From Sipunculus nudus (taxonomy: Eukaryota > Annelida > Sipuncula > Golfingiida > Sipunculidae), in the NCBI GenBank assembly GCA_026874595.1, contig CM049319.1:19447101-19511100 (forward strand): DNA of 64,000 nt, written 5' to 3'. Numbering within the stretch: position 1 is the first letter of the stretch; each line of letters begins with the position of its first letter. Below the pieces are notes generated by a model. That model searched no databases. It worked only from the letters and a program-made list of their open reading frames with translations, and was not told where the DNA came from. The translations under genes and the position numbers were made by a program. Below, in pieces: positions 1-64,000 of the stretch.

Positions 1-959
1 AGTTAATGTTTTTGTTATTGTTGTTTTCTGAATTTATTGACCTTCAGAAAATTCAGATCTACCTTCTACCAAATGCAATTTAACAGTGAAAATAATTTCA
101 CTTAACATGTACAAATCCTGCATTCTGTTGTTGTTTCTGTTTCTGTTGTTTCTGTCTTGTTTTTCAGGTGTCATTTCCAGGGAAGTTGCAGCCCTGTGAC
201 TCCCAATATGAGTATAAAAAGGTATAAATGTTTTAAAAATCAGACTACACTGTTTTACCAACTTTACAAAAGAGATTTATCTTAACAATACTCATTCTTA
301 TAAAGGTAGCTTACTTGATCAATTTTAATGAACAATATATATATTTTATTTGGGAGTCAAATATGAGTATTCATAAAAATTCTGTTGTTGGCTTTATATT
401 TGTGTGGCTGAAATTTTGTGATTTCTTCATGTTTGGTGTTTCGCTAGGGCTTCATTTTCACAGTTGCACCAGAACCTAAATAATCTAAGTACAGCTGTAT
501 TAGTATTGATTTTAAATTTAGAACAAATCCTACAATACTTTGCTCATTTCTTGTTCAGTCATTCTCTTATGACCGTTGCCACAGTTGATATATCTCTCAT
601 GCCATTACCGCATAACTAATCTGTTTTTGCAGATGTTTTATCCACTCTTGTTCATCTTAGTTTATGGGGCATTTTCAACCAAGGGTTTTATAGTCATGAT
701 TTTCTCATATTCGTGATTATTACAAAATTAAAACCCTTGGGAATATAAAGGCAACCACAGTAAATCCCTAAGCACTTTTTGGTCATTCATATGAACTGTA
801 CATGTATTAATCATTGGTTTTTATCCAAGTTTGCTATTTTATCTTTAATTAATTTTCACTTTTAAGCTTAGTATTTATACTAATGTGCCTCTTGTTAAAT
901 ACAATACATTTTGATGTATTGTACGATTGCATTATCATATATGTGTACTTGTTTAACAG
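1..959 (+). other. Upstream/intronic part of the YqaJ gene, with one weak candidate exon
   Basis: No clear coding exon is visible. A possible small exon at 168-221 (54 nt) follows a pyrimidine-rich acceptor ending TTTTTCAG and precedes a GTATAAAT donor. Its frame cannot be matched with certainty to the exon at 960, which needs two bases from the preceding exon. The stretch 418-765 belongs to a dispersed repeat that recurs at 60428-60853. Confidence 0.3.
418..765 (+). repeat. Dispersed repeat, copy 1 (second copy at 60428-60853)
   Basis: This stretch and 60428-60853 align along their length in the same orientation, with indels. Shared blocks include the TTGTTCATCTTAGT segment, GGGGCATTTT, an AAGGGTTT segment, AAAATTAAAACCC and GGCAACCACAGTA. 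No coding potential and no clear terminal repeat was seen. It is probably a short non-autonomous element, family unknown. Confidence 0.6.
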
Positions 960-2268
960 GCTGTGCGAGTCTTGCTCCCATGTGGCAGCTGTCCTGTTCA
1001 AGATTGAGGCTGCAGTGCGAATGGGGTACACCAGTTTGGCTTGCACAGATCAGGTATGTATGTGGAATAAATGCTTTACAAAAAAAATACAGCCTGAAAG
1101 AATAGCTCAGATAAAATTCTTCAAAGACAAAGCTAAACAGCGACTTCAGTGTAGACAGACTCCTGTCATTCCACCAGCCACTGAGCAACAGCAGGAGACC
1201 TTGCTCAAGCAGTTAGCTCAGTGCTCCAGGCCACCGATTGCATTGAGCAGTTTTAGTGATTACCATCATCCGTTCTCAGTGAAACAGGTCGTACCAGTTA
1301 AGGAAATTCTTCCACTTGACCTGCACACACTCTACCAACCAACAGCCGTGCCAGAGAAATTAGATGATCTCATTGCAAAGGCTCAGAACAGCATGAAAGT
1401 CACCGAGGCTGAGGTTGCATACCTTGAAAAGACCACCAGAAACCAGTCTTCATCAGTTGTCTGGCACCAGATGCGATGCGGCAGGATAACAGCATCCAGT
1501 GCATACCAGTTTCTCCATACTGACCCTCAACAACCAGCCGAGTCTCTTGTGAAAAAGATCTGCCTCCCAGGACAAAGCCTTTCAGTTCCATCTGTGAACT
1601 GGGGCATCAGCCATGAAAAAACTGCCCTGCAAAGCTTCAGTGATGCATTCTCCCAGATACATGATGACGTGAAAGTCAGAAATACTGGGATGAGACTTAG
1701 TTTGGATGAACCATTTCTTGGTGCATCTCCAGATGCAATGGCTGTCTGTTCATGTTGTGGTTCAAGTGTAGTTGAGATAAAGTGTCCTTATGTGTTTAGA
1801 GATAGTGAACTGAGTGCCATGTACCAAGATACTAGGTGCTGTCTTACAGCAGACAACACCTTAAAGTCTAATCACCAGTATTATGCTCAAGTCCAAGTCC
1901 AGATGTATGTGTTTCAGGTGTCAGCAGCACAGTTTGTGTTATGGACTCCAAACTTTACCATCATAACTAAAGTTGCCCGAGATGATGAATTCATTGCAGA
2001 AATGCTGGACAGGCTGAAGTTATTATGGCCGGCTCATGTTCTTCCTGAACTGATAACCCGTAGCCTTGAGAAAAGACAGAAGAAAGCAGATGACTCACAG
2101 AACAGTGAACACACATACTGTTATTGCAAGAAGGACATTGGAGGGCAAATGATTGGGTGTGACAATCCATCCTGTCACATCAAATGGTTCCACATAACAT
2201 GCTTGAAAAGGAAAACAGTTCCTAAAGGATCTTGGTATTGTAAAACATGTAAACCAAGGGCATCATAA
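960..2268 (+). CDS. YqaJ-type nuclease with C-terminal PHD finger, transposon-encoded (3'-terminal exon)
   Basis: The exon follows a TTTAACAG acceptor (951-959) and runs to a TAA at 2268, giving 435 residues; earlier exons are missing, so the N-terminus is unknown. Order: the second half of a SWIM-like zinc motif (CESCSHVAA, about 961-990); a linker; a YqaJ/lambda-exonuclease-like nuclease core at about 1470-1990; and a C-terminal PHD finger at about 2116-2260 (Cys4-His-Cys3 spacing, ending WYCKTC). The core shows CGRITAS, GISHEKTA (Glu), GASPDA (Asp) and VEIKCP (Glu-x-Lys), the expected metal-binding nuclease residues, so the catalytic set looks intact. From family knowledge such proteins accompany ISL2EU transposases; the role in transposition is not established. 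The PHD finger suggests binding to histone tails (inference). An ATTAAA lies at about 2403 and AATAAA at about 2951. Confidence 0.8.
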
Positions 2269-3586
2269 GGCTTAATGGATGTGAATGTAAGGCCATCATC
2301 CTATGCCAGTCAGCTGAGCATCATGACCCATTGGCCTCTTGTTTCTCTGTGGTCCTAAGAGTACTGTGTTTGGCCTCTCTGTGAAACAAAAACGTAAAGT
2401 CAATTAAACATTGTTGGTAGAATGGACAACTATAATGTAAGTGGTCAATGTCAGCAGTTTTATTTAGGCAGATGAAAAACACATTTAGGCATGCATTTTT
2501 TATCAGTTACATGACAAACCTGACAGATATATACTATATATGCACTTTAAGTCTTGGTTATGGTTTACTTTTTAACAGTTTCTCTTTGTTATAACAGGAC
2601 TCTGCAGTCTGCTCACAAGGCTGTGGTCAGGAAGATCACCTGCAGTTACCTTTCCAGCATTTTCAGTGATGAATGATTCATCACTGGTTCAGCAAGATAT
2701 GATATTGTTATCTCCACAGCTTACTGATAATCCTGTGTATTCACATACATTTCACTTCACTTGAAGTTTGGGTTTACTTATCGGTTCATACTTTGTGCAC
2801 ACATGCTGCAAGTGCATATATGAAATATGATTTGAATACACATTCTTGTTATACAAGCCCATTATTTTATTCATTCTAGTATTGTTGCTCTTTATTATTA
2901 AATATATTTTGTTTTGGTACAATTTTATAATTCTGTGTACATGTATACACCAATAAATCACATGTATGTGATTCAGTACAACTGTGCAACTGTTTATTAA
3001 AGGTTATTTTTATTTGTTTAAAAAAAGCATTCAGTCTGTTTGAACAGGGGCCTTCAAACACACACATATCAAGTAAGTACTATACTATTTTGCTCACTGG
3101 AGACCCAACAGGACCTACATCAGCAAATGCTTCTAGCTTGGTGGTGCAAAGGCCTGTCCATCAGTGATAAGGCAAACCATCTGCATGAATGCGCCTGCAT
3201 GGTGAATTCAAATGTTAATAAATAAAACCTAATTTTGTAATGAGAAATACCATATGACACATTTTAACAAAGACACAATTATTTTAAAAGATTTCCTAAG
3301 TGGTAAGTGACAACTTGTAGTTTCTTTATCACATTCTGTTTTGTTATGTTCATCTCTTAATGTCAACTGAGGTACAGATTCCTTGTGACTTAACAGGAGT
3401 TTAAATAGATGGTAAACTGATCTATGGTCAATCTAAAGCAAACCTCTGTAGAAACCTGAAATTTAATAGGGATACAAAAAAGCTCAGCAAGATATTGCCT
3501 GTAATATTAATGTTAAATGCTAACGTTTCCCTGAATTATATATTTAAATGAAAACAGGAAATCAAATATACATTCAAATATACATT
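2269..3586. other. Region between two convergent transposon genes; no gene seen
   Basis: AT-rich sequence containing candidate polyadenylation signals for the + gene (ATTAAA near 2403; AATAAA near 2951 and 3213). It probably holds the 3' UTRs of both transposon genes. No other coding signal. Confidence 0.5.
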
Positions 3587-5880
3587 TCAGTTGTTACCAG
3601 GTGAAAACACAATTTCATCACCTAAGTTAACAAGTGCTGCACAAACAGAAACAATTTTATCCACACTTGACAACTTAGAATCTATGGCTTCATCTCTACA
3701 TGACTTGATAACATTAATTGGCAAGGTTCCCTGTAACATAGCATATCTGTTTTTCATCAAACCAATTATTCTTTCTATATGTATTCGGACGGAGGCTATT
3801 TGGCGAGATGTTTCAACTTCCCGAGCTGACAACTGCGTTTTACCTTTTGTAAAATTTGGAATAATGAGGTGTGCACCACAACTTAAAGCAAAATCTTCCT
3901 GAAGTGTAAAACCCCTGTCAGCTAAAATTTGGTCACCTGGTCTGTGACGAGAAGGGTCAATAAATCCTGACTTGCGCACCAGTTCATTGTCAGATACACG
4001 ACCACCCCAACCTTGTGAAATAAACGATACACATCCTTGAGGTGTGCAACCTATTAAAAACTTAACAGTGTTATGCTTTTTGTAATTTGAATATGTACAT
4101 GCACGAGCAAGAAGGTTCTTTGGCTGGTCAATGAAGATTTCAAAACAATCAATTATACAAGTGAGACGAGGAAATTTAGCCTTGAAGTGAGGAGGTATAA
4201 TAGCTTGTGATGTCTCATGGTCTGGAGCTTTAATAAGAAAACCAAGTTTAGCATGCATCACATCTATCCACTGCCAGAATACTTTAATTATGGTTGTTGT
4301 TGAGAATCCAGATCTTTCTGCAATAAACTGAAATGGCATACCAAAACGAAGTTTAATGAGTGTTACAAAGAACTGATCGATAGGAGACATGGATGAGATA
4401 TTCTTTGATACAGTGTTACAAAGAATGAAAGTTTGCAAATACATGAAGACAGAAAAGAAAACATCCCAGTTGAGTCCTGTGTGAAACTTGCATTTCAAAT
4501 CATCACCAGTTACTGATGCTGCAGTAAGTCGGACCTCATCTAGTTTTTTTTTAAGTCTCTCTGCATTTTCTTGGGCCTCATCACGCTCTTTCCTCAAATT
4601 CTGCATTTCCTCCACATACCTTGCTCTCTCAGAATCCGACAAGGGAGCCTGAAGACATTGGCTGGTGACATCTTCATGACTGTTACCAGTATCACTGGAG
4701 GAGGTGGTAGTTACTGGCACAGAGGATGTTCTTCTGATCTTTGGCTGTGGCAAGTTGCAGCTGGCCTCACTTCTTCTCTTACAGGACTCGTATCTCTTTA
4801 GTTTCCTGGCTGAATGATCACTCAATCCGGATAGTCGATAAGCAAAAATTGTTGGAATGTAGTCTGGATGTTTTGGATCAGAATTTGGTCGACCTGAAAG
4901 TAATTAATAAAGATTCTTCTATTTATAGACAACTTTAACTGATAACTAATATTATTAATAATCATTTAGACTGTGCAGATGGTCAATTAAAAATATGGGC
5001 CATTAGTTTGATACCCAGGTGCATAGGGGTTAGTTTATACCAATATATGATCAATTTAATGGTTGTCAGTAGTTATATTGTCACCAAACCTTCCCCAACA
5101 TTCTGGACCATACTGAAATCTGATTAAATTCCTGCTTTTAAGATAAACATGGAAACAAGATATGGATTTATTACATTTACAATTCTGAATATTTTTTTTA
5201 TAATTCAAGCTTATTGAAAGGAAAAACAACATTCTTGGTCACTTAATGTTAGTCTATACTAAAAAATAGAATTATGTTACACTTACAGATAAACATTAAC
5301 TCTACAGATATGATTAGATATGTTGCTTATATTTTTACCAGATATTAAGAATTAATACTCATCACTAAAACTGTCTTGCAAATTGGGGAATCCCCCTATT
5401 TTATTTAAGGCCCGGGGCCAGTATAAATGGTATGCCTATATTTTAAGCAGACATCAAGGGTTTAATACTAAACAGTAAAACGTTCTTGCAATGTGGGGAA
5501 TCCCCCTATTTTATTTAAGGCCCGGGGCCAGTATACGTGGTATAATTATAAGGCCAATTAATGATCATATGAATTTTTATGTTTGTCAGCTGATCAAGAC
5601 TTGGTCTCTAGCTTTGAATTTTTATAGTAGCATCTATGTAAGAGAAGTGAACTATATTACAGCACTATAGATAATAACGACTTACCTTGAATGAAATGTT
5701 TACCGCACAGTACTGCATGTTTTGATGGTTCCCATTTGGTCCCGTCAGGGTTACCCGTCTGACCGCTTGAATCCATTTGTCTCGTCGTTCCTGGGCCTTC
5801 GGAAACACGAGGAAAGAAAGTTTTGCCCCCACTTTCAAATTGTGACTCGTACAGTCGACAGCTACGCAAGATTTCGGCAT
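3587..5880 (-). pseudogene. THAP-domain DDE transposase (ISL2EU type), frameshifted in the THAP exon
   Basis: Two exons on the minus strand. Exon 1 (5880-5686) starts with ATG and encodes a THAP zinc finger (MPKSC..DC at the N-terminus, a KWIQAVRR segment, LCGKHF near the end). Exon 2 (4893-3587) begins GRPNSDPKHPDYIP, then a basic segment, a coiled region, an HTH_Tnp_4-like helix-turn-helix and a DDE_Tnp_4 core. Acidic residues are visible in IIDCFEIF, LADRGF and HIERIIG. The splice sites are canonical (GTAAGT donor at 5685, CAG acceptor at 4894). Exon 1 is 195 nt long but the junction needs 196, and the last THAP Cys and His are in a different frame from the first two Cys. One base therefore appears lost near 5750. 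The transposase exon itself is open throughout (434 residues). A sequencing or assembly error is the alternative to a decayed copy. Confidence 0.82.
5337..5556. repeat. Two tandem copies of a 110-bp unit in the transposase intron
   Basis: The block TGGGGAATCCCCCTATTTT followed by a GGCCCGGGGCC palindrome occurs at 5384 and again at 5494, exactly 110 bp apart, with flanking similarity. Each copy carries GGGGAATCCCC (5385-5395, 5495-5505). Confidence 0.8.
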
Positions 5881-5998
5881 TTTGAGAAAATAAAACAAAC
5901 ACTAAATAGTAAATATTGCTACTTGGGGCGTGACCTTGGCTGTAGAATAACGTGACAGAGGCTGCGCACGTGGTTTTGTTTTCACCGAGTTGCGTGAA

Positions 5999-6010
5999 CC
6001 GGAAGTGACG
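5999..6010 (+). promoter_or_regulatory. ETS/CRE-like promoter motif (CCGGAAGTGACG)
   Basis: CCGGAAGTGACG matches a composite ETS plus CRE-half motif common in TATA-less metazoan promoters. It lies in a patch rich in CG (about 5940-6030), 119 bp upstream of the minus-strand THAP start and about 870 bp upstream of the renalase-like start. It may serve the transposase, the renalase-like gene, or both. The remaining stretch to 6872 shows no gene and is presumed 5' UTR or intron. Confidence 0.45.
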
Positions 6011-6872
6011 GCGTGCCCGAGAATTGGAGCATCGATATTCATAAGTTTTTTTTTCTGCTACAGTGTAATGGTAGAATACAGATTATTTTAAAATTCCTTT
6101 GTGCTTTTAAAAGCATTTTTTTAGTATCAATCATGTATGGTCAAATTTCAGTGAAAGTCTTATAATTTAAAGGAAATTTAAATCATAATTAATATCAATG
6201 AACCTTACACCTGCATTTTTAAATCAGTATTAAAACGAAAATTTAGTCATTTAAGTTTAAATTTTGTATTTATAAATAATTTAATTTATAAGTATGGCAT
6301 AAGGTTCTTATTGACCGCTCATATATGTATCCTTTTAAGGGAACTAAATTCATATACCAAGTGTGTTAAATATACTTGACGTACACATAGTGTTTACTAC
6401 ATGAAAATATTATGATATCAGCCAATATTTTATTCTTAAACAATTTAATTGCCTACTCCGGTGCACAAGTGAAAATAAGCTTTCAATAGTCAATGGGCAC
6501 AGTCATTGGTGCAAAAACAAACACTGTGCGCCACAATGTTCAAGCGGTACAATGCAACTTTACAAAAAAACATTTTTCAAGCTTTAAACTGGGACTTCTT
6601 CTGTGATACTTTTTTAATTTTTCTTCTCCTGGTGTAGGACTTGTTATGCATGCACAAGATCAGACTTCTGTTCACACAGTGTTGTTATGATAAACAGACG
6701 TAAATACATGAACTGTGTCTACTAACAAACAGAACCATATAAACATAAAAAAAAAACAGGTGGATCTGAGTTAGTATGAGTCTGTGAGTAGGATGGTTTT
6801 GCTGAGAAATGTTTGTATTCTGTCAAAACTAACTTATAGTATGAGAAAATACACTTTTAATTTGATTTACAG

Positions 6873-9800
6873 ATGACAACAGCAGGACCAAGTGTGGCTG
6901 TGATTGGAGGAGGGATTTCTGGGCTGGTTTGTGGTGCCAGGCTTCAGCAGCTTGGTATACGTAATGTTACTGTGTTTGACACAGGTAAACATCTCTCTTT
7001 TTCTTTCATTTTATTTTTTCCCTTTACATTCATAAAGCTTAAGGCATATTAATCATAGTAGTCAATACAGATTACAAACTCTAAGTGACCCATGGGTCAT
7101 GACACTCAGCTGACAAATACAGACCATACATGACTGGAATAGATGTTTGGTCTCTTGATGATGCAATGAATACCAGTGTCTCAGAGTATGATCATCCAGT
7201 CCATACGAGAGGGTACAGTCTCAAAGCGAGACACTGTCTTAATGTTAGTAAAATTTGTATTGGAACGTAGCAGGTGCACAGCTAACCCACTCAGAACCTG
7301 TAACAGAGGGATTCTGCTAAATACTGATGGCATTTCATAATTTTCTTTGTAGGACGTAACAGCACAGGAGGGAGATGTTCAAGTCGCAGTGTTATGATAA
7401 ATGGCAAACAGCACATCTTCGATCACTCTGCCCAGTATTTCACTGTCAGCCACCAAGGGTTTGCCAACATTGTATCATTCTTACACAAGAAAGGTGCAGT
7501 CAAAATATGGAAAGGACCCATTGGTCATGTAAACAAAAGTGGACAGTTCCACGAGGACAGGAAACTTTACCAAGCATTCATTGGTACAAATGGAATGGTT
7601 TCAATCCCAGAATGCCTTGCCTCTCTTGTAAATGTGAAGAGACCTGTGTGGGTAGCTAATGTGTCGTGGGAGGAATCTTGTAAGAAATGGAAAGTTGATC
7701 GCCATGGTTACTTTGATTATTTAGTAATTGCTCACAATGGGAAATGTGCAGATAAACTTATGTCCAACGCAGGGGCACCAGAAATTCACACGTTATTACG
7801 CACTAGATTCAGCGATACAGTAAATCCAAGGGATCAGCGCATGCATCTATGTTCACTTTGGGCACTTCTGGTTGCATTCCCAAAATCACTTGGACTGCCA
7901 TACCAGGGAGTGCATGCTGATAATGATACTATATCCTGGATAGCAAATAACACAGCAAAGCTACAGCAACAGAACAGTAACCCTGCAGCGTCTGAGCTGG
8001 AATGCTGGACTATATTTAGCACCCGTAGGTTTGGTACCCAGCACAAAGTTAGTCAGGAAGCGATCCCTACGGGAAAATCTGAAGAAGTCACCAATCTAAT
8101 GCTAAGAGCTTTTGCTAAAGTTACAAAACAAGCTTATGACAGTCTGAAACCTGTGTATACCCGGGTGCAGCTTTGGGGGGCTGCAGTGCCAATCAACACA
8201 CTACAACATAAGGATGACTGTGTGTTTGATGGGCGCCACCATGTGGGCATATGTGGAGACTGGATTACGAGTCCTTGCCTCCAGGGAGCAGCAGTGAGTG
8301 GACTCGCTGTAGCAGAGAAGATCAAGGCTCACAGTGAAGGTGTGTAAATCAGAACCTGACCCCAGTTATACCTCATGTTTTACCCCAGTTATATCTCTTG
8401 TTTTATACTAAGGCCTTACTTATATAATGAAAAGTTTCTCGGACGAAGAAATGAAACGTGGTGGGGAGGAGGAGGGAAAATAAAAATAAATATAATTCAA
8501 AATTTAAAAAAATTAAAAGTGCCATTTTTTTCATATAAATTTTACAAATGATGAAATGAATTTATAGGAACTATATGTGCCCTTCTACAATATCAAGTGA
8601 ACTAAAGTATTTTCTGTATCTGCAGGATATCCTCAATACTTTCTGGACGGGCATGTAAAAATGAACTTTTTAAAAAAAATGACTTTTCTACTGTTTAAAT
8701 ACATTTTTATCAATTTAAATTTTCAATTAATAAATGAATAATTTCCACTAAATTAACATTTTTAAAAAACCAGTCAGTCCACTTTCTTACTAAAACAGCT
8801 GGAAAGTTTAAAATGACCTGTACAGGAGACTGGTTGCAAAATTAACTGTTAATTTATATGGTCAGTGGAAATACAAAGCTCACAACAAATAAAGGAAAGT
8901 TCAGGCAAATGAAAATAGCCATGAAATATGCAATTCTAACAAACGCTCATTTAAGCAATATCAAGGTATATCAGGGTCACCAAGTCAGAAAATAAGCAAA
9001 GTCCTTTTTATTTAAAATATCACTGAAATCAGCTTTAAGATAGGATCTATCTGTTGTCAATCACTAAAAAAAGCCTTCAGAAACACAAAATAAAAAATAC
9101 TATATAAAAAATCTGGTAAAAATATACCCATCAGAAATTTAATCAAATATATCAAATGAAGTAAAACTTTACCCCTCAGAAATGTAAACAATTGCAAGGT
9201 GAGAAAAAATCAAGCTAATATAAACAAATATATCAGACGTAAGTATATATTGATGAGCATCATTTCACAATGTTTTGCAACAAGGTTCGTACATCTGTCA
9301 CTTGATAAACGCTTCGGAGCCCTAAAAAATAGCGGTATAACGTGCTAGCGGTATAAAACGTAGTATTTGCCACCCTGTAAACAACACACAGGTGCCCAGT
9401 GCTATTTTTAGCATTTTCAACGCGCGAGTATTTGATTGAGAGTTGAAGACTTATTTGCATATGACGAACGCGATTGGCGGAAAGAGACCCCGCCCAGCAG
9501 CCCTAGAAAGAGAGCCAATCAGAGATTCATAGTATACTACACGCATGCGCGTTAAGTTTCATTCATGAATGTGATTTCATGGCGGGAAATTGTCCATGTG
9601 CAACAATTCCTGTGCTCTCAAATGCGATGCTACAAGCATACATACAGCGATCGGTTATCCAAATTATCGAAAATAGCTGATTTCATCCAGAATTTCCATA
9701 ATCACAACCTCGTAGTCACATGTTCGCAGCGATTTTAACGGAGAGATTTAAATAAGTCGACTTATTCCGCCTTCGGCCAAATGATTTCTTGTCTACAGAG

Positions 9801-11617
9801 GATTTTCCACTCGATGTCAAGAATGTCACAATAGTTCGATCGTGACCCTGCGTTTTGGTGGCATCCGAAACTTATCTCGGCAGAACCATTCAAAAGCCAG
9901 ACTTTTGGGACACCTTGTGGAAAATATTAAAATCCCTGCTCATACAATATATTACAGTCAGTGCTCACCTTAAGTGTTTTCGAACGTAAGCGATCCATCA
10001 ATACAAGTAGACCATAAAACTGAGATCGGGTAAGATCGTGATGAAATGTGAAAGTATGAAGGAGAACATTTGGACGGTTTAACTTGAGGAAGATCTCCGA
10101 CGAAAATCATTTTATCTCCGCAGATCCTTTGATTTTAGATGATCATGAGAAAGACAAGGGAAATGTGTCACTAGCCATGGGCACGGCAAATGCGGTGACT
10201 TAAAAAACGACCGACTCTGGGTCGCATTTTGTAGGAGGTGACTGCGAGTTTACTTTTTTAGGGGATTTATATCACGACTCATGGACACATTTTATAACGA
10301 CGGCAAAAAAATAACGACAGGGACACTGTTATATTTATTTTCCAAATTGTCACAACTTAGGGTCGGCGGGTCTGAGAAACGAAAAATTAAATAAGTATGG
10401 CCTAAATGTGGTTCATTGATGCTTTATCTGTACTTCAGCAGGACTTTGATTCTTGTACAGTCGAATCTGTCTGAAAGGCCACCTGCCTAATAAGACCACC
10501 TATCTGTAAAGACCACCATTGTGTAAATTGAAAACATTCCCATTGGTTATAACTGACCTGCCTGAAAAGACCAATTGTGAATAAAGACCACTTTTGGCCA
10601 GTCTGGGGCTGGGCTCATAACACAGGTTTCACTGTACTGGTAATTGGACTTGCTGAATGCTACCTTGTCAAAAAAGGACTTGCACAGAAATCAGAAACTG
10701 CTCCATGGTCTATATCATTTAATACCAATTTTGGTCCATACAAGGTCCCTTTAAAGAACAGTTTTACCTATTATAGATAGTACTGAATGGTGGAATGAAA
10801 ATCCCTGGACTTTTGTTTTAACTAATCTTAGCTTAATTTGTTTAGCTTAACTTCCTGGTTCACCAATCAGCTATCACAATGGTCTCTATATTTCCCAAGT
10901 GGTTCGAATTTGTTGTAAAATCATGTTCGAAGAATGAAAGAAATAAAACGACCGATGATTGATTATTAATCTATAACTTTATGTTCCTTCTATTTTACCA
11001 TGAAATTTGCTTTATAGACTTATACCTAAAATGTTGACCAAGCAACTTCAATCTGACTTTCCATCACACTGAAAGGTCAAGGTAGTAACTAAGTTGTTGA
11101 CATTTAATCACCGCACAAGGTTCAGTTTTAATGCGTTTCACTACATTGGGTCCCATCTTACTTGTATCTCTGACTGGGTAAGAATATTTTTTTTGGTTTA
11201 TGACTTCTTTGCATGTACATACATAATCATTTGCGATCGATTATACAGAATTTAATGATAATGAAATTGAATTGACCTAAATCATCTAGGAATTGGCACA
11301 CCACTTATATTTCCTACATCTGTTTGTTCACAATTTAGTTCCTCCGGTATGGCTTGGTAGATTTTAAACACAGGCTCAAATTATCCAGTGCCAGCCTGGT
11401 AACATTTTGCACGTGACAACAGTTTTAACTGATTCTTGATGAGACATGCCCTTGATGAAATCCAATCATTGAAGAGACACTTAAACTGATATATTTTTTG
11501 TTTTTTCCAGGTCAACCATCAGACACCAGGTTAGATGCGAGGTTTACCGCAACAGCCACAGAAGCAATAGGAGACTTTCCAACTGATGCCAAGATGATAT
11601 ATAAGCCTGGCAGCTAG
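6873..11617 (+). CDS. Renalase-like FAD-dependent amine oxidoreductase, 2-3 coding exons
   Basis: Exons: 6873-6984 and 7353-8339, then either read-through to a TAA at 8347 (368 aa) or splicing to a probable terminal exon at 11511-11617 (401 aa). Exon 1 holds the dinucleotide-binding motif VAVIGGGISGL (residues 8-18). The exon 1/2 join gives GRNSTGGRCSSR, the GGR motif after the first Rossmann strand. The C-terminal part has WGAAVP and GICGDW..SPCLQGAAVSGLAVAEKI, the FAD-binding end typical of renalase and related amine oxidases. The start is the first base of an exon, directly after a TTTGATTTACAG acceptor, so a 5' UTR exon lies upstream. The donor for the third exon is AAG|GTGTGT at 8340 and the acceptor is a long T-tract with CCAG at 11510; phases match. 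The family binds FAD and acts on amine or nicotinamide-type substrates; the substrate here is unknown. Confidence 0.82.
9453..9588. promoter_or_regulatory. Candidate CG-rich promoter inside the renalase-like gene
   Basis: Within 140 bp there are an octamer ATTTGCAT (9453-9460), an inverted CCAAT box (ATTGG, 9473-9477), a GC box CCCCGCCC (9488-9495), a CCAAT box (9515-9519), an NRF1-like GCATGCGC (9543-9550) and an E2F-like GGCGGGAA (9581-9588). The neighbourhood to about 10400 keeps many CG dinucleotides in an otherwise CG-poor region. No gene with a long coding frame starts here, so the transcript may be non-coding, a 5' UTR exon, or an alternative start. Confidence 0.5.
10905..11315 (+). 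repeat. Dispersed repeat, copy 1 (second copy at 34391-34790)
   Basis: Aligns in the same orientation with 34391-34790, diverged with indels. Shared blocks: TTGTTGTAAAA/AGTTGTAAAAC near the start, CTGAAAGGTC, GCACAAGGTT, GACTTCTTTG with GTACATA, TAATCATTTG, and AATTGGCA followed by ACCAC at the end. Function unknown. Confidence 0.6.
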
Positions 11618-11850
11618 ATACACACTGATGTAACATGCCATCATCCATAGACACTGTCTTCCCTACATTTATACTACATAACTAATAATGTAATTCCTAT
11701 ATGTTGGACTGTCAGGCTGTCATTTTATTCATTTTGGTTAGGTCATTAGTGGACTCTATTTATAATTCATTAATTAAAATGAACTGAATGCTTAAATTAA
11801 ATAATTGCTGAAACAGTGCTTTATGAATGAATGAGTAAATCTTTTATTAA

Positions 11851-12260
11851 CTAGAAATATGCATTCTAAGGATTGCAAGCCTCTGCCACAAGGGGAATCC
11901 CTATTGTGGGATGCTCCCAAACCATGTTTGCATTCACTTATTCAGCCAATATTACCAGGTTCATTCGTGCATAAGTGACTGTACATTTGTGAGTATTCCT
12001 TGAAGATGCCCTGAAAATTTCATGAGATTCAATTAAGGAGTGCATGAGATAGGTTGTTGAACAATCAAACACACAAACACAAACATGAACAGGGATGAAA
12101 ACATACCCTCCTGGCAAAGGCAACAAATAACAACATACCCAGACTTGTGATACTTGAGAAGTTTATCACATGACAGATGCTTTAGAAACAACAGGTCAAG
12201 GCACACACAAGTGTTAGATAATGTGTATATAAATAAACAATAATAAATTACCAACTAGCA
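11851..12260 (-). mobile_element. Hairpin-ended element, family F (inverted copy, 5' limit uncertain)
   Basis: Read on the minus strand, the 3' end is a GCAATCC-TT-AGAATGC hairpin followed by a short AT tail and CTAG (11851-11854), then TT in the flank. The first 100-110 bp align with 54700-54807 read on +, including CAGAGGCTTGCA, CACAATAGGGA and a GGTTTGGGAGCATC-like block. The outer limit at about 12260 is a guess. Confidence 0.5.
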
Positions 12261-12326
12261 AAGAAATAGTATATTACAAACATACATGGGGAAAGACTAT
12301 CACATGTAATCTGCAACATTCGGGTT

Positions 12327-12448
12327 CGCATTTACCCAGGGTAAAACCTATTTTACCCAATCCAGTGGGTAAAACCTGGGAAAAAGGTATTTTACCCAGG
12401 TTTTACTCATGTTTTACCCATGGTTTTACCCAGTTAATTACCCAGTTA
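12327..12448. repeat. Cluster of TTTTACCC / GGGTAAAA motifs in both orientations
   Basis: About ten copies of TTTACCC or its complement, several extended to TTTTACCCA, lie within roughly 120 bp in mixed orientation with variable spacing. It is not a regular tandem repeat. Confidence 0.6.
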
Positions 12449-14961
12449 AGTACCAAATTAATTTTTTCACAAGCTTTTCTGCTTATATATACATGAGGAG
12501 CCTACCTTAGTTTCTTCCTGGTAGGTAAGCAGTGATTATATACATACATTTTATGAATGTTGGTTGTAAGCCAAGTGGCTCTGACCACATCACCCCAGTC
12601 AAGAAGCTGCCATATGTGCAAAATACATCACTAATTAACAGGGATGTTTCATGCAGTTAATGAAACAGCTTCACACTGCTGTAGCTTTTTCTTGATCCAT
12701 TGAACATGTTCTCAGTTCTTATGGACTTATCCACACTTAAATGCGCAACTGTTTGGGAAATGAGATATATGTTTTCTGTCACAGGCTGCTTCGAGGACTG
12801 CATGCATTTGACTATTAAATATGTGGCACTTGCTAGAAAATATATAAATATGCCATTCAGTCATTTTGCCTTAATTCGGTTTGTACTCAAGACAGCAAAG
12901 GCACACATTAATAACAAGAGATTGAATAGAATGCGAGTACTGTTAAGCCACTAGAAAAATTCCTTCTCTCTGCTCTGCAGAGTGGAGAGCCCTCTGAAAC
13001 AAAATCAAAAGTCACAGCATATAAGACATCACAAACTTTAAAATTTAATAGAAGACACTATTACTTAACATTTAATAAAACACATTAAAGATTTGGAAAC
13101 ATCCAAAATTTTGTAATTACAACATAACATGTGAAATTATAGCTATCGAAAAGTGCAAGTAACAAAAATCATTAATTATAAATAGTAAGGGTGCATCAAC
13201 TGAAATTTGTTTAAAAAAATTGTATATAAAATTATGACAATCAACACCACATCCATTGTAAATCTGATTAATTAAATATATTTCTGTTAAACTGACCAAC
13301 TGGTGACTTAACAGTAAGTCTGGCAGTACTACTAATGTCATTATAAAAATGTTAAACAAGCCATCTAAAATCAAACTTTACAGAACATACATGTAATACA
13401 TTAAGTGGCACACATCCAACTTAGTATGATTAGTGTGGGAAGAGCACATTCTGTGTTAATATGCTTCTCAACATGAAAAATGTACATATTTTGTTTTGGA
13501 AGAGCACACTGTATAGATACTCTTGTCTTCATGTGAATGTGTGAGACATTATGAAACAGTTTACTTATTTTCCTAAAATGTTAAGAGACCAATTTAGGTG
13601 AAAGATGTATGAACTGGATTTGATATCAATAACATCCCCTATCCAAATTATCTTAATTTCAGGAAATATTATCTAAATATTCTTTGTATTCCTTTGTTTA
13701 TTAGCTTTTAAAAAGTGATTGCATCTTGTTCTTTTCCCATAAATTGATCAATACAATAATCCAAAATAAGTATGTTCAATAACAGCTTAACAAAATGTTT
13801 CTTTTTTTTTCTGAGGAAATGTATTTTCCTTTACAAATACACCTTGCAGCCCTAAAACTAGTCTAGGATACATGTACATGATGATCTAAAGAACCTGAGT
13901 GAATTCAGGGTTTGAATTTAAAACGCCCAATACAGGTATTAATATTGTTTTATCTCTAGGCATTTCCCCATATACTTACAACTTAAGGCACATGCAAATG
14001 TAATTTTCCAGCTTGGGATTATTAAAATATATCATATCTCATTTTAGATTGATACTTGTGACCTAAGAAACATGCTCAAAACAATAGCAGAATATAATAA
14101 AAAAATATGAACACTAGTAGAAAAAGACTGAATCCTGTGGGTATACTTATTGCGTAGTAATATCTCAAAACAATAATGCATTGGTGGCATAGCTACCTTT
14201 AAACCTGTGACTTAACATGCAGTCTGTAACAAATGTACAAATATATGTTAAAAGTAAACAATTATAAATATGGAATTCCATATTTTGCCCATAAAACGTA
14301 TTTTACCTTATGGCAGTTTTACATATGTTCAATGAAGGAGACACTGCAATAGCTAAATGCAGCATTTGCTAGCCTAGCAAGCTAGTGTCAGCAGCAAACC
14401 AAGTTACACAGGAGAAGTTTCACATGAATTTAACTCAACTCATACAAACACAAATACATATCACATAGTGAAGCAGAGAGTGAAAACTGCAGACAGCTAG
14501 TAACAGTAGAGTAATTTTAATTTATTTTAACAAAAAACTAATATATGACTAAAAATCTAGGAAACTGTGCCTGATAACCTCAGAAAAGTAATCATAATCA
14601 TGTATAATTGCAAAGATTAAAATTTACATATTTTTCTTACTGAAAACTCATAAAAAAGTAAAATGTGAATATCAGTTGGAGGGTGATTTTGCAGGTATAC
14701 ATAGAAGCTCACATTAACACGATGGTATGAAGACCAAAATAACTTCTATTGAAACTTATTCTCACTGTGATTGATTTTCTAATATTTTTAAATTATTGAC
14801 ATTTTACCCAAAGAATCAACTTATCCTAATGATAAAATACTCCAAAAATAATAAGCCATTGTCTAGCTGACAGTCAATATATATTAATCATGACAATTTT
14901 GTACCTTCGACAATATCTAATCTTGTTGTGACATAGAGGTGTACCAAGGATTTACAGAAAT

Positions 14962-14994
<33 letters not shown>

Positions 14995-16055
14995 GGGCAG
15001 ACATTTTAAGAATTAATGAGAGAACATTATATTAACAAGGAAGTAATATAATGAGGTCATATGATGTAAACATGACTGATATTTTCTTGTTTTTAGGATA
15101 ATTTTAATACTGTAATTTTCTTAGCAGATATTTAGTTTCAGGAAAAGTTTTCCTTAATATTACAGCACACATGCAAAGTAAGATGGGGGGGGGGGGGGAA
15201 TGGCACGGCTACCTGAAGGACCACCCTGGCTACACCTCTGGTGCAGGTGTTAATCAAAATTATATAAAAACAACAGAGATAGATGAGACAGTGATGCCAG
15301 CAATGATCAAATACTTATTACTGTGCTGTGAGCTGATGGCAACGAGTTATAGGTAGTGTGAACTGTCCAGTTATCTGCGCATGCTATAGTCTTTAATAAT
15401 AATAATAATAATTATAATAATAAGTCAAAGGTCTAACATTTTAACTTTACGAATTAAACATACAGTGCTCAGTCTTAATGATGTATAGCTGGTTGAACCA
15501 TGCAAGGCAGGTATTAAATAAGATATGGATCTGTGATATAAAAATATACAAAAATACAGTAATAGATGCTTTACCAGTAAAATATTCATGTAAATTTGTT
15601 AAAACATAGGAACACAATGTATAGCAGGTGAGAGTTTAGACAAATAGTCTTACTGTTGTTAATATAACAACTTATTCAAAAGGTATCACAGCCAGTGTGA
15701 TGTTCTCATGATGGACAACCCATGAATATTTCTGCATAATGCTTTGATACCAGCCATAGTTATTCTAGCACAATATCACAGTTACCATGTCTGTAGATGA
15801 GACACTGTTAACACTGATAACAGCTTGTGAAATATCTTTCACATTTTGTACCAGGTTTGCAGTTTCAATTGTTCTAAAGGACAATATGATCCAATATACA
15901 CATTAACCCTCTCTCAAAAACGTTTTACAGAACAAAATAAAATATTCATACAAAATTCTGTGAAAGCTGAGTAAATATTCTGTATTTAAGTAATTGCACT
16001 TACTTGTAACCTATTTTATCATTAATTTTTTGTTATCTTTATGTATAAATTACTA
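12449..16055. other. Intergenic AT-rich DNA between the renalase-like gene and AMZ; no gene seen
   Basis: No coding region is supported. It contains a 31-nt poly-G run (14963-14993), a 14-nt poly-G run (15185-15198), an AAT-type microsatellite (about 15394-15422) and otherwise AT-rich unique-looking sequence. The last few hundred bases probably include the AMZ 3' UTR on the minus strand. Confidence 0.5.
14963..14993 (+). repeat. Poly-G tract of 31 nt
   Basis: An uninterrupted run of G, followed by AGGG. It lies 190 bp from a second G run at 15185-15198. It could form G-quadruplexes and is prone to sequencing error. Confidence 0.9.
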
Positions 16056-18154
16056 TTAAACTATGGTCTCCAGATATGAAATACACTGATGAAGCCACTG
16101 AACTGTCTTCTCTAGATGGGTGGAAGGGTGCTCCAACATTACCTGTTCCACAAAAGTCAGGAGGCCTTTGTACCGCTCCAACACATCAAATCGACAAACA
16201 ATCTGTAATTTGCGTAGACACACGGGACATAGATAGAATGGCTGGTTTATGGCCTCCTCCAATGAGGAGCTCTCATTCATAAGACACTGGAAAAAGGCAC
16301 AGTGGTTCATGCCAAACATGTGACAGCTCTCATGGCTCAATACCTGGAAAATAAGAATGATTTGGTACAGTATAAATTACAAAAGAGTATGAAATTTTGT
16401 ATGAAATAAAAATATCATGATTTTCAAATCTTCAAACAAAGAAATATAAATTTACTTTATTAAAATCACAATGCTTTTAAAATATTCAGAGTTACCAAAT
16501 TTATTATTAAATTATTAAATAATTTACTGGGCATTACACCAAGACATGTATTTGAAATGAGGGCTGAGTTAAGAACCTTATGAGATCTTATGTTCACAAA
16601 AATGTAAAGTATAAAGGTACAGGCCAAGCTGGGCTTTTAGGTGCATTATATATTGTGTTTACATAGAGACCCAATTTGATTGTTCACAACCTCATCAGAT
16701 GACAGTACAACCTATTTACAATTGGCCGAGTGCACAGGAAATACAGCCAGACTTGTTTTGCTTCACAAATGCAAACAGGGTAATTTTTCTGTGAACTGGC
16801 CAATGCTCACTGCATTATATCGTAGCCTGCTCAGGTGATACATGACCTTCATATACATACCCTGCTGGCTGAGACAAATGTTCGGCATTCAAAGTCACAC
16901 AAGTAAAGTTTTGTTTCCTGTCCATTGCACTTATTGTAAATTGATTGCACACAACTAGTCTAAGCCGAGTGGTGTCAATGATTATGTAAAAACGAAGGCT
17001 CAAGTGTACCAGGTGCTAATCTAGAGTGAGCTTTATTGGACCTGTGCACAGGAAAACTTGACCAAAAATATGTTAGATCTATATAAATTACATAAATATT
17101 TATAATAATAAGAGGTATTAAATAATCCTTCTGGATTATAAATGAGGAACATTTTGCTAACTTTTCAGTATTTATGATAACTTTTGGCAATTTTTTCCTT
17201 ACTTTCCACAACCTTTCCGCATTTTTGGCAATTATCAGGACCCATGCAGTAGTTCGGGTATAAGACATTCATACTCGAGACCAGGACAACTGGACACCTT
17301 ATGTAACATTAGATAAGTGTAACAGAGCAACAAACCTTTATCATTCTCCAAACCAGATTTGAGTCCAAGGCATCTAGGGGTGGAGGAGTCTGGCCATCCT
17401 TGTACAGTTTCGGTTCAAACCTCCCAAAACTGAACACCCCACTGCGGAACTGAGCATTTGCTTCACCCAGCACGAAATTCCACTCCTCACTTGGATACAG
17501 GTCAGTCCATGTGATACCCAGTATGCAGTAGGCATGCCGTGGGATACGTTTATTTAAATATTTATACAAATCTTTAACCAAGAGTTGTTTCTGTCCAGTG
17601 ACTTTGTGAGTGCGTGTAGTGATATTCCATTTTTCTTGGTGTATATCAATACCTGGAAGGAGTCTGACATCATAGCCACTGAAGAACACTTCTGCAAAGT
17701 TTTTGAGAAATTCGAAAAAACCCGTGACCTGTCCATATTTGAATGCATGTATAAAGTTCGGGAACTGCTCCAGAGGCTGGATATACATCACTTTCCGTTT
17801 CTTCATTTTTGACAAGTGGAACCCAAGAGACAAAGATGCCCGCCACATATTTACTGTCTGGGGCACACATTTTTCCTTGGACGCTACTTTAAATAACACT
17901 CTTTCATCATCACCTTCATATTCATGGCTATGATCACCCTCTGTCTCACTGCATTCAGGGTTTCCTCTGGTTGACTCTGCGCATGCTGACTGGGAGTTCA
18001 GTTTCCTTGGATATCTCCCATTTTCTCTTATTGCTCTGGCATATGACAAAGAAAGCTTGAAAAGCTCTTGTTCACAAGGAGGAAGCTTCTTTGTAGAGCC
18101 TATCATTTGATGGACCTGGCTCTCCTCCCACGTTCTTCCTCGCCAGCAAGCCAT
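16056..18154 (-). CDS. AMZ: Archaemetzincin zinc metalloprotease (AMZ family)
   Basis: Two coding exons on the minus strand: 18154-17336 (273 codons) and 16343-16056 (95 codons plus stop), 368 aa in all, the usual size for AMZ1/AMZ2. Exon 1 ends RMIK and exon 2 opens VLSHESCHMFGMNHC, which is the family signature HExxHxxGxxxC. It is followed by CLM and, 16 residues later, CPVC, the second zinc site. Upstream are GITWTDLYPSEEWNF and a GVFSFGRF-like segment, both typical of archaemetzincins. The donor is GTTTGT at 17335 and the acceptor TTTTCCAG at 16344. The start ATG lies 24 nt inside an exon whose acceptor is TTCTGTTTCAG at 18179, and in-frame TGA codons sit just before it, so this start is well supported. 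The family comprises soluble aminopeptidase-like metzincins; substrates here are unknown. A Glu/Asp-rich insert at about residues 60-90 is poorly conserved. Confidence 0.92.
16344..17335 (-). other. AMZ intron; no gene seen
   Basis: AT-rich 992-bp intron with canonical GT...AG borders on the minus strand. No internal feature recognised. Confidence 0.7.
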
Positions 18155-18499
18155 CCTGCATCATCATTTGTGTAGTACCTGAAACAGAAAACATGATCAT
18201 TTAATGATTACAGTACAGCCAAGCCCGCTTATTGTCATGTCGGTGGTGCATGCATAAATTATGATAATAGCCGGGATGTGACATGTGGGCTTCAACATTG
18301 ATGTCCTTTTGAGTCATAGAACTAGAAGATGCATTATGTATCAAATGTTTTTAATAATTTGTCAATAGAAAGGAAACAGAAAGGTTTCTGAATATTTTTA
18401 TTCCGGATATCATTTTAATGACTCAAACTTTCATGATCATCTTTATGATAAGACTGTTTTGGGAGTAAGCATTGTCATGCCATTGTCAACTTTCTGAAC

Positions 18500-18560
18500 T
18501 TTCGCCGCGATTGAGGTTTTGAACCGCCATCTTTTCGTGGACCCTTAAAGGGGATTTCTG
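18500..18560. promoter_or_regulatory. Candidate promoter patch with YY1-like CCGCCATCTT
   Basis: CCGCCATCTT at 18524-18533 (AAGATGGCGG on -) matches a YY1-type core-promoter motif and sits in a small patch with several CG dinucleotides. It lies about 350 bp upstream of the AMZ start-containing exon on the minus strand. It could serve AMZ or a + strand 5' exon of VPS18. Confidence 0.35.
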
Positions 18561-18847
18561 GTCGTACGCAATGTTTAGAGCTCGTGCTTAATAAATTCTC
18601 GGCAAAATGTCACCGAGGTTTATACCACGGCCTTTCAAAGGCCAGGAGTTCAACATGTATGATATGTGATCGCAAACACCCTTGTTTACGTACGAAGATC
18701 TGGTTTACCATGGTATCTTCAGACATTGATTAGCTAAGTTACGGGGAGTGACCTGCATGCATCACTGCACTTGCCTGTTGCACACAGCTGAGAAGTTAGT
18801 GAGAATTGGTCTCCATGTGTGCTTGCCACCAGAAACTTGACTTAAAA

Positions 18848-19760
18848 CTAGAATATGGGTAGTGGACAAGCGACTACATGTATTTGCCGAAAATCAGAGT
18901 GATATGGGTGAAGTAAGGCATGGATTGAGTGGTAAGGGGAAACAGAGTGAGATGTGGTGTATATTAACATGGATGTCTGCCATGTAAACATGATTGCAAG
19001 TGGTGCCACCTGTCATTTGAACAAGAAAGCGATCTTAAATGTGTGCACCTGTTAAATTTCAGGCTTCTAAGTCAAACCAGTCCTGAGATATGAGTTATTT
19101 TAGTCCAAGGCAGTCAAACAGATGGACACGGTGCAAAAATGGTTGCAGGTAGCACCACCAGTTTTGTGTCTGATGAAAGGCTAGGCAAGATCTAAACACA
19201 TGAATGCAAAGATTTCAGGCTGATATGTAAAACCAGTGCTGAGATATAAGCATGGATGTCTGGAGGTTAAACATGATTGTAGGTGGCTCCACCTGTCATA
19301 TAAACGAGAACTTTATCGGAGATGTATACACATGCAAAATTTCAGGCTGATAAGTCAAACTTGAAATTTAACTCCCAAGATATGAGTGATTTTAACCCAA
19401 GGCAGACAAACAGATTGACACTGTGCAAACATGGTTGTAGGTGGCGCCACCTGTTAAGTGTATGACATCAAGCTATCCAAGAGCTACACTCGTGCAAAAT
19501 TTCAGCCCAATTGGTAAAAAAGAGTCCCAAGATATGTGGGTTTTTGTGCGAAAAAACAGACACACAGATGGATGCTGTGCAGAGAGGAAAGGTCAGAGGT
19601 CGACCCAAAACATGGGTGCAAAAAGACCTAAACATAATTCAAATTTCATAAAATTCCACCCAGTGGTTACAGAGGAGTTCTCCATAAACCTACGTGGCGG
19701 TGGAAGCAGCGGGTTGAAAACATAGTATCCGCAAAACTTGGTTTTGGTTTATACAATAAT
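18848..19760 (-). mobile_element. Hairpin-ended element, family B (inverted, shortened copy)
   Basis: Read on the minus strand this matches the ends and interior of the element at 62511-63892. The 5' end has ATTATTGTAT and GTTTTGCGGATA; the 3' end has a GTAGT...ACTAC hairpin and CTAG (18848-18851) followed by TT in the flank. Interior units carry variants of GTGGCGCCACCT (near 19003, 19285 and 19441). It is about 910 bp against about 1380 bp for the other copy. Confidence 0.7.
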
Positions 19761-19867
19761 CTGATACTGAGTTTAGAAAGCCCACAAAAAATTCACTTTC
19801 ATGATAAACACATGAAAGTGAAGGTAAAATACAGCCTAATTAAGGTACCTAAAGTCAACCGTCATTA

Positions 19868-20410
19868 CTGCTTTATCTAGACTCAGTTGTGGCTCTGTTT
19901 AAAAAAACAGAGCCACAGGTCCCTGCCTTCATTTATCTAGCGGACAGTCCCGCATGCAGGTGACAACGCTGTACCCACTTGGGTACATTCAGCCTGTGGT
20001 TAAGCCCGGGGTGATTGGCTGGTAATTGGTTCAGGCTAGCCCCTGTGCATTGCACATGTTACATCATCACTTCCAAGGTACTGGCCTACCGGGCAGCCGC
20101 CCAGCTGAAATGTGATACATGGGCCTGGCCAGCAGAAACAGTCCAGTATGTTACCTTGGTAACAACGCTGACTGTAGGCATGCAGTGGTCTGTGTATGGT
20201 GTGTGTGCCCTGGTCCAGTTACAGGACACTCACACCATGCACAAGTGATAATGTAACACATGCATGTACTGCTTGATACAATCACACAGGGGCACTGGGA
20301 TAGGCACCCAACATCAGGTGTAGCCCTCTCACTGTCCGCTAGATAAATGAAGGCAGGTACCTGTGGCTCTGTGTTTACAACAGAGCTACAACTGGGTCTA
20401 CTGCTTTATC
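19868..20410. mobile_element. MITE with about 70-bp terminal inverted repeats and a perfect 10-bp target duplication
   Basis: The element spans 19878-20400. Its terminal inverted repeats (19878-19948 and 20330-20400) begin TAGACTCAG / TAGACCCAG and match at all but about six positions, ending at a CTAGCGGACAGT segment. Both flanks carry CTGCTTTATC (19868-19877 and 20401-20410), a perfect 10-bp target-site duplication. Each terminal repeat also contains a snap-back palindrome (left: GTGGCTCTGTTT with AAACAGAGCCAC). A 9-10 bp duplication with long terminal repeats is typical of Mutator/MULE-type elements; there is no transposase inside. The interior's short open frames are not genes. Confidence 0.85.
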
Positions 20411-23400
20411 CTACATTTTAGTCATCTACTTGAGAAGATTCTACACCATCCACAAGCGGTGGTGCCAATCAGGCGTGATTATGGAGTCATGCAGTCTTGA
20501 AAGTTGATGCTGGAGCTGAAGTATATGTAACCATGGCAACCATAGTGTATAAATACCAAATGGCAAATCAAACGACAAAAGATATCCATGGCCATCATCT
20601 TTGAGAAAAGTGGGTCTTCCCGAGTCTTTTTTCTGCCAAGATTGAAATTCCCTCAATAAAACCAGACTGGCTGAACAGTGGCCTGGTGGCAAGGTACTAC
20701 TACTAAAATGTTATTTGAGGATCCGCTATTATCGCTCACTGCAGATATCGTATTCGGTGCACGTCAAATACAGTGTTCCATAAATTTCAAGTAATGAATA
20801 TTTTTTCAGGAAATAGTAAGCATTCATAAAATGACTACTCGATGACATTCTTTCTATATAAAGATACGTGCGATATACAAGTTACCTTTTCTGTTTGAGA
20901 TGGCAGGAGGCCACATATCCGGCCTTGACCTCACGGGATCATTCGCATAACAAATTTCGATAAATATTGATAATTGCAAAACACGACACTTTTTTCACAA
21001 TGTCTATTTATTTCATTGAATGAAGTCCACAAGACGATTTACTCTCTCACCTAAATAATTTTAAGCATTATTAAAAAAGGGAAATTGTTTTACCAGCCAG
21101 TCCCTCACTAAACATCACGGGAGGAGGAACCATCACAAGCACAGGGCTTCCTTTCTGACCAGGCCGGTCTACAAATATACGCCGGTAATGTATCACGTCA
21201 ACAAGCACAAGACGTCTGTGTCATAAATTTAATCAAAAAACGACACATGGGGTTCTGCCACTGCACAAACTGATACAAAATTAATGAATGTGGGGGCACA
21301 TGATCAGCTGTCACTGCAGACAGTGGAGAGAATTGTCTGTACACAGACTGTAGGTGCCCAATTCTGTTCTGCAGGTTTGCTTACACTTGTTAAAAATAGG
21401 TGTAAATTTGCTCCCTCCTTTATAACTGCTTCATAGACCTATTGTGACATTAAGAATATTTATATGTAGCCTTGTATGCGTTGCCAGCAAAACGGAGGAG
21501 CCCAGCGAAGAGTGTCCATATAGCCAGTGTTATTACATTTTGTTTTGAGAGACGGCATACCAGCCAAGCACACTACTGCAGAGGCTACTGGCTCAGATAG
21601 ACACAGAGTGCTGTGCACACGACTTTCTGGTTTACTAGACTCCGTTCCGTTCTATTCCTGCCTCCACTTCTGCTCTTTTCTGGCTGTAGTCTGTTTGAAA
21701 AAAAGCCTTACTTTGTTTGAAGTAAGCATAAACTTCCGTCATGATGCCAGGGGTTGTTTTGTTTAGGTGAGAAGCTACTGCATGGCTAACCCAGCCTGTA
21801 TGTCTGTATATGAAAATGGTGACCATCATATTGGAATGATGTAACTGTGAAATCCAGCGCTTTGTGTAAAATTTACTGATGATATATCACATGTCGCTGT
21901 GTTCAGCAGGCCCAGTTAGACCTCTCAAGAATATACAAATGTACATTTTGTACTGCTTGACCTGCAGGGCGCACCTTGTGGGTCAAGCAGTCCAAATTGT
22001 AGCTGTAAATATACACCCAAAATGAAAAGCCTTATTATTTAAAATTGACACTATTCCTAATGCTTATTTATATCTCCTGTATATCTTTGAGAATCATTCA
22101 TCAATGCACAAGCATTAAACCAATCGTGTTGCACATTTGGGAACCATTTTATTGGAGTTTATCTCCGAGACAATGTCACCCTGACTATGCGTTCCTGTGG
22201 TACAAGGAGTTAATATATTGTTACTTGTAATAAACGCAGGCAGAACTCTGTCACAGGAGGCCATGCAGGCATCACGGCTCTAGCACAAACTATTTTTAAC
22301 AAATGAAAGATCAGGGTTGGCAAGTTTAGCTAGACAGGGTATAACCATAGGTTATAGGATAACCTGGTTAAAACTGCCAAACCTTAGGCAGGTTTCAGGC
22401 CCCAAGAATGCCTAAAACTATTTTTTTCTAAATTTATGACCTATAAAATAATAATACTACCAAATGACTAGGGTGATGAAATCTCTAGGCTTTTCTGAGC
22501 TGCTAGAAGGTTTCAAGTATTAGTAATGCATAATATCCTGTTGACTTGAATCATGCAGTCTTCTAAGAGCCTGTATAGGTGTTTGAAACCATGTTGGTGG
22601 CATATGGTATCATAGGCCAATGTAATATACAGTCCTGCTAACTGGAATGATGTAATAAAGCCTCTAGTAGCCTTCCAGGAAGGCTGGGTATCAGAGGGGG
22701 AGGTCATGCTTGATTAGATTGAGTACTATTTATCAGGGTGATGTGGTCATAACTCATAAGACCCCACTGTGGTCATATCCCACTACCGTTTTCTATAGTA
22801 GATGTTCATGTGAACTTTCATACATGACTAGGATGCAAGTTTTAAAAAATTAAGTTTCATTGGCTGAATCAATATTGAGCAGTTTGTGGCCAGCTCACTG
22901 AAACATGGGTCACACAAATGCCATGCAACGGTTTTGATGCATTCTTGTCTGCTTCATAAATCATACTTCAAGCCTCTGTCTTTGTTTGAATAAAACAATA
23001 TATGTAAAACAGAGGCACAGCTGGATCTACACAGGCATGGAAAGAGCTAGGTACCAGTCTATATAGTTGATTTTCAGCAGCATTTATATCCAAATAAATT
23101 CCAAATGTTATTCATTGCCTCCCGTAAACAAAACCATTCATATTATAAAGTTCATTGAACATTATGAGTAAAATATTCAGACACAATCAGGCCAACAGAA
23201 CAACAAGGGTGACAGTATAACCTTCCTTTGCAGGAGAATGAGCTATTTGCTTATTAGTTGTAAACCTGTATAGATAAGGAATATTGAAGCAGGTGTTGGT
23301 GATGAATAAAATTAATAGTTGAAATGAATGAATGAATGAATAAATATTTTATTCAGAAAATATAAGGCCTCAGGCCCATAATTCCATAAGTATCTGCATA

Positions 23401-24494
23401 ATACAATCGCAATAAATAAAATAAATATGAATAACAAAGTTTTAACAAATAATTTTAAATACATGCATTCCAAAATATCAACTAATGTAATTAGTCACCA
23501 AGAGGTAATTTCTGTAATATACAATATGTATACATATAATGTTTGTATGCATAAACATTCAAGTATCCAGATCTTAAATCAAGTTTTTGGCACTCTCTTT
23601 GTTTAATCTTTCATTCAAAGACCAACATCAAACAAGGCTGCCTGCAGAGAGTCTTCTTCGTCAGCTTACATAGTGGAACTCAACAAGTCCAAATGGAACA
23701 TTTTATAAATAAAATATAATAGTCCTGTTCTAACCTTGATCTATTAAACAGAAAAAACACACGGTGATATTAATATTTACCAATTTATTGTAATGCCTTC
23801 TTTAAAATAGATTTTAGTAAAGTTTACAGTAATTTCAAATAAGGATCATTTTGAAAACTCACAGTACTTAAATATTGACTTATACTTGATAATTTCTTCT
23901 TTTAAAAGCACAATATAAAAAAGCTACATGATAATTAATAAAAGTAAGATTATTTAAGACATAAGTGATATAGAAGAAAATTTACCTAATTTGAAAAGAG
24001 AACTGTCTTTCAGATCATTATATAATAGACAATTAGGAAATGATATTCAGTTTCAGCTGAACTTTCACCATGTTTTTAAACAGTAAGTAAAATTTCTCTC
24101 AGTCCAGTGAGTGTTATTATTTTTTCCTTTTTCAATTTGCAAATTATGTGATGAACATCTAAACTGGATTTATGATTATTATTTTTGTAGCATTCAAATA
24201 CATTTCCATTGTTAAGAGTGATTTGAACACTGAGTATGTTTGTAAACATTTATATTTTGAAATGTGATTTGACCATTCTTGCAAATAAATGCCCTTAGTG
24301 TTTGGTGTAACTCTAAAAGAAACAATTGTGTATCCCCTAATTCTTGCAATATCCAATGAATCAAAGCCCAATGAAAATAGTAAATTTTTTATTTTTGTTG
24401 CCTAAGTTTTCCTTTCCAGTTCATCAAGTTGTAATATGAGATTTTGAAATGTTTTAAATTCAGTATTTCATGATTATTATTTAAATTTTTTTAG
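20411..24494. other. Intergenic DNA between AMZ and VPS18; possible 5' UTR exons only
   Basis: No long coding region. A good minus-strand donor (AAAAG|GTAACT, exon base at 20886) ends a stretch starting ATGTGGCCTCC and may close an upstream AMZ exon. The VPS18 start exon begins at 24495 after a T-rich acceptor, so a + strand 5' UTR exon should also lie somewhere upstream; I could not place it. A hairpin is present at 21952-21991. An AT-rich repeat tail with GAATGAATGAATAAA lies at about 23322-23345. Confidence 0.45.
21952..21991. other. Perfect 11-bp hairpin with 18-nt loop
   Basis: ACTGCTTGACC (21952-21962) and GGTCAAGCAGT (21981-21991) are exact complements; pairing continues outward for three more pairs after one mismatch. 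Role unknown. Confidence 0.6.
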
Positions 24495-24515
24495 GTCAAC
24501 TTGGTTTGAAGAAAG

Positions 24516-27500
24516 ATGGCATCTTTATTTGAACAGTATGAGCAGGCAGCTACTCGCACAACTACAGGACAGAGGCGGCCCATTCAGGGACCAGTAAGTT
24601 TAAATATTTTGCATATATTAATCTGAGAAACACAATAAGCTGTGTTGGCCTGCAGTATGTAAAAAGCATGCATAAAATTAATTTTATGCCAATTTATTGT
24701 CAATTCAGATGTATTTACCAGCATGCAGGTAAATGGAATTCTTGGTAGAGAATTCTCTCTCCACAAAAAGTGTAGGTTCCTTGTAACCTTGTTACTATGT
24801 GCATGACCTGAATTATTTTTGGATCACTTGCAGTCCCCTGTCAGAGGTTCGTGGAATCATACATTACACAATATTTTAATGCCTGTAGATGAATACCCTG
24901 CACAAATTTATAATTTGTTTGTATGGCTGACATCTACCACTTGTTATGCATTGCTATACATTTGTGAATTTTAAAACTATTGCTCTTTTTCACAGACCAA
25001 TAAGTTTTATTTTAAGGGAGATTATGTTACCTTTAAATTATGAGGGTGAAAACTACATTATCATGTGTAAGTTTGACTAAAGGGTAAAGCTACATTTTAT
25101 AATAATATTGTAGTATTATTGTATCGCCAGACATAGTCTGGAGATACTATGGTTTAGGCACGGTCGCGCCGCCGCCGCCGCCGCAGAGATTTCTTTTGGA
25201 CACAATAACTCAAAAAATATTTCACGGATCTTTACCAAACTTGGTATATGTATAGATATGGGTGAGAGGACGACGCCTATTTAAAATGAGGTCATGACCT
25301 CAACTAGGAGAGTGACCCTGACCTTGAATAGGTTCAATTTTGGGGAAAATCACACAAATTCTTAAATATCTCAAGAAAACTTGCATGGATTGATCCCAAA
25401 ATCAAGTTGATCGAAGATCATGGATAGGGTTGTCATGTTCCAGAAACTGGTGGCGCCACCTATTATTCTTTACTTGTTTTCATGCCGTTTAATATCCCTA
25501 AAATTGCTACTTGACAGTACTGTGAGCATTATAAGTCAAAAACTAATGGACAAATTTCTTTCATATTATGCATATACATGGATATGGGTTATAGGATAAT
25601 GTTTATTTGAATAGGGGTTATGACCTTTCCAATGAGTGGCCTTGACCTTAAATATTGCCATATATTGTGAAAAATCACACAAAATCATTAATTTCTCAAT
25701 AAGGGATGCATGCATTGGTCCAAAAATCAACTTGACCCAAGATCTTGGATAGTGATGTCATGTACCGGAAACAGGTGGCGCCACCTGTTATTCTTTTACT
25801 TGTTTTCGTGCCGTTTAATACCCCATCATTGCCACTTAACAGTACATTTATAACCTGTGAGCATTATAAGTCAAAAACTAATGGACAGATTTCTTTCATA
25901 TTATGCATATACATAGACATGGGTTATGGGATGATGTATATATAAATTGGGGTCATGACCTTTCCTATAAGTGGCCTTGACCTTGAATATTGCCATATAT
26001 GGTGAAAATTACACACAAAATCATTAATATCTCAATAAGGGATGCATGCATTGGTCCAAAAATCAACATGTTCGAAGATCTTGGAAAGTATTGTCATGTA
26101 CCGGAAACAGGTGGCGCCACCTGTTATTCTTTTACTTGTTTTGTGCCATTTAATACCCCATCTTTGCCATTTATCAGTACTATGAGCATTATAAGTCAAA
26201 AACTAATGGACAAATTTCTTTCATATTATGCATATACATGGATATGGGTTATAGGATAATGTTTATTTGAATAGGGGTCATGACCTTTCCAATGAGTGGC
26301 CTTGACCTTGAATATTGCCATATATGGTGAAAATCACACAAAATCATTAATTTCTCAATAAGGGATGCATTGATTGGTCCAAAAATCAACTTGAACGAAG
26401 ATCTTGGATAGTGTTGTCTTGTACGGGAAACAGGTGGTGCCACCTGTTATTCTTTTACTTGTTTTCGTGCCGTTTAATACCCCATCATTGCCACTTAACA
26501 GTACTGTGAGCATTATAAGTCAAAAACTAATGGACAGATTTCTTGCATATACATAGACATGGGATAGGGGATGATGTATATTGAAATTTGGATCATGACC
26601 TTTTCTATGAGAATGACCTTTTCTATGAGTGTGGTCTGATATTAATTGTTGCTGAAGATGGGGGGCCATTTCTTAAAGGGGGGGGGGATTAATTGTCTGG
26701 AGATACTATGGCACCTGCGGTGCCAAGAAATATCTAGTTCCTTGTATAGGATAATAATATTTTTTTATTATCAAGTATTCATATCCACTATGGTGACTTT
26801 TCATCATTTGCTATTGCATTCTTCATGAAAAAATTGAACTAGCCAGTAAACATGATATGACCTCCAAATTAAAGAAGCTGATGAAACAGATCAGTTATTT
26901 TATAGTTTTGTCTTTTTTTGTATGTCTTTCTTTTGATTTCATATTTTAAAAATATCTGCAAATACAATTACACATAGATATTTGCACATAAGTCATACAT
27001 CGTATGCTGTGTAATAATAATCATTTTCAGTGGCGTGCATCTTTCATCTTTAATTCCAGGTTTCAACAGGATTTATTAATGCAAGACTCGAAGATGACTA
27101 CCCAATATTCAATAAGCAGAAAATCAATTTCAGGTATGGTTTAAGTCACTACTCAGTGTTTTATGTGTACAGGTATTGGTAACTTCTAGTATTGACTCTC
27201 TGCCATTTTTTTTGCAGCAAATATTATTCCTGTTTTCAATGCTGTACCTTTCTAAGACGGAAGAAAGCTGCCACATTTTTCTCTGTCTAACCTCTGCCTG
27301 GTATGATAGCTGTTGATGAACTTTGGCACCAGATGGCAAAACAGCTTGCTCTGATATATCTTTTTTCTGCAATATTAATTGCTGGCAAGGAAACATATTC
27401 TGAACAGTAAACACAATTGTTTTTATAACAAAATTGTAAAATGCAAAATGTATATTTCCCATAGGCACATTAACATGGGAATCTCTCCTGCAAAACAAAC

Positions 27501-30500
27501 TCACTTTTTTCAAAATGCTGATGCTGAGGTGTTCAATTCAATACTTTTCCTAATGAGGTTAACTGGGTGCAGCCATATTTACTAATGCAGCTGATAGGTT
27601 CAGCCAGTCAAAGTGCATCTGATACAAGCTCATCTCTCACATCTTTCACATTCTGATTGGTTCAACAACCTTGGTTCATTCCAACCTCTCATTACAAAAT
27701 CAAGGAAATGACCAAAACAAATAGTGCTTTGCAAAAACATTGTATATTTTAAGGGATGTAATCAGCAGCAATAGTATACCTATTCTTTTACACTATCAAT
27801 TCACTTTTGCTTTAAACCAAAGTGTCCAAGCAAAACCATCTCAGCAGATGGTCTCAGTACCTCCCTTTGAGCTGTTTAACATCTTGTTATGGCTTTTGCA
27901 TGTTAGTAAACACAGTCCACCTGTGTGTTCACAATAACAAGGCCATGTGACCAGAGATTGGATTTTGTGCATGCGCAAAAATCCCAAACAAAGAGTAGTC
28001 CCAAACTATACCATACATGGAACTTCATTTACTCTGATATATCTCTGCTGGATGGACATGGTGGTCCATAGGTGAAATGTAAATATATTGTTGAAGCTAT
28101 CACAACAAATTTGTACAACTCAGTCGAAATAATACAGGTAGCAGAGGTATTGTTCAGGGTCCTGAGCCAGAGTCATGAGATGTTTCAACCAGCGGGAACT
28201 TGTATTTCACATTTGGGGCCAAGTCAGGGTATCTCATGATTGACAGGTGTTGTGGCCCAGAGAGGCACACAGCCCCATGAGCTGTGTTTATGTTGATTGC
28301 CTGTGAACATGCCTAGTCCACTTTTTAGCGAACCTGTGAGCTTATGTGATGGTGCAACTTAGCGTCTGTGCGTCATGCGTCATCTGTATGTAAACCATAG
28401 CTATCTCAAAAATGGCAGGAGGTAGCATCACCAATTTTTTTGCAAAAAAATCTGTCGTCTGAAAAACTCTGTCAGATTTTGTTTATTAGCTCAGCTGACT
28501 GAAAGTCATCTGAGCTATAGCGATCACTCTTTGTCCGTCGTCCGTCTGTCTGTCAGTCTGTCTGTCGGTTAACCAGGCACAAATCGTAACCGCTAGAACT
28601 GGAATCTTCTTACTTGACATCCTGGGAGGTCCATGAAAAATCTCCTTGGAAACCAGAAATTAGGTCTCTGTTACCCATATCCTTCGAGCTATGGGGCCCC
28701 AAAGTACCCCCCAGAAAAGTCCAAAATTTCATACAAAAACTTCAATATCTCATTAACTACTTGACTGATGGTCATGATTTTTGGCATACATATTGATCAT
28801 GAGAGGTTCCATCAGTTCCTGAAGACTGGTGGCGCCACCTGTATTTTTCGATTTTTTACAAATTTTTTTCTCTATTTTTGAGACCTTTAAAAATGTGAAC
28901 ATCTGTTAACAAGGCACAAATCGTTATGACTGGACTTAGAATCTTCATTCTCGACACATTGAGAGACCTATGAAAAGTCTCCATGGAAACCAGAAATTAG
29001 GTCTCTGTTACCCATATCCTTCCAGCTATGGGGCCCCAAACTACCCCCCAGAAAAGTAAAAAATTTCAAACAAAACTTCAATATCTCATTAAATACTTGA
29101 CTGATGGTCATGATTTTTGTCATACATATTGATCATGAGATGTTCCATCACTTCCTGCAGACTGGTGGCGCCACCTGTATCGTTCAATTTTTTACGATTT
29201 TTTTTCTCTATTTTTGAGACCTTTCAAAATGTAAACATCTGTTAACAAGGCACAAATCATAAAGACTGGACCTAGAATCTTCATTCTTGACACACTGAGA
29301 GACCTATAAAAAGTCTCCATGGAAACCAGAAATTAGGTCTCTGTTACCCATATTCTTCGAGCTATGGAGCCCCAAAGTACCCCCAAGAAATGTAAAAAAT
29401 TTAATACAAAAACTTCAATATCTCATTAACTACTTGACTGATGGTCATGATTTGTGGCATAACTATTGATCATGAGATGTGTCATCACTTCATGCAGACT
29501 GGTGGTGCCACCTTTATTGTTCGATTTTTTACGATTTTTTCCTCTATTTTTGAGACCTGTAAGGATGCTGTCATCTGTTAGCATGGCACAAATCTTAATG
29601 ACTGGACCTAGAATCTTCATTCTTGACACACTGAGAGGTCCATGAAAAATATCCTTGGAAACCAGAAATTAGGTCTCTGTTAACCATATCCTTCGAGCTA
29701 GGGGGCCCCAAAGTACCCCCCCCCCCCCCCCAGAGTAGTCAAAAATTTCATACAAAAACTTCAATATCTCAATAACTACATCACTGATGGTCATGATTTT
29801 TGGCATACATATTGATTATGAAATGTTCCATCAGTTCCTGCAGACTTGTGGCGCCACCTGTATTTTTCGATTTTTTACGATTTTTTCCTCTATTTTTGAG
29901 ACCTTTAAGGATGCTGTCATCTGTTAACGTGGCACAAATCATAACGACTGGACCTAGAATCTTCATTCTTGACACACTGAGAGACCTATGAAAAGTCTCC
30001 ATGGAAACCAAAATTAGGTCTCTGTTACCCATATTCTTAGAGCTATGGAGCCGTAAAGTACCCCCAAGAAAAGTAAAAAATTTCATACAAAAACTTCAAT
30101 ATCTCATTAACTACTTGAATGATGGTCATGATTTGTTGCATAACTATTGATCATGAGATGTGTCATCTGTTCCTGCAGACTGGTGGCGCCACCTGTATCG
30201 TTTGATTTTTTACAATTTTTTCCTCTATTTTTGAGACCTTTAAGGATGCTGTCATCTGTTAGCATGGCACAAATAGTAACGACTGGACCTAGAATCTTCA
30301 TTCTCAACACACTAGAAGACCTATGAAAAGTCTCCATGGAAACCAGAAATTAGGTCTCTGTTACCCATATCCTTCGAGCTATGGGGCCCCAAAGTACCCC
30401 CCCAGAGTAGTCAAAAATTTCATACAAAAACTTCAATATCTCAATAACTACATCACTGATGGTCATGATTTTTGGCATACATATTGATTATGAGATGTTC

Positions 30501-33500
30501 CACTAGTTCCTGCAGACTGGTGGCGCCACCTATGTTATCTATCAAGAGGGTACAAATTGCAACAACTGGACCTAGAAACTTCATTCTTGTCATGCAAGGA
30601 GGCCCATGAAGAGTGCCTGTGGAAACTTGAAATTAGGTCTCTGTTAGCCATATCCTTCAAGCTATAGGACTCTGAAGTATCCCTCAGAATAATGGACAAT
30701 TTGATACAAAAGCTGAAGTATCTGAACAACTAATACGGAGATCATCATGATTCTTTGCATTGATATTGACCATTAAGTGTTTTTAGCTCAGCTGACTGTA
30801 AGTCATCTGAAGTATCCCTCAGAATAATGGACAATTTGATACAAAAGCTCAAGTATCTAAACAACTATTGCAGTGATCACCATGATTCTTTGCATGGATA
30901 TTGATCATGGAATGTGTCATCAGTTTCTGCAGTATGGTGGCGCCACCTGTATTTTTTTTATTTTTACGAATTTTTTTCTCTATTTTTGAGACCTCATAAG
31001 ATGCGTCATCTGTTAACATGGCACAAATCGTAACAACTGGACCTAGAATCTTCTCTCTTGACATGCTGAGAGGCCCATGAAAAGTTTCCTTTTAAACTTG
31101 AAATTAGGTCTCTGTTACCCATAACCTCTGAGCTATGGGGCTCCGAAGTACCCCCCAGAATAATGGAAAATTTGATACAAAAGCTCAAGTATCTGAACAA
31201 TTATTATATTGATCACCATGATTCTTTGCATGGATATTGATCATGAAATGTTTCATCAGTTTCTGCATTCTGGTGGCGCCACCTGTATTTTTTCAATTTT
31301 TAGCTCAGCTGACTGAAAGTCATCTGAGCTGTAGGGATCACCTTTTGTCCGTTGGCCGTCCGGCCATCCAGGCGTCTGTCTGTTAACAGGGCACAAATGG
31401 TAACCGCTAGACCGTGAATCTTCTTACTTAAAACCTGGGAGGTCTATGGAAATTCTCCTTGTAAACCTGAAATTAGGTCACTGTGACCTATATTCTTCGA
31501 GCTATGGGGTTCTGAAGTACCCCCCAGAATAATGCAAAATTTAATACAAAAGCTCAAGTATCTGAACAACTAATGCATTAATCACCATGATTCTTTGCAT
31601 GGATATTGATCATGGAGTGTTTCATCAATTTCTGGAGATTGGTGGCGCCACCTATATTTTTTTTATTTTTTACGATTTTTTTCTCTACTTTTGTGATCTT
31701 TAAACATTTGGTCATCTGTAAACAGGGCACAAATCATAATGACTGGACCTAGAATCTTCTGTCCTCACCTCCAGTGAAGCCCATAAAAGGTCTACATGGA
31801 AACCCGAAATAAGGTCCCTGTTACCCATATTCTGTGAGCTATGGGGCTCTGAAGTACCCCCCAGAATAAAGATTTGGTCATATATTAACAGGGCACAAAT
31901 CATAATGACTGGACCTAGAATCTTCTGTCCTCACCTCCAGGGAAGCCAATAAAGGTCTACATGGAAACCCGAAATAAGGTCCCTGTTACCCATATCCTTC
32001 ATGCTCTGGGGCTCCGAAGTACTCCCCAGAATAAAGATTTGGTCATCTGTTAACAGAGCACAATTATAATGACTTGACCTAGAATCTCCTTTCTTGATAT
32101 GCTGGGAGGCCCCTGAAAAGTCTCCTTGTGCACCTGAAATTACAGCTCTGTTACCCATATCCTTCATCCTATGCGGCTTTGAAATACTCCCCCAGAATAA
32201 ACATTTGGATTTGTTAACAGGGCACAAATCATAATAACTGGACCTAGAATTTTATTTTTTGACATGCTGGGAGACCCCTGAAAAGTCATCTTGTAAACCT
32301 TGAAAATAGGTGTCTGTTACCCATATCCTTCATGCTACAGAGCTCCATAGTACCCCAATGAATATTGGATGATTTTATACAAAAGTTCAAGTTTGGAAAA
32401 AATATTTCATTCAAATTTGACATTCAGATGATAAAATTACTTTTGTCAATGTCTTCCTGGTCAGCTGAGCGACATGACCCCTGGGTCACTTGTTTTTTTT
32501 TTCTTACTGCATTTTCTTAGATTTTATAGGGAAAAAGCTAAAAAAGATTTTAAAAATACTTTTCTCTGAAATTCTCCAGCCAAATTGTCCAATATTTCAT
32601 AGAAATGATCCCTGGAACAATTTCTCTTAAGTTTGTTTAAATGGTTCCAGTGCAGAGATTTTTGGCCGAATTACAGGAGGTTGAACTAAGTCATCTGTCA
32701 AAAAGGCACATTAAAATTAAAATCTCAGAAACGGCTGGAGCTATCATCACCAAATTTTATGCCAATATTTGTCACATAAGTCATATCTGAAATTGAGGTA
32801 TCAGTGGCACCACCTACATTGATCTGTTTTTTACAAGCAAAAATGTAATTTTTAGACTCCTCTAGCTTATACACTGTTTTATGAGGAAACTGTTAAGCTG
32901 ATCGGTTTAAACTTTGCAAGAATCATTCTTTGGTAGGGTTTTGCCATTTTTTAAAGAAAATATTTAGGAAAATGCAGCTTTAAAAAAGCAGTGTAGCCAA
33001 TTGAAAAAGGCTTTCAGTGTTTGAAAACAGATTTTACAACATGCAAAGTTTCAACATGCCAAGTCAGCCAGGTGAGGTCCAGACATCACCATGGCAACTG
33101 ACCTGGCTCTGTCTGGTGTATAGACGATGTGTATAGATGTCTAGACACATCATCTAGATGTCTAGACACATTGTCTAGGCGCAGAATGCCCAGATTAGAA
33201 CTAGTGGAACTATATCTTTCAACTGTTTGAAAAAACTTGGTTTGCATTTTTCCTAAATCTGTGAGCTTATGCTATGGTGTGGCATTGTCTGTTGTGAGTC
33301 ATAGCTATTTCAAAAAGAGCAGGAGCTAGCATCACCATATTTTTTTTTTTTTTAAATTTGTAATTTAAAAAAGCCTATAGGATTTTTGCTTATTTCTTGG
33401 CTAGCTGCATTTTCTAAGATGTTTTAGGGAAAAAGCTAAAAAAACATTTAAAAATGTTTTCTCTGAAAACCATGCTGGCAAATTGTCTGTTCATCTGTCC

Positions 33501-36500
33501 CAATAACCCCCCCTGGCAAAATATCCTGACTGATACATCCTAGTTTTAAAATGTCCTAGTCCTAAACTTCCAGGTCTGAAACATTCATTTTCCTAAAATA
33601 ATAATGACTAAGGTAGATATGCAGGACATAAGAGGATCAATATTAAATTTTAAAAATAATCCTCCATCCCTACTCCCAAACTTTGCACAGGTTCGCATTA
33701 GGCCTGTAGGCCTTGTTTTTAAATCTTGTGAACAGGAGTAGCCAAACAGTTTCAGTGAAATATTTTGGCAGGTACCACTTTAATTCAAAGAGAAGCTCCT
33801 ATTTTTTGTGTTAATTCAACATGCTTTATAGGTGATTAGGCCCCTTTACAGTGTATTGCAAACAACTGTACCATGGGACACTAATGTTACATTTTAATGT
33901 GAGGTAGGGGTGTAAGAAGTTCCATATTATTGCAGCCCCAAAGATCGCATAACTCAGCTGCGTGTGGGAAACAATCAGATCGTCCTGGGGATGAGCAGTA
34001 ACATACTAATGAGGATAGACCTTGAGCATCCTGACAAGCCAGATGGTAAGTTGATCACACCTAAAAAGTAGACATTTCCATGGCTTGAAATTGACAAAAA
34101 TTCTTGAAGGTAGTAGAGTTGGCAAAGCCAGAAAACTTACCAGACTTTCAAGGCTTTTACTGAACCTCATATTTTTAAACCCTTTGATTTTGATTATAAT
34201 GACACTGATTATAAATATTAACCAAAAAGTATCTTGCTGAGTTTGATTCTTGCTAAAATTCCATTGAACCACACATATTTAATGGTTTGAGAGGTAACTG
34301 GATATCCTTTGGTGTTGCCATGGAAACTTACTAGGAATTTAATGGATTTTGCTTAAACTCACTGTGATTATTTACTAGTTAAGGGAATAAGTTGTAAAAC
34401 ATATTCGATGATTGAAAGATTAAAAAGAGCCAATGATTTTAAATACCATCTATATTACTGTGAAATATGCTTTGTAGAATAATAACTAAAATATTGACAA
34501 AGTAAAAATTCAGTCAAACATGTACACCAATCTGAAAGGTCGAGTTACTGTCCAGGATGTTAACACTTAATTTGTTGCACAAGGTTAAGTTAATGCTGTT
34601 TGCTGTTTTGTGCCCCTTTTTCTATTAACAGAATAAGTATATTTTATCTGGATAATAAGACTTCTTTGGATGTACATATATAATCATTTGTGATAGATTA
34701 TGCAAAACTGCAAACAATTGAATTGATTATGAATGAAAATGAACAATCATTTATATTATCGATTAATTGGCATACCACGACTGTATACCAATAAAGTACC
34801 ATAAAAGAGTCTGATCTTTGGGAAATTGGGAATGAGGCTGAAGGTCAAGACTTCTGATGGCTCAATATGCATTCTTGTGGTGCTTTTGTTTTGTAGAGGT
34901 TGAGATTCCAAAGGCTGCTGAGGACAGGATATCTCAGTTATTCTTGGACCCTACTGGTCGTCATCTCATCATCTCCATGGCATCATCAGAGAACTACTAC
35001 CTGTCCAGAAACTCGCGCAAACCTAGGCCGCTCGGGAAACTCAAGGTTTGGCAATAAGATATGTGCACAACCTCACCCTAAATCAAGCACATACATATGT
35101 GATTGTTCATGGCATCTTATTCTTGGTCAGCTCACTCTCATATATATATGACTATATGACTATATTTTAGAGGATTCGGATGTGGTCCAAAAAAGCATTA
35201 TCAAAGCGTGATTCATGTCCCGTTGCAACAGACTGATGATGTCTAGATGCTGTTCACAGAGTATTTTTTGTTTTGCTTCTCTGCACCCTTCTCAAACCAA
35301 TAGGGTTTAATTTCTCCCATTTCCCGACGCTATGGGCTGCCATTTTGCATACACACTAAAACTCAGATGGCACAAGTTGCATGTTGTTTATGGTAATAGC
35401 TCTTGTATATATATAAAATATTTATTTTGCATCTTAGATCTTGATCTTCATTGTAACAACCCAACTCCCCAGTTACATACTACGTGCCGTGATCAGTAAT
35501 TTTAACGTTTTTGCTGCTATCTGATTGTAATAACTGAATGGCTGATTACTTGTTTTTATGCCCCCGCCACAAAGTGGCCGGGGCATATAGTTTTACCCAT
35601 GTCCGTCATTCCGTCCTTCCGTCCTTCCGTCATTCCGAAATCAAACAGTTGTATGGACTTTTTTTCGCAATGCCTGCAGATATTGGCCTGATTTTTGGTG
35701 TGTAAGCAGATATAGACCAGTTACAGATCGAGTTCGCGTTTCGTCCCAGTTGACCTATTTTTGACCGTTTTACGGCTCCTAAACTTAGAAAATTTCATGA
35801 AAAATAGAAATATTCATGACAGATACACATGTACAGACTTTTTTTCGCAATGCCTGTAGATATTGGCCTGATTTTTTGTGTGTGAGCAGATATAGACCAG
35901 TTACAGATCGAGTTCGCGTTTCGTTCTGGTTGACCTACTTTTGACCGTTTTACGGCTCCTGAACAGAGAAAATTTCATGAAAAATATGAAATTTCATGAC
36001 AAATACACATGTACAGACTTTTTTTCGCAGTGCCTGCAGATATTGGCCTGATTTTTGGTGTGTGGACAGATATAGACCAGTTACAGATCGAGTTCGCGTT
36101 TCGTTCTGGTTGACCTAGTTTTGACCGTTTTACGGCTCCTAAACTTAGAAAATTTCATAAAAAGGTGCACATGTATGGACTTTTTTTCGCAGTGCCTGCA
36201 GATACGGGCCTGATTTTTGGTGTGTAGGCAGATAATGACCAGTTACAGATCGAGTTCTTGTTTTGTCTCAGTTGACCTACTTTTGACCATTTGACTGCTC
36301 CTGAACATAGAAAGATTCATGAAAAATAGAAATATTAATGACAGATACACATGTACAGACTTTTTTTCGCAATGCCTGCAGATATTGGCCTGATTTTTGG
36401 TGTGTGGGCAGATATAGACCAGTTCCAGATCGAGTTTGGGTTTCGTCCCGGTTGACCTAATTTTGACCGTTTAACGGCTCCTAAACTTAGAAAATTTCAT

Positions 36501-39500
36501 GAAAAATAGAAATATTCATGACAGATACACATGTACAGACTTTTTTTTCGCAATGCCTGCAGATATTGGCCTGATTTTTTGTGTGTGAGCAGATATAGAC
36601 CAGTTACAGATCGAGTTCGCGTTTCGTTCTGGTTGACCTACTTTTGACCGTTTTACGGCTCCTGAACAGAGAAAATTTCATGAAAAATAGAAATATTCAT
36701 GACAGATACACATGTACGGACTTTTTTTCGCAATGCCTGTAGATATTGGCCTGATTTTTTGTGTGTGAGCAGATATAGACCAGTTACAGATCGAGTTCGC
36801 GTTTCGTTCTGGTTGACCTAATTTTGACCGTTTTACGGCTCCTGAACAGAGAAAATTTCATGAAAAATATGAAATTTCATGACAAATACACATGTACAGA
36901 CTTTTTTTCGCAGTGCCTGCAGATATTGGCCTGATTTTTGGTGTATGGACAGATATAGACCAGTTACAGATCGAGTTCGCGTTTCGTTCTGGTTGACCTA
37001 GTTTTGACCGTTTTACGGCTCCTAAACTTAGAAAATTTCATAAAAAGGTGCACATGTATGGATTTTTTTTCGCAGTGCCTGCAGATACGGGCCTGATTTT
37101 TGGTGTGTAGGCAGATAATGACCAGTTACAGATCGAGTTCTTGTTTTGTCTCAGTTGACCTACTTTTGACCATTTGACTGCTCCTGAACATAGAAAGTTT
37201 CATGAAAAATATAAATTTTCATAACAAATGCATATGTACTGACTTTTTTTCCTCAATGCCTGCAGATACCACCCTGATTTTTTATGTGTGGGCAGATAAT
37301 GACAGTTACAGATCGAGTTCGCGTTTCATCCCGGTTGACCTACTTTTGATTGTTTTACGGCTCCTAAACATAGAAAATTGCATGAAAGACAGAAATTTTT
37401 ATGGAAAATGCACATGTATGGACTTTTTTCACAATGCCTGCATATACTGGCATGATTTTTGGTGTGTTGCTTGATAATGACCCGTTACAGATCGAGTTTA
37501 CATTTTGCCCTTGTTGACCTACTTTTGACCATACGACACCTCCTGAACTTAAAAAATTTGTCAAAATTTTACAAATGTTTCTAATTTGCCCAAGGTGGGG
37601 GCATTTGTGTCGTTCCGACACATCTAGTTTTGTATTCAAATTAACATGCCATTAGCTAAAATTAGGGCAATGCAGATTCTCTGTACTCATTAAATTTAAC
37701 AAGTTTGTTTCTGTGTCATGCCTTACAAGTGTTAATCTCATAGCATATTTTGCAGGGACACAAACTGACATCTGTGGGCTGGAACCATGAGAGCACAACA
37801 GACACATCTACAGGAGAAATTCTTGTAGGGACTGACAAAGGTAACTAAGTACTGAATGAGCTTTTAATATTTCAGTTTATTATGTTGTGTATTGTAGTTT
37901 TCCTTTGTTGCTTTATCTTAACTGTGTAAGCTGAGAGTGAATATTCCAGTCAAAAGCCAAGCAAAATTATGGTATACCCACCCTCCATTCGTCTGTTAAC
38001 TTTTAGTGTTGCTGCAATAACTTACCAGTGCTTTGATGGATTTTCGCTAAACTCACCATAAGTACTAATCAACAGATTATCTCGCCCAAGTTGGATTATT
38101 TGCAACGTCCACGCATTTATTTAATAAGGTCATTGGTTACTCGGCCACTTGGTGGTGTAGCGGCGATAACTTACGAAGAATAAGAAGGATTTTGATTAAA
38201 TTCATCAGAAATGTAAATCAGTAAAATATCTCGCTTAAGTTAGAATTCCAGCAAAATCCATGCATATTTAATGAGGTCAAAGGTCACCGCATTTCAAAGG
38301 CACATCAGTGACTTACCAAAAATCCTATGGATTTACATGAAACTCATTAATGGTATTTACCATTAGACTTTCTTACCTGATATACATTCTCATCAAAGTT
38401 CATGCATGTTTAATGAGGTCAGAGGTCAACGTGATCCAACTTTGGGGTACCTTGGTGATGGTAACTAACAAAAATCCTATGGATTTACATGAAGCTCATT
38501 ATACATATTTACCAGTAGCCTTTCTAACCTGATTTACATTCTCATCAAAATTCATGCATATTTAATGAGTTCAGAGGTCACCGCACTTTGGAGGTAACTT
38601 AGTGACTTACAAAAATCCTATGGATTTACATGAAACTCGTAATACATACTTACCAATAGTTTCTCACCTGAATGACATTCTCATAAAAATTCATGCATAT
38701 TTAATGAGGTCAGAGGTCCAAAGATACAGGATAAGTGTATTATGCACATTTGTGATGCTCTTGTTATTATTAATAATATTTTAATTATTATTTTTGTAAT
38801 ATAATTTTGTTTTAGAAGTGGTCTTTTTTCTTTCTTTTCTTCAGATATTGAAAATACCTGAACATAATATTTTATCAAACACTGCCTTTTGCATTGCCTA
38901 TATTTAAGCTTCATTATCTTCATCTGTTTCACCAGAAACAAGAAATATAATAATTATTATATTTATATATTTCAGGACTACTGTTTGAGGTTGAAATACA
39001 GGCTGGGGATGATAATAGGTTTTTCCAAGCCAGTCTTGAACAATATGTAAAGCAGGTAAGCCTGATTCTATGTATGTATTATATCATTGCAGAATGTACC
39101 TCATAATTATGAATACTTTTAAATTTACTCTTTTATTTGGTGGATAAAGTCATATCCATCTGGTGTAGCCTCTGTATATGTGGGTATCGTCGGATATTTT
39201 ACCAATACTGGACTTACTAGGGCATCTCAAATATATTCTGTATCAATCTAGATTTCTGTATTGGCCCTGCATGAGAGTGTGTATATGTGCTTGTGTGTGT
39301 GCTTCAGAATAACTGTGAGTACATTGACAAATTTTCCATAAATTTGATATACTGTAGATTATTTAATATGTAAAACTTGAAAATGATATGAATGATTATT
39401 TATCAACATTTTGAGATATTTTAATAATTGTTTGCATCAGTGTATTGTTTTCCAATATAGTATGTAAACATTTATTAAGTAACACCACAGATGTACAGCA

Positions 39501-42500
39501 AAACACAATTAAAACCTAACATTATTAACTACAGATATAGCATTTATCTGCAGTCAGGATCACTATATATATAGATCTACCACTCTAAAGTACCTCACAG
39601 TAATACAACTTCACACCTGTTCTGCAGCTGATGCTCCCTTCACGAATGTTCGAGGTAACGAAGCCCACCTGCCTCCCATCTTGTCTCATTATAGTTACTG
39701 TAGTTGTCATGTTTAAACTGCATGATGCATGTACAGTAAAACTCCACTGGCAAGCACCTTTCCAAGATTGGAGAATCCTAATTGAAACAAGCCCTGTCTA
39801 GTTTTGGTAAGCTAGTGCTGTTTATAACACTCTTTACATAGTTGTTCAGGCCAGTGAGAGTCGGGTATTGCATTGTGCATCCAAGTTTTACATCAATAAT
39901 ATCCCACACTCCTTGGTCTGAATATATTTGGCACTGGGCCAGTTGCCTACTGGTAGTGGCAAATCCCATTTTTACCCTGCTGAAGGAAACAGTGGTTAGG
40001 AGGAAGGATTTACTTAATGAATACAACATATAACCACTGCATGATGAGTGTAGCCATGTTTAAGCAGAAATGTTAATATTGGTCACCAGCCAAAGTAGAG
40101 CTATTTGTTATTAATAAAATTTTTGGTTGGAAATTCCAGTATCAAATATCATATTCAAATAATCTTATAACATTTCAGTAATTTTTTAGCTCAGCTGACT
40201 TTCAGTCATGCTGGGCTATAGCGATGGGTCTTTGTCCGGCGTCCTTCCGTCTGTCCGTCCGGCTGGCCGTCCGGCCGGCCGTTAGCAGGGCACAAATCGT
40301 AACCGTAGGGGCCAGGGCCATGAACCCTATGCAGTCTTAGAGGTTATAAAAAGATCTCCTTGCAAACCTGAAATTAGGTCACTGCGACCTATATTCTCAA
40401 AGTAATGGGGTGTGTTTGCACCCCCCAGAAATAACTCTTTGAGACAAAATTTTCATCCCAAACCTTCCATCTTTCACATACAGCTCACCTACCAACAGGG
40501 GAAGAACCATAATTTTTTTTAGGTCAAAAGGTCAAAGGTCAAGGTCACAGGAGCCTCTTCTTTGAAAAGCCTGTGGATGCATTTTAAGCCAACCCTTTCA
40601 TCCCAATTCTTTGATCTTTCACATATAGCTCACCTACTAATTTGGAGAAGAATCCTATAGATTTTGAGGTCACAAGGTCAAAGGTCAGGGTCACAGGATC
40701 CACTTCTTTGAAAAGGTAGTGGACACATTTCAAGCTAGACTTTTCATTCCAAACCTTCCAGCACTGATATCGCTTCTCTGCCAACAGGGGAAAAGACCTG
40801 TTGATTTTGAGGTCAAAGGTCAAGTTGTACCTTCCATCTGTCATATATGGCTTACCTACCAATAAGGGAAGAAGCCTATTGATGTTGAGGTCAAAAAGTC
40901 AAAGGTCAAGGTCACAATATTTAATTGTTCTAAATGCTTGTGAGCATATTTCAAGTGTAACTGTTCAACCCAAACCTTCAGTCTTTCACATATGCCACAT
41001 CTATGCATCACTCAGTTTGACTCAAACTTCATATTTATGGGTCTTTTTGCTTGAATAAATAACTTATTGATTTGGGGTCAGCTGGTTATCAGGTTATAGG
41101 TTGCAGGTCAAAGTTATTCACCCATTGGTTGCCAAGTAATTACACCAGATTTAAGTGGTCAGTAGTTACCCATCATTTAGAAAGAATCCAGTTGATATAT
41201 GGGCTAAAGGCCAAGGTCATAGGTCAGGGATGTTCACAATTACTTATTTTATAGACCATCTCTATTTTTCTTGTATATATAACAATCCCACTCCAGCTGG
41301 TACATCTCCCTGTGTGGCTGTAATTGTGAGTGACACTGGTGACATATGACTCCCTTTTGTATCAGCCTATTAAGTGATAAGGCTCAGTGATAAGTACCTC
41401 GTTACTTCATAACAAAAACACTGTTGTCAGAATGCTTCAGCCAGGCATTCAGACTATGAGAGTATAGTATTAAGGTTTAGCTACTGATTTATAAGATGAT
41501 GGGAACATTTTGCAGTTTATTTTATGGAATCCTAGCAATAAACTTAGTTTCCTAGATATCTGAATATTTTAATATATATATCACCACATATAAAAGCAAG
41601 TGTTTGTTCTCATAATATGTGGATGTGTACCTTGATTTAGGATGGCTTTTGTTTTATTTCAAGACTCTTAGTCATGCTTTCTGCATTTCTTTTCTTTCAG
41701 GTTTTGCAGTTTACCTACCCTGCTGACCCCATTGAAAAGCAGAGTGATAATAAAAATATTGGACTTACAATTGCATATCTATAAATCTTATATGAGGGCC
41801 TGGACATGCCTTTTGAATTATTTTGGGCATTTATTACTGGATAATTTGCCCCAAGTTTGGTCTCTTATTGGAGAATGTGGGATATCAAATGTCATACTTG
41901 TCAGAAATCCATTATGTCTGCCAGTTAGCCACCTTAGAAATTCTTTCTTCAGTGCAGTTTCAGTAATTTTTCTTTAATGTTTGGTCCGATTTAGAGAATG
42001 TTTGTTGTCTGATTTCAGACTTGTCAGAAGTCCAATATGGCCACCAGGCAACCATCTTTTAATTCCTTTTGATCATATTATCTCAAGAACAGTTAAAGTG
42101 AATGCAGTTGGATGTATATTTATGTAATCTTGTAAAGGATTGGGTCAAATATTTCTGAATAAATATTACCATCATTTATAAAAGTGCAGTACAGTTGGCT
42201 TGTATTGAATAAAAATTCATACAGAAGCACCTGTTTCTCAATAATTCTTGCATGTATTTCCTTGATTTTTGCTATATATTTTGATCTTATATTTGCCCTT
42301 TGTGGTGTTCCTTTTGAGACTGACAGGTTTCAAGCAAGCTGTTGGAATAGTTCCTGATAGCTTAACAATCATGCATTTTCCTCAGACCATCAATTCACTG
42401 TGTTTTAACCAGACATAGGTGATATATATTTCTGTTGTCATAGAAAATTTTCAACAAATTGGCAAATTGGTTCTTCAAAATTTGACTGGAAGTTGTGAAT

Positions 42501-45500
42501 CTCAGTCCATAATGTCACAGGTCATGCTTGGCAGCTGAGCGTCATGACCCATGGGTCACTTGTTATGAAAAGAAAGTATTAAATGTATTTAAATATCCTG
42601 GCCTAGCACTAGTAAGTCTATGATTTTGTAAATATAGATGTAAATTTTTTTGTTGCTGTATAATCAAATAATCATGAGAAGGCATCAAATTTGTCTCTCT
42701 GCTAGACTATATCATTACAAACAGGTATCAGTAATATTACAAGGGCAGTCATATGTCAGACATTTATAGAAAGTCATCTTGTGTTTAACAAGGACCTAAA
42801 AATAAGGTAATTATTGTGGAATGACCATTTTACTGTGGCAGCCTTGAGTGGGGTTTTACTGTACAAACTCCTCCAGTCACCAGTTTGTATGTCATTTTTT
42901 TAATCTGTGGCTTTTTAACTACAAATTTAATAATTCAATTTTTATGTGGATTTATATCAATCACATGTAAATTGTCCTGTAATTTATGTTGAAATAATTT
43001 TCCTCTATTTTTTTCTCTTCCATCAGTATCAAGAGCCTCTCCTTTAGGGCTGTAATGAATGTTACATTTTATATTTAGTTGGATGCTTTAAAGAAGTGTT
43101 GGCAGTCACCTGACTTCATGCAGTCACCTTGATTGGTTTGATCAAATAATTGATTTAGTACAGGACACATGTCTTCATGCAGTTTTCTAGGGTTTAATTA
43201 AATAATGGAATCCACTGTAGGATAAGAGTGCATTTGGGGTGCATGAGAGTGATTATTATTAACTTTTCCTAAATTATTAGATTAAACTAACAATTTTGTT
43301 ACACTACTGATAAACTTATTCCCAAAAGAGGGCACATTACAGAGAGCTAAATATGTCAGCTTAGCATTGGTATTCTAAAAATTTTGAGAAAGTTTGAGTA
43401 AAAATACCATAGTTTATATGGCTGTACTTTGATTCAGACTTGTCATTGTTGTTGAATGTTCTATCCACTGACCCAACCAGGTGACTTTGAAAAGTCTTAT
43501 AAGTTTCACATCCTTATGATGGTGAAGTAATTTAATAAAGCAAAAGATTGTAGTATGAATTTGTTCGAGTTACAACAGCTGTAAAATTTTAAGGTTGTAT
43601 ATACATGGGAAGCACAGAGCATTCATTTCACCCAAGATCATACAGATATGTTCACATTTTGTATATTTTGTATCACCAATTAGTTTAAAAAATGTTTTTC
43701 ACAAAGAGAGTCCTTAATGAAAATTGACCTGACAGTGCATTAATCAGGTGGGCTGACAGTCAATTTACAAGAAAGTAAGTAAATCATCAAGCACATTTAT
43801 GTTATGTAATATCTGAAAAAGCATTCTATTTTAACACAAAGCAATAGTTGAGGCCAGGAACACTGACCACATGCATGAATATGGTTCCCACACACCACAG
43901 AGACTGATGGAAATTTGACACCATAAATATTCTGCAAAATACTGTATGCCACAAGAATAAGCATAATGTCTTCCAGTATTGATGCTTAATAATAATTGTA
44001 AAATCAAAATATTTGGACTGATTGCTTCATTCTTCTCATAGTGCTCTTTGCTTCTTTGTCAAATAGTTTACCCAACCATGAACATTCAGTTATTATCACA
44101 GAAAATCAATGGGCAATATCCAATGAAATATAGTATACTAGTATCTGCAGACAAAAGAAGCAAGAATATAAGAAAAAAAATAAAATGTTGATCAACATCA
44201 AATGTGCATAGCACAGATAATTAAATAGAAATATCAAATGGATGTCCCATTGATAAGACATTGATCTTTTTAAAAAGTAACTCTGGGTGACTTAAATCAT
44301 AAACTATATGCATGGTTATCCATATGTTAGTACAATTTTAGCTCTTTTTAAGAGGTCCTCAGAAAGTGTTTAGCTTTCATATCAGTTGCACTGCTGTAAT
44401 TGGCTTTCATTGATGTGACATTTTGCTGTATGATGTGCAAAACCATTCATGCAGAGACTAAATACATGAAACAAATGAAAGAATATAGATTAATTTTAGC
44501 TTTTCTTAATGATCCGTAGTTTTTTAACAATAAAATAATACATTGCTGTATGATATTAGACTAATATGTGCATAATAATTATACACTGATAAAATATAAT
44601 GGTTTGATTTAATTTTTTTTTTAATTTGGTCTTGATGAAGTTATGCATGCTATATATGTGTAGCTTTTCCTGTCAGCTTGGTGAGTTTGATAAGCTTGCT
44701 TTATATTGTCAAATATTCTATCTTTTAGATAGGTCTCTTTATACTGCCTTAGTAAAGGTACTGTGGTATTAATGCTGGCCTATACTACACTTACTTGTGT
44801 TCTTATCAAATTTGATGGAAGGTAGCTTTAATTGTATGACATGATTGCCTGTTTCTGGTTTTTGTAGCAGTAAACCATATAGTTGAACATTGGTAAAGAG
44901 TATTACAACTTTTTATATTTAAATGGGTGCTTTCCCTTTCAGCTCTTTAACTTGGGCAAGGAGAAAGCATATCCTGTGACTGGCATTGAAATGGAGAAGA
45001 TCCCTGCTACATCCCTAACAGAGTACAGATATGTGGTCATGGTAACACTGCCAGGGTTAGTTTTATATACTTACCCTACTTATATATATATATATATTTA
45101 GCTGCAACAGTACATTGCCTTTATATTCTCACAAAATAGCAGTAAATTTACCTCAACCATATAATACCTCACACCCAAGATTGCCATGAACCTCTGAGGG
45201 AAGTAATTTTTTATGAGCATGATGTGTTTTGTGCTAATATTTTATAAATCAATCTTTTTCTTATATACTGAATTTAGGAAACGTCATCAGGCATAAATGC
45301 TATAAGAAATGAATGATAGCTGATTGGTAATCTGTCAATATTACAGGCAGCTTATATCTTATCCAGCCTGGACCTGGACTGTCGAGGGGTTAAACGCTTG
45401 GCACTCTCTGCTGGCTACTAGGGTTTGATCCCCGATGGGAGTGGGTTGTAGTTGTCCGTCCAAGGCCAGTGGTTTTCCCCCGGGTTCTCCAGTTTCCTCC

Positions 45501-48500
45501 ACCCATACAGACTACCAAACGCCACATGCATTAGCACTTTGGCCCTAACTTTTTAGGAATCACATGGCATGAGATTTTTCATGGTCCGTCCCCACCCAGG
45601 TTGAGCACTCTGCAGGCTTAATTGAAAGGCCATGTCCGGTGGGGATGTGAAGCTTTGGGCACTACCTTGGTGGTTTGACCCAACAACTGGGACGATTACA
45701 TTCCCAAGGTCTGGCAGGTGCAGTAGACACCGGGCCAGAAACACCAGGACAAAAAAATGAGAGAAATCCTGTGATACTGCCCTGTCACATAGTCCAAATC
45801 TGAAATGGAATTCTGTAGAAGCACATGTACCTAGTTAAGCTAGCATTAAAAAAATGGAGGTGGTTACCTCCAACAATAATATTTAAAAAAAACCCACAAG
45901 AATATGAATTAAAATGATCTGATTCTGCTGTTTACATATCACCTTGTATTCTGTTTGTTGCAGGAGGCTGTATCAGTTTATTGGTACCATCCCAGCCTCC
46001 ACAGAACCACCCATGTTCCATCACATCTTCACCAAATATGAAGACATACCAGGTAAGATTTAACCCAGAGAAGGCATGAACTAAAATACAGCTAAAAGCG
46101 CAACATAGGTGACCCCCTGGGAACATTTTAAACAAATCAAACATTATTGTGCAAATATTAAGGTACAATGTACCGTTAAATATGATTGCAGCTTTGCATA
46201 TCTTGGCATAGCTGTGACTATAGTCTGTTCAGCCAGAGGTGTCTCATTGACATTTTGAAATATTTTTACCAATGTAAAACATCTACCAAAGACTATATGA
46301 GAAATGCAGAGATCTAATGGCCTACAAAACATATCAGCAATAAAGTAAGTTAAATATATATGAAAAAAAGTGTGAATGGAAGTTTTAATGTAATTTCAAG
46401 GCCATAGTGATCTTTGACAGATTGGATTATGCCCCCCAAACCCATTTTGATTCTAACAAATGTTTCTTAAAACCAAAAAATTTTACTTTTGATTTTTTAG
46501 GTGCATTAACATAAACTTGCCATGTGTAATATGATTGCTACATCATTCATATGATATACTGTTTACTTAAATGTGACATATGCAAAATCTTATAAACTAT
46601 TTAAATGTTTCACTATATTCTGTATATAATTAGATGAAGTTTTTCGTGTTGGTTATTTCTTTTCATGTGCTCTTTTAGAGGGATTTCTGGAGCTGCCCGG
46701 AAACTTTGGATACAGTGAACTGCGACTGTTTCATCCCAAGTACCGGGCTGTCCCTACGAGATTTGCGTGGATGGCAGGACCTGGGGTGTATTATGGTGAT
46801 ATAGATGTGTCATCAGCCCTGGAACAGAACACAGTGACAGCCAACTCTAAACTCATGATGTATCCTTTAAAAGGCTCCATAGTCCAAGAGAAGTTTACCA
46901 TTGGACCAATTAATGTCTTTGATAAACCACCTTGTCTTCAAGTATTTGTACATTATTCAGAATACTGTAATACCTAATTTAATGACACTGTGTGTTGTGT
47001 CTTAGTAGCTGTTTAAAGAGTGATGGACTCATATCTTGTGTGCATTGTGCATATGTTTGTTATGCAGGTGGATGAAGCATGTTGATGGCCATCTTGGAAA
47101 ATGATCAGTTGTAAATCCAGTCTTGTTCATACTTAATTGGTTATGATTGGAGTAAAATTGCTCTGCAGATATACTATCTGGCATTATATCACACTGTGCT
47201 ACTAATCACACTTCTCTGTTGAAACATTTTTCTTACATATATTTTTTTCTGAATTTGTAATGCACAGGCAATTGAAATGTACAGTTTTCAGGTTTTTGGA
47301 TAACACTTTTGGTTGCTTAACAGTCACAATTTTTTTGTGATATGTGTATTTGAAATGTTATATGAAAGAAATAGGTATTGCTTTGAGTGGAATATTCAGC
47401 ACATGAGAAACTTATTTAGAAGAAAAAAAATTGAATATAGAAATCATGTAAGCAATATGTGCCAAGCAATAATTGTGTAAGGAATTTATATCCATAAATA
47501 AGTGATATTAAGAAAGGTATCAATACATTTAGATTTTAGTGTGACACTAAATATGTCACTAATTCTGAGAGAGGCATGAGTTTACAAGTTTTAGCACACC
47601 CTACTCTCATTTGATTGGATAAGGATTTACTGGGCAGGTAGTGAGTGGTCCAATTACATTTGTTGTTATATATGACCATGAGAGGAGGCACATCTATTTC
47701 TTAACCAATACAGTTATCCCTGGGAAGAAGGAGAGAAGCCCAGTTCTCCAGTCTCCATCGTTCTGACAGAGTTCCATGTCCTCGTTCTGTTTCCTGATAG
47801 GTCTGTTATTTTCTCTTTAACTTTTTATATGCCTGTCTATGATAGAATGTATTATGGTATTCCTGTGATGATGTACCAAAAATCTGATGGTTTTCCATGA
47901 AACTCATTATGAATATTAACCAATACAGTTTCTCCCCTGTATAACATTCTGAGCAAAATTCACGCATATTTAATGAGGTCAGAGGTCACAAATATGTGAC
48001 ATGCGTATTATGTACCATTTTCAATGCTCCAGTTTGTGCTTCTTTTTGGTTACCAGTTATTGATATGTTTCCTTGAAATTGACCATGGTTAAAAAGCAAT
48101 GTATGTCCTTTATATACATTTTAGACAGCAAAGCTGCTTCATAACTGACAACAAAACTTGAATATTGTCTGATTTTGTGAAGTTTAGTTTTTCTTTTATT
48201 GTTCATGGTTGTGTTAATTTTGCAATTAATCTACTATTCTTCGGACACCTTGGAGTGGTAGCAACCCCAGGTATGAACCCAGGCTCCAATTTTGATAGCA
48301 TGGCTTAATAATATATAAATTGAATAGTTTTAAATGATAAATTATGTTAGACTTTATGCTCAACCAGTATTTAAGCACACCAATAGTCAAATCTGGAAGT
48401 TAACATAAAAATGGGATGTAAATGAGACATGATGTTTAAATTACTACCCAGTAATATATTCTGTATATAAAATAATGTTCTTTAAATGAACATTTATATA

Positions 48501-51500
48501 TTGAGATATAAAGTATCATTCCAGCCTTGCTTTTACCTAAGGTACATTTTCAGATTTGACAAGGTATTTTATGCTCTGTCACACCTACATGCACACACCC
48601 GAACCTGCTCACAGTTATCCCATAACTAATCAAAACTTGATTATATCATTCATACCCATCCAGTCACTTGCTCTGTTCTCGGAAGTGCTGAAAGAAGCGC
48701 ACAAGACATGGAATTGTGGGGAAAAAACTGGCCGAGGTTTATTAAAAATAACACTAAAATTTCCATATTCAACATATTCAGCAATTATCCCTTCTTTCCC
48801 ACTGACGGGAAGGTGGGGTACAACACGCCATATATCGTATAGGTCATATTAAAAGTAAAAGTAGTAGTAGTAAAAGTAAACAGTTTACACCTCGACAAAT
48901 ATACTGTTTAGAAACAATAAACTTTAAAATTTTAACATTAACAAGTAGAACATGCACAGAGTGCTTGAGTCGGTGGCGAAGGGGGTGGTGGTGGGTTTTT
49001 CTTCCAGATATTACGTTGCTGGTTGTCGTTTTTCCTGACAGATGAATTCACTGGTCATCGTTTCTCCTGGTACTAGTGGTAGATGGTTGCAGAGTCCTGC
49101 TTGACGAGTGATCTTGTCCCAGCACGGGCATGTCTTCTCAAACAATGACCTGGACTGCTATTGGCCGGTACTTACTTCCGGTTTGCAATGCATTATGGTC
49201 GCCCCAAATCTTTCTTAATATAATATTTAATGGAGTTTTTAGTCCAGTTAGAATATGGATGGGGATGTATGTAAAAAATATTTACTAATCGTGACCCTTC
49301 TTGTCAAAGTGAGGTCCTCTGTAATCATTATTCAAAATCTAACGACCTTGAGCTTCCGCCCTCTTGTAAGCAGTGCCGCCATATTGGATATTCGCCCTCT
49401 CCTAGTTAATTCCGCGTCTTCATGAACTGGTTATACTGCAGATAAAATTAAACTACTTGTTTCAAATGAATCTGCTTATTTAGCAAGGTCCTCACGCTGC
49501 CGGCTATGGGTTTCCATACGTTAAGAGTACCAGGTTTCCCAGAACACAGTGTTACCTTAATTATCGCCCGGCGCCGCCGTACTAATACCGATGTCCGCCC
49601 TCCAAGTATTCTATTTGTCGAGACAGTTTTTAACTCTGATTTTGGTTATCATTACCTTCTTTTCAACCAGGCAGGTCTTGGGCTTTAAATATTTGTGAAT
49701 ATAATAGTTCTGCCCCCCCAGTATCATTTCCTATTATTGGCGCCCAACACACAAAACACTGATGGTGTGGCGAGCATAAAATTATTATCTGCTTGGGGCA
49801 GAGTAATTGTATTTATGTATTTACAGATTGAAAGCAATTTGTTTGCTGAATGAGCAGCTAATTTACCAAGATGTCTTCTCAGAGGTAAGACACATTAGTG
49901 TTACAATCAAACAGTGGACCGTCTGCCTGATGTTAAAAGAATCAGTCTGTTAAGGATTAAATCTCTATTATATCTTTGGTATGCATATAAGTGAATTCCT
50001 ATGACTTATATATTGTACATTATTACTCAAATTCCATCCAAGTAGAATTATTATTTTATTAAAGAAATATAATAAACTTCACCTCTTAAAATTTATTTTC
50101 AAACCATAAATGACATCAGTGTTGCTACTATATACTTTAAAAATTTTTTTCACAGGAAAGACTTCGTTTTATACTTGATCATACTTTATTCAGCGTTAAT
50201 ACTTTTTTATATTTTTTTTAATACTTTGTTTTCACTTTGTTTCACTTTTGTCAGTAAATGTTGCACATGTTTTTCATGATTGCTCTCATCAGTGTACATG
50301 TATTGATACTCGGTCTTTATTAGCACCAGTAGGTATTGACTTTGTTTTGTTATGTACTGGGATGTCCTTACAGCTTTAGGTATTATGACCTCAAAACTCC
50401 TATGTTTATTCCTGATTTGCTGTTTCAGAGGTTTGGCAAGTTGCTTGGAATGAGTCAAGATCCATTGAAAGGCACAATCTGGGCTTACACTGAGTCAAGT
50501 GTGTTCAAATACAAAGTCATACGAGAGTCCAGGTCAGTCAATACACTATCTAGTTGGTAAATATCAAGACTGATACAATGCAGTATTTTTGTTCTTTATT
50601 GACTCACCAGAATGGTATGGTTTCATCCCCATTTGTGTATGTGTTTGTGTGTGTGTTTGTTCACAACATAACTTGCGCAATCATAAAACACAATAAAGTA
50701 CAATGATCTATGACCTCGTATGATAATATGTTGGTTCAGGGAATGCCTGTGGAGTGAGTGCAGGGCCACTCAAGCATGAAGTCTGGGACGACGCAAGGGC
50801 CGGTGAACCTCTTCGTGTTTACACAGCTGTTGGGTGGGATTACTTGATTAACAACTCTTATGATGTGCTCAGTGTCATAATTATAACAATGCAGATTATC
50901 AGGGTAATACCTCTTAAATTAATCAACTGTGAAGCTTTACTGACCGCTGTCCATTTATTTATAAAATCTTTTTGGGTAACCAATAAGATTATGTATTTAA
51001 TATTATTATCATCTGCGGTATTTTATTACATGAGACAATTTGTTTTACTGTTTTCAATTGATTATGCATTTTTTATTTTTAAAAAAATCATATTACGTCT
51101 TACCATGTCACATATCATCTGTTACGAGTACAATTACAATTTTATCACCAGACATTTGAGACTGTTATGATGATATATTTTATTATATATTTAATATTCT
51201 TATTATGTCTTACCATGTCACGTACCACATGTTTATTAATAGCATATTTATTTACACATTAAAAAAATATAAATGTTTAATACGTAAATTAACTTCAGTT
51301 TGAAATCACATCTTAAAGAGTGACTTGTATCTGGCTTGTATCTACACAACGCGTGAAGTATTTAATTTAATTGGGGAAAAACATTAAAAAATCCACACGA
51401 AGGAAGCAGAAATACAATTTTATCACCAATCATTTTAGACTTTTAATTATATGATATCGCTGCACATTGGTTAATGCTTAGCGTGGCTTGGTTGTACAAC

Positions 51501-52032
51501 CTGAACCCCAAATAGGATCAAACGATCAGGTTGTCCTTTGAAGCAGTGTATAAACATACCCCTCAAGTTCGGAAACCCAGCCAAGGAAAGGTGTGAACAA
51601 CAACTCGGCTATATAAGACTCTGTATTATCATGGCTAGGCATTACAAGATCATCCATCATGCCGAAACGCAAGCGATCATCATATGAGATGGCTTTTAAG
51701 CTAAAAGTAATTCAACATGCAGAAACAAGTGGTAGTAACAGGAAAACGGCTGACCATTTTGGCGTAAATGAACAACAGGTCAGGGACTGGCGGAAAGTGA
51801 AAGAGGAACTTCTCTCTCAGGAAAAATCATCGAAACGCTTGAAAGGAGCAGGGAAGCAGGTCCGCGACCAAGAACTAGATAAGGTTAGTTTGAAATTTTC
51901 AGGCCAATTCACATCTTCTCATGATTATCCATTTAAGTGAACGACAAAATGACGATGTACTCCCGTTAATTAATGAGCGTGGCTTCTGAGGCGTAGATTT
52001 TGTATATTAATAATCACTATATATTATCACTT

Positions 52033-52081
<49 letters not shown>

Positions 52082-52466
52082 GAGAAATATAATCGATTTA
52101 TTATACTAAGTTGAATTCCGTACACCAATAGTAGAATTATTAATTGTTGATCAATCGTTACTTTAGATAATCACTAAGGTTTTGCCAGGTCACGTCGATG
52201 CCATAGTCCTTTGATCCAGCCAAACAAGTTCGCTGGTGATCACTGGTTGATTAATTATGCTTCAGTCAGGCTGCAATCAAACTTGGGTGCCTATCCCTCG
52301 GGGCCGGGCAATGTGCTATTACAATTGACTGGCTCAAGGTTATCTGCATTGGTCAACAGATGTAACAAATGCCCTCTGTGATCTTAACCGGCTTAAGGTC
52401 ATCCGCACTGACCAACGACTGTGACGAGAACCCGTTTCGACTTTCAGGTACTGCAAGCCTTGTTAA

Positions 52467-52512
<46 letters not shown>

Positions 52513-55500
52513 TATCAATATATATATATATCAATATATATATATATATATTTAATAATGTTTCATTCAGTCAATTAAGATTTGTTTAAATTTGTTTCAA
52601 TCAATTAGGCACTCATCATGTGGGTTAAGGAAAACTGTAAAGAAGGGATCGCCGTCAATGGTAAAGATCTTGCCTTGGAGGCGCGCCGTCGCACATCTGA
52701 CCCATCTTTTAAAGCATCAAGTGGCTGGCTTGAAAAATTCAAAAAACCACACACTTTGAGCACAAGGCAGAGAACTTCTATTGGCCAAAAATTACCCCTT
52801 GACTATGAAACCAAAATGATGAACTTCCACAAATACGTCATAAAACTGCGCAAGACTCACCAATACCACCTGTGTGACATATACAACATGGACGAAACCC
52901 CTACTCGCTTTGATATGCCATCTTCCCGCACCCTGCATGACATAGGAGAAAAAACTGTACACATAAAATCGACGAATTCTGAAAAGAAGGGGTTCACTAC
53001 CGTACTCACCGTCAGAGCCGATGGATCCAAACTAAAGCCGTGGGTGATTTTCAAAGGTGTCCATGACCCGAAGGTGTCTGTCAGAGGGGTGTCAATTCAT
53101 GTCCAGAAAAAGGGTTATATAGATGAAAATGGTAAGTATAATAATGGAGATGAGAGCAGATTTTGAATGAAAGAAATGTGCAAATATTGAAATTACTTTA
53201 TTATTGCGCGAGTATAAAAAAAGAGGGACAACCCATCTGTAAAGAAGCAATTATGGACATTTTTAATGGAATTTTAAAATAAAACTGAATACTTGTCTCG
53301 CACATAAAAATAAACTATTGCATATAAATAAATGTAAACGTGCATATATACGATAGTGAAAGGTTTGTAGTGTCGACATATCACATTCATTCATTTGAGA
53401 CCCTGTTCATAATTGAATTATTATTATATATTTTAGGCTGTCTGGACTGGATCCGTTCCAACTTCCCAAAACGAACAAAGGATGAGCCGCGCCGTCTTCT
53501 CATCTGGGACTCCTGTTCCTCACATCTGACGGAAGGGGTGAAGAAAGAACTTGCATCACGCAATATTGATATGGCCGTGATTCCTGGTGGTCTGACATCA
53601 ATTCTTCAACCCTTAGATGTTTCGGTGAATAAACCGTTCAAAGACAACATGCGCACCTTGTGGAACAATTGGATGACGAGTGGCAAAGCGGAATATAATA
53701 CACAAGGAAAGCGGAAACCCCCAGCCAAGGAAACCGTGGTCAGCTGGGTCGGCGATGCATGGTCAAATATATCCAGCAGTGCGGTCACGAACGGATTTCT
53801 GAAGTGTGGGATTGCGAACTCTTTGGACGGAGAAGAAGACGACTATTTGTACAAGGAAATGCTGAAATCAGGGGAGAACTCCGAAGCTGATAATGATTCA
53901 GATACAGACCTAGCGGACTTGTTTGCCTCAGACTCTGAGGAACAGGAGTTTGAGGGGTTAAAATGAACTAGACAGTTTGTATTAAGTACACAGAATGAAA
54001 GAAAAACAGACTAGTGGCATTGACAGCTTTTAATTTCAATAAGTGCAATATCGTGATTTTGTATGACATTTTCATGACAAAATTGGAATGTATTAATAGA
54101 AAAAAATATTATTACTGAACACATTGTTTGCAAGTATCTTACTTTTTTTATTGCTATGAATGACTTTTGAATGAGTGAAGCCCTGTGTCCATAAGTCCCA
54201 TATAACCTGATATCTGATCTCATTTAATGTATATGAATACCTTGCCAGAATGAAATATCAGGCCATGATTGCTCATAGGGACTGATTTTAATGATAACTC
54301 TATCTCAATTAAAAAACGCAATAACATAAAATTAGGAAAACAAATCAGCAATATTTAATTTACAAATAACAAATAATTGTAAATAATACATTTACACACG
54401 GCTCCCATGCATGCGATACTGCTGCTAAGGGCGGCTTTCGAAAGTCGCCCTATTGTCGCCCACTTGCCGGCCCAAAAACGATGTCTGTCAGGAAGATACT
54501 CGGGAAACCCTTCTAGTATAAACCGCACAGTGCTTTCAGGAAAAAAACCTGATTTCAAGATTTTGAATTTCTTGATTAAATCGCAGTTTTTAGTAGAGAT
54601 TTTATGGTAGGTTTTGGTGTGGATCCAGAAAATGATCTGAATTCTGGAACAAAATCAAGATGTATTCACAAATGTACAGTCACTCATGCATGAATGAACC
54701 TAGAAATATGGGTTGAATGAATTACTGCAAACGTGGTTTTGGAGCATCACACAATAGGGAACCACCACACAGCAGAGGCTTGCATTCCTTGGAATGCAGA
54801 TTTCTAGTTTTTAGCTCAGCTGACATAAGTCATCTGAGCTATAGTAGTGGTCCTTTGTCCGTTGGCTGTCCGTTCATTTGTCCGTCCGTCTGTCCATCCA
54901 TTAAACTGGCACGTTTTGAAACCGTTGGACCTACGAATCTGAAATTCGGCATACCTTTAGATATCCCCAAAATCTCCTACCATACCGAAAATTGGGTCAC
55001 TAGGACTTTGTTCCTTCGAATTCTTAAGGAAAAATCTCCATTTTCCATTTAAAACCCATTGTTACACTTCAAGACTGCCTAATTCAAACTACTGATCTGA
55101 TATTGACCATTTTTAATATAGTAATTCCTCTTTATTTCCTATGTACATACCAGAAATTACTTCAATATTTTTTAAATTCTTGAAGTAATGGGCCCAAACA
55201 TAATGCACTTTATAAAAAATCAGGAAATATGTTTACTCCCTTAACTTGAGAATTGCTGAAGCTAGAGACTTTCTTTCAGGTATATAACTATATTTAATCA
55301 AGATTCAATGGTATTCCCAAAATTAGATCTGAATTTTTAAAATTTTTTTTAAGTTATTAGCATAAATATAAAATCAGTACCTTAAATTTTACCCAGTTTT
55401 GACCATGGCACATTTTTTCCCTGTAACTGCTGTGGATTTAATTTTCACAGCATGTTACCACAAGCTTTTCATCTCTAAACATCTGAAACCATTTGATCAA

Positions 55501-58500
55501 AAACTGTAGATTTTATTCAAGTTTTCAAGCACCATGTATTGTTCAGATCACGCAAATGTTATGCAGTTTGCTAGAGCTCAGCTCCCCAGCTTCCCAGGCC
55601 AGCTTTCAGCTCCCAAAATTTGGCATACAGTTAGATGTCCCCCAAACCCCGTACCATACCACTAGAGCTTCATTCCTTTGAGATATTAAGAAAAACTTTA
55701 ATTTTCAATTAAAAACCCATTTTTTAACTTCAAGACTGCCTAATATCAAAACCACTGATCTGACTGTGATCATATAAAATATACATGTTCTTCTATTTAT
55801 ACTCTATGCACATGCCAGAATTGATGTGAGTATTGCTAAATTGTTTTAAGTTATGGGCCCGAACATAATGCACTTTGTCAGAAAGAAATATATTTACTCC
55901 CATAACATGAAAATTGCTGTGGCTAGAGATTTCTTCTTTTTTTTTTTCAGGGATATAACATTATTTAATCAAGATTCAATGGAATACCCAAAATTAGTTC
56001 TGAATTTTTCAATTTTTATAAGTTATTAGTATAAATATAAAATCAGTACCTTAAATTTTGCCAAATTTTGATCATGGCATGTTTGTTTCCTGTAAGCACT
56101 GATGATATGAATTTTCATATCATGCAGAAATAAGGATTTCAGCTTGTTAGTTTTGAAAGTTGAAAGAAATTGACCAAAAACTGTAGCATTTATTAAAGTT
56201 TATTATGAGACCATGTCAGACCAAGGGTCTACCCAGCCCCTTCAGTCACCTGTATGCCCTCTACTTATCCTTTCAGGCCAATTATGCACGCTTGACGTGG
56301 GGCATATACTTGCAGCTGGGCAGCTTATTGCTGGCCACAGCTGATCCAGGTGTCCAACCCAGCTCATCTATTAGTTGTTTAGAGCAACAGAATAACAATA
56401 AACAATGAATAAATAAATTTTTATAGGTCTATAATAACGACTTTTAAAATAATCAGTAGAAAAGGAATGTGACAGTTGATGAGTAACAGGGAATTACCTT
56501 GCAGTTACTGATGTTTTATGGATTTTGTATGGATTGTTGAAAATGTATTCCAAGTAACGCCATAGAGTCACCTATGGTATTTTTCTTTTCAATTTTAATA
56601 ATGAAAAAAAATCAAATTATATTGTTCTTTACTATTATGGATTATATGAAGGAAATTAATGATTGACAAAGATGCAGTTAATAATATTAATCTAAATTCC
56701 CAGGTCTTTTCCAGGTGTTTCAGCTTGTTAATTTATATTTATTTCAAAATTGAAAAAAAGTTAAATTTTACTCAGACAGGTACAGATTAAAGATGTCAAT
56801 ATGTTTCACTTATGACATTCAGACACTTGGCTGTAACAGCTGTCACAAGACTATGTAAATAATCAATATTTATATTACTGGTTCCTATATTTCAGTTAAT
56901 AAAATTAAACTTGCCCATCTCTAGTTTTCTCCTTGTATTATAATGTACATATAATGGTTTCATAGCTGAGATACTTCAATTTTTTTTCTGATACATTTTT
57001 TTAAATAAAAAAATTGAATATGATAAAAAATCAGATCTTAGACAAGTTCTCATTATGATTTCTGTAATGTTAATAATTGTCATAAGACTCTTGCTATGTC
57101 TAGTGCATAGATTGATGTGAAGGTAGTCCAAAGTGAATATTATGGTTTTATTTTTTTAATGTAAATAAAATTAATAAAACCAGGTACTTATGATCATTAT
57201 TTAAATTTGTGATATTTGTTTATTCTGGATTCTCAAGCACTTTGTTTGGCTGAAACTGAATAAATATCAGACAGTGTGCAGTACTTTGCAAATGTATTTG
57301 AATGCAAATATGAAAATGCACTCCATAATTTCATGTATAAGGATAGGAATTCAGGTAAAAATGAAAATATTTGAATACAAATGCAAATAATTTCAAAATG
57401 TATTCATGAATGCATTCATGAATATATTCTTTAAAATTATTTTAATAATTTATTTTGATCATATTATTAAGAACATCTTTACAGATGATACTGTTATAAT
57501 TTTTAATTTAAATTATATATGACTTAATATTTGTTATTAATTTTTTATAAATATTGTGCTAGTGCTACTCTTAGGTAGGGATAACCTGTTATTATTAAAT
57601 AACAGTTAACCCATTTGTAAAAAGTACAATTAACATGACTGATAATGGACAGTTTTTTTTTTTGTCAAATTAATCTACTGCAATGTAGATAAAAAATATA
57701 TGGCCAAGTCAAAACATCATTAACAACTGTAAATAATATAAATGACATCAGTCCTCTTTCCTGCCTCCAAGGATCTTTTCAAAATCTTACATAACTTGAG
57801 TTAAACACCATCAACTCAGAATAGTTTATATTATCACACAAAACAAGCATTTGCCTACCTCCTCTAAAACACCATTTCCAACTGTGAATAATTAATATAA
57901 ATGACATCAATCCTCTTTCTTGTCTCCAAGGATCTTATAAAAATCTTACATAATTTGAGTTAAACACCATCAACTCATAATACAGCTTATATTATCACAC
58001 ACAACCAGCATTTGCCTACCTCCTCTTCCAAATCATATTTTGTGATCATATATAACAGCTTAGCTCCAATATCCATGGGTCCCTTGTTTCATGTCATTGA
58101 TTGCTGATACCATCATGTATTCAACCACACATAGATGATGATTCAAATGTGCCTTCATTTGTCATGTTATAGAATCTTAAAAATTAAAGTGTAATGTATA
58201 TATTATATCAAATTAGGTATTAAATTTAAAATATAATTTTCTGCAAATTTAGCCTTACTTAAGATTTATGTGATGAGGTGTTATAGATATGTGGTTTCTT
58301 TGGTTACAGGGATGTGTGGCAGATGTACCTGGACATGGGCAAATTTGATTTGGCAAAATCCTACTGTCAGGTAAAACAGAAAAAAACACTACTGAAGACT
58401 AATTTTAGCTAGAACTCTGTTCACTGCAAGTTGCAGTAATGGCCTAAAGCATGGCAATGGGCTAATGATAAATCTGATAATTGTCTTTCTCAACTAGTTT

Positions 58501-61500
58501 TCTCAACTGATGTAGTTCCTTCAGATCCCACTCTCTTAAATTGTGCTCAGCTATCTGACACCTAAAGTGACTTAATTTTGCTAGTTCCCTGTCTTGATAA
58601 GCAATGATTTTTTATATCATTGTAAAATTATTTTCCGTTAAAATTAATGGTCAAAATTCCAGTTCTTATTTAGTGCATTTAATGAAATTTTTATATTTAG
58701 GTGAAAACCTTTTGTATAAGTTAGTTAAGATTATCTGCTCTGTTCTGTAAGTTCAAGACAAACTCGACGATATAATTTATAATTCAGATGATATATAAAC
58801 ATTTATATATATTTTGTCTTTGTACATTTAATGATTTTAAACATTTTAAATAATCAATATTTTTTATGTTGTTACTGTCCTGCAGAGTTGAGTGCAAATG
58901 CGAGTTAATTCATATTTGCATTAAATTTTGCACATGTGCATTTGTATTTAAATGCAACAAACTTGAAATGCCTTTATTTGAATTTGTATTTAAATGTCTT
59001 GTATACAAATATTTTTCCCCACAAGATTTGATACTTTTTTTAAATATTGGCGTTACAGCTCCGTTCGTTGTTGTTATGTTATCTGAGTTGATTTTGTCTT
59101 TCTCACAGGACAATCCAGCCAACCTGGACAAAGTGTTGACCAAACAGGCAGAACACTACTTCCTTTACTCAGAGTAAGTTATCTACATCTTTGGGCAAAA
59201 CTGGTGAAGGTTATTTCCTACCATGGACTGCATGGGTTGTAGTTACACCTTTCCACCTGTCTCAGACAAGCAAATACCAGCCTATTGGAAAGATAGGAAA
59301 TAATGTGAAATACACTAAAAAGATATATTATTGTATCTTGGAAAACCTTCGCTACACTGGTACCTGTAGCTATTATGGCTTTGCAGCACAGTAGAAATCA
59401 TAGAGCTCCGTGACGTACAGAGCAGCTTAGCCATAACAGAGCCAAGTATCAGCCAAACCCCATCCCCATTCTCACTTTGTATGCAAATAAGTTATCGGCC
59501 AATTTGCTATGTTACTCAGGCTATTCAATCACAATGTACATAAAAAAAGATTACCAGGTGTCGCCATTAGGACATTGCACCATAATGACACAGGTTAACC
59601 ATTCCACAGAAATGACAAAGTTTAAATGACTGATTCAAAGTTTGATACAATGATTGGATGCATCTATAGCAGGAAGACAAATTTTCCTGTGGAAAGGCAA
59701 AACTAGTTATATGCCTTTCATTTTGAAAGGTGAACATTTCAAAGTATTACGAACCCTGGACTGTGTCCAGCAGAGTAAAACTTGGAACAGTACAGATAAA
59801 ATGTTATATAAATTGGAAATAAATGTACTACTGACAACTCTTTTAATTTACCAAGTTTAAAAGTACAGCTTGACAATTGGACAGCCTTGCCATCCAACAT
59901 AAATGGGGGTATTACATTTAACATGTAGATTTGAGTTCAGACTGGCTCAACAAGATAAGTGTTTGAAGTTGAAGGGGTGTTGACAGTAGTGGTGATACCC
60001 CTGGTCATAGGAGTCTTCTCTGGTTTAAAAATCTTTTTCAGTGGAGTTGGTAGCTGTGAAGATGTATTTTTGAATTAGGAAACTGTTAAATAATGAAGGC
60101 TGTATGAACTGTTTCTTAATACAGAAATTCAATTTTCATTTTGCTTCACATCAAACTGTTGGTTGTTTAAAGATGTATTAACTGTATCTTAATATAAATG
60201 TTCAATTTTCATTTTTCATCACAGATACATGAAGAGTGCTGAAATCTATGCCCAGACCAGGGCATCATTTGAAGAAGTTGCACTACGTTTTATAAAGTTG
60301 GATGACAAAGTCCCACTGAAAACATTCCTTCAGCGTAAACTTGGATCTCTAAAGCCACAGGTACTTATTCTGAGTGTGAATTAGTTGTATGAAAAAACAT
60401 GCTTAAAGAGAAAATGCATATATATCATAAATTAGTGATTTCTTCATTTCTCACATTTTTGCGAGGGAACCTATAAAATCTTAGTACGGCAGTATTTTTT
60501 GTTTATTATAAATTTAGAATTTATCCTTCAGTACCTCACTCATTTCTGGTTCTGTCATTCACTTTGACCGGTGTCACAATCGATATAGCTTGTGTGATTA
60601 CCGCGTGTTTTACAATGACTAACGCTTGTATGCATGGGCCAGTTTGGAAACCATGCACAGATTAGATTGTGACTATAGGTTGTTTCCACAGGTATAAGAA
60701 GTAATCTTTGTGCAGATGCATCATCCCCTCTTGTTCATCTTAGTATAAGGGGCATTTTATTCCCAAGGGTTTCATATTCGCGATTAAATTACATTTGCAA
60801 ATATCGCAAAATTAAAACCCTCGCCAATAAAAAGGCAACCACAGTATACATGTAGTAAATGTAACAGCCTGGCAGGCCAGTCTCACTGCATGTCTGGTGG
60901 ATGTATTTGACATGATTCTGTATGATATGTATTTTACATTGTTGACTAGGATAAAACCCAGGTTACGATGCTGGTGACGTGGCTGATAGAGATCTACCTG
61001 AACCAGCTCGGCGTTCTACGAGAACAGGGACAACAAATGTCTGACGCTTACGAAACTCTGCAGGACGAGTTCATGCACTTCCTGAACCAACCAAACATCA
61101 AGGCAAGTTTTCTGCTTTAGACAGTCTTACCTTGCCAAACATCAAGTATACTTCAAGAGACACTCCCTTGCTCATCTGGAGTCCACAGTCCAGGGGTGAA
61201 ACACTCGGCACTCTCCGCTGGCAATCCAGGTTAGTCCCTGGCATGGCCATGAGAGAGGGTTTTAGTTACCCTTCCAAGGCTGATGGTTTTCTCCAGGTTC
61301 TCCGGTTTCCTCCATCATTACAGATTACGGAATGCCCTTATCTGAGCCATGGAGAGTGCTGTGATTAGTAATATAATAACTATTTGTAAAATTCCTGTAA
61401 AAGAAATAAGTTTTTATTATTATCCTAAAATAGAAGTATAATTTCACAGACAGTACCTAAGCCATAAATAAGGTATACTCCTGGCGTATCCCTAACTTAC

Positions 61501-61826
61501 CCAAACATTACACGAGTAAACCTCTGAGACACTGCCTAACCCAACCACTGCACATGCAACAAAAATTTTCAGTGTTATGATACCGGTAATATACCATTAT
61601 GAAAAACTTTGGAAAGTAGTATTGGATAGTAGAAAATGATCTAATTTAATATATAAAGGTATATCATGCTACAACAGATTTAATCTCAATCCATTTGTGA
61701 GAAATATATTGTTTGTAAATCAAATTTTGCAGGAGTGTGTAAGGTACAACAAGGGCATGGTGTATGAACTCATTGCAAGCCATGGGGATGTGGAGAACAT
61801 GATATTCTTTGCTGTCATCATGGAAG
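24516..61826 (+). CDS. VPS18: VPS18, HOPS/CORVET core subunit (17 exons, 3' end outside window)
   Basis: Exons: 24516-24593, 27060-27133, 33936-34045, 34897-35045, 37756-37840, 38976-39055, 44943-45055, 45964-46052, 46679-46859, 47714-47800, 49827-49884, 50429-50532, 58310-58370, 59109-59173, 60225-60360, 60950-61102, 61733-61826. All phases join without a stop, giving 572 codons of a protein usually near 970. The N-terminus MASLFEQYE, then PIFNKQKINF, FLDPTGRHLIIS, SVGWN, LYQFIGT, NFGYSEL, FAWMAGPGVYYGD, VLTEFHVL, GTIWAYT, DVWQMYLD and ASHGDVENMIFFAVIM follow the Vps18/Pep3/Deep orange order: an N-terminal beta-propeller, then the start of the clathrin-repeat solenoid. The RING-H2 end lies beyond the window. 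VPS18 is a core of the HOPS and CORVET tethers for endosome-lysosome fusion. The ATG is 21 nt inside an exon (acceptor at 24494). Intron 9 looks U12-type and intron 16 is GC-AG. Confidence 0.95.
25117..26737 (+). mobile_element. Hairpin-ended element, family A, with four ~330-bp units (VPS18 intron 1)
   Basis: 5' end: GTATCGCCAGAC (25121-25132), loop ATA, GTCTGGAGATAC (25136-25147), a hairpin with one mismatch. 3' end: GTCTGGAGATAC again (26695-26706), the inverse of the 5' arm, then GGCACC-TGC-GGTGCC (26710-26724) and CTAG (26734-26737) followed by TT. The interior has units of about 325-336 bp, each with GGTGGCGCCACC or a close variant (25452, 25777, 26113, 26437), plus GACCTTGACCTTGAA-type half-sites and a CCG run near 25167. 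No coding capacity. Confidence 0.75.
28485..32492 (+). mobile_element. Hairpin-ended element, family D, nested copy with a minisatellite of ~337-bp units
   Basis: 5' end: GCTCAGCTGAC (28489-28499) inside a hairpin, arm AGCTCAG.TGACT, loop GAA, arm AGTCA.CTGAGCT. 3' end: GTCAGCTGAGC (32460-32470), the exact inverse, then TGACCC-CT-GGGTCA (32475-32488) and CTTG before a T run. The core GGTGGCGCCACC or a one-base variant recurs at 28831, 29167, 29504, 29850, 30185, 30522, 30939, 31275 and 31644 (start of the GGCGCC part), mostly 335-346 bp apart. Two further copies of the 5' head lie inside (30786-30796 and 31303-31313) but only one tail exists. A 16-nt poly-C run is at 29716-29731. Confidence 0.75.
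33139..33167. promoter_or_regulatory. Two palindromic Smad-type sites 21 bp apart
   Basis: GTCTAGAC occurs at 33139-33146 and 33160-33167 within a 21-bp tandem unit, followed by a half-site GTCTAG at 33173-33178. GTCTAGAC is the palindromic Smad-binding element. It lies within repeat-derived intron sequence, so a function is not implied. Confidence 0.35.
34391..34790 (+). repeat. Dispersed repeat, copy 2 (first at 10905-11315)
   Basis: Aligned in the same orientation with 10905-11315, as described there. It lies in VPS18 intron 3, which has no other recognised feature. Confidence 0.6.
35554..37627 (+). mobile_element. Hairpin-ended element, family C, with an 11-unit ~180-bp tandem array (VPS18 intron 4)
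   Basis: 5' end: ATGCCCCCGCCAC, loop AAA, GTGGCCGGGGCAT (from 35558), a hairpin with one mismatch. 3' end: GGTGGGGGCAT (37594-37604), the inverse of the 5' arm, then TGTGTCG-TTC-CGACACA (37606-37622) and CTAG (37624-37627) before TTTT. Between them are about eleven units of 165-185 bp, each with a T-rich run followed by CGCA, TGCCTG.AGATA, GATCGAGTT and TTGACCTA. A block of nearly identical sequence recurs 883 bp apart. A CCGTC-type run follows the 5' hairpin (about 35600-35640). Confidence 0.78.
37990..38720 (+). repeat. About five degenerate tandem copies of a ~145-bp unit (VPS18 intron 5)
   Basis: The block CATGCATATTTAATGAGGTCA or a variant recurs near 38110, 38260, 38402, 38555 and 38692. 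Each copy also has a CTCATCAAAATTCATG-like and a CTATGGATTTACATGAAACT-like part. A single related copy is at 47870-47995 in another VPS18 intron. Confidence 0.7.
39056..44942 (+). other. VPS18 intron 6 (5.9 kb)
   Basis: Apart from the family D element at 40182-42562, the intron is AT-rich with no recognised gene, structural RNA or repeat. A GTAAGC donor and CTTTCAG acceptor bound it. Confidence 0.7.
40182..42562 (+). mobile_element. Hairpin-ended element, family D, with nuclear-receptor-like repeats (VPS18 intron 6)
   Basis: 5' end: GCTCAGCTGAC (40189-40199) followed by an imperfect inverse. 3' end: GGCAGCTGAGC (42530-42540), one mismatch from the inverse, then TGACCC-AT-GGGTCA (42545-42558) and CTTG before T. 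A CCGTCCGGC-type low-complexity head follows the 5' end. From about 40520 to 41230 there are runs of AGGTCA half-sites. It differs from the copy at 28485 in lacking the GGTGGCGCCACC minisatellite. Confidence 0.72.
45365..45560 (+). repeat. SINE-like repeat, copy 1 (second at 61165-61345)
   Basis: Aligned with 61165-61345. Shared blocks: GGGGT.AAAC, C.CGGCACTCTC-like, TTCCAAGG..GATGGTTTTC-like and GGTTCTCC.GTTTCCTCCA. A Pol III B-box-like GGTTTGATCCC occurs near 45421. The 3' part resembles the conserved core seen in invertebrate SINEs; the family is not named with certainty. Confidence 0.5.
46860..47713 (+). other. VPS18: Probable U12-type intron in VPS18
   Basis: The donor reads GTATCCTTT (46860-46868), an exact match to the U12 5' splice-site consensus. 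A TTTCTTAAC (47697-47705), 8 of 9 to the U12 branch-site consensus, lies about 9 nt from the AG at 47712-47713. Exon phases across it match (ATG AT | T TAT) and restore the VPS18 frame. Confidence 0.85.
47801..49826 (+). other. VPS18 intron 10 with a CG-richer inserted segment
   Basis: A repeat copy at 47870-47995 relates to the 37990-38720 array. From about 48690 to 49790 the sequence is richer in G+C and CG than its surroundings, which suggests an insertion. It includes TTGGCGCCCAAC (about 49737-49748), which resembles a retroelement primer-binding site. No protein-coding frame of a retroelement was found. Confidence 0.4.
51609..51617 (+). promoter_or_regulatory. TATA box of the Pogo-like transposase
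   Basis: CTATATAAG lies 50 bp upstream of the transposase ATG. With the usual ~30-bp spacing transcription would start near 51640, just after an out-of-frame ATG at 51631, leaving a very short 5' UTR. Confidence 0.6.
51659..53966 (+). CDS. Pogo/Tigger-type DDD transposase, three exons, apparently intact
   Basis: Exons 51659-51883, 52609-53131 and 53437-53966 join in phase to 425 aa plus TGA. Exon 1 carries the N-terminal helix-turn-helix (MPKRKRSSYEMAFKLKV.. to VRDWRKVKEELL). Exon 2 opens with a CENP-B/Tc5-type DNA-binding domain (WVKENCKEG to WLEKFKK) and contains the first catalytic Asp in YNMDETPTRF. Exon 3 contains the second in LIWDSCSSHL and the third in LQPLDVSVNKPFK, followed by an acidic C-terminal tail. 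Splice sites are canonical (GTTAGT/TTAG; GTAAGT/TTTTAG). The gene is in VPS18 intron 12, same strand as VPS18. I could not find terminal inverted repeats, so the element's limits are unknown. No stop or frameshift is seen; it could be active, recently dead, or domesticated. Confidence 0.85.
52033..52551. repeat. AT microsatellites and a short inserted segment in transposase intron 1
   Basis: Two long (AT)n/(TA)n tracts (about 52036-52078 and 52470-52551) flank a GC-richer segment (52140-52450). That segment contains an imperfect duplicated ~38-bp stretch (GGCTCAAGGTTATCTGCA / GGCTTAAGGTCATCCGCA). Confidence 0.75.
54640..54807 (+). mobile_element. Hairpin-ended element, family F (3' end; 5' limit unknown)
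   Basis: Ends in the perfect palindrome TGCATTCC-TT-GGAATGCA (54781-54798), then GATTT and CTAG (54804-54807). The 100 bp before it match the inverted copy at 11851-11960. The next bases are the start of a family D element. Just upstream, at 54429-54450, is another hairpin (GGGCG.CTTT / AAAG.CGCCC, loop CG) of unknown relation. Confidence 0.55.
54808..58087 (+). mobile_element. Hairpin-ended element, family D, diverged copy (VPS18 intron 12)
   Basis: 5' end: GCTCAGCTGAC (54814-54824) with inverse CTGAGCT nearby and a GTCCGTCC-type head. The 3' end is diverged: ACAGCTTAGC then ATCCATGGGTCCCTTG before TTT (about 58056-58087), recognisable against the other family D tails. The interior has two copies of a ~680-bp unit (starting near 54934 and 55613). 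Near the 3' end are two copies of a ~160-bp unit (57723-58045). No gene. Confidence 0.55.
57723..58045 (+). repeat. Two tandem copies of a ~160-bp unit
   Basis: The AAATGACATCAGTCCTCTTTC block and its one-base variant lie about 159 bp apart. The copies also share CAAGGATCTT, AAACACCATCAACTCA and CATTTGCCTACCTCCTCT. Confidence 0.75.
58371..60224 (+). other. VPS18 introns 13 and 14; no further feature
   Basis: Apart from exon 59109-59173 this is AT-rich intron with canonical borders. A few short open frames here have no support. Confidence 0.6.
60428..60853 (+). repeat. Dispersed repeat, copy 2 (first at 418-765)
   Basis: Aligned in the same orientation with 418-765. It lies in VPS18 intron 15, starts close to the GTACTT donor at 60361 and ends in CAACCACAGTATAC. 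Confidence 0.6.
61103..61732 (+). other. VPS18: GC-AG intron of VPS18
   Basis: The exon ends AAG and the intron starts GCAAGT; it ends TTTTGCAG. Joining at these points keeps phase 0 and yields NIK|ECVRYNKG, as expected for VPS18. AAG|GCAAGT is the usual context for GC donors. Confidence 0.85.
61165..61345 (+). repeat. SINE-like repeat, copy 2 (first at 45365-45560)
   Basis: Shares the CACTCTCCGCTGGC-like head and the GGTTCTCCGGTTTCCTCCAT tail block with the copy at 45365. It lies inside the GC-AG intron. Confidence 0.5.
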
Positions 61827-62510
61827 GTTAGCCAACTTATTTAAAATTTCAAAAAAAAGGATTAAAAAAGGTGAAAAAGTAAATGTGAAATTTTGAATTG
61901 CTGTACTACTCTGTTGCTTTCAAAAGAAAGTAATGTGAATAGATGACACCTTATTGAAGACTAGCTTTGTGTAGGTTCTTAATCTTATACATTAGCTTTT
62001 AGGTGCTTTGCCCCCTTCCTCAGGTGGGAATCTGTGACACAGGTACTTACTCTTCATGAGCCAATGCAAGAGGGGACACCTGAGGAAAGGGGCTGAGCAC
62101 CTGAAAGCTAGTGTTTAAGAACCTACACAAAGCAAGTCTTCAAAAAAGGTGTCAACCATTTACATTACTTTTGGAAAAAGTAAATGTATGTCTTGTTAAG
62201 AGGCATGTTTGTTGCAGCTAATTTACATATACATATAGTTTCTTATAATCTTCCATAAAAATGATTAAAAAGAAAGTAATATTGTTTAATATAATTACAA
62301 TATAAACTAGTGTTGAGAAGATACTTTTATATTTGAAGTTTTCTGATTTTACAACATACTTTGTTTCATTGGTTGTTTCCTGACTCTGTTATATTGAAAC
62401 AAATGAAAAAAAATCTCACACCAGAGGTTTTGAATGTTAATACAATTCAACAATTGTAATTGTTCCTGCCAAGTGCAGATCTGAAATTGATTTGCAGAAG
62501 ACCATTTGGC

Positions 62511-63892
62511 ATTATTGTATCCGCCAAAACGAAGTTTTGCGGATAATATGTTTTTGACCGGGTTCTGCCACCACCGTATTCGTTTCCGGAAAATTCCTCT
62601 GAGACTACTGGACTGATTTTTCCGAAACTTACACCAATTATCGGGTCACATGTGAACTGGTGCCTAACAAATTGGCGTTGACCTCTGACCTTTTCTCTCT
62701 GCCCAGCGTCCATTTGTGTGTCTGTTTCCACACATTAACCCACATATCTTGGGAACCGTTTGACCGATCAGGAAAAGAATTTTGTACAAATGTAGCTCTT
62801 GGATAGCTTTATAACATACACAAAAAATGGTGGCGCCACCTGCAACCATGTTTGCACAGTGTCCATCTGTTCATCTGCCTTGGGTTAAAATCACTCATAT
62901 CTCTGCAGTGGTTTGACATATCTGCCTAACATTTTGCAGGTTTATCTCGAGAACATTTTGACCAACTGGGCCAAAATTTGTTATGTGTATAGATCTAACA
63001 TAGCTCTTTATCATACGCAAAACTGGTGGCACCACCTGCAATCATTTTTGCACAGCATCCGTCTGTTTGTCTGCCATGGGATAAAATCACTCATATCTCG
63101 GCAGTGGTTTGACATATCTGCCTAAAATTTTGCCGGTTTATACATCCTTGACAGCTTTCTTGTTTTATGACAGGTGGCACCACCTACATTCTAGTTTATG
63201 CTGCAGACATCCAAGCTCATATCTCGAGAACAGTTTGACCAATTGGGCCAAAATTTGTTATGTATATAGACTTCACATAGCTCTTTATCATACACAAAAC
63301 TGGAGGGACCACCTGCAACCATTTTTGCACAGCGTCCATCTGTTTGTCTGCCATGGGCTAAAATCACTCATATATCAGTAGTGGTTCGACTTGTTTGCCT
63401 AAAATAATGCGTGTTTATACATCTTGGATAGCTTTCCCGATTTTTTTTTGGCAGGTAGCGCCACCTACATTTATGTTAACACTGCAGACATTCAGGCTCA
63501 TATCTCAGGACTGGTTGGACATATCCCCCTGAAATTTTGTGTGTGTATAGATCTCACATAGTTCTTAATCATACACAAAATTGGTGGTGCCACCTGCCAC
63601 CATTTTTGCACAAGTCCTTCTGTTTGTCTGCTGTGGGATAAAATCACTCATATACATGTAGTGGTTTGACTTATCTGCCTAAAATTTTGCATATGTATAC
63701 AACTTGGACAGCTTTCTGGATTTTGTGGTAGGTGGCACAACCTACATACACATTTTGGCTGTAGACATCCATGCTAATATGCAACACACCTCACTCTATT
63801 TCCCCTTGCCACTCAATCCATGCCTCACTTTACCCGTTCCACTCTGATTTTGGCGGATACATCTAGTCACTTGTCGACTACCTGTATTCTAG
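62511..63892 (+). mobile_element. Hairpin-ended element, family B (VPS18 intron 17)
   Basis: 5' end: ATTATTGTATC, then the hairpin TATCCGCCAAAAC, loop GAA, GTTTTGCGGATA (62518-62545). 3' end: TTTTGGCGGATAC (63848-63860), an exact 13-bp inverse of GTATCCGCCAAAA. It is followed by a TAGTC...GACTA hairpin (63864-63880) and CTAG (63889-63892) before TT. GGTGGCGCCACC variants recur at 62832, 63028, 63176, 63305, 63457, 63586 and 63733, alternately about 129 and 150 bp apart. The stretch 61827-62510 before it is plain AT-rich intron. Confidence 0.75.
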
Positions 63893-64000
63893 TTTGAGAT
63901 ATACATTGAATAAAAATTATATTTTATCATTAAAACAAATTTTCTAAACAAAATGTAATGAAGCACACTATCACTTGTTTTCTTTTTGTTTTTATTTTGC

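Follow-up and report, generated by a model that had tools for sequence, protein, structure and literature searches.

End design, Helentron partners and strand of insertion of probable HINE families in Sipunculus nudus

In a stretch of 64,000 nucleotides of the Sipunculus nudus genome (C14:19447101-19511100, hereafter the window; genome 1.43 Gb, 153 contigs), repeat families A to E look unrelated and have ends of one architecture, which raises the question of what kind of element they are and whether one machinery moves all of them. We consider that A to E, together with two further families, F and G, are very probably Helentron-associated elements (HINEs), in which ends recognised by a Helentron Rep/helicase enclose a disposable and usually tandem-repeated interior. 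Non-autonomous HINEs of this sort are an already known kind of element.

One end design in families A to E

The end motifs of the five families were read in place where the first-pass annotation had put them, and one end design common to all was confirmed (Table 1). Its parts are a conserved 5' boundary, a hairpin with a 5' arm of 11-14 nt, a 3-nt loop and usually one unpaired base (in A to D and in G), an inverted second copy of the arm close to the 3' end, a short palindrome there, CTWG as the terminus, an adjoining T-run, and TT past the 3' end. Both arms of the annotated 11-13 bp inverted repeat were found in A, B, C, D and E (also in G), and the 5' hairpins with 3-nt loops proposed for A to D fold at z -4.8 to -5.9; the 5' end of E has no hairpin (z +1.2 versus shuffles). 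The proposed second palindrome was read near the 3' end in each family and in further copies, but in B, D and E the 3' end folds no better than shuffles (z -0.9, -0.4 and -1.1), and the palindromes of these three are thus supported by repetition across copies, the fold energy being weak. The distance from this palindrome to CTWG, given before as 2-13 nt, was measured as 0-9 nt, with overlap in E. Families A, B and C end in CTAG, and D, E and G end in CTTG.

Table 1. Features assigned in the window (positions counted from its first letter)
Feature	Position	Strand	Remarks
Family D 3' end remnant	2309..2341	+	degraded
Family D 3' end remnant	7082..7114	-	
Family B element B2	18848..19757	-	
Family A element	25121..26737	+	5' hairpin 25121-25145; 3' subterminal repeat from 26695; end CTAG then TT
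Family E element	28328..33715	+	interrupted by D1; 3' end AGGCCTGTAGGCCTTG then TTT; without 5' hairpin
Family D element D1	28488..32492	+	inside E; 5' hairpin at 28489; 3' end CACTTG
Family C element	35558..37627	+	hairpin 35558-35586; 3' palindrome TGTGTCG-ttc-CGACACA; CTAG
Family D element D2	40188..42562	+	5' hairpin degenerate; 3' end good, GCTGAGCGTCATGACCCATGGGTCACTTG
VPS18-like host gene exon	46630..46974	+	Pfam Pep3_Vps18 propeller
Family F, 3' part of a further family	54663..54808	+	ends CATTCC-tt-GGAATGCAGATTTCTAG then TTTTT
Family D element D3	54814..56280	+	5' end only; right border approximate
Family B element B1	62517..63892	+	one-base bulge in hairpin; 3' end TATTCTAG
Box GGTGGCGCCACC in B2	19440		
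Box GGTGGCGCCACC in A	25449, 25774, 26110		
Box GGTGGCGCCACC in D1	28828, 29164, 30182, 30519, 30936, 31272, 31641		
Box GGTGGCGCCACC in B1	62829		

Three D copies had been placed at 28485, 40182 and 54808. The second could be followed to its 3' end, but no 3' end of the third was found in the window, where it was searched for. D1 contains a second full 5' end with hairpin at 31303, and D3 starts directly past the 3' end of family F, of which a relative lies at 11849-11995 on the minus strand. The D remnant at 7082 lies on the strand opposite to the open frame 7328-8344. Further upstream exons of the VPS18-like gene were recognised by eye only, and E, D1, C and D2 lie between them in sense orientation. 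A minus-strand frame (17312-18160) may be archaemetzincin-like, a reading that Pfam and PDB searches did not confirm; PDB searches with two frames of the window gave no match.

An end-finder combining the hairpin arm, its inverted copy, the 3' palindrome and CTWG-T was applied to the two strands of the window. It recovered A, B1, C and D1 (the last with three 5' starts) and one low-complexity pair, and missed the more degraded copies, namely B2, E and the D copies starting at 40188 and 54808. Three windows shuffled by a Markov model, each read on one strand, yielded 0, 1 and 0. Exact matches to the arms were counted over the whole genome (forward + reverse) with the pattern read backwards as the control, and amounted to 834+839 versus 10+11 for A, 6658+6632 versus 14+7 for B, 1834+1844 versus 3+2 for C, 24978+25239 versus 9+7 for D, and 3613+3488 versus 23+19 for E. 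Looser end models of A to E gave 96 matches in the window and the loci scanned (some being the same hairpin counted on both strands), and the reversed models gave 0.

The interiors had been described as different. The families are indeed unrelated in sequence, except that A, B and D share the palindrome GGTGGCGCCACC, of which the window holds 12 exact copies in tandem units of A, B1, B2 and D1; by eye, the three are alike only in this box and not in its surroundings. With TG added, the box gave 99,817 matches in the genome versus 3 for the reversed pattern (the list of box matches misses minus-strand matches, as does a 12-base D list mentioned below). A search of literature titles for this interior box found none.

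The 3' end of CTAG or CTTG followed by T held without exception, TT following CTAG (A, B, C) or CTTG (D, E) directly in 30/30 insertions with both flanks read (A 11, B 11, C 4, D 2, E 2). Ten of the A copies read were elsewhere in the genome. Copies with an end that was missing, unclear or beyond the piece were excluded (B 1/10, C 5/8, E 7/8); for two C copies (L076, L077), the 3' end was found afterwards by the looser end model. In the 5' flank, T occupies position -2 in 28 of the 30 and position -1 in 26. Alignment of termini, flanks and empty sites of genome copies, which the first-pass annotation had named as the check, fixed the ends and left TT as the only difference at the clean site, that of a family A copy (L033) lying within a minisatellite of the host, where 5/5 alignments to neighbouring units differ by exactly TT. 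For a B copy in a host tandem repeat (L061), the difference is TT in 1/4 alignments and 3 bases in 3/4, and the B empty site is therefore less clean. Target duplication of the cut-and-paste type was thus not seen, with nothing longer than TT at the clean A site and 2-3 bases at the B site. Note that a 2-bp TT duplication and one terminal T per end are indistinguishable in these sites; the assignment of the flanking Ts is likewise left undecided for the HINE empty sites described in PMC4067079. E sequence without D1 was found in seven loci (L078, L081, L082, L084-L087; 68-84% identity), and the D1 insertion site in E lies inside a T-run and is not resolvable to the base.

Autonomous Helentron partners

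The Pfam model Helitron_like_N has at least 143 matches in the genome, and nine Rep loci, assigned by domain content, were examined at length. The proposed search for a Rep/helicase Helentron with the same ends led to a partner of D. In R2a (C17), a D hairpin at 64-91, an open Rep/helicase frame of 2342 aa and a D 3' end at 14189-14222 lie within ~14.2 kb; because D-like sequence precedes the first D hairpin, the outermost 5' end may be further upstream. R2b (C5) is ~96-98% identical to R2a, and the match stops directly after CACTTGTTT; its frame is broken (1124 + 741 aa), and its 5' end is outside the stretch examined. R3, ~71% identical to R2 in DNA, has a 3' end of D type, and a search of the R3 locus for the 5' end found none. 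On C1, a Rep match at 71800017 is preceded, at a distance of 9.7 kb on the same strand (+), by a D hairpin at 71790322.

Through R1a and R1b we reached the new family G. R1b has a G hairpin, ATTATT|GCTTGCCGGAAATC-TTC-GATTTCCGCAAGC, and a G 3' end, TGACC-tct-GGTCATCTTG|TTT, 25.5 kb apart (C7:31563968-31589513). The R1 Rep frame runs in the direction opposite to the R1 ends; a Rep frame in minus orientation is reported for one Drosophila Helentron in PMC4067079. In R1a, G copies stand head to tail with the junction CTTG-TT-GCTTGCC, with only TT before the next hairpin, which is consistent with single-strand rolling-circle transposition. The domains matched in the Rep loci are Helitron_like_N, PIF1, DUF6570 and Exo_endo_phos, with OTU in R1a and a Herpes_teg_N match in R2a and R4. 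The endonuclease match of R2a (20.5 bits) is under the Pfam cut-off of 24.5, and Exo_endo_phos_2 in its relative R4 (32.7 bits) is over the cut-off of 27.4.

Thus, both ends of D are carried by R2a and its 3' end by R2b and R3, and the ends of G are carried by R1b. A, B, C or E as the outer ends of an autonomous element were not found in the nine Rep loci examined, among at least 143 Rep matches in the genome. The end-finder returned a full family end pair in R2a only, apart from several low-complexity pairs that were discounted, and no full end pair in R1c, R3, R4 and R5; R4 has a D-like arm without the palindrome. R3a and R3b are flanked by common host-like DNA on one contig, probably through segmental duplication, and comparing them therefore gives no boundaries.

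The first-pass annotation had one Helentron-like machinery mobilise all the families. Mobilisation of the Helentron type is borne out by the TT targets and by the D ends on elements with Rep, a PIF1 helicase and a C terminus resembling an endonuclease; what lacks support in the form proposed is a single machinery, since two lineages have end letters of their own. Over 1524 positions (large parts compared), R1 and R2 have 31% protein identity. R2 carries D ends, R3 has one 3' end of D type and R1 carries G ends, so that the design is common and the letters look lineage-specific, which supports one class of machinery in several cognate lineages. In such a scheme, Rep would nick at the terminal T, the helicase would peel one strand from the 5' hairpin to a stop at the 3' palindrome and CTWG, and the peeled strand would be joined into a T-rich target. 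Each Rep lineage would read its own arm sequence, and the unrelated-looking families would then be parallel sets of one design. That no partner of A, B, C or E was found in the nine Rep loci, the hairpin-less E and the B empty site that is not clean were counted against the HINE reading.

A single Helentron enzyme could instead move all families by recognising hairpin shape and CTWG-T and not the letters, and A, B, C, D and G do share one shape, including one unpaired base, and the families a CTWG-TT end. We regard this as unlikely, because the two autonomous lineages differ in arm letters, R2 and R3 share D-type 3' letters, as expected of letter-specific recognition, and E has no hairpin. Canonical Helitrons (5' TC, 3' CTRR, insertion between A and T) would account for the CTAG of A, B and C and for a palindrome close to the 3' end, but the CTTG ends of D, E and G, 5' ends other than TC, TT past the 3' end and endonuclease-like domains in the D and G partners make them a very improbable source, and this reading was rejected, as the TT targets and CTTG ends contradict it. 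Cut-and-paste transposition of fold-back or MITE elements, suggested by inverted repeats near both ends and by MITE-like length and copy number, is just as improbable given subterminal repeats, asymmetric ends and TT only at the clean empty site, and is contradicted for D and G by the same ends on Rep/helicase elements.

Hairpin defect and strand of insertion

The second arm of the 5' hairpin, in its usual form in A, B, C, D and G, departs from the perfect complement at one place, 5-8 bp from the 3-nt loop, by a mismatch in A, C and D and by a one-base bulge in B and G. The A variant is present in 10/10 A copies and the B bulge in 9/9 B copies having the hairpin, a few of these carrying additional changes. 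The repeat near the 3' end is usually the full complement of the first arm (note that the A and B copies examined elsewhere were selected partly for an exact 3' repeat), and in the A and C copies of the window it is one base off. At the free stem base, D has T in 97, A in 2, C in 1 and the pairing G in 0 (100 matches listed of 26,103; first 2.5 Mb of C1), and C has C in 95, T in 5 and G in 0 (100 matches listed of 2,824). Within a family, inheritance from a few master copies could explain the one-defect hairpin; its presence in five families suggests that it is functional. Elements of the IS200/IS605 type, mobilised by TnpA, undergo single-strand transposition guided by imperfect hairpins with an unpaired base. 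The likeness to the hairpins described here is an analogy only, since those elements are bacterial and use a Y1 enzyme.

Strand of insertion was taken from patterns marking 5' ends, in a set from contig C1 that comprised 100 listed C matches, 100 listed E matches, 46 listed B matches (up to 24.4 Mb) and 7 matches of a D subset (up to 20 Mb). Among listed copies on C1, the four families share strand locally. Pairs of different families up to 20 kb apart, among the matches listed, agree in strand 50:1 (30:1 when the first 1.1 Mb is left out), those 20-50 kb apart 45:19 (27:19 with the same exclusion) and those 200-400 kb apart 205:151, and rotated strand labels reached the 20-kb value in 0/300 trials. 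Clusters of more than one family (B, C, D, E; gaps up to 20 kb) are strand-pure in 22 of 24 cases among the matches listed, with ~8 expected for independent strands by our own arithmetic from cluster sizes. Neighbouring clusters, again among the matches listed, agree 36:15 at 20-50 kb (30:15 outside the first 1.1 Mb), 26:18 at 50-100 kb and 29:18 at 100-200 kb.

The 100 D hairpins listed are minus 61:1 over 96-1175 kb and plus 10:0 over 1237-1469 kb; beyond 1469 kb, runs of 3 minus, 2 plus and 11 minus come first. Opposite D strands after 501 kb, first suggested by a 12-base D list, were dropped in favour of the hairpin list; the 12-base list misses minus-strand matches, and some of its plus matches may be 3' ends of minus elements, so that the D strand figures were replaced. 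The B, C and E matches listed agree with the nearest D hairpin 43:6 (12:2 beyond 1.2 Mb); rotation of the D labels reached the observed 43 in 4/99, and this test is therefore modest by itself. One C match, C1:4435213 (L075, with a minus D adjoining), reads as the second arm of a minus element and was counted as plus. Loci L089-L093 were picked for lying at or adjoining concordant pairs, D being no part of the choice, and the D strand is concordant in L090-L093, as also in L053 and L088; L089-L093 are rich in HINE sequence. A set of seven G matches, reduced by hand from the list up to 2 Mb, gave 5:2 with respect to the nearest D, which is not a clear effect. Family A gave no co-orientation: of 7 copies tested, 6 had a neighbour from B, C or E at a distance of up to 45 kb, and it was on the same strand in 3 and on the other in 3. 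A search of literature titles for Helitron with strand or orientation found nothing on strand domains.

The shared strand may come from nesting only, with one HINE inside another or composites copied as one unit, a possibility to which we give somewhat less than an even chance. In the window and in L088, D interrupts E at almost identical positions, E lies in C (L078), B lies in E (L082) and in R2, and a 588-bp stretch with a D 3' end beside B sequence is 98% identical between L090 and L091. Against this, concordant pairs occur at many different spacings up to 20 kb, D hairpins with three loops (ATA, GAA and GTA) keep one strand over 1.1 Mb and, by reading, switch together, and the asymmetry of host T-runs is small (91:79). 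Nesting and copied composites explain part of the pattern, and hardly the megabase runs of mixed subfamilies.

Transcription, replication or selection are candidate causes of the strand domains, gene direction having been read in the window, and unistrand piRNA clusters are a further possible one. The sense orientation of E, D1, C and D2 with the VPS18-like gene is a single locus and decides nothing. Tentatively, and with no more confidence than we give to nesting, we propose that the orientation of Helentron insertion is fixed relative to a directional process (transcription or fork movement, whichever exposes single-stranded DNA), that HINE strand, across tens of thousands of copies, would record its direction, and that the one-defect hairpin may be the recognition or start signal of Rep, as in bacterial single-strand transposons.

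Relation to known elements

HINEs are already known from mites, flies and oysters. Those of Metaseiulus, Culex and Drosophila, including DINE-1, are described with 12-15 bp subterminal inverted repeats, a palindromic 5' end, a 3' palindrome, a TT target without further duplication and autonomous Helentron partners (PMC4067079). The anatomy is the same as here and the letters differ; the 25.5-kb partner, the one unpaired base in the hairpins of five families and the box GGTGGCGCCACC are different. Helitron2 and canonical Helitrons, as described there, are like the present elements in the Rep-helicase protein and the palindrome before the 3' end, and unlike them in that a TT target, CTWG ends, subterminal repeats and an endonuclease-like domain are found here. 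Cg_HINE of Crassostrea gigas and Pearl also have the anatomy of the present families, namely, an 11-12 bp subTIR with a complementary repeat, a satellite-like tandem interior, a 3' palindrome, a T-rich target and several families per genome (PMC7492417). Some Cg_HINEs contain GTCY/GTCC microsatellites (PMC7492417), and D and C here start with GTCC-type runs. The authors of the oyster study were unable to connect Cg_HINEs with any autonomous Helentron (PMC7492417), whereas D and G are linked to autonomous Helentrons here.

What is new is that satellite-bearing HINEs are linked directly to autonomous Helentrons of the same genome, together with evidence that one end design, in different letters, is kept by separate Rep lineages. 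As a recognition feature, the one-defect hairpin is a concrete candidate. If the strand domains are genome-wide, they would give unexpected information on where and how rolling-circle strands enter chromosomes, and the orientation of HINEs could record the direction of transcription or replication.

The R1 Helentron and features of the window

The Helentron of R1, the autonomous lineage with family G ends, was 25.5 kb in length, contained 148-bp tandem arrays, and was 98-99% identical between the copies on contigs C7 and C11 of the Sipunculus nudus genome; its Rep frame was opposed in direction to the ends of the element. In the window (see table), the 471-aa frame also gave a PHD-finger match, which scored under its cut-off. 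One of the 3' ends of family F was immediately followed by D3, a family D element. Separately, positions 61927-62171 (245 bp) matched their own reverse complement at 75%.

Location of features (window positions unless loci are named)
Feature	Location	Strand	Remark
R1 giant Helentron	loci L007-L010, L026-L029, L094, L095		
Palindrome GGTGGCGCCACC(TG)	25449-31652, 19440, 62829		tandem interiors of families A, B, D
471-aa open frame	853-2265	+	YqaJ-like recombinase domain
DDE_Tnp_4 transposase frame	3590-4903	-	
Tc5/DDE_1-type transposase	52609-53963	+	over two frames
HINE-like family F, 3' end	54663-54808	+	
HINE-like family F, 3' end	11849-11995	-	

Interior palindrome and insertion strand

The palindrome recurred within the interiors listed for it in the table (families A, B and D), and nearly 100,000 exact copies were counted genome-wide. 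On contig C1 (0.1-24 Mb), the insertion strand was locally common to unrelated families of HINEs (non-autonomous Helentron-associated elements), and strand switches occurred jointly across them; the agreement was greatest at <20 kb, and extended to 1 Mb at the start of the contig.

Family B within R2

The same nested family B element was found in both R2a (L014/L024) and R2b (L016/L025), members of the autonomous lineage with family D ends. Thus, a HINE is carried within an autonomous Helentron.
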